This document shows positions 1-64,000 of a stretch of DNA of 64,000 nucleotides, piece after piece (the first letter of the stretch is position 1; every line of letters begins with the position of its first letter). The stretch lies in assembly GCA_963930775.1 (NCBI GenBank), contig OZ005706.1, positions 1,178,001-1,242,000 of the forward strand. The letters run 5' to 3'. The notes below the pieces were generated by a model, which saw nothing but the letters and a program-made list of their open reading frames with translations, had not been told where the DNA came from and did not search any database. The stretch is from Cliona cf. orientalis. Its lineage: Eukaryota; Porifera; Demospongiae; Clionaida; Clionaidae. The position numbers and the translations under genes are program-made.

Positions 1-660
1 TGGAGAATTTCCCTCTGGTTCAATAAGTTTTTTTCCTGAAATTTGTTTATCAATGCACATGTTATCTTCTCTCCTTGTATACCTGTACACATATGATGTA
101 CACAGATGGCAGCTACTGTGAGCATGGACGAGAGATATTTGATGAAGAGGCTGAAGCCTCAGCAAAAGACAAAGCTAAGAAGCCAGTGAGCTCATGATTA
201 TTTAGTCAGAAAGGGCCTCTCCATCTTGGTGGTGGGGGGGGGGGGGGGGGGAGCTCATCTTTCTTCTCATAGACTACCCTCTTGAGTTGAACCCTCCTTC
301 TCCCCATCCCACCCCCCCCCACACACATATTATAGTATTGTACACAACAAGTTTGATATTACTTTATTATTGCCCATATAAAAGAATCATTTTTAGTCCC
401 AATTCTAATTATCCAGGGTATGCCAAAGCGTGTGGCGAAACCTACCTCCAACATCAAACATATGTTGCTAAACGCCAGTAGCAGCAGCAAGAAAAAGAAA
501 CAGGTATGTATGAGGAGGGTAAGAAGAAGGAGGGGTGTGGATGGTCACATGGTTGTGTTTGATTTGAAGCATCATAATAATGTTATTGTATGTATCACAG
601 GAGAAAGTATCACTGGAAGGAGACGAGCTCTTGAATGATCTTCTAAGTCATCCGCTAAAG
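1..660 (+). pseudogene. POLA1: P0: POLA1 exons 4-6 fragment
   Basis: Exon 4 at 106-185 and exon 5 at 417-503 are in frame with good splice sites. Exon 6 starts at 601, but a 9-nt deletion removes its last codons and the gtaagt donor (CTTCTA runs straight into agtcat). Intron 4 contains a poly-G run (231-251). The copy begins outside the window. After about 675 the sequence changes to an unrelated short tandem repeat. Confidence 0.85.
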
Positions 661-714
661 AAAGGTACTGGGGGTGTGATATATGGCATTCCAACACTGA
701 CAAAATTGGCAAGC

Positions 715-905
715 TCAAATATATGGTCAAACTTGAGTCAGATATATGGTCAAACTCAAATATGTGGTCAAAATTGTTGCCTATATATGGTCAAAGCCAA
801 ATATATGATCAAATTTTATATGATCAAACTCAAATACATGGTCAAACGAAAGTTATGGTCATTTTTCCCATATATGGTCAAACATGCAGCAAATATATGG
901 TCAAA
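715..905. repeat. Imperfect ATATGGTCAAA minisatellite
   Basis: About ten copies of atatatggtcaaa spaced 16-21 bp apart. It creates overlapping short ORFs that are not genes. Confidence 0.85.
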
Positions 906-1157
906 ATTCAAGAAAATCCCCTTACATAATAGTCACGGATATGACGTATCTATTAGTTAATTGTACCGACGTGACGTCAACAGAATCCGCGTTTGCGAAT
1001 AAAATTCGCGATCGCGCGCACAAACGTACACTCACGATCCTTACCTTATGTAGTCTCGTTCACGGACCGGCCCCCTTTAGGGCGGAGTCTGGGGACTTGA
1101 TCATTTCGCTCCGCTCCTACGTGGGAGGCCTCGAGGGCTGGTGCGCGAGACTAGGTA

Positions 1158-1489
1158 CAATCGGACATTGTATTGTATGGCAAAGCAGTATGGTAAGCAT
1201 GAATGAAACTACTAGCTATTCATGTACTATAATATATCCTTCTGCACCTGGTGTGTCTTACCTTAGTCTCGAAACCAGACCGCTCCCACTGCAGCGTTCA
1301 GTTCATCCTGAAAGAACTGAACGCTGCGGTGGGAGCGGTCTGGTTTCGAGACTAGTCTTACCTGGGCTAGCCTTATCCCCAGGCCCTCTCTCGATCTCCC
1401 AGTATTTATTATGAAAGATAGAGAGAGGGCCTGGGGACACGGCTAGCTCAGCTAATTTCATTCATACTGTACCTTACAATGTCCGATTG
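1158..1489. repeat. Nested foldback with two hairpins
   Basis: Outer arms caatcggacattgta and complement. Inside, hairpin 1 (1265-1304 with 1314-1353) has 40-bp arms with one mismatch and a 9-nt loop. Hairpin 2 (about 1373-1444) has ccccaggccctctctc arms. No ORF of interest. Confidence 0.85.
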
Positions 1490-1715
1490 AGATGAATGTA
1501 TTGTAGCCAAAAACACTAGTGTTGAAGCTACATCTGCCAGAAGGCAGAACCCCCACTGAAGAAATGTCAGTTTTCATGCTTCCTTTCTGGATCATTATCA
1601 TTGGCTAGCATGCATATTATGGGATTCCAGATTCCTTTATAACATACCGTGTTATTATTACGGCTATATCTAAGTATCATAATTATAATTATTGCAGGTT
1701 ATGTCTAAAAATTAT

Positions 1716-2270
1716 CTCCCCAGTAGCAATTTACTTTTCTGTGGTTATAAGGTAATTATGGTGTAATTATGATGAAACCTATGGTGTAATCTCTTAGGTA
1801 ATCTATGAGGTAATTATGAGAAAATTCAGGGCCTCGCTGGAGCCTTTCTGGGACTTGAAAATCAGTAAATATGTAGAGTATCTTACGCGTGTATCCAGCG
1901 AATACATTACAAGCTGAGCGCTACTTTCTCTGAGAAGTACTGTTGGTTGAACTTCACGTGTTTTCTTGGCTTACGCAATGCCTTGGATAAATAAAGCTAG
2001 CCTTGCGCTATATATAGCACGCATTGTCACAAGGGGCTGGCCCGCGCGCGACTGCAGCAGCGTGACCAACCTGAAGTTCGGAAGGAATACTGTCGAGTTC
2101 GTCTCTGTGATTGAAGCATCGAAACCTGTCACTGTCAAGGCTGAGAGTCGATCTTAGACGCCATCTCCATGATTTCTGGGGCAAGCATCGATCGATGTGT
2201 ACGCATTCTATTGACGACCTTTTACCACATGCACCATTACACTATGCAGCTACTGGGGAGATGGTCAAGG
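1716..2270. repeat. Dispersed 550-bp repeat, copy A
   Basis: Nearly identical to 15236-15800 and sharing both ends (tctccccagtagcaattt... and ...gatggtcaagggttcat). It cuts the 5' side of inverted receptor exon 6. The longest ORF inside has no recognisable domain and differs between copies. Confidence 0.8.
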
Positions 2271-2279
2271 GTTCATTTA

Positions 2280-2810
2280 ATGACTAAACAAGACATAAGT
2301 GACTCAAATGCTGATATCTTGGTAAGAGTTGAGCCTGAGGGGTACAATGATGGTGTCATCTATACAATCTATAACACGACAAATGGATCTGACTACTGCA
2401 GTAAGTTTATCTGCTATCTTATTTTAATATAATATTATTAAGCCTTACTTGGAATCTCACATAGCTCAAAAATATGTACCAATACCGGCCAAGTACATAG
2501 AGAGTGAAATCAGTCAACGTATAAATGGAACTTTGTTGACTGTTAAGTGGACAGGGCAGAATCACAGCGATGGCTACATTGTTATTGTGGGGGACAGTTG
2601 CACAGCTCAGAGGCCATGTTTAATCGTTAAAACTACTGTATGTCTGTGAAGAGTGGAATGGATGTATTAAATTTGTGTTCAAGATCTCATGCTGAGTGTG
2701 TGTGTGTGAGTGCATTTGAATTATTCACTGAATTTTATGTCTTCATACAGCTACAGACAAAAGTTAAGATCAAATTTTTTACCAATAATTTATTTTCTAC
2801 ACTAGCCAAG
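2280..2810 (+). pseudogene. Inverted receptor exons 6-8
   Basis: On the plus strand, opposite to R1: exon 6 lacking its 5' end (from 2280 to 2400, SDSNADILVRVEPEGYNDGV), exon 7 (2465-2637, QKYVPIPAKYIESEIS) and exon 8 (2757-2810). Splice sites of exons 7 and 8 are intact. The 5' side is cut by the 1716-2270 repeat. The 3' side joins a reversed POLA1 intron about 10 bases after exon 8. Reversed, this block has the same POLA1-then-receptor junction layout seen at 20663 and 33.9 kb. Confidence 0.8.
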
Positions 2811-2928
2811 GTAAGCTGATGTAGCATTAATGTAGGTACATTGATATAAACCCCAGGTTATAATATAGCAGCATAACCAATATGCATGCATGACGCCATC
2901 ATTAAAATTAGCAGTACGGATATATTAC

Positions 2929-3055
2929 CTTGCCAGTTTTGGGGTTCAAGATGATCTTGACCGACAAGCTCATAACGACCAGTGGTGGAGGAGGAGGTTG
3001 CTCGGCAACGACTGAAATGCTGCTCATTGAATAGACGACAGCTTCACACTTGCAC
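2929..3055 (-). pseudogene. POLA1: Inverted fragment of POLA1 exon 14
   Basis: The reverse complement matches exon 14 at about 43140-43274: it begins at the WCKCEAVV codons, passes the proline run and LVVMSLSVK, and ends NPKTGK before a gtaata donor. It lacks the 5' part with the acceptor and has a 6-nt in-frame deletion near the donor. About 100 bp of the following intron (2820-2928) is also conserved. No other POLA1 fragment in the window reaches exon 14, so it derives from a longer copy now lost or outside the window. Confidence 0.85.
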
Positions 3056-4019
3056 TTTAAAACTTTTGAAAGTAGCTAAACCTAGGCACATGCACTCCTT
3101 TCAAGCTGGGAGTTTGGCCTGGGCAGGAGGTCAACAAACATGAATGATTTACCAGAGTTGTAAAGGATGATCCAAATCCTTCGGGATAGTCTCCAGTCAA
3201 TCCCAGCCTGTCCAGTATAGTCTATAAAATAAATTATTATGATCAGCTAGCTCACTGCAAATCTGTAATTATAGCGAGTACTTACTAATCTGTTTGTGCA
3301 GTGATTTTCTCGCGATAGATAGTAATTATTTAAGAGAGGATTTCCAGAAGCTATGTCTAGTCTGTAAATGGCTTTATGGAAAAAAAAGATAGAGTATACA
3401 TAATAATAATATTATGATATTATAGCCAAGAATGTATATGTACGTACCACAGGAAAAATTCACAAAACACAACCATTGCATTACCAAAAAGAGTAACGTT
3501 GTGTTGTGGAAATGTTTTATTGTAGCTATAATATCAAACTCACAGTTATTTCTGTGATCCCTGAGTGTTTCAATGTAATACTTGCGGTTATAAGTATCAT
3601 GACACCTTGGACTAGCCATCATCACCAGTTCAGTAATTGGAGATTCGCTATTGAAAGCACCATTACTAGGGCAGTTTCGTGGAACATTAGCTGAATAAAG
3701 AAAGAATGGGACCAACTTAAATTATTAGCTATAATACATGTGTGACTCATGATCAAAGTCATAATAGCTGTTAATGAACATAAGCAATGCATACACAGCA
3801 GGAATAGATTAGATCTAATCTACTTCTGATACACAGTTAGCTATACTCTTATATGTTAAAAGTATAGACTACCCGTACAATACTGTGTGTTATTATGATG
3901 AGCTCGAGCCCTTCCCATTTTAATAATTATTGCATTGTGTATAATAGTTATTCATCATTGTACATACCGCTATTTTGTAGATTCCATTCTTCCAGTGCTC
4001 GTGGATTCTAAATAGGTTA

Positions 4020-5900
4020 AAAAAAAAAAGATTCTGCTTCATGGACCAGCAAAGAATAATCCATTATCAATGCTGGGGGGGGGGGGGGGGGGGGGGAGCC
4101 ACTTATTCATCACTATAGGGATTAACCATTGCTAGCGCTATTTGCGTCCAGTTACTCTCACATTGCACACGGCATGTCAGCTACAGCAATGTTGATAAGC
4201 ATTATTATTGTGGGGAAAAGATTGATAAACCTATATAGCTATAACAGGCTCACTAGAGTACATACTCCGTATGACATCCTATTGGACGATACTTCATTTT
4301 TCTGAATTTTAGTCTACCAGAAAATGTAGAATTTTAGCTTCATATTGATATGCTATGTTTATGTAGTAGCTATATTATTGTAATGGGTGCAAACAATTGC
4401 TCAGATACATACAACTTAATACAAAATTTAATTAAATGTGTGCATTTTCCGAAAAACGAATAATATTATATCTACCTGCGTGTATAAAATGCTTATTTCA
4501 GAAAAGTAAATTGCTACTAGGGATGTAACAAGTCTATAAGCCCTTACTATAATGTGCTACAAACACCAAACTTGTACCACGGGCTTCAGCAGAGATATAA
4601 TAGCATTACACCGCAAAGTGTTGGGTTGTAACCACTTCTGGTATTGAAGGGCTTCATGTTGCTCACTTTTCCAGGGCGTTTTATGCTTTTAGGGTAACGA
4701 CAAGCCCCGAGTTGTTTAGAAGCAATAAAGAATTTAAAGTGCATACACTTTCTATGTAAGCGTGTTTTACATAAAAATCTTCCCATATAAACAGAGGCGT
4801 AGGAAGACGATTTGGTAAATGGGTGCTCTGATGCCTATGTTTACACTAATCTTAAAATACTTCAGAGCAAAGTATGACATTGTGTGTGTTCCACTCAAAT
4901 TTCATGGGTGCACCCATCCTTCCTAAGCCAGTGATAAAGTAACAAATGTAAACACTGGGAATACTTTACTTGTGACGTAAAATCTTCCCATGGTTAGAAC
5001 ATGGCAGAACTAACGTTAAATCTCCCCATGATTAACCCAAGGGAGAAGTCACGTAGAACCTTCCCATGATAGAATAATGGCAATGTTATTCCTACTTTTA
5101 CGTAAAGATATAAATCATAATGACCCATAAAACACTGTACACTTTACGATACCGGCGCAGATGGAACGCCTCATTTAATAATCGCGATGATGCTATAATA
5201 TTAATACAGTCATCAGCGCGATCGCTTACAGCCATCATCAAAGATGTTCAATGGATTCTCACTACGCTTCGTGCAATTGCTTTATGGAACATCATTCATA
5301 CGAGGTCAGGGTCGATACGTCGAAGATTATGGCCTAGCAGCACATGACAGTCGCACGCATGCGCGAACACAACTAAGTGGGTGTGGCCACGACCGCAACG
5401 AGCTAGCTTGGTTTTGCTACTTATGTCTCGATCATAATATATATAGCTCAAATAGTCGAAGATCAGTCCTGAAAAACGAGTCTACCGTGTCACTGCCACC
5501 AAGAGGTGTCGCTACAAAATAAATAAAAGCCGCCCTCGAATAAGAGCCGCCTTCGATTAGTGAAGGCTGAAATTACTTAATTTGCAAATACTTACTACCT
5601 GGAAGCGGATTTTGAAATTGGAACTATTTTTCGTAGTATTAGATCAAATCACAGTCTTTCTATTCTCGGAAATCCAGATGAACTTATTCTAACTCTTTCT
5701 AGTAGCTACTATTAAATATAAATAGTAGCCGCGGCTACTATTCGAATAAATACGGTATGTAGCAAAATTTAATAGGCATGCACATATTAAACTTGAATTT
5801 AGCTGTGTGCTACTATTAAACATTAATTTTTTCAACCACTGCATAGTCCTACTAAATCTTTCATGCATCGATCCGTAGCTACGTTGCACCCACATGCTCA
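4020..5900. other. R1 intron 1
   Basis: No gene seen. Contains a poly-G run (4075-4096), the 4793 MITE, a repeated aaaatcttccc motif (4770-5070) and TE-like gccgccctcgaataagagcc sequence (5530-5560). Short ORFs near 5120-5520 have no recognisable domain. Confidence 0.5.
4793..4935. mobile_element. Short MITE, GGCGTAGGAAG family, copy 1
   Basis: Contains AGGCGTAGGAAGACGATTTG at one end and CTTCCTAAGCCAGTG at the other. About 75% similar to 56918-57078. Confidence 0.6.
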
Positions 5901-6217
5901 GAGAAAACACATTATCATACCATATTCAGTCCGACTCACCTTGCCATAAAGATGATATTTCGAAACATCAATTGAAGAGCATTCACCCGCAGTAGGACAA
6001 TAGAATTTGTACGGCAGATTCTCATTGTTTGCTGCTACAGGCAGCGTACAAAACGATAGAATAAATAATAATTGTTGAGGATTCGCAACCATATTATGCG
6101 TCGTCTGATTCAATACGATCGACTGGACTAACAGAGATACGCGAGCACTAGCAGTAGGCAATAAACGTTCGGCTACGCAATTCCTCCGTTTATTATTTTA
6201 GTATAAAGCATCCGGCC

Positions 6218-6581
6218 GGTGTCATAAAAATTAATTTTGGGGACCCCATGAAATTGGGGACCCCGGGTCCCCATTTTCATTATGATTTTGGGGTTTGTGA
6301 CAATCTCACTACAAGGAAGACATGTGAAGTGTAACTACAAAATTAGCTAATGGATACCATGCAGGCTGAGTCATGTTCTGTCTAGTCAATGTTTATGCCT
6401 ACAACTATATATATTGCACTGGGGGTCCCCATTTTCATAAGAGGGTCCCCAAAATCCTATGAAAATGGGGACCCAGGGGTCCCTAATATATTATGAAAAT
6501 AGGGACCTGGGTCCCCATTTTTCTATGAAAATGGGAACCCGGGGTCCCCAATTTGGGGGGTCCCTATTTTCATATGACACC
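6218..6581. mobile_element. Foldback element with GGTGTCATA ends
   Basis: Ends GGTGTCATA and TATGACACC. The interior is repeated GGGGTCCCCATTTTCATA in both orientations. Lies on the promoter side of R1. Confidence 0.7.
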
Positions 6582-7499
6582 TGTCACGGCTGGAAATGGT
6601 CATCAAAACCTATACTGGTACTTAAGCAAGGTTCTGCATTTATTATAGGACTACATAATAGCACTGAGCTAACTCTGATGCATACTGTCTGTGATGAACA
6701 TAAAAGTATTAAAACTAATAAGATTATACTAACACTAAATTCTGGAGTTCTGGTGCTGATGTCTACATACAGACGGAAATCAAGGCCCGCTGGATAAGAA
6801 TTAAATTTAAACAACATATACGGAGGCATAGCCGCAACCCTTTAGGCTGTTGCCCGGCAGGGGCTATATTATGTCAAAACCACAGAATGCTTCAGTCTTC
6901 CAGTGGCTATGTACACTAAGCTAAGCTACACAACAGATTATGTAACAGTTCGATTAGATTTTTGTTTATAGTATACGTAGCTATTCAACAGTTCCAGCTG
7001 CATGTTAAGCATTGTGTACTGATTAACGTAGCTACTCACAGTGCTACAATGTCATGTTGTTCTGATAGTAATGGATACATCATATACGTGATTCATGTAT
7101 CAATAACTACAATGATTCATCCTGTCCTAGATGTAATAGTTTACTACCTACGATGATTACGGCAGCTGCACTCCATAACCACTGTCAGTTGACTAGTTCA
7201 GCCGAAAATGGTAGTACTAACTACCGCTACAAACAAAAAATGAGTCCCAAATGCATATATGGTAGGCCCCACTGGATTTATTTACTGCTGGTCACAATAG
7301 AACTAGGTATATGATCAGGCACACGATTTCAGGGCAGATGTTATTTTACAGTATGATCAAGTTTGAGGAGCGGCGGACTCATGTGTACGCTAGTGTTTCA
7401 GTGGACTGCTGATTCAACAAAGAAAAAAATTCCTATTTGAGATCCAAAAGTTTTCGGGGATGGGTTAATTGTAGTGAAAAAAATTCCTGTGGTGAATCG
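6582..7499. other. Spacer left of P1
   Basis: No gene seen. Short ORFs on both strands have no start context, homologous copy or domain. The corresponding spacer is absent from the compact R3/P3 module, so most of this is inserted DNA. Confidence 0.5.
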
Positions 7500-7851
7500 T
7501 AGAGCAGTACGATCACGTCACGTTTGACGACCCTATACCATGTACCAAGACCCTGCATGCACCAAATACTGTATAGCGGGAAATCTTCGAGGGAGAAAAC
7601 TTTCGTGGATCGGTAGGAAAGGAGCATTTCGCGAAGAAAACTTTCACGGAATGTTAAAAATTTAATAATTGGTCGCATAATGCAATGGGTGTGGCATGCC
7701 TAGAATTTCGTAGAGAAAACTTTCGCGGATGGCGGGAAAATCACGAAATTCGTGAAAGTTTTCTCTCTCGAAAGTTTCCCGCTATACGGTACGCGTTTTG
7801 TTTTGGCGGGAAAAGAATTTCTCTGGCAAGGCCAGGGCAAGTCACGAAATT
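7500..7851. promoter_or_regulatory. P1-side promoter region, split by a MITE
   Basis: The tgacgaccct motif (about 7526) and the E2F-like site (7801-7814) are conserved, but a 225-bp inverted-repeat element (7567-7791) now separates them. The R1 start is 1.4 kb further left, with other insertions between. Confidence 0.5.
7567..7791. mobile_element. MITE with GTATAGCGGGAAA ends
   Basis: Left end TACTGTATAGCGGGAAA, right end TTTCCCGCTATACGGTA, with further inverted repeats of gagaaaactttcg inside. 225 bp, no ORF. Inserted in the P1 promoter. Confidence 0.75.
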
Positions 7852-9721
7852 ATGTCAACTCGATCTCCAGGTATGCAGTGTGCAATTCGTTGAGGTACCT
7901 TTAGATCTCTCTCTCTCTCTCTCATACCCACACAAACAGAAGGGGTAGACTCAATAGCTGTTCGTCATAAAGGAGGGAAAAGAAGAAAGGTGGTGCCAGT
8001 TCAGCTCTAGAAAAAGATCAAGTAGGTGTATACCTTATTGAAACCCCGCCCCTGGCCCCTCCTCTTATTGGTATATAGTCAAGTCCCTCCTTCCCCTCTT
8101 CTCCATAGACATAGTCACACTCTCTTTTCTTACTGACCCCTCCCTCCTCTCCCCCCTCCATAGGCGTAGCTGTGAAACTGGTCTCCATGAAGAGTCAGAG
8201 CTTGAAGAACATGAAGCTCTCTTTGACTACGTTGAGGAGGCGGAGTATGCTCGCATCGTTCAGCAGAGGCAGGAGGAAGGATTCATCCTGGATGATGGTG
8301 AGGAGAGGGAGAGAGAGTGTGGTCCATAAGTATATACAGTGTGGGGGGGGGGGGGGGTTTACTTTTGCTATTATGTTTTGTAGTTTGGCTAGTTAGAAAT
8401 AGTATGTGGCCTACTGGGGAGCTTTTTCCAGGAAAGTTAATGGCCACCCTCTCTGTGTAGCCTTATATAGCATGGCCAATGTTGACAATCTTTACCGTAA
8501 TAATTATGCGTATGAGCTAGTGAGCACGTGGACGACATATCGCTACATGCATACATAAGTACAGCAGTTTTCTCGTAGTACTGACTAGTCTAGTGTGGGG
8601 CTCGCTCAGGCTCGCCCCAATTATAGGGAAAGACCCTGAGATAAGGCCACTCCTAGATTCAGGGGATCCACTAATTATTCCACACAGATCATGCAGGTGT
8701 TCCTGTTTTCTGTTTTGTTTTATCAAAGGCTGTGGGAAATAGTAAATATTATTAGCGTATTCTTTTATCTTTCAGTCTTCTCAGTAGACCTGACCCCAGC
8801 TGCTTAATATTATTAAGAACTTTCTTTGGAGAATTCCCCCTCTGGTTCAATAGGTTTTTTCCTGGAATTTGCAGTGTTCTCCCCAGGCAAAATTTAAGGC
8901 ATGATAGTAGGGCAGAGACTGTGGCCACATCAAAGCTTATGGATTAGCACTATTCCCACATCAAAGGGAATTCTGAACTGAAGGCTTGTTGGGCCGACAT
9001 GCCTTAGGTATGCTGTGAGAACACTGATTTGTTTATCAATGCACATGTTATCTTCTCTCCACGTATGATGTATACAGATGGCAGCTACTGTGATCATGGA
9101 CGAGAGATATTTGACGAAGAGGCTGAAGCCACCGCAAAACATAAGAAAGGAAAAGCTAAGAAGCCAGTGAGCTCATGATTATTAGTCAGAAAGGGCCTCT
9201 CCATCGGGGGGGGGGGGGGGGGGGGGGAGCTCATCTTTCTTCTCATAGACAGCCCTCTTGAGTTGACTAGCAACCCCTCCTCCCCATCCCACCCCCCCCC
9301 TTACACACACACATAATATAGTATTGTGCACAAGAAGTTTGATATTACTTTATTATTGCCCCTATAAAAAGAATCATTTTAGTCCCAATTCTAATTATCC
9401 AGGGTATGCCAAAGCGTGTGGCGAAACCTACCTCCAACATCAAACATATGTTGCTAAACGCCGGTAGCAGCAGCAAGAAAAAGAAACAGGTATGTATGAT
9501 AAGAGTAAGAAGAGGGAGGGGTGTGGGTGGTCACATGATTATGTTTGATTTGAAGCATCATAATATTATTATTGTACGTATATATCACAGGAGAAAGTAT
9601 CACTGGAGGAGACGAACTCTTGAATGATCTTCTACTACAAGTAAGTCATCCGCTAAAGAAAGGTAATGGGGGTGTGATAGCATATTTTTTGATGATATAC
9701 AGGCCAAGCAGCCCAAGAGAC
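7852..9721 (+). pseudogene. POLA1: P1: POLA1 exons 1-7 fragment, frameshifted
   Basis: Exon 1 7852-7870, exon 2 7940-8021, exon 3 8164-8297, exon 4 9078-9166, exon 5 9403-9489, exon 6 from 9591, exon 7 from about 9700. Exon 2 has a 12-nt deletion at its start and a 1-nt deletion in the basic cluster, leading to a stop (CTC TAG). Exon 6 has another 1-nt deletion (CTGGAGGAGAC for CTGGAAGGAGAC). Exon 7 stops matching after AKQPKRP at about 9721. The promoter carries a mobile-element insertion at 7567-7791. Confidence 0.9.
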
Positions 9722-10592
9722 CATAATAAAACACAAATAGAATGACTCGAACTGATGGATCCCCATCACCGTAGCTGCAACCGTCTCAATATCATTGTTG
9801 TCATTATCATCACCCTAGCCTGTGCTACTGCCCCGATGTCTTCAATTGATCCTCTACATAGTGGCATTGAGAGAAAATTCTTTCTCTTAAAGGATCGTAC
9901 TTTGAATCTGTTCAGCTGGTATGAAACTCCTTAGCAATTTATTTTATGTGGTTAAAACATAATTATAATGAAAAACTTGACCACATGATGCGTGCTATAT
10001 TAAGCTTTATTAATTTTATTGACGGGATTACGTCAGCCAAGAGAATGCGTGAAGTCTGGCCAGCGGTACTTGTCGGAGAAAGTAGCTCTTGGCTTTAAAT
10101 GTATTCGCTGGATACAGGCATCAGATACTCTATATACATACCGATTTTCAAGTCTCAGAAAGGCTCCAGCTCCATTGAGGCCCTGAATTTTCTCATAATA
10201 ATTATTACCTAAGAGATTACACCATAGGTTTCATCATAATTACACCATAATTACCTCATAACCATATAAAAGTAAATTGCTACTGGGGATGTAATGAAAA
10301 TCTTAGACTACATCCTCGTCCTTCATGAAAAGCATTCACTGCGCCTATTGTACACCGCCATTATCGACCTTGGACACATTGACAAACTGTGCATTCTCCG
10401 TACACTTGGGGCGTGCAGCTTGAGCCGGTTGACCCGGACGTACAGAGTGAGGACGTCGCCATTGCAGTGGCGAGTTCAAGCAGCTGCAGCTGGCATGCGC
10501 ACTGTACTAATGATTGACATACAGCTAGGGAGATGATGACACACACACACACGTTAACACAAATAATATTATAATACACACAATACAATCAT
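9722..10592. other. Junction between P1 and the R2 3' end
   Basis: After POLA1 exon 7 is lost at about 9721 there is unrecognised sequence, then the inverted repeat copy C (9950-10295), then about 300 bp of unique sequence to the first SEFIR-exon duplicate. The ORF at 10361-10588 (minus) has no recognisable domain. Confidence 0.5.
9950..10295. repeat. Dispersed repeat, copy C, inverted and partial
   Basis: The reverse complement of the left half of copies A and B: agtaaattgctactgggga at the right end and the aggctccagc...gaggccctgaattttctc block. The left part is degraded. Confidence 0.7.
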
Positions 10593-11390
10593 AACTTTAT
10601 GCACACACCACACACACAAAATTGTTTGGTATCATGATAATATTATTTATTGTAATGAATACGAGATAAAATTCTCATTCCGATGAAGGTAATGACATGG
10701 AGTGTGAGGGAATTCCCCTCACGAATCTTACAATGTCCTCAACATTGTCCATCGAGAATTGCCGAAGATCAGCTTGAAGATATTTCGTCGGAATATACGA
10801 CTTGTCTGCCGGATCGATAAGTATGATGGCGTACTTAGACAAACACTCATTTTGTTGGACGGGTAACTTTATGCATACACCACACACACAAAATTGTTCG
10901 GTATCACGATAATATTATGATAAAATTCTCGTTCTGATGAAGGTAATGACATGGAGTGTGAGGGAATTCCCCTCATGAATCCTACAATGTCCTCAACATT
11001 GTCCATCGAGAATTGCCGAGGATCAGCTTGAAGATATTTCGTCGGAATATACGACTTGTCTGCCGGATCGATAAGTATGATGGCGTACTTAGACAAACAC
11101 TCATTTTGTTGGACGGGTAACTTTATGCACACACCACACACACAAAATTGTTTGGTATCACGATAATATTATTTATTGTAATGAATACGAGATAAAATTC
11201 TCATTCTGATGAAGGTAATGACATGGAGTGTGAGGGAATTCCCCTCACGAATCTTACAATGTCCTCAACATTGTCCACCGAGAATTGCCGAAGATCAGCT
11301 TGAAGATATTTCGTCGGAATATACGACTTGTCTGCCGGATCGATAAGTATAATGGCGTACTTAGACAAACACTCATTTTGTTGGACGGGT
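10593..11390 (-). repeat. Three tandem partial copies of the SEFIR terminal exon
   Basis: Units start at 10593, 10865 and 11119 and precede the true exon end at 11391; lengths are 272, 254 and 272 bp. Each carries the last 60 or so codons of R2 exon 11 (NECLSKYAIILIDP to SMSLPSSE and stop) plus the short 3' flank. Units 1 and 3 keep the AATAAA; unit 2 has lost about 18 bp that included it. All reading frames stay open. None has a visible acceptor, so they are more likely a downstream tandem duplication than functional alternative exons. Confidence 0.85.
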
Positions 11391-11443
11391 AACTTTATGC
11401 ACACACCACACACACAAAATTGTTTGGTATCACGATAATATTA

Positions 11444-11449
11444 TTTATT
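11444..11449 (-). terminator. Poly(A) signal of R2
   Basis: AATAAA on the minus strand about 25 nt after the SEFIR stop codon. It is repeated in tandem units 1 and 3 further downstream. Confidence 0.5.
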
Positions 11450-11472
11450 GTAATGAATACGAGATAAAATTC

Positions 11473-11966
11473 TCATTCTGATGAAGGTAATGACATGGAG
11501 TGTGAGGGAATTCCCCTCACGAATCTTACAATGTCCTCAACATTGTCCACCGAGAATTGCCGAGGATCAGCTTGAAGGTATTTCGTCGGAATATACGACT
11601 TGTCTGTCGGATCGATAAGTATGATGGCGTACTTAGACAAACACTCATTCTGTTGGACAGACGCGTGTACCAAATGTTTCAACGATGGCACCAGGGGCAA
11701 CGAGTGTGTACCGCCTTCTCTGTTCTCCCAGTCGTTTTTGAACTCTTTATTGCAGATGCACAGCACGGCGGTTGCCATGGCGATCTCGTACTCCAGCCAC
11801 TGCGAGGGACTCTCCTTGATGCACGCAAAGTCATGTGACTGAACCTTAAACCCATACGACTGCAGCTCGGGTATGAATTGGTGACGGATCAACTCTTGGT
11901 CTTTTTCGGGCGTAGAAGGAGAGTAGACGACTAACACATGTACAACCGGATCCTTTCGATGAGAAT
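11473..11966 (-). CDS. R2 exon 11: SEFIR signalling domain and C terminus
   Basis: The exon starts after a cacag acceptor in phase 1 and reads HVLVVYSPSTPEKDQELIR, a SEFIR box-1 pattern (hydrophobic strand, then YSP). It continues into SPSQWLEYEIAMATAVLCIC, the conserved Trp, acidic residue and Ala-x-x-V strand followed by Cys. It ends about 70 residues later with SMSLPSSE and a stop. A minus-strand AATAAA lies at 11449-11444, close behind the stop. A TIR domain is the main alternative, but the box-1 YSP favours SEFIR. Confidence 0.8.
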
Positions 11967-14900
11967 CTGTGTATTGAAAAGAGGCACAACAACATTAAAT
12001 TTACAGAATTATCAATGCCTTTTCCAAGTTCACACCACCCCCCCCACCCCCCTGCCCCCCCCCAAAAGCAGGGAATAGGTGCAAAATGTGCTTCAGAGCA
12101 TTTAGACAGATTAAAATTCATAGACGAGACCATGAGTTTTCATATTCGTGGTTCAAAGTTTGAGTACTACAATCATGTATTGGCATTGATCGATACATAT
12201 TGATGCAAATGCAGCTTTCTGTTTCACTGGGAGGTAGACATGAATAATATTACAATAATTATGATATGCTATACCTTGACTCAAACCAGAGTGATCCTTG
12301 AAGAGGGGCGTGGTAGATTCAACAGAGGTGGGAGTGAATATGTGGCTTTCCTGACCAGAACTCCCCAACAGCTTGCCAGATTCTTGCGATGAGCTACTGT
12401 GCACAATCACCTCCAGCGCAGGCGGGTGGATAGAGCTATCCTTGAGGTGGTGGGAAATGGACAACTGCTTACTCAACTTGGAAGTAGAGGCACTGTTGAA
12501 CACTCCACACCTTTTCTTTACTATCAGTAGTGATAGTACCACCGTGGCCAGCACAAAGACGATGGATACCACTGGTACCAGTACCGTGACTATGATGATC
12601 CGGTCTACATAAATGACAAGATATATTATACTCTCACTAATATTATTATAATACTCTTGATTACAGGAAATGAGATCATTCAGTCTGTCATCTACAATAA
12701 TTGCAATTATTGGGGCAAGCCTGAATGAGCCCCACACTAATCAGTACTACGAGAAAATCGCTGTACTTATGTATGCTTGTATGTATGTAGCGGTTCATCT
12801 CGTTCTAATTCATGGGGGGTTGGGAACACCTATATAGGGAAATAATTTTATATGGGCATGCAGAATGGGTCGAAACTAGAGATTAATTTTGACCTGAAAG
12901 AATTTTGATTCACGCATTACAATTAAAGTTATGGCCCTTTGAAGTTTTCCCATATTATGTTTGTATAGGAAGCCATGCATTTGCACTGTTTTCACCCACG
13001 CGCACATAAATATGACGACCATTACCCACTTTGGTCAAAATTGAAGTTTAGGCTGCCTGCTTGCATTGTATGGGTCTATAATGCATCCAGCTCAACTATG
13101 TGGTGGTTTCTGGACTGTTTTTTTCTGCTTAGTGTGTCCGCTTCTTGAAAAAAAAGCAAACTCTAATAATTAAAATTCATGGGGGGTTTGGGAGCACTTG
13201 GGGGGACAATTTTTACATGGGCACGCAGAATGGGTCAAAACTAGAGATTTGACCAGACAGATTTTTGATTCACACCTTACAATTTCAGGTTCTTCCAGCA
13301 ATGAACTCCATTTCGATCTGGGCGGAATGCAACAATCGTGCGATCGATCAATTGGCCACGCCCCTTAAATGATACCGCGAACGCGCATGCGTTCTTGATG
13401 CAGCTATTTTAGTTAAGCGCATCTCGCTAACGTTAGGTGCACTTCGCTATTCAAGTAAGCGTAGGTTTTCTTGATGTGGAGATATAAGCGCATGCGCTTA
13501 ATAGCGGGAAAATACGGTACTTGTACCACCATACAAAGATAGTAGAGGGAGCAACCCTTTACTATGCTGTGAGCGAAGGCTCGCCCCCTCAATGGTTTAC
13601 ATCACCCTAGTTATTATCATTATCGGAAATGTGGTACCAGCCAGTACATGACTACAAGTTGCTACAATCATACTTGGAATAACAATAGTGGTTCCATTTG
13701 AGGGCTCAGTTGTAGCTATAGCTGTAGGTAGGTTTGCTCCTAGTGTTATGGAGTTTGTTGCCATCATTGAATTTTTGATCTGGGTGTGCGTGGGATAAGG
13801 AGTAGTTGATGAAATACTGCCTTCAGTTGTATTGCAGTCAGACATTGGAGTAGCAATAGTGGTTCCATTTGAGGGCTCTATCTTAGCTTTCATGATTAAT
13901 GTTGGATCATGATAGTATTGACTGTCATCACAACATTTGTCTCTACAACCTTTAAAGAGGTGTACTAGTTCATACCCAATTTCAGATTTCGTACAGTTTG
14001 TGGTGATGATGTTGTATATTCTGATCTGTTGATGCATGAAAATCATGTTCAGACATCATATTAAGTGTATGGCAGCTAGCTATAGATATATAACCATCAG
14101 CTCACCTTCTTGGCTAGTGTAGAAAATAAATTATTGGTCAAAAATTTGATCTTAACTTTTGTCTGTAGGCATACAATTTCAGTGAATAATGTAAATGCAC
14201 ACACACACATTCCACAATTCACTAACATACAGTATTTTTAATGATTGAACATGGCCTCTGAGCTGTGCAACTGTCCCCCACAACAACAATGTAACCATCG
14301 CTGTGATTCTGCCCTGTCCACTCGACAGTCAACCAAGGTCCATCTACATATTGACTGATTTCACTCTCTATGTATTCGGCCGGTATTGGTACATATTTTT
14401 GAGCTGTGTGAGGTTCAAAGCATTAATACATGCAACAGCAGATTTAGTGCTGTACAAAACTTACTGCAGAAATCAGTTCCATTTGTCGTGTTATAGACAG
14501 TATAGATGACGCCATCATTGTATCCCACAGGTTCACCTCTAACCAAGACATCTGCATCTGAGTCACTTTCGTATTGTTTAATCATTTTCGAGGTAACCTG
14601 CAATAATAATATCATGATACTTAGCAAACTATATCATAAATTTCAATATTCAGTTTCCCCATATGTATGCTATACAGGCCCATAGCCAGACTTTTTAAAG
14701 GGGGGTGCACATGTGTATGGGTTTAATTACTATAATGTACTCGCAACAAGGGTTGGGATGTTAACTCACAGCTGCTAAGTCACATGACAGTCACAGAAGT
14801 GACTATTATAATAATATGCATGTATTGGTCATAACTGCTTATTGATTGAGTTGTGATGTTAATTAGCCGCACTAAGTGTGGTTTTGTCAAGCTGATAGAG

Positions 14901-17900
14901 AGGATAGCATGCAGCCTCAGTCTATTGCTCATGCAATTAAGAACTTCTGTGAATGACATACAATTATTAGGCTGAAAAAGGGGGGTGCACGTGCACCCCC
15001 CTGCACCCCCCCTGCCTACGGGCCTGCTATAGCTAATGATAATGAGGCATGAAACTGAGCTCAAAAAGCGGGGTGTAATGTTCTCTTCAATAGCATAGAT
15101 CAATTGTGAATCAATAGTAGAATGAATCATACAGGATAAATACAAGATTAAATAGCTAAGTAATACAGGAAGTAAATATAGGAAATGACATACAAATAAT
15201 ACATTATTCATACCATTACATCACATAGCCTACATTATCTCCCCAGTAGCAATTTACTTTTCTGTGGTTATAAGGTAATTATGGTGTAATTATGATGAAA
15301 CCTATGGTGTAATCTCTTAGGTAATCTATGAGGTAATTATGAGAAAATTCAGGGCCTCGCTGGAGCCTTTCTGGGACTTGAAAATCAGTGAATATGTAGA
15401 GTATCTTACGCGTGTATCCAGCGAATACATTACAAGCTGAGCGCTACTTTCTCTGAGAAGTACTGTTGGTTGAACTTCACGTGTTTTCTTGGCTTACGTA
15501 ATGCCGTGGATAATAAAGCTAGCCTTGCGCTATATATAGCACTCATTGTCACAAGGGGCTGTCCCGCGCGCGACTGCAGCAGCGTGACCAACCTGAAGTT
15601 CGGAAGGAATACTGTACTGTCGAGTTCGTCTCTGTGATTGAAGCATCGAAACTTGTCGCTGTCAAGGCTGAGAGTCGATCTTAGACGCCATCTCCATGAT
15701 TTCTGGGGCGAGTATCGATCGATGTGTACGCATTCTATTGACAACCTTTTACTACATGCACATTACACTATGCAGCTACTGGGGAGATGGTCAAGGGTTC
15801 ATAACAATAATACCGTAGAATCCCGCGATTACGCCCCCCCTCGCGCATAAGCCCCCCCTGCGTTTTTAGCTCAAGTTCCTGCATAGGTACTTTTGTCTCG
15901 CGTATAAGCCCCCCCTCCCTGACTGTAAAATGGAGCCCATAAATCAACAAAAACAGCAGCTACAGCTAGCAAACTAGCTATTTGTGTCATATTATGCCTT
16001 ACTTTGTCGTTTTTCTCGAGTTTTGCCAACCAAACAGCCAGAGAAAGTACAGAGATCGCGCGCCCACGTGGCATTCGACGGTCGGTAATGGTCGTCACAC
16101 GGAAATGTAAGGATCCCGCGTATAAGCCCCCTCCCCACTTTTGCCCAATCCTAGCATGCACAAAGGGGGGGCGTAATCGCGGGATTCTACGGTAATATTA
16201 TACACAACTCAACATAACTATGTATGCAATTGTCTCAACTCGATCAGCCCAGGCCACCACTGGAAAACTTATTCAGACTGTGATACACTTTTAATCTGCA
16301 TGAGTTGCTGATATTCTTAATATATATCAGTGGTATAAGATGTTATTTTGGAGTGGAGTGGGGGGGGGGGGGGGGGGGGGGCAATACATAGCTGTGGCAG
16401 GCCACCACAAATCTAAGGGGTATGCTTCCCCAGGAAATACTATACCTGCATGACACCAACATACAGGATACACCTACAGTACATTACTATTGTATACTCC
16501 ATATAGCACACTTAATTGCAAACTACATAAGACAAACACAAAGTCCAAAATGGTCCCTTTACTCACAACTATACTCCCATTCAATGACTGTAAACAAAAG
16601 TATACTCTTGCTGTAACCTATAATAACCTAACTGCACCCAAAATGAATAATATTATGGGCAACCATTGCAGAAAATCCATTTGTACACATTCAAGGCTAT
16701 ATATAACATGCCACAGAGAATGGATAAACTTCCAGCTGGGAGTTGGCCAGCAGATACTTACCAGAGCAGTAAAAGATGATCCGGATCCTTCGGGATAGTC
16801 TCCGGTCAACCTATGCTTGTCTATTACAGTCTATAATAATAATAAAAAAGAAGTATTAATGCGAGCCACTGAACCTTGCAGTTAGCCTCGTCCCTATAAC
16901 TCTTAATGTTATAGTAACCTCACCCCCTCCCTTTACCCCCTACTCTGCGTCGGGAGTACATTACTAGGAGTGTGCAACACATACAATAGTACAAACATCT
17001 CTTTCCATCACAACCACCCTTGTACATGGGCCTGAATATCATTAGAAGGTACTTAAGTTGCAACCACTGAGTTACATTCTGTATAGCTGCAGCTGCAGCT
17101 AGTTACTGATAGGACAGTGCAGACATAACCTTCATGGCTTCATGGTTTGAGTGGTTGCATATTAATAATATTCTGTGATGTCAAATCTGGAAAGAGATGT
17201 TTACACTACTATTATGTGCGTTGCACACTCCTAGTAATGTACTCCTGTCTGCGTGCAACACTGAAATGTGTACAGCTAATGCCATGCAACGTGCCGAGGG
17301 TTTTGTGCTCGAAAGAGCTCTAATTTGTAAATTGTAGCTATAGTATAATAATATTATACATAATTAACACTTACTAATTTATTTGTGCAGTGGTTATCTC
17401 GCGTTAGATAGTAGTTGTCGAATACGGGATTTCCAGAAGCTATGACTAGTCTGTAAATGTCTTTATGGAGAGAAAAAAAAAAGATCGAGTATATAGCTAT
17501 ACGTAATATTATGATACCCAACGTAATATATACCACAGGAGAAATTCATAAGCACAAAATTAAAATTAATGAACACCATCGGTGCCAAACCCTCGGCGCC
17601 ATGATATTTATTGTAAGTAGTGACATACTCTAAAGGCCGGAATAGTCACAGGAAGTAAATTTAGTCTACAATACGTACATGCTGTAGAGATCGAGAGTAA
17701 CCACAAGAATGCAGTAACATGGATTACATGCAATTACGTAATAGTACATGTGCATGCCAGATCAATCAGTAGATCTATAGTACAAAGTGATATCAATCAA
17801 GATTTTTCATTAAAGGTAGCAGCTCTATAGCTATATATCAAACTCACAGTTATTTTTGTGATTCCTAAGAGTTTCAGTGAAATATCTGGGGTCATAGCTC

Positions 17901-19246
17901 TTATGACATCTTGGACTAGCCATCATCACCAGTTCAGTTACTGGAGATTCACTATTGAAAGCACCAATACTAGGGCAGTTTTGTGCATTTTCAGTCATAT
18001 CTGAATAAAGAAAGAACGAATATTAAGTTATTACATGATTATGTGACTCATGATCAGAGTCAATAGCTGTTAACGAGCAGCACAGTCACTCTTATGATAA
18101 TTATTATTAATGTCATAGATCTAAAACTGTAGAGTGTAGATGAATATCTGATGCTGCTAATAAATTATAGCTATAATTATAAATATACCCATATACTGCA
18201 CATTATGCTTAGTGTACACATAGAGAGTGTATGCCTATGAATAAGAGAATTCAATATTATAGTCTCATGAGCTTAAGCCAGACTTTCCTGGGCCATCATC
18301 ACAATCATATGAAAATCTGGCTTGTGAGATTTTAGTATCAATACAGAGCTGCAATCGGTTATATAATGTATATTATTAAATACCGTATAGCGGGTAATTT
18401 TCGTGGGTATTAATTTTCGTGGAAAGTCCGAAAAGGCCCCCAAAATTAATTTTTGTGGTTTTAAATTTCGTGGCAGCAATCAGTTCAGGGGCGTGGCACC
18501 CGGCACAAGCGATGACGTAATCGATACACACGCTCAATCTCGCTCGCAATCTTCTTTATTACTACTACAAATACTTGGACAAATAGCATGAGATAGAAGA
18601 ATATTAGTGTCTAAGACGCTATCAGCTGGATGACAGTGGCTACTGTCACTTGCAAACACTAGGAATGTTTATAACAGCTTCGCTGCCACGATGTTTGTGG
18701 CCACGCCCTTCATCACGGACTCATATCACCAGTACCGCATAGTGTAGGCATTAATTTTCGTGGGTGGAAATTTTCGTGACTGCCAAGTCAACCATGAAAA
18801 TAACGAAAATTAGCACCCCACGAAAATTATCCGCCATACAGTATATGAAATTTATCATTGTACATACATTGATTCCAGTCTTCCAGTGCTTGTGGATTCT
18901 AAAAGAGAAACATAAATTCTGCTTCATGGACCAGCAAAGAATAATTAAACCAACCCTTACATTTAATATGCTGGGGGTAGCCTACTCATCATACCCCGGT
19001 AATAGGGATTAACCTTTGTGTCATGATGCTATTCTTAATAGCTAATAATAATAATCCTGTGCATGTTAATTCAGTCAGACTCACCTCATCATAAAGATGA
19101 TATTTCGAGATATCAACTGAAGAACACTCACCCGCTGCAGTAGGACAACAGAATATGTATGGAGGATTTGCATCGTCTGTTAACGTTGCTGCAGTCGGCA
19201 TACAAAGCAAGAGTGCTATAATAAATAGCAGGTGATTTGCAACCAT
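11473..19246 (-). CDS. R2: single-pass receptor with SEFIR domain, 11 exons, 686 aa predicted
   Basis: Predicted cell-surface receptor. Minus-strand exons: 19246-19085, 18898-18868, 18000-17848, 17445-17375, 16830-16762, 14597-14465, 14403-14231, 14162-14106, 14025-13638, 12604-12275, 11966-11473. All phases agree and the total is 2061 nt including the stop. The start is the MVANHL methionine; the same methionine is conserved in the other copies. Order: signal peptide (exon 1), Cys-containing ectodomain (exons 1-8), CCDD motif and Thr/Ser-rich stalk (exon 9), transmembrane helix (exon 10), SEFIR (exon 11). The exon 9 donor (G|gtacca) is the least certain junction. The SEFIR fold is used by IL-17 receptors and Act1 for homotypic signalling, so an immune or cytokine-type role is inferred. 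The ectodomain family is not recognised. It is transcribed away from POLA1 fragment P2. Confidence 0.75.
12005..12274. other. R2 intron 10
   Basis: Between the transmembrane and SEFIR exons. It contains a C-rich pyrimidine stretch (12036-12063) and nothing else recognised. Confidence 0.6.
12275..12604 (-). CDS. R2 exon 10: transmembrane helix and juxtamembrane segment
   Basis: Starts after gtag in phase 1 and ends CAAG|gtatag in phase 1. The first residues, DRIIIVTVLVPVVSIVF, open a hydrophobic stretch of about 27 residues ending in KKR, a type I transmembrane helix with a positive-inside flank. It is followed by about 80 Ser/His/Thr-rich cytoplasmic residues with no recognised motif. No counterpart of this exon exists in R1, R3 or R4 within the window. 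Confidence 0.75.
12805..13290. repeat. Direct repeat of about 125 bp in R2 intron 9
   Basis: 12810-12935 and 13175-13290 share attcatggggggttgggaac, gggcaygcagaatgggtc and ttttgattcac motifs in order. The remainder of the intron shows nothing recognisable. Confidence 0.7.
14675..15026. mobile_element. MITE with CAGGCCC ends in R2 intron 5
   Basis: Left end CAGGCCCATAGCCAGACTTT then GGGGGGTGCAC; right end GTGCACCCCCC then CTGCCTACGGGCCTG. About 350 bp, non-coding. Confidence 0.65.
15236..15800. repeat. Dispersed 550-bp repeat, copy B
   Basis: Second near-identical copy, in R2 intron 5. Directly abutted on the right by the 15811 MITE. Confidence 0.8.
15811..16194. mobile_element. MITE with TACCGTAGAATCCCGC ends
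   Basis: Perfect terminal inverted repeats of about 28 bp, TACCGTAGAATCCCGCGATT then ACGCCCCC, lying in R2 intron 5 directly after the end of the 15236-15800 repeat. 384 bp, no ORF. Confidence 0.85.
16326..16750. repeat. CAGTGGTATAAGAT repeat family, R2 copy
   Basis: Starts atcagtggtataagatgtta next to a poly-G run (16360-16381), then sequence shared with about 21833-22720 (R3) and, inverted, about 36000-36735 (R4). All three lie between receptor exons. Probably a non-autonomous mobile element. Confidence 0.6.
16951..17247. mobile_element. hAT-like MITE in R2 intron 4
   Basis: About 50-bp imperfect terminal repeats (GGAGTACATTACTAGGAGTG...) flanked by a 7-8 bp direct repeat (tctgcgt). R3 has the empty site near 23130. 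The target-site length suggests a hAT-derived element. Confidence 0.75.
18381..18843. mobile_element. MITE with TACCGTATAGCGGG ends, R2 intron 2
   Basis: Begins TACCGTATAGCGGGTAATTT and ends with the imperfect complement. Several CGTGG/ATTTTCGTG repeats lie near both ends. 463 bp, non-coding. Confidence 0.75.
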
Positions 19247-19543
19247 AATATGCATCACCACTGATCCGATTCAACAAGATCAAGCTGGCAGAGATAGCGA
19301 ACTCACGGTAGGCAAATTTAATGACTTGCCAAATGGTCCCAGGACAGCCCCTCAGTCGGTTGATAGTGTACGTTGAACGTACACTATCAACCACCGACTG
19401 AGGGGCTGTCCTGGGCGGTTGCATGTGGTGAATTGCAATTTGACGACCCTGTACCGCTTTGTTTTGGCGGGAAAAGAATTTCACTGTCCTGGTTAATAGC
19501 TAGCTGAGGCTCGAGGGCACCGGGAAGTCACGAAAGTACCGGT
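19247..19543. promoter_or_regulatory. Divergent promoter region R2/P2
   Basis: Only 297 bp separate the two start codons. It contains the E2F-like TTTTGGCGGGAAAA at 19462-19475, the tgacgaccctg motif about 20 bp before it, and a long palindrome at 19338-19415. Confidence 0.6.
19338..19415. repeat. 78-bp palindrome in R2/P2 promoter
   Basis: Left arm 37 nt, right arm 40 nt with a 3-nt bulge and a single central base. The R3/P3 promoter has only one arm of about 20 nt. Confidence 0.9.
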
Positions 19544-20662
19544 ATGTCAACTCAATCTCCAGGTATGCAGTATGCAATCGGTTGGGGGTACTTTAAGTTT
19601 AAATCTCTCACTCACTCTCTCTCTCACACACACACAAATAAATTAAAGTCCCCTCAGATGGGGTAGACTCAATAGCTGTTCGTCGTAAAAGAAGAGAAAA
19701 GAAGAAAGGTGGAGCCAGTTCAGCTCTAGAAAAGATCAAGTAAGTGGATACCGATAATATTATATACCTTATTGAAACCCTGCCCCTGGCCCCTCCTCTT
19801 ATAACTATAGGTATATACATGTAGTCAAGTCCCTCCCTCCCCTCTCCTCCGTAGACATAGCCACACTCTTTTTTCTTACTGACTCCTCCCTCCTCTCCCC
19901 CCCCCCCCCTCCATAGGCGTAGCCGTGAGACTGGTCTCCATGAAGAGTCAGAGCTTGAAGAACACGAAGCTATCTTTGACTACGTTGAGGAGGCAGAGTA
20001 TGCTCGCATCGTTCAGCAGAGGCAGGAGGAAGGATTCATCCTGGATGATGGTAAAGGAGAGAGAGAGAGAGCATGGTCCATGAAGTATACAATATGGGAG
20101 GAGGGAGTTTTACTTTACTATTATAACATACAGTGCAACCTCGTTTATCCGGAACCTCGATTATCTGGAGCCAGAGACCTAAAAATACACTACGGCGAGA
20201 AATGTAGGCATTTCAGTTATCCAGACATTTCACTTATCCGGTATGGCAGCGATCGGCCGGTGGACAAAGGGGTCCGGATAATCGAGGTTGCACTGTACTA
20301 TGTTTCGTGGTTTTACAATATGGGAGGGGGGAGTTTTACTTCGGTCCACATACTATTATAGCATACTATGTTTAGTGGTTTGCTAGTCACAAGAAGTAGT
20401 GTGGGGGAGATTTCCCTAGAAATGCCCCAAGATTAATGTGGCCCCTTTATTGGTCTGTTGAAGGCTGTGGGAAATAGCTAGTAATTGTGTCCTGTTTTCT
20501 AGGAAAGCAGTAACTTTCAGTGGTTGTGTACTTCTCAGCAAACCTTACCCCACCTGCTTAATAGTATTATTCTTTTCCCCTGGTTCAATGCTGAAATTAA
20601 GTTTTTTATCTGCCTGTGCACCTGTACATGTATGATGTACACAGATGGCAGCTACTGTGAGC
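19544..20662 (+). pseudogene. POLA1: P2: POLA1 exons 1-4 fragment
   Basis: Exon 1 19544-19562, exon 2 19649-19739, exon 3 19917-20050 and the first 18 nt of exon 4 (20645-20662). Exons 1-3 keep an open frame with good splice sites. At 20663 exon 4 breaks off within GSYCE and continues directly into the antisense of receptor R3 exon 9. Intron 3 holds a 165-bp pogo-like MITE at 20131-20295. Transcription could yield only a short chimeric peptide. Confidence 0.9.
20131..20295. mobile_element. Pogo/Tigger-like MITE in P2 intron 3
   Basis: Ends are CAGTGCAACCTCG... and ...CGAGGTTGCACTG, flanked by TA on both sides, with TTATCCGGA just inside. Terminal repeats of this type and TA targets are typical of pogo-like Tc1/mariner elements. 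No coding capacity. P4 lacks it (empty site near 39165). Confidence 0.8.
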
Positions 20663-21832
20663 TACTGCCTTCAGTTGTATCGCAGTCAGATTTTGTTGGA
20701 GTAGCAATAGTGGTTCCATTTGAGGGCTCTGTCGTAGCTTTCATGACTAATGTTGGATGGTGATAGTATTGGCTGTCATCACAACATTCGTCTCTACAAC
20801 CTTTAAAGAGGTGTGCTAGTTCATACCCAATTTCAGTTTTTGTACAGTTTGTGGTGATGATGGTGTATATTCTGATCTGTTGATGCATGAAAATCATGTT
20901 CAGACATCATAAATAAGTGTATGGCAGCTAGATATATAACCATCAGCTCACCTTCTTGGCTAGTGTAGAAAATAAATTATTGGTCAAAAATTTGATCTTA
21001 ACTTTTGTCTGTAGGCATACAATTTCAGTGAATAATTTAAATGCACACACACACACACGCTCAGCATGAGATCTCGAATACAAATTTAATACATCCATTC
21101 CACACTTCACAAACATACAGTATTTTTAACGATTGAACATGGCCTCTGAGCTGTGCAACTGTCCCCCACAACAACAATGTAACCATCGCTGTGATCTTGC
21201 CCTGTCCACTCAACAGTCAACCAAGTTCCATCTACACATTGACTGATTTCACTCTCTATGTACTTGGCCGGTATTGGTACATATGATGGCAGATTTTAGT
21301 AGAAAACTTACTGCAGAAATCAGTTCCATTTGTCGTGTTATAGACGGTATGGATGACGCCATCATTGTATCCCTCAGGCTCAACTCTTACCAAGACATCA
21401 GCATTTGTGTCACTTACGTTTTGTTTAGTCATTTTAGAGGTAACCTGCAATAATATAATAATTATGATACTTGGATATGTGTAGTATGGGCGGTGCTATC
21501 ACTAGGGAGAGAGGTCAGTGCTTAGCCAATGGAAATATCCTACAGCTCAGCTGCCCACTCCATATAAGGTGAAGCAATGCTAACGAATTTTGCCGAGTAA
21601 ACTATGTCATAAGGAATTTTTAGTTCCCCATATCCATATTTATATACTATAGCTAATGATAATGATCTAAAGAGATATGAAACTGAGATCAAATAGAGGG
21701 GGTTCTACCTTCTAGCAGATGCAGCTTCAGCACTAGCGTACACTAGTTTTACACAGTTGCAATCGTCTCAACCCAGCCAGGCCACCACTGGAAAACTTAT
21801 CCAGATTGTGATAAACTTTTAATACTGAGCTA

Positions 21833-22720
21833 ATATCAGTGGTATAAGATGTTGTTTTGGAGTGGGGGGGGGGGGCCCAAGGCCGTTGGAGCCTGTAAGG
21901 CTGGTAAAGCTATGGCCTTACCAGTTTTTGAGCCTTCGTTTAGAAAAATTTGACATCGATCCTCAGTTCACGATCTAGCAGCTAAGCTAGCATACACTCT
22001 TATTCGATGTGTGCAGTCTCTCTGCATTCTTGTGAGTAGGTGGGGTCAATGTGCAGCATGCCAAGCATATCACACATGTGCAAAACTTGTTGGGGGTGTG
22101 CCTTCTGATAGTATACCGCACATGCCTCACCACATACATTTTGCTTCCGATGGCCTTGGGGGGGGGGGGGGGGGTGGGCTGGGAATGGTAATCAAATCAA
22201 TGCATGGCTGTGGCAGGCTATGCCCACCAGAAATCTAAGGGGATCTGGGGGCATGCTCCCCAGGATAGCATGCCCCCCAGGAAAATTTTGATTTTCACAT
22301 CATCTTAGAGCGATTCTGGTGCATTCTGAGCACTAATGTGACCTGCTATGAGAAAGGGACCATTCATGGTAGTATGAAACACGGCCAATTTTTATCATGA
22401 CAATGGCCAACTTGCTTTCTGATGTAGTAGTGGCATACGTGTATCAGTGCATGGACACCACCAACATACCCTACAGTACATTACTATTGTATACTCTATA
22501 TGTCACACTTAATTGCAAGCTACATACAACAAACACACAAAGTCCAAAATGGTCCCTTTTCTCACAACTATACTCCCATTCAATGACTGTAAACAAGAGT
22601 ATACTCTTGCTGTAACCTGTAATAACCTAACTGCACCCAAAATGATGATGGGGCAACCATTGCAGAAAATCCATTTGTACACATTCAAGGTATGCCACAG
22701 AGAATGGATGAATTCATTGT
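21833..22720. repeat. CAGTGGTATAAGAT repeat family, R3 copy
   Basis: Longer version of the 16326 repeat with about 450 bp more interior and two poly-G runs. Apparent ORFs here are shadows. Confidence 0.6.
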
Positions 22721-24112
22721 AATGCATGATGTAAATCAGTATATATGCATACCTGTTGATCCAAGTCTTTGGGGTACATAATTACCATGGGTAGAGGAAT
22801 TTCACTGGGGAGGAGAGCTAAGTCTCCCCCCTCCAGCCCCCCTGGTTCTTTTGCCACTGATTATAGTTAGTAGTAAACCTATAAGTGTCCACCTTTCCAG
22901 CTGAGAGTTGGCCAGCATGCAGGACCCGCAGAGGGAGGTTAATACTTACCAGAGCAGTAAAAGATGATCCAGATCCTTCGGGATAGTCTCCAATCAACCT
23001 CTGCTCGACTATTACAGTCGATAACGATAATATAAAAAAGTATTAAGGCGAGCCACTGAACCTTGCAATTAGTCTCGTCCCTAGCTCTTAATGTTATAGT
23101 AGCCTCACCCCCTCCACTTACCCCCTTCTCTGTGAAATGTGTACAGCTAATGCCATGCAACATGCCGAGGGTTTTGTGCTCAAAAGCGCTCTCTAGTTTG
23201 TAATTGTAGCTATAGTATATACATAACACTTACTAATTTATTTGTGCAGTGGATGTCTTGCGTTAGATAGTACTTGTTGAATATGGGATTTCCAGAAGCT
23301 ATATCAAGTCTGTAAATCGCTTTATGGAGAGAAAAAAAAAAGATCGAGTATATAGCTATATGTATTATGATACCCAACGTATACCATAGGAGAAATTCAT
23401 AAGCACAAAATTAAAATTAATGAACATCATCGGTGCCAAACTCTCGGCGCCAAACTCTCGGCGCCGTGATATTTATTGTAAGCAGTGACATACTCTAAAG
23501 GCTGGAATAGTCACAGGAAGTAAATTTAGTCTACAATACGTACATGCTGTAGAGATCGAGAGTAACCACAAGAATGCACTAATATGGATTACATGCAATT
23601 ACGTAATAGTACATGTGCATGCCAGATCAATCAGCAGATCTAGTACAAAGTGATATATATCAATCAAGATTTTTCATTAAAGGTAGCAGCTCTATAGCTA
23701 TATATCAAACTCACAGTTATTTTTGTGATCCCCAAGAGTTTCAATGAAATATCTGGGGTCATATTTCTTTTGACATCTTGGGCTAGCCATCATTACCAGT
23801 TCAGTTACTGGAGATTCACTATTGAAAGCACCAATACTAGGGCAGTTTTGTGGAGTATTTTCAGTCATATCTGGATAAAGAAAGAACGAATATTAAGTTA
23901 TTACATGATTATGTGACTCATGATCAGAGTCAATAGCTGTTAACGAGCTGTGCAGTCACTCTTATGATATTATTATTACTAGAACTCAATACAGTCTCAT
24001 GAGCTCAAGCCAGACTTTCCTGGGCCATCATCACAATCATATGAAAATCTGGCTTGTGAGATTTTAGTATCAATACAGAGCTGCAATCGGTTATATAATG
24101 TATATTATTAAA

Positions 24113-25200
24113 TACCGTATAGCGGGTAATTTTCGTGGAAAGTCCGAAAAGGCCCCCAAAATTAATTTTTGTGGTTTTAAATTTCGTGGCAGCAATCAGT
24201 TCAGGGGCGTGGCACCCGGCACAAGCGATGAAAATAGCTAAATCAGCATTTTACTTTGTGTAAAATAGCATGTGTACATATGAGAAAATGCGTTGAAAAT
24301 ATGAAAAATGAAATTTTTGGCTCAAACTACCCCTAGCTAGACTATTTCTGCCAAAAATACGTTATATAGAAAGTGCACACACTTTAAACTCTTTGTTGCT
24401 TCTAAGGAACTTGGGGCATTCCACTTCAAAAACAATATTAATATGTGCATGTACATGTGTGAACATGTGTGTGTACCACTGTGAGAGTTTATGTATGTGT
24501 TTGAGTGGACATCTAAACTAGAGATTAAAAAATCATGCATGAAGTCAGCTTCTGGAATTCTGAGGCAGTGAAGTATTAGCTACAATAGCAGCCAAACAGG
24601 TATGCACACCAATTTTTTTTATTCATTAATGCATGTTAAATTCATCAGTAGAATAAGCAGAGAGGTACTTACATGCTATATTTCAAGTTTGGAGTCAATC
24701 AGTAGTGTCAAGGGCTTATAAGCCCTTGGTAGTGAGTTATAGGCCTCTAAAGCAATCAACATGTTATGTGCCATTCCCCTATTGGAATAGTACACACACA
24801 CCTAGCAGAAAAATTGTGATGTTTAGAAATATTAAAACAGCCATATCTCCGCAACCACTATACGGAACAAAGACTAAATTTAATTATATCTTGAAGCCTC
24901 CTATGTAGCAAAGAAAGTGTAAGGGATAATCTAAAATTTTGATGTATTATGCCTACAAATAGCATGAGATAGAAGAATATTAGTGTCTAAGACGCTATCA
25001 GCTGGATGACAGTGGCTACTGTCACTTGCAAACAATAGGAATGTTTATAATAGCTTCGCTGCCACGATGTTTATGGCCACGCCCATCATCACAGACTCAT
25101 ATCACCGGTCCCGTATAGCATAGGAGATTTTCGTGACCGCCAAGTCAACCACGAAAATAACAAAAATTAGCACCCCACGAAAATTACCCGCCATACGGTA
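24113..25200. mobile_element. Same MITE in R3 intron 2, with nested insertion
   Basis: Orthologous to the 18381 element. About 720 bp at 24232-24953 replace roughly 80 bp in its centre. The nested block includes sequence resembling the reverse complement of 4690-4760 and a CAAGGGCTTATAAGCCCTTGG palindrome. Confidence 0.75.
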
Positions 25201-25362
25201 TAATAATATGAAATTTATCATTGTACATACATTGATTCCAGTCTTCCAGTGCTTGTGGATTCTAAAAGGGTTAAAGAGAAATATAGATTCTGCTTCATGG
25301 ACCAGCAAAGAATAATTAAACCAACCCTTACATTTAATATGCTGGGGTAGCCTACTCATCAT

Positions 25363-25858
25363 AAGGCCAGTGTTAGTTGTAAACGTGTTTCTGGTCACCC
25401 GCCCGCATGCTATTTTGGAGGCCGCCTATTTTGGCCATTATTGTCATTATTTGGCACTGCGCATGCTCAGTTCAATTACCAAAATTAATGTCACCATCCT
25501 GTCTGTGGTTTGTCCAGGAAATGTTCAAATTGTACAGGATATGCTGAGGTAAAATAATGGAATAATGAATAATGATAACCCAGGGCCGTAGGAGCCGGTT
25601 AGGCTTGTCAGGCCATGGCCTGACCACTTTTCTGATCGATCTTTCGGTAAAGGTCGTTGGTACTATGTGCACCTTGCATACCCCAGCAAAGCAATAATCG
25701 TATTATGTGGTTACAATCTCTTTACCAATGACGGGCCTGACCACTCAAAATTTGCTTCCTACGGCCCTGTAACCGCCCGCCCGCATGGCTAAGTGAGCTC
25801 TGATGTGACCAGAAACACGTTTACAAAAAACTGTGGTCTCATCTGGAATAGCCCAACC
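25363..25858. mobile_element. Inverted-repeat insertion in R3 intron 1
   Basis: Contains TGTAAACGTGTTTCTGGTCAC and its inverse (25379 and 25825). It is flanked by about 30-bp direct repeats of receptor intron sequence (ending gtagcctactcatcat). R2 has a single copy of that flank. Confidence 0.7.
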
Positions 25859-26038
25859 CTATTAAATATGCTGGGGTAGCCTACTCATCATAATAGGGAT
25901 TCACCTTTGAGTCATGACGTTATTCTTAATAGCTAATAATAATAATCCTGTGCATGTTAATTCAGTCAGACTCACCTCATCATAAAGATGATATTTCGAG
26001 ATATCAACTGAAGAACACTCACCCGCTGCAGTAGGACG

Positions 26039-26515
26039 GTCTGGGGACGAGACTAGTCACCCGCCCGCATGATATTTTGAAAAGGCAATTTATGAGGACT
26101 ATAATGATATTCATAGTAAAAATGATGTAAAATGACGTATTGAGCACGTGATACTCTCGATCTCGAGATCGAGCTCGATCTTGAGCTCATTGCCTGCTGC
26201 ACATTCCATGATGGTGATCGAATCTGTGGTTTGTTATTCTGCATTAAATTTTACTGTTAAACTGCCTGTGTACTTGTATAGCCAAGGGCTTATAAGCCCT
26301 TGGTACAGCTCATAGCATGAGCTGCCTGTGATGAATATGATCTGACAGGCTGCTCGAGGTTTGCTGACTATGCATCTGTGGTATGATTTAAGTACTTCCT
26401 CTTCCTGTCTTAATTCAATTAGTCATAGTCCCATAGTCCTAACCACCCGCCCGCCCGCATGTACTTGAGACAACTGGTGTGACCAGAAACTAATGATTGA
26501 CTTGGAGTGGCCTAA
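26039..26515. mobile_element. Insertion replacing part of R3 signal-peptide exon
   Basis: Shares tcacccgcccgcatg and gtgaccagaaac motifs with the 25363 element, so it is probably the same family. It contains an ATCTCGAGATCGAGCTCGAT-type self-complementary core and a CCAAGGGCTTATAAGCCC palindrome. Confidence 0.7.
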
Positions 26516-26581
26516 TAACGTTGCTGCAGTCGGCATACAAAGCAAGAGTGCTATAATAAATTGCAGGTGATTTGCAACCAT

Positions 26582-26813
26582 AATTAAGTATGCATCACTG
26601 ATTCGATTCAACAAGACTGGCAGAGATAGCGAACTCACGGTAGGCAAATTAGACTTGCCAAATGGTCCCGGACAGCCCCTCAGTTGGACTGCATGTGATG
26701 AATTGCAATTTGACGACCCTGTACCGCTTTGTTTTGGCGGGAAAAGAATTTCACTGCCCTGGTTAATAGCTAGATGAGGCTCGAGGGCACCGGAAAGTCA
26801 CGAAAGTACCGGT
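26582..26813. promoter_or_regulatory. Divergent promoter region R3/P3
   Basis: 232 bp between start codons; the shortest and apparently least altered version. The E2F-like site is at 26732-26745 and the tgacgaccctg motif is upstream of it. Only one arm of the R2/P2 palindrome is present here. Confidence 0.6.
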
Positions 26814-27409
26814 ATGTCAACTCAATCTCCAGGTATGCAGTATGCAATCGGTTGGGGGTACTTTAAGTTTAAATCTCTCTCACTCACTCACTCTCTCTCA
26901 CACACACAAATAAAGTCCCCTCAGATGGGGTAGACTCAATAGCTGTTCGTCGTAAAAGAAGAGAAAAGAAGAAAGGTGGAGCCAGTTCAGCTCTAGAAAA
27001 GATCAAGTAAGTGGATACCGATAATATTATATACCTTATTGAAACCCCGCCCCTGGCCCCTCCTCTTATAACTATAGGTATATACATGTAGTCAAGTCCC
27101 TCCCCTCCCCTCCCCTCCGTAGACATAGCCACACTCTCTTTTCTTACTGACCCCTCCCTCCCCCCCTCCATAGGCGTAGCCGTGAGACTGGTCTCCATGA
27201 AGAGTCAGAGCTTGAAGAACATGAAGCTCTCTTTGACTACGTTGAGGAGGCAGAGTATGCTCGCATTGTTCAGCAGAGGCAAGAGGAAGGATTCATCCTG
27301 GATGATGGTAAAGGAGAGAGAGAGAGAGAGAGAGAGCATGGTCCATGAAGTATACAATATGGGAGGGGGAGGGGGAGTTTTACTTTGGTCCACATACTAT
27401 TATAACATA

Positions 27410-27758
27410 CAGTGCAACCTCATTTATCCGGAACCTCGATTATCCGGACTAGCCAGAGACCTAAAAATACACTACCACGCATGCGCAGAAGGCGTGACCG
27501 ATGATCTTTTGTGGGTGTGGTTATAGATTGAGCAATGAGCTATGGACTCTACAGGCTTGCCTTGGCCAAAATTGACTGACCAAAGTACTTTTCTGAACAC
27601 TGCTGGCCATGATCATACTATATAGGTATCGTTTATAGGCTAGGTATCATAAACCAGGCGAGAAATGTAGGCATTTCAGTTATCCAGACATTTCACTTAT
27701 CCGGTATGGCAGCGATCGGCCGGTGGACAAAGGGGTCCGGATAATCGAGGTTGCACTG
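27410..27758. mobile_element. Pogo/Tigger-like MITE in P3 intron 3
   Basis: Same site, ends and TA flanks as the 20131 element, but with about 184 bp of extra internal sequence (about 27475-27658). P3 holds either the longer ancestor or an element with a nested insertion. Confidence 0.8.
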
Positions 27759-29241
27759 TACTATGTTTCGTGGTTTTACAATATGGGAGGGGGGGAGTTT
27801 TACTTTGGTCCACATACTATTATAGCATACTATGTTTAGTGGTTTGCTAGTCACAAGAAGTAGTGTGGGGGAGATTTCCCTAGAAATGCCCCAAGATTAA
27901 TGTGGCCCCTTTATTGGTCTGTTGAAGGCTGTGGGAAATAGCTGTCCTGTTTTCTAGGAAAGCAGTAACTTTCAGTGGTTGTGTACTTCTCAGCAAACCT
28001 TACCCCAGCTGCTTAATAGTATTATTCTTTTCCCCTGGTTCAATGCTGAAATTAAGTTTTTTTATCTGCCTGTGCACCTGTACATGTATGATGTACACAG
28101 ATGGCAGCTACTGTGAGCATGGACGAGAGATATTTGATGAAGAGGCTGAAACCGCGGCAAAAGACAAGAAAGGCAAAGCTAAGAAGCCAGTGAGCTCATG
28201 ATTATTAGTGAGACTGGGAGCATTCTCTGGGGGGGGGGGGGGGGGGGGAGTAGAGGGGCAGGGGGAAGCTCATCCTCCCCCCTCTCCCCTCCCCCTATGC
28301 ACATACCACACTCAAGTTTGATATTACTTTATTATTGCCCCTACATAAAGAAGTTCCAATTCTTATCCAGGGTATGCCAAAGCGTGTGGCGAAACCAACC
28401 TCCAACATATGTTGCTGAACGCCGGTAGCAGCAGCAAGAAAAAGAAACAGGTATGTTTGATAAGAGTAAGAAGAGGGAGGGAGGGAGGGAGGGGTGTGGA
28501 TGGTCACATGGTTGTGTTTGATTTGAAGCATCATCTTGTATGTATCACAGGAGAAAGTATCACTGGAAGGAGATGAACTCTTGAATGATCTTCTACTACA
28601 AGTAAGTCATTCGCTAAGGAAAGGTACTGACATATTTACCAATTTTTTTATGATGTACAGGCCAAGCAGCCCAAGAGACCACACCCATCAGCCACACCCA
28701 CCCACACCAGTTCAAAATCAGCGTCATTCACCCCACGTCTATCGTCCACGCCCCAAGTGCCACGCCCACACATGGCCAAGAAGATCCGCGTCACCAAGTC
28801 ACATGATGGACCCACTATCAGTGCCGGCTCAACAGCTATCAAAAGGTTCTCAAAATCTGCCGACGTCAGCAGTTTTCCGATAAAACCACAACAGTCTTCT
28901 AAGGACAAAGATGACGAATACGAAGATGTTGGCGGAGATGACTTGGGAATGGACTGGGGAGGCTGTGATGATGACAACTGGGAAGATGGTGATGCTAGGG
29001 AGGGTGGAGGTGGTGACAGTGGTGGTGGTGACAGTGTGAGGCCTAGTACTGCTGACGATGCGCGTGGTGAGGGAGTGGTGATGGCCGCCAAGAAGGAGGA
29101 GGGAGGGTATAAAGAAGAGGCAATGATGGAAGAAGAGAAGACTATGGTGTATGTGCAAATGACTTGTTGCATAATTTAAACATTTGGCCAATGAATTTTA
29201 TGATTCATTTTCTACTCTTTCCAGACCTGAAGCAGCTGTTT

Positions 29242-30165
29242 TTTTTTTTTTGTTTTTTTTTTGTCTATAATACTTCTTGCAATTAAGCAAAGGACATACA
29301 ATAGCTATAAAAGCTAATCTAGTGCATGCCCAGTATCTATCATTATGATTAAGTCTTAAGTTTTGCCCTGGATCTAGTTCTTGCTGCAATAGGGGTAGGC
29401 TGCTGAGAACCTCCAACAATCTCGCTTTCTGAATCAGTAACAGGGTCTTCATCTTCACTTTCAGTGCCGGACTCTGATGGTGTCTTGAGAGTACCACGGA
29501 GATGGACAGGGAATCTAAGTTTCCAACAAGGTGGTAGCCGAGGTCGCCTCCTCTTTCTTGAAACCCGTGTCCAGGTACTTTCATCAACTGGTGGTGACAA
29601 ACTAGATGCACAAGCAGATTCATGTTCATCATCCTGGCGGGCTTCATCTGGAGTCACAGAAGTTAGCTTCTTAGGCTTTGGAGGCTCAGTGGTGGCACTC
29701 TGCTTGGGAGGAGTTGTAGCAATTACCTGGGCTTTGGCCTTATCCCTCTGTCTCCTCTTTCTCTTCCTCCTTTTCTTCTTTGACTGAACTTCACTTTTAT
29801 TTTCCACATTTTCAGGGGCAGGCCAAAAGAAACTGACAGAAAAGCCACCACTGGTTGACCTTGCAGTCCAGTGTGCCTCACTTAGCTTCAAACAACTCTG
29901 CTGGAGCTGGATACCAAGTGACAGGGGAAATCCTAGAGCACAGAGTGAGGCAAAGTCTCCATCTAGCACAGCTACTCTGATAGCTTTGTCAGCCATTTTT
30001 ATGTTACGTGTTAGCTTCAAGATCTAGTTCTTGCTGCAATAGGGGTAGGCTTCTGAGAACCTCCAACAATCTCGCTTTCTGAATCAGTAACAGGGTCTTC
30101 ATCTTCACTTTCAGTGCCGGACTCTGATGGTGTCTTGAGAGTACCACGGAGATGGACAGGGAATC
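29242..30165 (-). mobile_element. Poly(A)-tailed retro-insertion with 223-codon ORF
   Basis: Inserted in exon 8 of P3, opposite strand. A poly-T-rich tract at 29240-29262 is the 3' tail. The ORF (30020-29349, or from MADKAIRV at 29996) encodes a neutral N-terminal domain, a very basic cluster (KKKRRKRKRRQRDKAKAQ), an acidic stretch (SGTESEDEDPVTDSESE) and a C-terminal RTRSRAKLKT. The last 50 or so codons are also present upstream of the start (30166-30019), so the insert is a partial head-to-tail dimer. No reverse transcriptase is present. It could be an ORF1-like or gag-like retroelement protein or a retrocopied host mRNA; the family is not recognised. Confidence 0.65.
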
Positions 30166-30570
30166 TTTCAGTGTCCGGGTGGGAGACAGTCAGGGATGAG
30201 CTGGAGGAGACAAAGAATGTGAGTGGAAACATGACAATAAGTTTTTGCCCCATACACGTGCAAGGGGTAAAGCAATGGTTTGTCTGTCTGTCATTATCGT
30301 CACAAAAATAGCCAGATCTTGAGTTCTAGGCAGCTGTGTGTGCTATAAGCACAACCAATCGGTAGATATCGGTGAAAAACTGGTTTCTACACGCTTTGAA
30401 TTGCTGAAAATGGCTACAAGTCATGCATTTTCTGTTCAGCATGCCTGTGGAGTGGCATGCTGTGGTTTATTGACCATGCCCACTCCACTGGCATGTGCTG
30501 ATGCGACTGAGCATGCTCAAACTCAGTGTAGGAAAGGGTCGTCAATTCACAGATTCAGAGGGTTATAGTA

Positions 30571-31814
30571 TAAGACGGCTTAATGGTCTTTGACCTTGTG
30601 GCTTTATGGCCAGATGGCCTTAAGCAGTTTGTCTCTGTTTGAGTTGTCCCCAGGTCTCTTGATCTATCAGATCAGTGAAAAGACATGCATTCGTTTGATC
30701 ATGCTGGTGCAATTAGATTCTTCCAAGATAAATAGTCCCCATAACAATGGTATCCTGTCCAGGTACACGACAGTCGAGTCCAACTTAATGTCAGTAGCTA
30801 ACATGTTTGTGTCGACATGACAGGGTAGCTCTATTAATTTAGCTCCACACCTGTGATTATTATTATGCTTAGTGACATCTTATTATCAATTTTGTGTCAC
30901 TTTGAGTACTATCATACTATTAAGGACCATCCATACTGTGCATCACGGGTTCTCCGCCATTACGAGAGGGATCAGGGGCTGGGTTTCGGTTAGCAAGGTT
31001 AGTCTCGAGGGTCTGTTAGTCTCAAGGGTTTGTCCTGGGGGACCATATTATACATCGGTGCAGTGGACAATCACGGGCTGGAGGGATCACAATTTTGTGG
31101 GGGACCATCACGGCGTGACAGTACAACATTGGATATTGCTACCATAATAAATAGTATATGTGACCACCTATGAGAAAAGGGACCATTTGGGAGTTTTTTC
31201 GTTTGTAGTATGCAGCTTGTTGCATGTATGGAGTAATGTACTGTTCATGTAGCTAATCCGCTCTGTTTGTGCCTATACAAACATAGGCTGTAGCTACTCA
31301 CTACCAGCTAGCTACATAATTTTGTTGAAAGAAGATTATTTGGGCATAAAAATTGAACACTATCATCGTCCACAAATGGTCCCTTTTCTCATAGCAGATC
31401 ACATATGCCATGCCTATGCAATGAGGGCAAGATTCAGGAGTTCAGTCATGCACCAGTATTTAATCACAGCTGTATAGCTAAATCATGTATTCAGGAGCAA
31501 CGCAAGCGATGTTAAGTTGGACTCGACTGTCGTGTACCTGGACAGGATATACCATTGTTATGGGGACTATTTCTTTCAGAAGAATCTAATTACACCAGCA
31601 TGATCAAACAAGTGCATGTCTTTTCACTGATCGGATAGTTTAACATTCATTCAGTGTCAGATCAAAACTGACACAGAGTCAAGCATGAGTAGCTATTCCT
31701 AACAAGAGACCTGGGGACAGGCTAGTGTAGTCCATGGTACCTCAAGCCGGGACAAATTGCTTGCTAAGCCATTTGGCCATAAAGCCACAAGGCAAAGGCC
31801 ATTAGGCCGTCTTA
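30571..31814. mobile_element. Long-TIR element in P3
   Basis: Arms of about 240 bp: TAAGACGGCTTAATGGTCTT at the left and its imperfect complement at the right. The arms also share the gtgtacctggacaggat block (30748-30770 and 31540-31560). No transposase ORF. Sits between exons 8 and 9 of P3. Confidence 0.8.
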
Positions 31815-32404
31815 TTCTACTAGAGGCCACGCCCTTCACTTGTTATATATATACAACAAAAAATATTTGAAGATTGGAGCCGGCCATGGCTATCTGGGAG
31901 TATCTAGGGCCTAAACCCTCTTCTCATATACATACATATTATACAAGGAGTGAGCTCGCTTCGCTCGCTCACTCCTTTATCTCTGTGCCGTATATTATTG
32001 TGCATGTGCCATCGACGATCTTTACGTACATAATATTTATGCACATGCGCATGAGCAAGCTAGCGCACATGCACATCCTGCCTGATCATGTGACTTGGCA
32101 ATCAGCTACCTCAAAAAATTTGTTAGGCTGCCATTGTAAGTAGTACAGTTCAGTCTAATTTTGCCCTGGCGTTTTTTTTTTAAGCAGCTCATTTTACTTG
32201 CTGCTTGGGCCATACCCAGCTGTGTCAGTGGGCTATCTGTTGTATTGCCCCAAGTCCAGCGATGCCTAGAAATAAAACATTTTAGCTCGGGTCGAATCGC
32301 TTCCGGTCACCTCCCGCTCGTACAGACGCACGCATGCACGGACAACTATAATCTTAGTGTAATGATATATAGCTGTTACTACTTGCTGCTCTCTCAATTG
32401 GTAG

Positions 32405-32490
32405 GTATTTGGAGGTGTCCAGGTTGATTCCTCCTCCCTGCCCACCCGACAGCTGGAGGGGATAGAGGGAGGAGAAGGGGAGGAGGTGTC
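32405..32490 (+). pseudogene. POLA1: P3: remnant of POLA1 exon 9
   Basis: Matches the first 75 or so bases of exon 9 (40917 onward), including the upstream ctctctcaattggtag acceptor and the [11 protein letters not shown] codons. It has an insertion of about 8 nt, then breaks before the FFWLDAYED codons. At the break a short tccaggttgac motif from the start of the exon is repeated. This marks the right end of P3 homology. Confidence 0.85.
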
Positions 32491-32726
32491 CAGGTTGACT
32501 GAGCTGACTGTTTATGTGCTGAGATCTAGAGCTCACCTATGCGGAATGGTAATGACGATCTAGTGAGGGGTGTGGCTACGACTCGTGCACTAGCAACTTT
32601 GGCTTGTTATCCTGGATACCTTAAATATTATTATGCCACTGCACCATTGAAAATGAAGTGAAGAGTAACCGTTAATGAGAACATAATAGATAGCAAAATG
32701 TTGATTAAAGAAGAACAAAAAAAGAA

Positions 32727-33605
32727 CAGAAATAAGTACATGTATAAAAACAATCATGAAATTGAAGGATGAAATAGGGATGGGAGGGCCAAAAAGTACA
32801 CAAACAAGATTTGTAGGGATAATCATGTCCACTATACATCCCTGCGCTTGCTTTTTGAGTAGGTGAAGGAATTAACTAACTATAGGCAGTAAATTTAATG
32901 GCAAATAGATATTAGAGTGCACGGTGACGGTCAATTCCCCCACCATAATAATAGCTATAATAGGGGAAATCTCTCAGTTAAGGATAGCACCAACGAATCA
33001 CCGTCAGTAGGCCTGGGCCAAATATTCCTTTAAATTTGCCTATTATTCTTCACTTATCTACCCCATTATTCAAGAGAAAGTTACCAATTATTCTTTAAAA
33101 AAGCTGACAAAATGCAAATGAAACATGAACATGACCAGAATGTACATTTTGGCCAACAAGTGCTGCATCACATGAAAATTTTCTCTTCATTGTAAGTTCT
33201 GAGGCTAAAGGAATTTTTAGCACTCCCAAAAATGATGGACGACCAGTTATCTGAGCTGTTTGCTCAAGTGCATGCTTCATCCATTTGATCACAGACTCAT
33301 GTCACATGACACAAAGTTTTCTATTTTAAGCACAAATAATTGTGTATGCACACTACTTCCTTGAGCAGTTGAAAAGCTCATTATTCAAGTTCTTCAAGAA
33401 GCTGCTATTATTCAAAAAATTATTCACAAATATTTGGCCTAGGCCTAACCATCAACCATGATAGCTATAATCAAGAAAAGCAAGCGCAGGGATGTATAAT
33501 GGACATGATTATCCCTACAAATCTTGTTTGTGTACTTTTTGGCCTTCCCATCCCTACTTCATTCTTCAATTTCATTGTGTTTTTTTTCTATTTGTTACTT
33601 ATTGA
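32727..33605. mobile_element. Large inverted repeat with nested element
   Basis: Arms 32727-32856 and 33474-33605 are complementary (tacatccctgcgcttgc and inverse). In the loop, 33008-33447 is a separate element with ends TAGGCCTGGGCCAAATATT and complement. Non-coding. Confidence 0.75.
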
Positions 33606-33864
33606 ATGGTCAAAACTTTTTCTTAAAGACACTACTTCACTCAAGTCAAATTAAGCCTGCATGTGCAGTTACTATAAACTATTGGAAGAGCAAAATTAAC
33701 CAAATTCAGAAATGGTTATATTAACTAATAATAATAGTTAATAAGATCAAATAATAATGGTTATTTCAACCAATTTATCCTTCCCAATACAACCAATAAT
33801 TATTAAATGATTTTATAATAGCCATAATTAAATATTTATAGTTTTTTTTTTGTTCATCTCAGTT

Positions 33865-34290
33865 TCAATTAAAGCAAGCAAAAAAATTTAATTTCATTTT
33901 GACACATTTTTTTTTGTAGTGGCACTGCATGGGTTCGGGTTCGGATTCGGGTTTCATGACTGATGTTGGATCATGATAGTATTGGCTGTTATCACAACAT
34001 TCGTCTCTACAACCTTTAAAGAGGTGTGCTAGTTCATACCCAATTTCAGATTTTGTACAGTTTGTGGTGATGATGTTGTATATTCTGATCTGTTGATGCA
34101 TGAAAATCATGTTCAGACATCGTATTAAGTGTATGGCAGCTAGATATATAACCATCAGCTCACCTTCTTGGCTAGTGTAGAAAATAAATTATTGGTAAAA
34201 AATTTGATCTTAATTTTTGTCTGTAGCTGTATGAAAGTATACAATTCAGTGAATAATTAATTTAAATGCACACACACACACACACACACA

Positions 34291-34336
<46 letters not shown>

Positions 34337-37300
34337 CAGTATGAGACCTCAAATACAAATTTAATACATCCATTCCACACTTCACAGACATACAACGATT
34401 GAACATGGCCTCTGAGCTGTGCAACTGTCCCCCACAACAACAATGTAACCATCGCTGTGATCCCGCCCACTCCACTCAACAGTCAACCAATTGCAAGTTC
34501 CATCTACAGTTTGACTGATTTCACTCTTTATGTATTCGGCCGGTATTGGTACATATTTTTGAGCTGTGTGAGATTCCAAATATTAATACATATGACGGCA
34601 GATTTAGTACAAAACTTACTGCAGAAATCAGTTCCATTTGTCTTGTTATAGACGGTATAGATGACACCATCATTGTATCCCACAGGCTCAACTCTTACCA
34701 ATACATCAGCATTTGAGTCACTTATGCCTTGTTCAATCATTAAATTTTTAGAGGTAACCTGCAATAATTATGACACTTATATATCTGATATAACCGTAGT
34801 AATAATTATGGTACTATATATATGTTATAAATTTCAATAAGGAATCTGGAATATTCAGTCCCCCATATGCATGCATGCTATAGCTAGCTAATGATAATGA
34901 TCCAGAAAGGAGGCATGAAATTGAGATTTCTTCATGCAGCTCAAAAAGTGGGGGTTCTGCCTTCTGACAAATGTAGCTTCAACATTAGTTTTTTTTCATC
35001 CCAACTCAGCCCGCCACCGCATGGAAACCTTATAATTCAGATAGTGACAAACTTTTAATACAGATAGCAAACCTAGGGCTAAGGCCCACCCCTTTCAAGC
35101 TGGGAGTTGATCTGGGCAGGAGATTATCAAACTTGAATGACGTACCAGAGTTGTAAAAGATGATCCAGATCCTTCGGGATAATCTCCAATCAACCCCTCC
35201 CTGTCTCGTATGGTCTATAATTATAATATTATAATAGGGATCACACGATCAACTAGCTCACTGCAAATCTGTAATTATAGCGAATACTTACTGATTTGCT
35301 TGTACAGTGCTTTCGTCGCATTAGATAGTATGCATGTAAGTGAGGATTTCCAGCAGCTATGTCTAGTCTGTAAATGGCTTTAAAGATAGATATGGCATAG
35401 CCAATAATTATTGTGTATATCACAGGAAGAAAATCACAACACAACCATTGCATTATACCAAACAAATAATTAGCCGCAAGGATTCCGGCTTCATAATATC
35501 GAACTCACAGTTATTTGTGTGATCCCTGAGTGTTTCAATGTAATACTTGCGGTAATAACTATCACGACACCTTGGACTAGCCATCATCACCAGTTCAGTA
35601 ATTGGAGATTCGTTATTGAAAGCACCATTACTAGGGCAGTTTCGTGGAGCATCAACTGAATGAAGAATTAAAGAATCAAATATTATTGTGACTGATGATC
35701 AGACATAATAATTATGATATTCATAGATCTTGTACACTACTGTTATAACCAAGGGCTTATCTATAAGCCCTTGTTATAACTGAATCATCAGTGACCTAAT
35801 ATGATGTATAGCAGTGGTGTAAGAACCAGGGGGGGGGGGGGGGGGACTGGGGGGTCTGCCCCTGGTTCAAAATATTATAGGGGCCCCCTCCACAGTGAAA
35901 TTCCTCTACCCTGTATATACATCTACCCTAAAGACTTGGACCAACAAGTGTGCATACTTGATTACGTTTTACAATACATAATAATAATATTATAATCACA
36001 CTGAGTTTATCCATTCTCTGTGGCATATTACAATGCATAAACTTAATTACATACATGTAGCCTTACACATGGATTTTCTGCAATGGCTGCATCACTATTA
36101 TTGTATTTTGGGTGAGAGAAAGTCTCCAAAATTAACCAGCTATGAGAAAAGGGACTGTGCATGTTTGTTGTATGTAGCTTGCTGGAGTGTACAATAATAA
36201 TGTACTGTAGGTGTATCCATGCACTCAGAGTCTATGTTGGTGTCTATATAGTATAGCTACACTACTCACTAATAATAGTTATCTGACAGTAATTGGGGTG
36301 CATGAGATGCATGGTTGAATGCACCCCAATTACTGTCAGATAACTATTTTGTTGGTAGTTGATCTCTGTTCGTCATTAGCCCACTTTATGATGACCCAAC
36401 CCCTTCCCATAGCCGGCAAATTGCCTATAAAAACTTTGGATTGCTAGGCAACTACCAACAACTACAGGTGTAGAAAGCATGTTGGACAATGTCATGATAT
36501 AAATTGATCTTGTTTCGTACTACCACGAATGGTCCCTTTTCTCATAGCAGGTCACATTTATGCTCACGCAGAATGCACCAGAATGAAAATGTAAAAATTT
36601 TCCTGGGGGAGTATGCCCCCAGACCCCCTAGTTTTCCCACCAAAGCTATAATTATATACTTGATTACCATTCTCGGCCGCTCCCCCCCCCCCCCCCCAAC
36701 TCCAAAACAAAATCTTATGCCACTGTATATATTACAGCTATACAAGTATACTCGTATATGTGTGTTAATACGTAGAAATTAAAACGAATCGATCAATACA
36801 GTCTCACAAGCTTGAGCCAGACCTTCCCATCATTACATAATAATATTATTATGAAGATCTGGCTCGCGAGACTCTAGTATCAGTATAGAGCTGCAATAGG
36901 ATAAAACAATGTAGCCACAATAAAAGGTATTGTACATACGGCTATTTTGTAGATTCCATTCTTCCAGTGCTCGTGGATTCTAAAAAGGTTAAAGAGAAAT
37001 ACAGATTTTGTTTGCAGAAATACAAAGCATGCATGGCTAGTGCTATTTATGTCACGCTACTCTCACGTTGCACACTGCCTGTTAGTGATCATAATATCGT
37101 GGGGAAAAGATCGACACTTGAAACCCATTTATTTATAAACTAGAGCTCTCAAACGCATACTCCATATGACATCTTTGATGACGCTGCTCAACTTGAATAA
37201 CAAAGGGTTTTACAATTGGGGAGACTCTAGCTAGCTATGTAGAGCTTTGTGACAATTAAGTGAGTGCAAAATTTTGAAGCCATGCCCACAAATAATTAAA

Positions 37301-37916
37301 CCACGCCCCAAACTGCACCGTTCCATGTTTGTGAGCAACTCTATTGGCTGGTGCGGCTTATTGCCTATCGCAGGACTGTGGCTTGCGCTCATACCTAGAG
37401 CGATGAACTTGCTGAATCAGCACCAGATGTTTTGCGTGCAATTTGCATACCAATCGCTGTGGTGGGCACGTGTGTACGCGAATATGCCATGATATGATTT
37501 TGAGTACTGTACGTGGTCATGGTCAAATGGAAGGCACAAAAAGTGGGGCAGCTCAGCCTTGAGCCGCCCCTGCCACCCCGCCTCCGACGGCCCTAAATAA
37601 GAATGCATGAAAAAGATAGGTTTGGCTCGGTGTGCACGCTCATGAGACTATTTATTATTAAAACGATGCTGTGTAACTGAGGAATGCACAGGATCAGCCT
37701 GATTTATTACAGTGTATAATTTGTGCCATGATATTATTCAGTCAGACTCACCTCATTGTAAAGATGATATTTCGAGACATCAACTGAAGAACACTCACCT
37801 GCAGTAGGACAACAGAATTTGTATGGTAGATTCGCATTGTTTGTTGCTGCAGTCAGCATAGAAAGCAAGATACAAAGCAAGAGTGGTATAATAAATTGCA
37901 GCTGATTCACAACCAT
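33865..37916 (-). CDS. R4: truncated receptor, possible secreted ectodomain of about 360 aa
   Basis: Paralogue of R2 exons 1-9. Minus-strand exons: 37916-37752, 36979-36940, 35655-35509, 35362-35292, 35214-35146, 34758-34620, 34563-34394, 34220-34164, then 34089 to a stop at 33865. Every phase matches and no internal stop was seen. Exon 1 encodes MVVNQLQFIIPLLL, a signal peptide. Exon 9 keeps TTNCTKSEIGYELAHLFKGC and the CCD motif, then diverges after DPTSVMK into an unrelated Lys-rich tail ending FFACFN. There is no transmembrane or SEFIR exon before POLA1 fragment P3. A soluble decoy is possible; a recent pseudogene that has not yet decayed is the alternative. Confidence 0.6.
34267..34333. 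repeat. CA microsatellite in R4 intron 7
   Basis: About 30 CA units with two CG interruptions. Shorter CA tracts occupy the same intron in R2 and R3. Confidence 0.9.
36000..36735. repeat. CAGTGGTATAAGAT repeat family, R4 copy (inverted)
   Basis: Opposite orientation to the R2 and R3 copies. Includes the 36275 hairpin and a poly-C run near 36681-36698. Confidence 0.6.
36275..36347. repeat. Perfect 28-bp hairpin between R4 exons 2 and 3
   Basis: Arms 36275-36302 and 36320-36347 are exact complements with a 17-nt spacer. A second pair (ttgttggtagttg and its complement) follows at 36351 and 36449. Confidence 0.85.
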
Positions 37917-38050
37917 ATTATTATGCATCATCTGATTCAACATGATTTGCAGAGATAGCGGACTGTAGGCAAAGTTAATAAGATTTGAAGGAAGTTCCAA
38001 ATGGTCCCAGGTTTCTCACAGCTGGTCTTTTTAAGTATTGGGCCAGTACA

Positions 38051-38301
38051 GTTAATAAGAATACACCCCTGTTGAGGAACACTTTTCCAGTTCCCCTGAA
38101 GACAAGTAGCTAATCGGATAAATTTCCCCCAGAAGACTTAATTAAAATGGAGGCAGTAACCCCCAAGACATCATTAAAATGCACCATTTTACCCCCAGAA
38201 CATCATTAAAATAGCCTCAACACCCCCCAAGACTTCATCAAATCGAGCTACCCCCTTAGGACACAATTATCGTTCCTCAACAGGGGTGTATCTTTGTTAA
38301 C
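38051..38301. mobile_element. MITE between R4 and POLA1
   Basis: Ends GTTAATAAGAATACACCCCT and its near-complement, followed by GTTGAGGAAC in both arms. 251 bp. The interior has repeated ccccaagacttcattaaa-like motifs. Confidence 0.8.
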
Positions 38302-38574
38302 TGGAATAGCCCATTAATAGCTAGACACATAGTTTTTGTGGCCCCTCAGTCGTGAACCGGGGGCTGGCCCACCAGACTACTCCGGCCAAGTGGCCCGCGA
38401 TTCAGCGACTCTGATCGCGCTATCTATGCATTATGGGTCATCAGGTAGCTAGTATAGTATAGCGTGTATGTGGTAAATTGCAATTTGACGACCCTGCACC
38501 GAATATCAAAGCGCGTTTTGTTTTGGCGGGAAAAGATCAGGCTGAGGGCGCCGGGCACTGGGAAGTCACGAAGT
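38302..38574. promoter_or_regulatory. Divergent promoter region R4/POLA1 with E2F-like site
   Basis: Lies between the R4 start (37916, minus) and the POLA1 start (38575, plus). TTTTGGCGGGAAAA at 38521-38534 matches the E2F/DP consensus and sits about 40 bp upstream of the POLA1 ATG. The preceding tgacgaccctg motif is also conserved in the other modules. E2F control of S-phase genes including POLA1 is well known. No TATA box was recognised. A 251-bp inverted-repeat element (38051-38301) lies on the R4 side. Confidence 0.65.
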
Positions 38575-40675
38575 ATGTCAACTCAATCTCCAGGTATGCA
38601 GTATGCAATCAGTTGGGGGTACTTTTAAATCTCTCTCTCATTCTGACACTCTCTCTCTCGATCTCTCATACCCACACAAATAGAAATCCCCTCAGATGGG
38701 ATAGACTCAATAGCTGTTCGTCGTAAAAGGAGAGAAAAGAAGAAAGGTGGCGCCAGTTCAGCTCTAGAAAAGATCAAGTAAGTGGATATAATTATTATTA
38801 CACCTTACCGAAACTTATTGAAACCCCGCCCCTGGCCCCTCCTCTTATCACTATAGGTATAATAGTCAAGTCCCTCCCCTCCCCTCTCCTCCGTAGACAT
38901 AGCCACACTCTCTTTTCTTACTGACTCCTCCCTCCCCCCCCCCCCCCCCCCCCATAGGCGTAGCCGTGAGACTGGTCTCCATGAAGAGTCAGAGCTTGAA
39001 GAACATGAAGCTCTCTTTGACTACGTTGAGGAGGCGGAGTATGCTCGCATCGTTCAGCAGAGGCAGGAGGAAGGATTCATCCTGGATGATGGTAAAGGAG
39101 AGAGAGAGCATGGTCCATGAAGTATACAATATGGGAGGGGGGTTTACTTTGGTCCACATACTATTAAAGCGTACTATGTTTCGTGGTTTGCTAGTCACAA
39201 GAGGTAGTGTGGGGGAGATTTCCCTAGAAATGCCCCAAGATTAATGTGGCCCCTTTATTGGTTTGTTGAAGGCTGTGGGAAATAGCTAGTAATTGTGTCC
39301 TGTTTTCTAGGAAAGTAGTAACTTTCAGTGGTTGTGTACTTCTCAGCAAACCTTACCCCAGCTGCTGAATAGTGTTATTCTTTTCCCCTGGTTAAATGCT
39401 GAAATTAAGTTTTTCCTTTAGTTCATTAATTTTATCAGTGCACATGTTATCTTCTCTTCCTGTACACCTGTACATGTATGATGTATATAGATGGCAGCTA
39501 CTGTGAGCATGGACGAGAGATATTTGACGAAGAGGCTGAAGCCTCGGCAAAAGACAAGAAAGGCAAAGCTAAGAAGCCAGTGAGCTCATGATTATTAGTG
39601 AGACTGGGAGCATTCTCTGGGGGGAGTAGAGGGGCAGGGGGGAAGCTCATCCTCCCCCCTCCCCCCAATGTACATACCGCACTCAAGTTTGATGTTACTT
39701 TATTATTGCCCCTACAAAAAGAATATTGTTAGTCCCAATTCTTATCCAGGGTATGCCAAAGCGCGTGGCGAAACCAACCTCCAACATCAAACACATGTTG
39801 CTGAATGCCGGTAGCAGCAGCAAGAAAAAGAAACAGGTATGTATGATAAGAGTAAGAAGAGGGAGGGAGGGAGGGAGGGGTGTGGTGGTCACATGGTTAT
39901 TGAAGCATCATAATAATAAATATTGTACTTATCACAGGAGAAAGTATCACTGGAAGGAGATGAACTCTTGAATGATCTTCTACTACAAGTAAGTCATCTA
40001 CTAAAGAAAGGTACTGATATATTTACCAACTTTTTTATGACATACAGGCCAAGCAGCCCAAGAGACCACACCCATCAGCCACACCCACCCACACCAGTTC
40101 AAGGTCAACGTCATTCACCCCACGTCTATCGTCCACGCCCCAAGCGCCACGCCCACACATGGCCAAGAAGATCCGCATCACCAAGTCACATGATGGACCC
40201 ACTATCAGTGCTGGCTCAGCAGCTATCAAAAGGTTCTCAAAATCTGCCGATGTCAGCAGTTTTCCGATAAAGCCACAGCAGTCTTCTAAAGACAAAGATG
40301 ACGAATACGAAGATGTTGGTGGAGATGACTTGGGAATGGACTGGGGAGGCTGTGATGATGACAACTGGGAAGATGGTGATGCTGGGGAGGGTGTGAGGGG
40401 TGGAGGTGGTGACAGTGTGAGGCCTAGTACTGCTGACGATGCGCGTGGTGAGGGAGTGGTGATGGCCGCCAAGAAGGAGGAGGGAGGGTATAAAGAAGAG
40501 GCAATGATGGAAGAAGAGAAGACTATGGTGTAAGTGCAAATGACTTGTTGCATAATTTAAATATTTGGCCATTGATGATTTATATGATTCATTTTCTACT
40601 CTTTCCAGACCTGAAGCAGCTGTTTCAGTGTCAGGGTGGGAGACAGTCAGAGATGAGCTGGAGGAGACAAAGACT
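38575..40675 (+). CDS. POLA1: POLA1 exons 1-8: N-terminal regulatory region
   Basis: Exon 2 carries a basic cluster, RRKRREKKK, likely a nuclear localisation signal. Exons 3-4 give the conserved acidic block ending [20 protein letters not shown]. Exon 5 has the [10 protein letters not shown] motif typical of the POLA1 N terminus. Exon 6 is a short acidic, leucine-rich peptide ([11 protein letters not shown]) in the place where yeast and animal Pol1 carry a Ctf4/WDHD1-binding box; that role is inferred. Exon 7 (40048-40529) is low complexity: Pro/Ser/Thr-rich first, then Asp/Glu/Gly-rich. Exon 8 has a short helical [10 protein letters not shown] segment. These are the exons that were repeatedly copied upstream. 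Confidence 0.93.
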
Positions 40676-43600
40676 GTGAGTGGAAGCACGACAATAATTA
40701 CTGCATACGTATTGTATGGTAAAGGTCGCTAAGTCACTAAGTATGCGCGCCAATATTTTGTTGGTAGTGGTCGTCAATCACAAATACTTCTCATTGATGC
40801 AGCTGCCTTGCGCTAATTATAAAGCTAGCTGGCCATAGTAGCTATGAACAATCCTACTCATATAATATTATATATATATGGCCACTATTACTCCTTACTG
40901 CTCTCTCAATTGGTAGGCATTTGGAGGTGTCCAGGTTGACTCCTCCTCCCTGCCCACCCGACAGCTGGAGGGGGGAGAAGGGGAGGAGGTGCTGCCCTTC
41001 TTCTGGCTGGATGCCTACGAGGACAGCTTCCACCAGCCCGGGACGGTCTACCTCATCGGGAAGGTCTGGGTGGAGCAGGCCAACGCTTACGTGAGGTAGG
41101 TTTGGTTAGAGGGGTGGAGCTAAGGTGTATAATAAGGTCATGTGACCTGCACATGTGGTTAACCAGTTAAGCTCATAAGTTAGAGCTGCTCAGTGTTTCA
41201 TTTAGAGGGGGGGGGGTGCCCTGGGATTTCCCCCCCCCCCCCTAAAATATTGAGAAATTTTAGTATAATATATACTAAATAAACAAATACCAAGATTTAA
41301 ATTAAGGTTAAAGAGTGATTCTTCGGTTTGATTGTTTGAAATATCTAATATCAAGTCTGTGATTTGGGAAAGTTAATCTACATGTGTATATGCACTAATT
41401 TCACACTTACTTAGTGGGTATGTATTTGTCAACCACAATCTATCAGCACTAATTTTTGATCAAAATAGCAATTCTTTATTCCCGGGGGGGGGGGGGGGGG
41501 GGGGGGGGGCCGACATATAGTTCCCCCCCCTAACAAAAAATCCTGTATGAAACCCTGCTGCTGTATTATTGTGGCATAGATCATTATCTATGGTTGTAGT
41601 GGTATCCCATTGAACCTATGATTGTGACGACCCTGTACCAATCCCATTGTACTACAACATCCTTACCAAAACTTTCAACTATTCAACATCCTTTACCGAA
41701 AATAACTTTCAATTATTTTATTAGCAAAAGTCATCACACAATAATTGAAGGGCTCAGAAGCAAAGTGGGCTAACCCACAAATGTTGACTTAGCCCCCCGA
41801 ATCTTGAAAACTTGCTTAAAATGTGTTTCATGAGCTATAGAAAATTCAATTTTTTGAAAATTTTGGCAATTTGATAGAGTACAATGTATGATTTTTAGTC
41901 CATTTTTGAGCGTTTTAGACAATTCCCCACAGTTAGTTCGGGGTTAGCCCACTTTGCTTCTGAGCCCTTCAATTATATTATAGAATGCACACAGCACACA
42001 AATCATTTTGTGATTGGTTGATCCTAATAATCATACCTTATGCAGCTGCTGTGTTGTGGTAAAGAACATTGAGAGATGTCTCTACTTCCTTCCTCGTGAG
42101 AAGGTAATCGCTTGAATCAAGCTTTCTCAAAACTTTCCTTTTGTTCAATGGCAATTCCTACTCCAATAGCCATTCTCCTCTAATTAAACCAGCATAAATA
42201 CTGCCTTCAAAGTAATTACAACCCTGATCTTCCTTGAGTCCCTATGTTTATATTTGCACTAGCTGTAATTATTCCTTGATTTTGGGCAACTAGGTAGACT
42301 GAAGTTGGCCATTGATACTCAATTTGTGCGCTTTGGGTTACATTTTTCAGTTCAGGGTCAGTCCACTTGCTTTTTTGAAGCCTTTGATTTTATTACCCCG
42401 GATTTGTTCTATTTGTTCAATTATCCCTACCATACCATACCTTACCTTACCTTACCTTCGACACAGAAGCTGAAAGGAGGGAAGGAGACAGAGGAGGAGG
42501 TGACATTTCAAGATGTCTATCTAGTGAGTACCCCTCCCCCATGACCCACAAGACAGTTTTGTTTTATTTAGGGGTACTATTATTGTGTGTAGCAAATACA
42601 ATTAGAGGTAGGGTGCAGCATCCCCTGGGGAGAGCGTGAGTGATTGGATGTTTTTTCGTGGAAAAGTTTCGGAGTAAAAAAATTTTTTATATTAATATAG
42701 GAATTTTCATCCAAGTATGCTGATCCCTACAACATTTTGCGATTCACGTCCAAGCGTGTGCTGAAACATTACGCCTTTGAGCTTCCAGACATCCCACCGG
42801 AGAGCGAGTACCTCGAGGTCCGCTACTCACATGACTATCCAGCCCCGCCCCCTGACAGCAAAGGAAACACGTTCAGCCATGTATTTGGTACCAATACATC
42901 CAGGTAGGAGGAGTGTGAGGGAGAGGAGAGAGAGAGAGAGAGATTGTTTTATGTCTACATATTATATGTAACTATAGTCTGGAGCGTCTCATCTTGAAGT
43001 GTGGTTTGAAAGGGCCAAGTTGGCTCCACATCAAGCAACCAAGTACGTTTGATCACATGACAGTCATGTGATCCTATCTATTTGTATCCACTATAATTAT
43101 TTATCTTGGTGTACAGCATGCCCCCCGCAGCCCATCAGTTGGTGCAAGTGTGAAGCGGTCGTCCAATCAATGAGTAGCATTTCAGTCGTTGCCGAGCAAC
43201 CTCCTCCACCGCCCCTGGTCGTTATGAGCTTATCGGTCAAGATCATCTTGAACCCCAAAACTGGCACAAACGAGGTAATAAAAATCCATACTGCTAATTT
43301 TCATAATGGTGTCATATGCATATTGGTTGTGCTGCTAGGCTGGGATCTATATCAATGTACCTACATGTGAATATTAATGCATGCATTCATTTATGAAAAG
43401 TTGCATGTGTAAAGGTTTGCATGTATCCAGCACATGTACGTACATATATGAATTATTGTACAAATAAGTCCACGTTCTGAGCTGCGTACATGTACATGTA
43501 GTTTGCATGTTGCTTGATCCCAGAGGTCACATGGTTGGTCATCCCATCGCTTGCCCTCTTTAATTCAATTAAGGCAATTTGCTTTGATGTTTCGTGTGTG

Positions 43601-44270
43601 GCACAGCGGAACACCACACACACATTAAGACAGCTGGTTATCAGTCGTGAATATCATCATCTCACAACGCATAGTCATCGTTGGTGGTAATGTGCAATCA
43701 ATCTTGCTTCAGGCTATATATGTACATGTACATGTATATATTGTGCACATGTATAATTATGGGTACCATAGTGGGGCCCTGGTCTATGAATATCATTAAC
43801 AAGTGTTTATTAGATTTACGGCCAAACATCTGATACTCGATGAAAGTTGTCAAGGCTGGCTTAACTGGTCCCCTCGAGCGGATTCACGCGCGCATTCCGA
43901 TCATTCCAGCCATTCTTAATGCTCTGAATTTCGTTCCCTGGGACAGCAGAGATCATCATCGCCTTGCCTTGTTCTGTGCGGCCTATATCATGTATTTTTT
44001 GCTTCCCATGACCCCCTGACTAGACTAGGCGCTGGACCACACAGAGGTAGTCAGTCACCCTAGCGCTTTGTTCATCATCCTACATGTACATGACCTTAAT
44101 TTTGTAATCGAGTGGCATGTGGCTTATAGTGTAATTGTTATTACGTGCACATGATAAGAACATGGTTGGATTTTAGTCGCTTTTATAATTTTGAAATGAT
44201 GCAGTTGGTTTCACGATTGTAAGAGTATCTCACGCATAGTGCATATGCATGTGCATGCAGCTATGATATT

Positions 44271-44316
<46 letters not shown>

Positions 44317-45392
44317 TTTATTAACATTCGAGGGTGGGGGCCCCCCGAAGTTAATTTCCTCTTCCTAGAATTTTCTAGACTCTGTATATACATGTACATA
44401 GAGAATAGTACGGAACATATACACGTAGTATTCCCCCACCCCCAACCCCCCCCCCCCACTCCTGAAGGACCAAAAATTGATAATAATCGCTGACATGACA
44501 TGATCACAAAATTAGTATTATTTTGAGTTGTGTCCCATCACACAATTATCATTGTTGTGCCATACCGTTGGTTGCCTTGGCGACTGCATGTACAGCACTT
44601 ACAAAAAAAGAAAAAAACTATTAATAGACTACATCAAATAGTAAGATTCTCAGACACCAGTCGTAGTTAGGCCTGATACGCTTCAGGCACAAAGCCATAT
44701 AACTACAATGGGGACTGAGAGAGAACCTTAATATTGCGATGAAGTATAATCCCAGCCAAGAACCTACCTAGCTTCTAGTTATTAGTAGACTGTCCATTTA
44801 TTAATAAAGCTGACTAACTAGTCCGTCCGTCCGTCCGTCCGTCCGTCATTGGGTAGAATATCATGCAGGAATGCCCCGCTCAGCACCAAAGAATTTCCAG
44901 AATCTACCACTTCAATTGCAAACGCTAAACGAGAAATCTACGACCCCACCACATCATGTGCTTGCATACAAAGTAGGGGCTGGGTGGGGCTTCACGCAAG
45001 ACATTTCGTAGAAATAATGAATGAAGAGAGAGTGAGAGAGGGGCAGGTAAGTGATCTATGTGTTCATTGTGAACGTGATCAGATGGCTTTACGTAAACCT
45101 TTGAAAATCTGTGTACCCTCTCGCTGTACTCGTAACAATGCCCGTGGTTTCTTTAGCCGGAGTAAAGTGAATTGACATCAAAGGGAAGCTTGTGGTTTGT
45201 GCTAATTGTTGAAACCACATCAAAGGGTTGTGGAGCTTCTGCTAAACGAGATAATTTATTATTGAAGTAGTATTGAGTTTTGCTTCCCCACCATAGATCA
45301 ATGGTGTCATGTATGACATAATTACCTCCTCAAATGTCATTATGTCTCAAACGCTCCAACAACGCTTTTATCGTTAGTTACAACCGAGAAGT

Positions 45393-45425
<33 letters not shown>

Positions 45426-46688
45426 GAAGAAGAGAAAGGGAGGAGGAGAGGGAGGGAGGAAGGGGGACAGATTGATAGAGGTTAACCTTCACTACTGTTG
45501 CACAATTACTGTACTAACAGTTCATTGTGCTTGCACTAAAAGTAGTCCTCACTTGTTATTATAATATTATCTGGTTTATTGATTGCTATCAAACTGTGTG
45601 TGTTCTTTGCGGTATCATAATAATCGATACATAATAATATTATTATGCCGTAATAGCATTGTTGGTACGCATGTGCATACGTGCCTGTGACTCAATACCC
45701 TATCAGATGCATCACATACGTATCGCTACGGCAACCGATCCCTTGGGCATGGGATGTAGTGGCGTATAGAATTTTACAGGTGACGGGTGTTTTTGCCTTT
45801 GAGCAGGGGGATTGGGTGTCGCGCGGCACATTGATGTTTGCGATAATTGGCAGAATCTTGCGTGTGTTGGCTAGCTATCTGAGTGCTCTGCTTTTATTAC
45901 TTTATTGTCGACAAATTAAACACTGACTCATGTCAGGGAAACTGGATCCCTGGTGGATGGACTGCCACGCTGCTGATGTGATTAATAAACTATTTAATCT
46001 ACCTACGTAGTTCTGTAGCTATGCATCTTCTCCTGCCCCCCCCCCCCCAACCCATGACCACTTCTCCCTAAGTTAACTCACTTTCTTCAAACTCTTTCTT
46101 CTCTGTCTTGCCCCCTCCCCTCCCTCTCTGTCTCTCTGACCTCTTCCTCCCTACCCCTCACGTTCTTACCCCTCTCTCTCTCTCTCTCCTCCCTCCTTCT
46201 CTCTCTTGCTGTCTCTCTTCTCTGGAATCCTCTCAGGTTCTGTGTCTTGGGGCGCTGGTTCATCCTGATATCCACTTTGACAAGCCTCCACCAAAGCATC
46301 CTTTCAAAGCTGATCTTCTCGGTGAGCCAATTTTTTTTACCAAGATTGATAATGACTAAGCTATAGTATTTAGTATGTGTGATTATTGCATGTTCCTGCA
46401 GCAATTCGCAGACCTGTTGACAGAGATTTTCCATTCAGATTTGAAGAGTATGTTAAGAAAAAGGTGCGTACGATTCAGATAGAATATTCCCGATGTATGC
46501 ATGTATGAGATTCCATGTAGGGCAATTACCATAACTACATGTAATCTGAATGTAGATTAAGCCTTATTAAAAAATAATGTTATTTGTGAAAGCTGTTATA
46601 TAAATATTACAGCTAATTTAAGTAATAAAAGCTACTCCTGCCTACATCATATTAGCCAATCCAATTATAACCATCTCTCCCTCCCCCC

Positions 46689-46739
<51 letters not shown>

Positions 46740-47625
46740 CCCCCCTCCCTCCTACTTCCCTACCACAGGGCTACAACGTTGAAGTCTCTCCTTCCGAGCG
46801 AGCCATGCTTGCCTACTTTCTAGCCAAGCTTCATCGAGTTGACCCTGACATCATTGTTGGTCACAACATGGGCTCCTTTGCGCTGGAAGTGCTCCAGCAT
46901 CGCATGGCAGCGTGCAAGGTGCCTCAGTGGTCCAGGATTGGCAGACTGAGAAGAAAGGAGCTACCAAAGGTACATCACAATAATAATAATAATATTATTA
47001 CTAATTTGCATAGCAAGTACATGTACGCTCGTTCTTGTTACACCAATGCGAATTAGTATCTATTACCCAACCAAGAACCTCGGTATCTTAATAACATTAT
47101 TATTATACATGTATCAGGGATTCAGCACATAGCTACGTGTAAATTGGCTAGTGTATAGGAACCCCATTATGTTGTGTGTCTGTACATGTGCATACAATAA
47201 TATTATTGGTAGATGCAATGTACGTGATAATTAGGTTTGCCTGAGCAGGCGATGGGATGGTATGGTTGCCCCTTAGGTCTTGGGATTGGTAGTAGAAGAT
47301 ATCTATCTACTGAATTTTTTCCTGTTTGGTTGTAGGGTCGTATGGCAGGCCACTGGCTATGTGCTGGTCGCCCAGTATGCGATGTCCGAATCTCAGCCAA
47401 AGAATTGATCCGAGCTAAGAGCTATGACCTTGCAGGTATTTATGAATGTATTTTCCTCCAAGAAATTTAAGATTTGAAGCTCTCCCTCTCCTTCCCTTTC
47501 TCTCCCCTCTTCTCTCTCTCTCTCTCTTTCTCTCCCTCTCTCTCTCCAGAGCTAGCCAACACTGTCCTCCGTAAGAAGCACCCTACTCTGGACCATGAGG
47601 ACGTTCTACGAGCATTCTGGTAAGT

Positions 47626-47656
<31 letters not shown>

Positions 47657-49141
47657 TCCATGCACGTAACCACGACGACCATCACCTGCACCACGTCTGT
47701 GGTACACCAGATACGCATGACCTCACGACCTTTCCAACCGTCTGAGCCTTGGGGTGATAATTATCATAACTCATTAAATTAATCCATTCAAAGTTTACAC
47801 ACCATGCATGATGAATGATAATGCCTTATATACACGTAAGCCTCCTCCTTGATCCTATATCACAAATTAATAGTACATTATGTGTATGTAGACGCTAGCC
47901 AGTACATGTTACCGCTATCATATCATTATCGCAACCATTTATAGTTTATAATAGTGCCATACCCGATCCTATTATACAACATACATATTATACGTACTTA
48001 CTACACCCTGTACTATACTACTGTGTGTGCATGCGTGCGTGTGCAGTAGACACTAGCTAATCATTATCATAGCTCATTAGATTACACCATTCTAAGTTTA
48101 CAATAGTACTATACATAATATACTTGATCCATAGTAATTAAGTACGTTACTAACGTAAGTTACTCTACTCTACTAGTGTGCATGCATGCGTGCCTGTGCG
48201 GTAGACACTAGCTAATAGGTGTTACCATTGTGTTTGCGTAAGCTAAAATACCCGTGGGACTGAGCACTAGCCATCGACTTGAGCATCAGGAATGCCAAAT
48301 ATTTAGAGATAATAACAATAATAATATCCTACACGTATGTGTTTGATAGTGGCGTGTGTGTGTGTGTGTACTAGCTAATGTTGATCTGAGGTTATGTGGT
48401 TAAGGGGCTGATGAGCTTTGCTTGGTGGGGGGGAGGGGGAGGGGGGGCAGTGGGAAATAACTTTGTTTAACGACTTGTTGTTCTCTTTTAGACATGATAT
48501 GGTTAATTAGTTACATAGTTTCCCATGTATTTCACAGCGCTCTAATTCCTAATTCCCACTGGCGTTTTGCTTTTGGTGCCGTGCATGCTATGCCTTTGAA
48601 GTGGCCACAACAATATCAGATTTGATAAGATGTGCGTATTTTATAGTGCGCAGTGAAACTTAACCTACCAACATGTACGTACATGTGTGTAGAATTATAA
48701 TTGTGTGATATTACATGGATAATTTGACCCCCTCCCCATTCTATTAGAAAATCAATATACGTATTATTGCAAATGACCTCTCAGTCTACAAGAAGTGGAC
48801 AAGCTCTATGCAAAAATTTTAAATATCTCGTACATTGTGTGTTAGTTACGTACTAGATTTCACCAGTCTATATCTATAGCGTTTGTAACTCTTTATACAT
48901 AGCTAGCTACATGTTCGCACCTGGTTAATTCTCTACCTGTACACGTGAACAAGTAAGAAAAATTAATCACTGACAAAGGTACTTTAGCCTATCAATCTAA
49001 AAAAAATACAAGCTGTCTACAAGACGAGATTATCTTAACTTATTCAACCATGTGTACCTACATGGTTTATTCTATGTTACCTACTGATGCTGCTAATGGA
49101 ATATTAATTATTTATGTGTTATTTTTTTTATCCCCTACATC

Positions 49142-49176
<35 letters not shown>

Positions 49177-51106
49177 CACTCAGTTCCTGCGAGCACCTAA
49201 GCGGAGTGATTGCTCACACAATGGTTGGTCTGATTCGATTGCAGTGATTGATGTATTGATGTCTTGACACTCTACTGTCAACAATTACCGATAGTAGATG
49301 TTTGCACAAGGGAATGTAGCTGTCCATTAGTCACGTTTGATTTTAAATCACAACACTCGATTGCAATTAAGGCTGTGATATTGCAAAATGACACTGCATA
49401 AGAACACTAAAAGGAGTACATGCCTTTAGATCAGAGTAAGAGAGAGGAGAGTTGAAGAGAGGAGGAAGAGAGGAAGAAAGAGAGAGAGAGAGAGATGTAT
49501 ACTTATTGCACCTCAAATGAGTATCGGATTATTATTATTATCAACTAACACATGCACATACTCCCCCCTCTTTAGGATGAGTCCATGTTGTCTCTCCAGC
49601 TGATGTACGAGCTGAACGTGCTTCCCCTGGCCTACCAGATCACCTGCATCGCTGGCAATGTGTTCAGCCGAACTCTCATGGGAGGCAGAGCCGAGAGAAA
49701 CGAGTTCCTTCTCCTGCACGCATTCACTGCAAAGTGAGCAAGAAGTGGGGAGAGAGAGGGAGAGGGAGGGAGAGAGAGAGAGAGAGATACCCTGAGTAGT
49801 TGGAGGGTCTTTGGGTTGTAAAATAATCCTCAGGAATGGTGCAGAATCTGGAATGGAATTCTTTTCATTGTGACATCATCAATGGCTATTTAATTCGCAA
49901 TTCGCGATACCAATGCATGCAGACAACCTGGAGAAATAATTGTATACATTAATGTTTCAGTGTTATGAGAGTGTTGGCAGATTAGTAATGCACTTATGTT
50001 GTGTTATAAAAGTATATAGGATGAGGAAAGAGTAATTCTAGACAGTCAGTGAAAGCTTAATGCCATTAGATCAGAGACAGTGTTTGCATATTGAACCGCT
50101 TGTGTACCATAATATCCTCAAAGCCGTTTGATGTACTTAACTAAAAACATAATAATACTATAATAATATGTATACATCACAATGCTACTGCTGGGGATCA
50201 ATGTGGTCAAGTTTTTCACTGAATGGAAAGTGTGTACCAAATTATTTCTTTCTGTTTGTGCACCAGCAGGCACTACACACACACACGCACACACACAAGC
50301 ACGTACACACTCTTAGTATTCCTCTTTTGGGGGCAAGCTGGCGGTAATATGATTAAAGAGCTGTGGATTATAAACTTATAACCACATTACACTGATAGCA
50401 TTGTTGGTAATTATGCGTGGATTTGTAAGGATGGCATCCTTTGTTGAGTGTAAGAGGAGATCTCTGTTCCTCTCTCTCTCCCTCTCTCTCTCTCTCTCCC
50501 TCTTTATCTCTAACTACTAACCCTTGTGTATGCATATGTGTGGGCCTCTAAGAAATACATTTTTTAACTCAATCACCGGCCAATTACTGGTGGTTAGTAG
50601 TTGACTAATTAGGGGTAATTACTTCCACCAGTTTCCTTGGGGTTTGTTGACGTTGACTGTGTTTTGTTGGCATTCTGTGTCATCCCTCTATCGTACTTTG
50701 CAGGGATTATATTTGCCCGGATAAACACTTTCAGGGAAAGAAGACCCGCCACCATCATCATCTCCTTCAAGCCGAGGTCAGAGTGTCTCCCTCTCTCTCT
50801 TTGTGATGTTGATACGAGTGCATGCGTATTGTGTAAACATAACGGCTATGGCACATGGCGCGTGGGCGAACATCAAACACACTTGCACACGCATAGTTGT
50901 ACTAGTGTACATTAATTTTAGTTTCAATTCTACTTAATTGAAGCTTTGTACTTCTTCTGTGGCTAAATGAAGCATTTTTGCAATAATTATTAAATTGAAG
51001 TCCACATAGCTTCCTTGTCCCTTGGGAGCTGGGAGCATATAAATAGTGTAAGTTGACCTCATTTTGCAGGTGTCATTAGAGTTAGGGGGGAATAGTTTGA
51101 CGGTGG

Positions 51107-51137
<31 letters not shown>

Positions 51138-53891
51138 GGTGAATCTAGCATTGTGAGCTGAATTGAATCGTTTGTGCACACGTACAGTTTTTGATTGGCC
51201 TCAAACGCTGTCCTATAGATAATTATGCACACAATCGATCGCATAATTATCCGTCGTTTATCAAAACTGGCGACCTGTTTGTAACCAAATTGATACCCAA
51301 TACTGGTAACCTAAAACACCGCACAAAATACATAACATCACTTATTGCATACATACGTACACACATACACCAATCTTGTGATTATATTCGTGTCTTCACT
51401 GCACTGTTATTGAAGTTTTTTTTCCTCTCCGAGAACTATTATCCAAACACAGTTCCCAGCCTCAGAGGAAAATTCTCATTATTGTGGCATCGAATTTCAG
51501 CTTTTTATTAGATTACAGACGCAGTGCAGCGTAGCAATTGTTGTATGCAATTACCACTGGCCCACTGTTGACACGACGTTGATTTGGGAGCAGGCTCGAT
51601 TACAGTCTGATGTCAAAATATTGTTCTTCTAGAAAGCAGGAAAGTTTACACACTTCGCATTTATCATTCTACTGTCACGCCACTGGGGAGTTTGACAGCT
51701 CTCTCTCTCTCTCTCTGTGTACATTATAACAAGATGTAGCACCATTCAGGGTGTATAAATAAATAAATGATACACATTGTGTAGTGTTCAGTTTGTGTGT
51801 ACATATTACACGCAGTGTGATTGCCCCTGGGGCACTGCATGTGCTGTATGTTCGTATGTGTGTGTGTGTGACAGTTTGTGATTAATTTTATGCTCTGTCT
51901 AGTTGAGTGGACTAGTGTAGTCTGGTGAAAGGCTTGACATGCGAGTCAGCATGGGGTCCTATGATTTGGTTAGAAGGTGATAATTATTGTTTATTTGCGT
52001 AGATCTTATCGGAAATTGCTACTATAACCAAGATTTCTATTATTGAATGAATTAGTAATAGAGATCTTTTGGGGGTCACCGTGGTGGTAGGGAGGATTTG
52101 AGATTTAATTTCCTCTCTCTATAGTGGAAATTTTTTAAATAGAATTACGTTCCGTAATTATTGATATACCATTTCACATTCTCGACACATTACACTAAAG
52201 AATGCAAGTGGGGGTGTAGGGGGATAAGATTAAAATTCATTATTGTATAATTAATTTAATTTGCTACTCGTTATCAAATTCCTTTCCCTCTTTAATATAC
52301 GTACGTATGTATTTGATTTCAGGCTGACCTAGGAGAGGGGGGTGGGGACGAGGAACATCCCCCCGGCCCCCAGGGCCCCCAGGGGGCCACATCCGGCGGG
52401 GGACATGGTCGAAGAAAACCCGCCTACTCTGGGGGTCTGGTTCTCGAGCCTAAACGAGGCTTCTACGATCGTTTCATCCTTCTCCTTGACTTCAACTCCC
52501 TCTACCCGTCCATCATGCAGGAGTACAACATCTGCTTCACGACCATAGACCACGCCCACTGTCCCACGGATGACGAGGGGGGCTACAGTAAGCTCGAGCT
52601 CCCGGATCCGGCCACGCCCATGGGGGTACTCCCATCCGAGATTCGAGTGCTCGTCGATCGGAGACGACAGGTTAAGCAGTTGATGAAAGGAGCTCAATCG
52701 AACCCGGACCTCTACATGCAATACGACATCCGGCAGAAGGCGCTCAAGTTGACTGCGAACAGCATGTATGGGTGCCTCGGGTTTGCAAATTCGAGATTCT
52801 ATGCCAAGCCTCTTGCCGCTCTTATCACTGGCAAGGGACGTGAGGTGTGTGATATGTACATGCATGCATGTGTGTGTGTGTGTGTGTGTGCGCGCGTAGA
52901 TGGTGTAATATTATGACATGTATACGATGCGGTGTTTTTGTATTGTATTTTGATTCAAGATAATTTTGTTTGCACAGATCCTTTGTCACACAAAAGAGCT
53001 AGCACAGAAAGTGAGTTATTCAATAAACCCCCTCCACAAAGCGCCATAGCTTTGTAGTATTTCTTGCAAAATTCAATTTGTCAACCATAATGCCTTGTGT
53101 GTGGGGCTGCTGCAATTGCTTTGAGATCTTTAGATGGGTCATTTTACAAATCATAGTTTACAGTTGAAATTAGCATGAAACACTAATGCTATCTCTATTC
53201 TCCATACAATAATATTATAGTAATATTATGGCAGCTCAGGGATGAATACAGGATTTTTTTTTTTTCTCAGAGGGGGGAAATTACAGTGCCATAGAAACTT
53301 GAATCCAGTCAAGTTTAAGCTATATACAAATATTAAGGCAAATAGCAAATGGATGCATAATGATAATACGTGTGTATGTGTTGTAGCTCACACAAGTCCA
53401 CATGCGTAAATGTGCATTATTTGCTCAACTCCAGCTCGGTCTTGATGTAATTTACGGTGACACCGACTCCATCATGATTGACAGCAACACCAGGGTGCTC
53501 GATGAAGCCGAGAAGATAGCACAAAAGGTCAAAGTGGAGGTGAACAAGCTCTACCGACTGTTGGAAATTGACATTGATGGAATCTTCAAGTCCATGCTGC
53601 TTCTCAGAAAGAAGAAGTGAGAACCTCAAAGTAGTGTGGTGTGGTGTGGTCATGTGACTGGATTTGTACATGTACGTACGTAGGTATGCAGCTGTCTCCA
53701 TTGAGAAGCGTGATGGGAAGCTCGTGGAGAATCGAGAGTTGAAGGGTCTGGACATTGTCCGCAGGGACTGGTGTGAGCTGGCCAAGACAAGTGGACAGTA
53801 AGAGAGGAAGGAAAAGAGGGAGGGAGGGAGGGAGGGAGGGAGAGAGAGAGGGAGAGAGAGAGGGAGAGGAGAGGGAGAGAGAACTGTTCAT

Positions 53892-53922
<31 letters not shown>

Positions 53923-56900
53923 CACCCCTTCCCCAGCTATGTCCTTGATCAGATACTCTCTGGGGCACCGCTCGATGAAGTGATAGAGAAAGTCAGAGAC
54001 TACTTAGAGAAGTTACAAAAGAACATCCACGATGGTAAAGTGGAACTACCTCTCTTTGTTATCACAAAGGTAAGCAGCAATTAATCTTAATGGCTGTGTA
54101 TATTGTGTGTGTGCGTGTGTGTATGTTGAGGGGGTAGTGAGTAACCTTTGCTGATTTTATTGCAGCCTGATCATATCGTGAGTTTAGCCGTTTAAGTCAA
54201 CGTTGATGACACTCATTCAGTTTGTATTGAAAATGCTACATCATTTGCTCAATCTAATGAGTGCTTAGCTATTATAGTGTAACTATTGCATACCTGGCCA
54301 ACAGCAGCACTTGTCTCTATCCTCTCTCTCTCTCTCTCTCCCTCCCTCTCCCTCTCTCAGTCTCTAACCAAGCCTCCCTCAGACTATCCCGACAAGAAAG
54401 CTCTACCTCACGTTCAGGTGGCATTGCGTATGCAGAGCCGAAACCAGCACGTCCAAGCTGGTGATGTCATCCCTTACATCATGTGCAAGGTGGGCTTTAG
54501 TAATAACACCTGTACATGTGTACATGTACATTACGTGGCCTCAGGGCTACATCGTGATTATGTGCACCTGATTTCAACCTCTTACCCTGCATAGACTACT
54601 ATCTCCATTCATTTTAAATGTTACAATTTAAGAATGAACCATGTAGCACTTGTATACAAGTCCCAAGATTTTCTTTCCAGGAAAAGAAAATCTCAGGACA
54701 TTCCTTTTGTATGCTCCTGGCCATGGATAGGGTACCTATGCATGCAAGTGCGTAAGTGAATATTATAATATACCAGCGAATTCCATTTTTGCAAATAAAT
54801 ATAATATTATTTATCTAGCAGTCCATTGTAGGACAGAGCTAAGGAAAATGCAATTCAAAGACTAGCTGATAAAAGAAATAAGAGCACTACTTCAGAGAAA
54901 TGCTTGGACATACAATATATCCACAGCAAACGCCAAAGAAGTATGAAATTAAGCGAAATTCTACTTTGAAGAATAAGTGAAATTTCCCTTTGAAAAGTGG
55001 CCATCAGCTGCTAACTCAATTTCAGAAAACAATGGCTCTGTAGTAAACAGGGTGCTCAAAGAGGAGGAAAGAGTGAGACTGAGAGATGCCTTAACACATG
55101 AAAGGGGATTGGTTTACCAATTAAGATAGTTAAGGCAATTAACACCAAATCTGATAAAAAGCACAACATTTAGTGGAGCAGAGAAAAAGCCAGCATCTTT
55201 TTTTTTTCTGGCAGGGCTCAACCAAAGGCCCTGTTGATGTAGCCTATGGGTGCACAGTGTACATAAGCACTCCACTTGAAAGGGTTTACACATTAAATTC
55301 TAACCAAGAAATGTTCTAACGCTGTATATTGGGCTGTATATTGGGCGGGTGGCGGGAATACTTCTGAAATAATGTATTTTTTACAGCTTTGCTTTCTCTC
55401 TGTCTCTTTTGGATGTTGCAAGAGAAAGTAAAGGAGCCATACACATGTACTTGGGGTCACCATACACCCTGTATCTACAAGGGTTGCCATGGCAATCGCA
55501 TAGTTTAGTACAAATCTGTGGCAATCAAGAAGTGCGTCAGAAGAGGAGAGAAAAACAGACTTTAGAAAATTATCTCGATTTGATTTGAACCTTTCATCGT
55601 ACCGCAAATCACTTCACCAACAAAGCGGGTAATTACCTTTGATTGTAGCACAAGGGTGCCCCACCTGCACGCACACATCAAAAAATTTAATGTCCATGTA
55701 TCTACCCAGCTGGTGTATTCATGGTCAAGGGTGTGGGGAAGGAGAGAGGGTGAAGGCTGGGTGCTCCAAGCAATAATTTATTAGGTTTGTCTGAAGGGAG
55801 CTGGATTGGTGGTCAGCGGTGACCGGTCGGTCCTCTAGATCCAGCCATCTCCTACCCCCCCATCCTGCAATTTATATTTAATTTGAACACCATTGGCGCC
55901 ATATGATGTCGCTGGAATGGAATACAACAAAAGGTAGGCATCAGTAAGCATGGGTCTTTAATGCTGGGCCAATAATGTCATTACCCTACATGTAGTGTCC
56001 CCAGCACTAACTCTCTCTGAGAAAGCAGAACTCTTTTAAGAGGCCCCCTTCAAACAATACTAAATATAGCCTATCTTCTTCAAATTGGGTTGTGGCTCCC
56101 GGTGAATGCATGTGTATATATACTCTGTTACCTGGGAGGACTCAACTCCTGTTTCATATTATTCCTGTTATGTGGCTCATAATTTGATCAAGTCAGCACA
56201 GAAATGCTATACTGTATACCAACCAAGTGGAGTGGCTGAGTGAGCTGGCTATAGGCTTACACTGTAGTGGAGTGCCAAGGTAGCCCAGCCCATGCATATG
56301 TAAAGGCTAATTTTCTTGATCAAAAAAATATTTTTTTTATTGGAATATTTGAGTTGCAGAAATGAAATAGAATGAGCTAACATATCAGATGGCAAAAGTT
56401 GTGGCTACATTCAAGTTGTCAGTAAAACTAGTTTATAAGTTCCTTGTTAAGCTACTACAGTAATTATGTAAATGAACCGAATTTTTAACAGTTTGCGGTG
56501 TTTTACACGATGTAATTGGCTGACAGTTAAGTTAAGGTACAGCGCAGTTACGGTGCGATTGGATTGGTTGAAAACAAGTTTTTTTTGCGCGGTACTCAAG
56601 CACTCAGGTACACACACAAGACTAGTAGTGTGTCCCTGCAGGGACACTTACAGGTAGTTGGCTTTGGTAGAACAAGGTAAGCTAGTGACTGAAAGGCTGT
56701 AGCATAAACAGGTCAGACACATAACACACACACTCTCCAGAAACATGCACCGTAGGTGTTGGCATTTGGGGGGTGCAGTAATGTAATTGCTATGGACAGT
56801 TTAATAGCCTCGGGCTTCATTGCTGCACGACAGTGAAGTAATAAGAGTTCTGCGCTCATTGGTACGAATATGATTAAGAGGCAGTCAAGTATTGTGCGTG

Positions 56901-59900
56901 TGTGTGAATGCACACCATAGGCGTAGGAAGATGATTTGATAAACGGGTGCTCTGATTCCCATGTGTACACTAAATCGATAACAAAGAACAATTCAGAGAA
57001 AAGTGTGACTTTGTGTGTGTTCCACTCAAATTTCATGGGTGCACCAGCACCCGGTGCATCCATGCTTCCTACGCCAGTGCACACACCATGCACACGTACA
57101 CTTGTATGGTCAAATTCAGCCCAAGAAGATTTGAATGATAGATTGACATACATTTACATGTACATTAATAATTAATTTTATCTTAGCTTGCATGCAGCTG
57201 TCCTATCAGTGATCAAATCTACTACTGCATATTATGCTCAGGAAGATATTAATATCAATGCTCCCCTATAATAATTTTCCTAATTAATGCAGTCTGATGA
57301 GCTATTACCCAGTAAATGTCACTGGTACATGGTGGTGAAGGGGCTGTACTAAGCTAACTGCCCAATTCTTTATGCACAAGAAAAATTGATTGATTTGATG
57401 AATGTGATTTTGAAGTATGCAATGTGCAGCTGCCAGGGGCTTGCATACATATACATGTATGTGATAATTTAGCCTAGTCAGTCCATGTAAGTAGGCTCGC
57501 TCATTCCTGGCTTTTCAATATTATTAGCCTGCCTGCAAGATTGAAAACTCGGTTGCTGGGGAGGGAAGGGATGCTCCCCCTTCCCCTCCCCCCTGGACAA
57601 AATTCATTATGCATGCACTGAAAACCCCACTTTTCAGCTCAGCATACAACATTGAAATGCTGTGGAAGGTACCGGTGAGGCTTGCTAGTGGAGTATCGCA
57701 ACTTTGGAGGGCAGTTACATGTACGTAGCATAACCTCAAGGTCTGCCTGCCACCATGGTGTCTATGGGTGGAGAGGAGGTGCTGTGAAGTGGTTGACCAG
57801 TCATCTCCTCTTAAACTTCCTGTTGGCTGAACTTTCTCTCTTGAGTTCAGAGCCAGGAATTGATAAGGTTAAGTGGTTACAGCTATATACATAGAGCTAT
57901 TATAACTATGCTTTACCTAAAATTAATCTGGATAAACCATGTTAGTGGCAGCTACATGTAGCTGCTTCTCTGTCCCCAGTGTGGCTGTGGCTGTGGTTGG
58001 AGATTGATGCTGTAAAGTGGTCTATTAAGTCACTATATCTCTCTCCCTCCCTCCCTCCCTCCTCACTTCCTATCTTCTTGGACTGATGATGGACCAATGA
58101 GGTGTGAAGACCTACTACCTACCTACTAGCAGGCCAGCTGCAACACTGGCCTAATTCAGTTATAGGGCCTAATTCTCTCTACCACCAAAAACATTGGCTG
58201 GAAGAAAGCAAGAGAGAGAGAACAGATTAGCTTATTAGCTTCTTAACTGTTCCCCAATTTGAAAGTACCTTACTATGCTACGTACATGTATGTGTATATA
58301 ACCACCTTCTTTCTTCCTCAGAATTTATCAGATTAGATGATTGTCTATCTGATTAATTTGAGCCATCTTTTTACATAATACTGTCAGTAATAGCCATCAC
58401 TTTATGCTATTTATCTAGCACTTACATATAGCTAGGTGCATCACACGTCCCTACCTCTCTCTCTCTTAGTGCTCCCCTAAGCTAATGAGATATAGAACCA
58501 ATCGGAGGCAGCTGCACTTGCAATTTACAGACCTATTAAAGGCAAAATTAATATAAATTTTGGCAGCTGTGTGTGAATACATGTATTAACTTCCCCACCC
58601 ACCCACCCACCCATGCCAGAAGACTTGGTGGGAGTTTGCCCCAACTGTTGCTAATTTAGAGCTAATCTAGATCATCACTGTCCCAGCGGTCCACCCAATT
58701 TCACGGCTAGGTCCCTCCAACTGGCGCCACTCATAGGACTTCCACAAAGATCAGTTACCCTCAGTGTGGGTTAAATGCAGCTCCGTTTGATGTCCCACTC
58801 TCCTCCATATAAATTCCCCGTACACTTTGAATTAGTATTAGTGCTGCACTAATGGGATGTGTATTACTGACAGCTGCTAACTGGGACACAATGGAACGTA
58901 CTGTACGTACGTGCGCACAGATGCTGCCATGGTATCGCAGTTGATGCACCTGCTAAGCTACAGTATCTTAGCCAGTCCATGTGTGTGCGTATGTGTGTGT
59001 TGCTAATAATATAATATTATTGGTTTAACTTGAGGAAGATAGGGTAGTTATGGGCCTTGTGGCTGGTAGCTGGCCGTTTAATTGAGCTTTAGCATTTAAC
59101 CAAATTGGATTCTAATTGCAATTGATTGTGACACTCAGCCTTAATTCGTAGTGACAGTGTCTGACTGGCTAATAAACTCCCCATATTAGATGCCCTATCA
59201 GTGTACATGCATAGTAATATTATTGTGCCTAACTACATAAAGTGACTCAACAGTTATTACTGACTATCTACTATATAAAATGAAATTATTCAGTTCGAAT
59301 GCAAAGGTGATTTAGTACTAAATGATACAGCGTTTTGCCCTATGTCGAGTTTTCCTATGGTATAGATGGAAAGGTGTATTTGTTTGGGAAGGAGAAATTT
59401 AATGACCACATCAAAGCTTCTAAGCTCCTCCTACTTCACGATCGAAGGGAATTGCTCACTGACAGCCCATAAATTTGTTTAAAATATAAGCGCTAAAGTA
59501 TACTGGGAGAGAGCACTATAATATGTATGCATGTACATGGGTGCCTGCATACTTCTTAAATGCATTGATCTACTGTATTATATAGTTGCCACATTTAATT
59601 TAGAGCATACCATGACTATAATCAAATGCAAGCTGTAGTGAGTTTTCTTCTGTGTTTGTTAAGTTAAGTGCCGTGTACAGAATGCACTATTGTACCTGAC
59701 ACTGTGTGTAGCACTACAGAGATGCGTGTAGGTAGAGTGTAGGCAGGTATCTGATGTGTGTGTGTTTTTTGTGTGATTGTTACCACTCTCTTTGTACGTA
59801 TGTATGTGGTTGAAAATCGACAAGCTGTCAGCGTTTAAAAGGATTTAGCGTGTAATTGAATACCCCTTTGCAAGGGAGGGAGGTAGGAAGACCCAGCTAT

Positions 59901-60202
59901 GGCCGAGATTAAAAGAATGAGCGCGCTCACTGCCTCTTTCTAATTGGTTCCCCTCCCTTTCCCACATGTAAACTAGCCCTACGTGGTTACCGTAATGCGT
60001 ATATTACATGCATGTATGTATGTACGTATGGTATGCGTATAGCTGGCTACCTTAATAAATGAATTTAACGAGAACAGCCTTATCGGTAATTTTTCTTTGT
60101 CGCCAAGCAAATGGGTATATAATTAGCAAGATACGCACACACACACACGTGCTATGTATGGTGTATATATGGTATCCCCACCCTCCCTCCCACCCCCTCC
60201 AG

Positions 60203-60233
<31 letters not shown>

Positions 60234-61330
60234 TCACTCACTCACACACTCACACACTCACACACTCACACACACACACGCCCAACACTCCGAGTCACCA
60301 AATTTGTTTTGATGTTGTTAAATCTCACTTATGTTCAATGGAATGTTTCCATGTAGAACGCGTTCCTTTGGTTTTCCACTGGCCGGCGCCGACCGACTCT
60401 GCATACCAACTCTTTAAACTTTTAGTCGTAATTTGATTGTGACTGGGCAGCCTTTGATGTGGTGAAATCTCAATCGTATTGTATGGCGCAGCAATTTCGG
60501 TAATTTCTGTTCCCTTGGCTCGGACTCTTACCACATGACTGAGGCATTCAAGTTGCCAATTTGATTGCTGAAAGTGGTCCCTTGATGTGGTTGGGACCCA
60601 ATCACTCGATTCCTGCCAGTTTTTCGTTACCTTTTATAGCTTTACAATCAGCAACATACGTACAACATGCATCGTGTATAATATTACCATTATACTTGAA
60701 AGGTCCTTTGTCATAATAATTATATGCAGAGGTGGGGGGTGGGGTATCAGGCTGTTCTTTTGATGCGGTTGGTTTCGTGTGTGTGGACCACTTTGGAATG
60801 AATAATTTTGTTGTCGCCAACGGCCTGTGGGCAAATAAAGCCAGCACATACCAATACAAAGTGGGACTACATTGTACGTATGTTCGTATGATATAATATC
60901 CTTGGAAGTGCGTAGTTATTAAAAAGTATAAAATTTTCGTGGCTGCTTCGAATTCCAGCAGGAGTTAACACGAGTGAGTGCCATGTCACCGTTTGATGAT
61001 AAATAACTCTTTTCATCTACACGTTACTGCTGGTCTAACTAAATTGCACACACATACAACACCCATACGGAAACGTGACGCCCGCCCGTATACATGCCTA
61101 GATACCGCATGCATGCATGGATACGGACATGCATAATTATGCTGTTTGTGAAATAGTATAATCATTAATTAACTTGGTATGGGTAATAGGATGCGTATCC
61201 AAGAAGTTACGTAGTTAGTTTTGGCCGTGCACCTGCTCCCGGCTGCCATTGGAATGTCATGCAATAGCGATTGTGAATAAATAGACACACATGCACTTTG
61301 TGGCTTTTTTGAGACGCGGAGAGTATTCAT

Positions 61331-61369
<39 letters not shown>

Positions 61370-62466
61370 GCGTGTTCTCCCCTGCTGATAAACAGACCGA
61401 CCATGGGAGACCAGGATTAGTTAGATTAGGGGTAGTAGATTTGCATGATTAAATTAGGGGGAATCACATATTTGCCTCTTCCTGAAATCACAGACAGAAG
61501 TCACAAAAATGTCCCTACCAACGGCACATTGTAATTGTGTGGTCAACCTAATGTCCCTTGATCCAATAAGATGATCTAAACATTATCCGGTGCCGTCGAA
61601 TCTGTGTATGGTGGTCACAGCTACCTCCTTAATGCGGCCACTGAGTTGAAGCTCCAAGTAGCTAAACTCCTTTAATTTAAAAGTAGTCACCTCAGCCACA
61701 GACTATTGGCCCATTATATATATATAGACACAGCCTCAGGGGCTGATCCAGTGGGGGGGGGGGGGGAGTGGATAGGGTGGCTAGCCACTCCCCTTCACTA
61801 GTTCTTTTATGCAATGTAGTATTGGAGATGTCCACCATTGTTAGCCAGCCACCCCCCTTGCACCAGTATAGTTTACTATGGGTAGCCACCCCATCAGCCA
61901 CTTTCCATGCATAATTTCTGGATCAGTGCCTCAAACAGGTTCCACTGTGTTTTAATTAATCAACTTTAAAATATCTCTCTTTTTTATAACCCCACTCTAG
62001 GGTGATTCTCACCAGGCAGCTGCCTTGAGAGCCTTCCATCCAGACGAAGTAGCCAAGCAGTCTCACCTTGAGGTAGACACCCTCTACTACCTCCAGCACC
62101 AGGTCCATGCCGTCGTCTCTCGTCTCTGTGAACCCATCGAAGGACTCGATGCAGCCTGCATCGCTCAGTGTCTGGGTACGTGAGAAAGTGTAGGTTGCTT
62201 GATATAAGAGAAAAATAGAGAGGGAGAGAGTGAGAGAGAGAGAAGTCTATTAATGGGGTATATCTGCCCTATGCTCCTATTGTTAAGGAAAGATTAATTT
62301 TTGCACCACCACCTTTGGAAGAGCTACCTTTGAAGATCACCCTTAACCTTCCTCTTAATTGTCTGAGGCGTAAATTAACTACAAGCTGTGGGTTTAGTAC
62401 AAAGGTGCTTCTCATGTCCACCTGCCAAGACTAATTGACTGCACAGTGCACAAGGAAGAGGGGATG

Positions 62467-62498
<32 letters not shown>

Positions 62499-63433
62499 AA
62501 GACAAAACCAGAGGTGGATGTAATAAGGCACAGCACCCTCCTAACTCTTCAGTGGTAATTCCCATTATGCAATGATTTGTGCTCCTGCAGCTATAGTGCA
62601 TGTAGTTGGGAGTGGAAGGCCAGCCAAGTCCCACATCCAGTGTGGTCTAATGCAAGGGAGGGAGGGGGGGAGTTCAATTGTACCTTCATTAAGGTTTACT
62701 AATGGATTGCTTAGACAGTTCTAATTGACTGATAGCAGGTGGTACTGTCAATCTAGTCTTGTTATGGTGCATGTGTATGTATGTGTGTGTGCTGTGCTCT
62801 TGAAAATCAGATTTTTTTGGGAGGCCTTTCTTTTTAATCAGGGAGTAATTCATCTGTCTGTTCTGCAACAGAAGTAATTGAGCAGCTTTTGATGAATTAG
62901 CTGTTGACAAATGCTCTAATTACCCCAAAATGGTGATTAAAAGACACTTTCATCAGAACTGCCCATACACTACAGAGGGGACTTACAGTAGGGAATACAG
63001 AAAATTAATTATCCAGTGTACTCTAATAGTGATAATTATTGTAAATTCAACAATGTGTGTATGTGCACTCTGTAATGTGTGATGGTTTAGTATCTCTATC
63101 TTCTCATCTCTCACTCCCTCCCTCCCCTCCTTCTCTCTCTCTCTCACTCTCTCTCTCTCTCTTTCTCTCTCTCTCCCTCTCTCCCTCCCCTCCTTCTCCC
63201 ATCTCTTTTTTATACCTTTCTCCATAATTATTTAAAACCTCTCCTTTCACATTCCTGCAGGTCTTGATGCCTCTAACTATCGCAGCTGCTCAGGCGGTCA
63301 GGAGGAGGGAGATGGAGCTGATGGAGGTCTCTTCAGCTCAGCCGGTGAAAAGAAGGGTACCTTTGAGGATGTAGACCCTCTTCTGGTCTCCTGCCACGGC
63401 TGTCAGAAGCTAGTACAAGTCCACGGATCTCAG
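38575..63433 (+). CDS. POLA1: DNA polymerase alpha catalytic subunit, 30 exons, 3' end outside window
   Basis: Family B replicative polymerase of the nuclear Pol alpha-primase complex, which extends RNA primers at origins and Okazaki fragments. Exons seen: 38575-38593, 38684-38777, 38958-39091, 39491-39579, 39750-39836, 39938-39988, 40048-40529, 40609-40675, 40917-41095, 42046-42103, 42467-42523, 42701-42903, 42978-43042, 43117-43274, 46237-46321, 46402-46463, 46769-46969, 47336-47435, 47550-47619, 49184-49223, 49576-49733, 50704-50776, 52323-52844, 52978-53010, 53435-53616, 53684-53797, 53937-54069, 54361-54489, 62001-62175, 63261-63433. All phases agree over 3993 nt (1331 codons); human POLA1 is about 1460 aa, so roughly the last tenth is missing. 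The start is the ATG of the short first exon, conserved in three upstream copies (P1-P3). Identity rests on motifs [35 protein letters not shown] and YGDTDSIMI. This is the only undamaged copy in the window. Confidence 0.95.
40917..43274 (+). CDS. POLA1: POLA1 exons 9-14: N-terminal domain of the polymerase core
   Basis: Exon 9 reads into [19 protein letters not shown], the first strongly conserved block of the catalytic subunit. Exon 10 gives [14 protein letters not shown]. Exon 12 gives [19 protein letters not shown] and then [11 protein letters not shown]. Exons 13-14 give [10 protein letters not shown] and [11 protein letters not shown] followed by a proline run and LVVMSLSVK. Phases are 2,0,0,2,1,0 and fit throughout. 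A truncated inverted copy of exon 14 lies at 2929-3055, and a decayed exon 9 lies at 32405-32490. Intron 9 (41096-42045) contains two poly-G/poly-C blocks. Confidence 0.94.
43275..46236. other. POLA1 intron 14
   Basis: No gene seen. GA repeat 44281-44315, (CCGT)n 44821-44847, GA-rich block 45391-45475, and a pyrimidine-rich 3' end. Confidence 0.6.
46237..49733 (+). CDS. POLA1: POLA1 exons 15-21: exonuclease-like domain
   Basis: Exons 15-16 give [17 protein letters not shown] and [17 protein letters not shown]. Exon 17 (46769-46969) carries [20 protein letters not shown], the exonuclease-like core; Pol alpha keeps this fold but is known to lack proofreading. Exon 18 gives [19 protein letters not shown]. 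Exon 20 (49184-49223) is only 40 nt, with a weak GTTGGT donor. It is needed to restore the frame between exon 19 (phase 2) and exon 21, and its peptide ending IAHTM lines up residue for residue with the matching human segment. Exon 21 gives [20 protein letters not shown] and [17 protein letters not shown]. Confidence 0.9.
47620..49183. other. POLA1 intron 19
   Basis: No other gene seen. GA repeat just after the donor and a CA repeat (49151-49178) that runs into the acceptor of the 40-nt exon 20. Confidence 0.6.
50704..54489 (+). CDS. POLA1: POLA1 exons 22-28: polymerase catalytic domain
   Basis: Exon 23 (52323-52844) holds motif A, with catalytic Asp in [11 protein letters not shown], the conserved YNICFTT, and motif B in [18 protein letters not shown]. 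Exon 25 (53435-53616) holds motif C, YGDTDS, with the second catalytic carboxylate pair, then [20 protein letters not shown]. Exon 26 gives [15 protein letters not shown]. Exon 28 gives [17 protein letters not shown]. Both metal-binding aspartate motifs are intact, so this copy should be catalytic. Exon 22 includes a run of four histidines; exon 23 starts with a Gly/Pro-rich linker before the conserved [15 protein letters not shown]. Exon 27 follows a pyrimidine tract that is almost pure C (53895-53923). Confidence 0.95.
50777..52322. other. POLA1 intron 22
   Basis: No gene seen. TG repeat 51109-51134, CT repeat 51700-51716, otherwise unremarkable AT-rich sequence. Confidence 0.6.
54490..62000. 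other. POLA1 intron 28, 7.5 kb
   Basis: No nested gene recognised. Contains the 56918 MITE, CA/CTCA repeats (60203-60278), a TG repeat (61331-61368) and a poly-G run (61754-61766). The peptides on either side are contiguous in POLA1 homologues, so no exon is missing here. Confidence 0.6.
56918..57078. mobile_element. Short MITE, GGCGTAGGAAG family, copy 2 (POLA1 intron 28)
   Basis: Same ends as the 4793 copy (TAGGCGTAGGAAG and CTTCCTACGCCAGTG). It accounts for apparent ORFs on both strands here. Confidence 0.65.
62001..63433 (+). CDS. POLA1: POLA1 exons 29-30: thumb end and start of C-terminal zinc region
   Basis: Exon 29 (62001-62175) gives [20 protein letters not shown] and EPIEGLDAA, the conserved end of the polymerase thumb. 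Exon 30 (63261-63433) starts GLDASNYRS, has a Gly/Glu/Asp-rich insert, then SCHGCQKLV. That CxxC is probably the first half of zinc site 1 of the C-terminal domain, which in other eukaryotes binds the B subunit and primase. The donor after exon 30 is a plain gtaaaa, and the gene runs out of the window. The intron before exon 29 is 7.5 kb. Confidence 0.92.
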
Positions 63434-64000
63434 GTAAAAAAAAAACTATTATTGCCATATCTTCACAAAAAAAGGGCCCATGGGCTGTGCACCTTATAAT
63501 ATTATTCCATAGTGGGCCCTCTTTCGCGAGGGTACGGTATTATTATTGTGGGTCAGAGTGTGTGTGTGTGTGCATCAAGGAATTATTTTTAATGATGTAT
63601 ACAAACTGGGAAAGTTAAAGTTTACAAATCTCGTAGTTGTAATATTATGTTTGCAATGTCATAAACAAGTTTGTTGCAGTGGAGTGTTTTGTTATTTGGT
63701 ATGATAATCCATTTTTAGTCCACATCGATTGATACATGTACATGGTCCTAGCCTAGGTACGTACTTAGCTGGCAGCTGCACGTATTCATAAATTCTGCAA
63801 AGCATACAAAATCATCATTGAAGTGAGGATGCCCCCTTTAATTAGGACACTCCGACCCAATAGACGCAGTAGAGAGATACCACATACCGTACACAACCAT
63901 GTATAATATTATTATTATGTGTATAATTATTGCTATAGCTACTTTCTGTCTTGGTTAATAAAATACCATAATTATCCTTTCTACATACTTTGAAAAATAA
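63434..64000. other. Start of POLA1 intron 30
   Basis: AT-rich with a short TG tract. No exon seen before the window ends. Confidence 0.6.

Follow-up and report, generated by a model that had tools for sequence, protein, structure and literature searches.

The closest described counterpart of the locus reported here is the human RCCX module (STK19-C4-CYP21-TNX). In the sections cited, duplication of complement C4 has also produced partial copies of the adjoining genes (STK19B and TNXA), and TNXA/TNXB chimeras form (PMC8362596). Relatives on the receptor side come from marine invertebrates. Mussel IL-17 receptors carry a cytoplasmic SEFIR domain beyond the membrane span, and mussel and sea urchin genomes hold large IL-17 ligand arrays. 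One survey could not locate any IL-17 gene in the genome sequence of a sponge, Amphimedon; it notes that Pfam contains one entry with an IL-17 domain from Amphimedon (sections cited of PMC8353272).

We analysed a 64,000-nucleotide window of the sponge Cliona cf. orientalis (C18:1178001-1242000 of a 217-Mb assembly) containing an array of head-to-head pairs. In each, a SEFIR receptor on the minus strand (R) faces away from a POLA1 5' end on the plus strand (P). The mitochondrial DNA, which carries atp9, agrees with a sponge; let-7 (RF00027), sought as a bilaterian marker, matched neither here nor in any of 14 controls and was discarded as uninformative. An earlier note on this DNA had known of no described system with such a layout, but RCCX, as far as the cited sections describe it, is comparable: in both, an immune gene is tandemly duplicated, and because the breakpoints fall within the adjacent genes, shortened copies of these and chimeras result (PMC8362596). 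By analogy, and not by homology, the sponge locus can be classed as an RCCX-type modular duplication. Unlike in RCCX, it is the promoter and 5' exons of a DNA polymerase gene that were copied along, the breakpoints also cut the receptor, giving tail-less forms, and exons of the polymerase appear to have been captured into a receptor frame. The kind of layout is thus already known; what is new is the apparent receptor fusion and the decoy candidates made by breakpoints.

Repeated receptor/POLA1 units

The sequence and order of the units and their breakpoints, open frames and lesions are shown directly. Self-BLAST recovered the R and P sides as collinear copies whose right ends differ on P. For instance, positions 19420-20193 matched 26690-27475 (92.6% identity), 20194-20662 matched 27657-28118 (97.2%), 28056-29241 matched 39446-40625 (91.1%) and 17262-18109 matched 23133-23978 (90.2%), all with E 0.0. 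The four R/P junctions of the earlier note are all real, and its proposal that a head-to-head SEFIR-receptor/POLA1-5' unit was repeatedly duplicated is supported. Copies of POLA1 exon 3 (PF12254) lie at window positions -1208, 8165, 19918, 27175 and 38959, and this family matched the P1 exon-3 ORF with E 8e-9 and spliced exons 1-5 of P4 with E 2e-14. Divergent ATG-to-ATG spacing is 298 bp in R2/P2, 233 bp in R3/P3, 659 bp in R4/P4 and 1,760 bp in R1/P1.

The earlier note had also counted P0 as a fifth P and proposed a search for more units to the left. P0's partner receptor, R0, was found just left of the window, giving the main array five R/P junctions, and an inverted, scrambled unit was found 160 kb left of the window (C18 1008754-1017786). 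We rejected the latter as an ordinary head-to-head unit, its POLA1 pieces being out of order.

Sponges can be highly heterozygous, and the order of the units is that of the assembly; allelic copies of one locus might thus have been stacked in tandem. We consider such an artefact very improbable. The array lies on one 7.76-Mb contig, breakpoints, insertions and lesions are particular to each copy, and segment distances between copies range from 2% to 29%. Moreover, stacked alleles would yield whole second POLA1 genes, and the POLA1 catalytic exon has a single full copy genome-wide.

POLA1 and its 5' fragments

The real POLA1 is P4 (38575-64000 within the window, plus strand), with exons 1-5 at 38575-38593, 38696-38777, 38958-39091, 39491-39579 and 39750-39836 and its catalytic exon within 52317-52913. 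Exons as far as the C-terminal end were placed with a human POLA1 probe, and the last one found lies near ~70,830 (window coordinates), beyond the window end. P4 alone combines the PF12254 N-terminus, an exonuclease-like domain, a family B polymerase domain and the C-terminal region (Pfam and PDB matches); P0-P3 are fragments. The claim that the polymerase is complete only in the rightmost unit thus stands in that POLA1 is whole nowhere else, and falls in that it is not complete inside the window. A weak POLA1-like match was seen at C15:2615702 (E 0.11).

P0-P3, all on the plus strand, are each disabled. P3 (26725-32488) runs from the POLA1 promoter through exons 1-7 into exon 8, of which it has only part, and contains two insertions, near 29241-30166 and near 30240-32373; its frame is open through exon 4, and the loss of 7 nt shifts the frame in exon 5. 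P2 (19455-20662) has the promoter, exons 1-3 intact with an open frame, and exon 4 cut at 20662. P1 (7796-9723) reaches from the promoter across exons 1-6 into the first part of exon 7, with a frameshift in exon 2 leading to a stop. P0 has exons 4-6 in the window (46-670) and exons 1-3 just to its left (-1663 to -1129), where the ATG is lost and exon 3 has a 2-nt deletion.

A 14-mer in the P promoters, which we take to be E2F-like, occurs at exactly four sites in 224 kb (both strands searched), one per P1-P4 promoter. All are on the plus strand: 7801-7814 (R1/P1), 19462-19475 (R2/P2), 26732-26745 (R3/P3) and 38521-38534 (the R4/P4 divergent promoter). In P0 it is no longer intact. R and P may be under shared-promoter control.

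Retention of the 14-mer in four of four (P1-P4), together with the open frames of P2 and P3, would suit fragments kept for function, which might serve the receptors as promoter or enhancer parts or else encode short peptides from the POLA1 N-terminus. So would the low omega values against P4: 0.13 for P2 exons 1-3 (6 changes, interval 0-1.15), 0.13 for P3 exons 1-4 (9 changes, 0-0.50) and 0.24 for P3 exon 7 (0.09-0.55), the last below expectation for a long-dead copy. We think this unlikely, in view of the lost ATG and 14-mer of P0 and the lesions that end the frames of P1, P2 and P3; moreover, low omega is common to the functional P4 branch, and the intervals are wide. The data favour the earlier note's view that the POLA1 promoter and first exons were carried along as passengers, which would now be decaying.

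Fates of the receptor copies

R2 (11473-19246, minus strand) is a full receptor model of 10 exons and 660 aa (19246-19085, 18898-18868, 18000-17848, 17460-17375, 16830-16762, 14597-14465, 14403-14231, 14025-13674, 12604-12275 and 11966-11473), with phases all consistent and no internal stop. It comprises a signal peptide, ectodomain, Ser/Thr stalk, transmembrane (TM) span and SEFIR domain, the signal peptide and TM being assigned by eye. SEFIR (PF08357) matched with E 1.2e-7 for the exon and 1.4e-6 for the spliced model, and both R2 (29.1 bits) and R0 (28.0 bits) exceeded the Pfam curated cut-off of 23 bits. Within the window, TM and SEFIR exons occur in R2 only. The 3' end of its SEFIR region is repeated at 10592-11658 (minus strand) as four ~272-bp tandem copies, three of them past the stop codon (TRF, tblastn and stop position). 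Two PDB matches to the SEFIR exon (E 0.46 and 0.68) were dismissed as chance.

Neither a Pfam family nor, in a PDB search, an IL-17R chain matched the receptor ectodomain, so by these sequence methods it shows no fibronectin-III-like similarity to known IL-17 receptors, and it differs in this from marine-invertebrate SEFIR/IL-17 receptors. The label 'IL-17 receptor' therefore derives from the SEFIR domain alone. The PDB search with the ectodomain listed 10 sequences, which were rejected as artefacts: a globin (E 1.7) and nine designed repeat proteins, for which E fell as low as 1.2e-7 although none passed on any single stretch.

R4 (33865-37916, minus strand) is an intact ectodomain gene model of 8 exons and 346 aa (37916-37752, 36979-36940, 35655-35509, 35377-35292, 35214-35146, 34758-34620, 34563-34394 and 34089-33865). 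Its last exon is a truncated stalk exon, and both TM and SEFIR are missing; its spliced ORF is consistent in phase, and no structural lesions were seen in it. The eight genome-wide matches of the SEFIR search include none at R3 or R4. Decoy receptors such as OPG and IL-13R alpha 2 keep the ectodomain and lack the signalling tail. R4 is likewise an ectodomain without a signalling tail and is a putative secreted decoy, with the difference that the sponge candidates would have been made by duplication breakpoints.

The other two copies are broken. In R3 (20663-26584, minus strand), a decayed tail-less copy, exon 1 is split (26584-26516 / 26035-25892) by a ~0.5-kb insertion, the E4 acceptor has changed from AG to CG, the E5b acceptor is deleted and the stalk exon is cut at the P2 junction. 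R1 retains N-terminal exons E1-E4 (3100-6098, minus strand) and is broken because the ectodomain exons downstream of them, E5/E5b, are inverted (2275-2821, plus strand; BLAST minus-strand matches to R0, R2, R3 and R4). The full, soluble-like and dead forms described in the earlier note are thus all found.

Omega for the ectodomain was 0.58-0.78, hence below 1, in three of three receptor pairs, and no positive selection was found; the R0-R4 interval reaches 1.48 and therefore does not establish that R4 is constrained in its own right. A comparison of the R2 and R-1 tails across 1,106 aligned bases gave a difference of 9.4%, with omega 0.09 (0-0.27) in the SEFIR exon (9.0 synonymous against 3.0 non-synonymous changes) and 0.42 (0.25-0.66) in the TM/juxtamembrane exon.

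R0, which the earlier note could not cover because it is outside the window, seems to be a receptor that swallowed two polymerase exons. POLA1 exons 3 and 4 lie in frame between its TM and SEFIR domain, inverted relative to P0-P4, and match POLA1 exon 3 (BLAST E 6e-22 and 7e-28) and exon 4 (E 6e-54); the spliced frame is open across 722 aa. The fusion is a gene model in which 3.4 kb of intron, containing repeat-like ORFs, separates the captured exons; PF12254 no longer matches the chimeric stretch, and changes are too few for judging selection (7 in the 27 codons of exon 4; omega 0.55, interval 0.08-99). A coincidence of gene modelling, with the POLA1-derived stretches unused or the gene dead, thus has an appreciable chance of being correct. 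Against it, both captured exons are open and still have the phase and the donor or acceptor site that they have in POLA1, they share one ORF with the stalk and TM upstream and SEFIR downstream, and exon 3 measures 230 nt here against 134 nt in POLA1 itself (both 2 mod 3), a net change in length divisible by three. By contrast, the P0, P1 and P3 frames are lost. We therefore favour a true fusion, which may be expressed.

Origin of the array

Tandem duplication of receptor/POLA1-5' segments, plus further rearrangement, probably explains the array. A sponge SEFIR-receptor cluster would have stood head to head with POLA1 across a short intergenic promoter, and the duplicated segments would have run from the interior of the last receptor's stalk exon to the interior of POLA1's first exons. 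The left product would then be a full receptor with a cut POLA1, the right product a tail-less receptor with a whole POLA1, and inner units would be cut on both sides. R2/P2 (full tail, cut P), R3/P3 (both cut) and R4/P4 (cut tail, whole P) fit this simple model. At 20662-20663 (no strand assigned) P2 exon 4 is joined directly to the R3 stalk exon with little or no shared sequence; this clean exon-to-exon junction argues for tandem duplication, possibly by end joining.

Because the simple model predicts a tail at the left end only, yet R0 and R2 are both tailed, further events, such as inversion and exchange between units, would be needed for R0/P0, R1/P1 and the R-1-type tail of R2. The closest pairs switch between segments, as expected if units recombined: P2-P3 (0.022) and P0-P1 (0.040) in the promoter and exons 1-3, R0-R4 (0.027) and R2-R3 (0.059) in receptor E2, R0-R4 (0.054) and R2-R3 (0.109) in E3+E4, and R2-R4 (0.105) in E1. 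R2 would have kept or acquired its signalling tail, R4 would remain as an open tail-less ectodomain, R1 and R3 would have died, and R0 would have gained POLA1 exons 3 and 4 as its cytoplasmic linker from membrane span to SEFIR. Counting against this explanation, the receptor copies are gene models.

These outcomes suggest that when a divergent gene pair is duplicated in tandem, this single type of mutation can make receptors that signal, decoy candidates that lack a tail and a fusion of receptor and replication enzyme, here in an early-branching animal. We speculate, quite tentatively, that an IL-17-type receptor family is being reshaped in the sponge with material from an essential neighbour: R0 would signal through a SEFIR domain tethered by an N-terminal segment of DNA polymerase alpha, R4 (and perhaps the membrane-anchored inverted copy) would be decoys made in one breakpoint step, and the copies would be driven by a duplicated cell-cycle (E2F-type) POLA1 promoter. 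The receptors would face many ligands: IL-17 ligand matches were found in the genome, where, as in mussel and sea urchin, they form a large array, and the locus thus points to a sponge with both a receptor cluster and such an array, in contrast to the Amphimedon survey in the cited sections (PMC8353272).

Organization of the receptor/POLA1 array

Self-comparison of the window, C18:1178001-1242000, and of 224 kb around it, supported the repeated receptor/POLA1 units proposed in the earlier note: the SEFIR-type receptor copies (R) and the copies of the POLA1 5' end (P) were collinear in both. The two sides stand head to head, with R copies on the minus strand and P copies on the plus. POLA1 exon 3 recurs at window positions -1208, 8165, 19918, 27175 and 38959 (position p is 1178000+p on C18, a 7.76-Mb contig of this 216.8-Mb, 149-contig assembly), and exon 7 has two genome copies, in P3 and in P4, the real POLA1. 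A wider POLA1 query returned extra pieces within R0, the receptor just left of the window, and within an inverted unit (C18 1008792-1009218). That inverted, scrambled unit (L051) occupies C18 1008754-1017786, to the left, where the earlier note had proposed seeking more units. Its receptor exons extend from E1 to the stalk, after which come a hydrophobic stretch and then a stop, so this copy may be a membrane-anchored, tail-less form; its POLA1 exons 3 and 4 are out of order. A TPGAPRAPEAP-type repeat occupies much of one of its introns.

ATG-to-ATG distances are 298 bp in R2/P2, 233 bp in R3/P3, 659 bp in R4/P4 and 1,760 bp in R1/P1. Across both strands of the 224 kb, TTTTGGCGGGAAAA, which we take to be similar to an E2F site, occurs in four places, one each in P1-P4; it is interrupted in P0 and was not found in the 10 kb containing the inverted unit.

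POLA1 remnants and receptor variants

Spliced exons 1-5 of P4 match PF12254 (E 2e-14), and its later exons reach about 70,830, beyond the window end. The POLA1 catalytic exon has a single full copy genome-wide, the sole other match being 37 residues at 54%. P0 has lost its ATG and bears a 2-nt deletion in exon 3. In exon 2 of P1 one nucleotide is deleted and one inserted, and a stop falls between these two changes. Exons 1-3 of P2 are intact and exon 4 is cut at 20662; P3, open to the end of exon 4, lacks 7 nt of exon 5, carries two insertions and ends within exon 8. One P3 insertion, perhaps a mobile element, holds a KKKRRKRKRR-rich 224-aa open frame (29352-30023, minus strand), without match in a Pfam search, beside 146-bp direct repeats (29371-29516 and 30021-30166, 99%).

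The gene model of R2 has ten exons (660 aa) with all phases consistent and SEFIR in the last; that of R4 has eight (346 aa), ends in a truncated stalk exon and lacks both transmembrane span (TM) and SEFIR. In R3, exon 1 contains an insertion, the E4 acceptor is lost, the E5b acceptor is deleted and the tail is missing; in R1, ectodomain exons E5/E5b are inverted. Splice sites of a 31-40-nt micro-exon are conserved in all five of five receptor copies; receptor TMs and signal peptides were assigned by eye.

Because a divergence of 9.4% separates the R2 tail from the R-1 tail (C18:1145413-1146527), which belongs to a further receptor, and the SEFIR domains of R0 and R2 are only 47-49% identical, R2 combines an R0-like ectodomain with a tail of the R-1 type. 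By pairwise counting of few changes, the R2 and R-1 SEFIR exons show 9.0 synonymous versus 3.0 non-synonymous changes (omega 0.09), and divergence is much higher in the TM/juxtamembrane exon (dS 0.42, omega 0.42). Pfam gave at least eight SEFIR matches genome-wide, four in the receptor cluster on C18, and an R2 query found a fifth cluster tail at C18 1139465. In a test of IL-17 receptor family membership the ectodomain had no sequence match, so membership was not borne out.

Proposed formation of the array and predicted R0 fusion

We propose tandem duplication of a segment that reaches from the receptor stalk exon into one of POLA1's 5' exons. The left product would keep the receptor tail and lose the rest of POLA1, the right product would keep POLA1 and lose the tail, and middle products would lose both. 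R2/P2, R3/P3 and R4/P4 are consistent with this geometry; the left half needs further events, because R0/P0, too, combines a tail with a truncated P, and an inversion disrupts R1/P1. At 20662/20663, POLA1 exon 4 abuts a stalk exon directly; the two share little or no sequence there, which suggests end joining. In pairwise distances the closest pair varies by segment: R4 lies closest to R0 in E2 and in E3+E4, and to R2 in E1, and for the promoter with exons 1-3 the closest pairs are P2-P3 (0.022) and P0-P1 (0.040). Later exchange between units is likely. A repeat element occurs in both orientations near receptor breakpoints (1711-2276, 15234-15802 and 10015-10296; 97% between two copies), a possible partner in rearrangements.

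By gene model, R0 (C18 about 1156598-1175697) is fused with POLA1 exons. One exon comprises stalk, membrane span and an exon-3 copy, which holds an inserted stalk repeat, and ends at POLA1's own donor site; the last, beginning with exon 4, uses POLA1's own acceptor and continues into SEFIR. After splicing, the reading frame stays open for 722 aa. DNA matches to POLA1 span 89 bp (85%, 6e-22), 174 bp (75%, 7e-28) and 166 bp (88%, 6e-54). Captured exon 3 is 230 nt versus 134 nt in POLA1, both 2 modulo 3. Sharing the strand of the receptor, these POLA1-derived pieces run opposite to P0-P4. The fused segment has lost the PF12254 match, and its seven changes from POLA1 are too few to judge selection. 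A large tandem-repeat field (C18 about 1165300-1173200) lies within R0's 12-kb first intron.

Known systems, IL-17 matches and mitochondrial contigs

The view that no described system has this layout proved too strong: human RCCX (PMC8362596) follows a logic common to it and the R/P array, STK19B retaining 914 bases of its 3' end, TNXA being a truncated pseudogene, and chimeras arising. Our narrow search of open-access literature found no report of a receptor carrying POLA1 exons or of a POLA1 bidirectional promoter, and for decoys made by duplication it returned only unrelated papers. SEFIR proteins are reported from placozoans (PMC6321704) and ctenophores (PMC11797021). An IL-17 survey (PMC8353272) describes tandem expansions of IL-17 in marine invertebrates; it could identify none in the Amphimedon genome, yet notes that Pfam has an IL-17 domain entry from Amphimedon. 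Literature searches for sponge IL-17 listed no title on it.

The genome contains 49 IL-17 (PF06083) matches, a count of matches and not of genes, and some of them contain stops; 42 fall in one 227-kb stretch (C8:7789412-8016332) and one at C18 931540. Both IL-17 ORFs tested by Pfam (L033 and L036) were above cut-off (E 3e-12, 1e-11), and L033 has a CPW motif.

On mitochondrial contig C149, cox1 has 8 in-frame TGA and 7 AGR codons (Arg by table 4), and atp9 is encoded (PF00137, E 1e-12). Encoding of atp9 in animal mtDNA points to a sponge. With cox1 on C111 as well as C149, the assembly holds two mitochondrial contigs.
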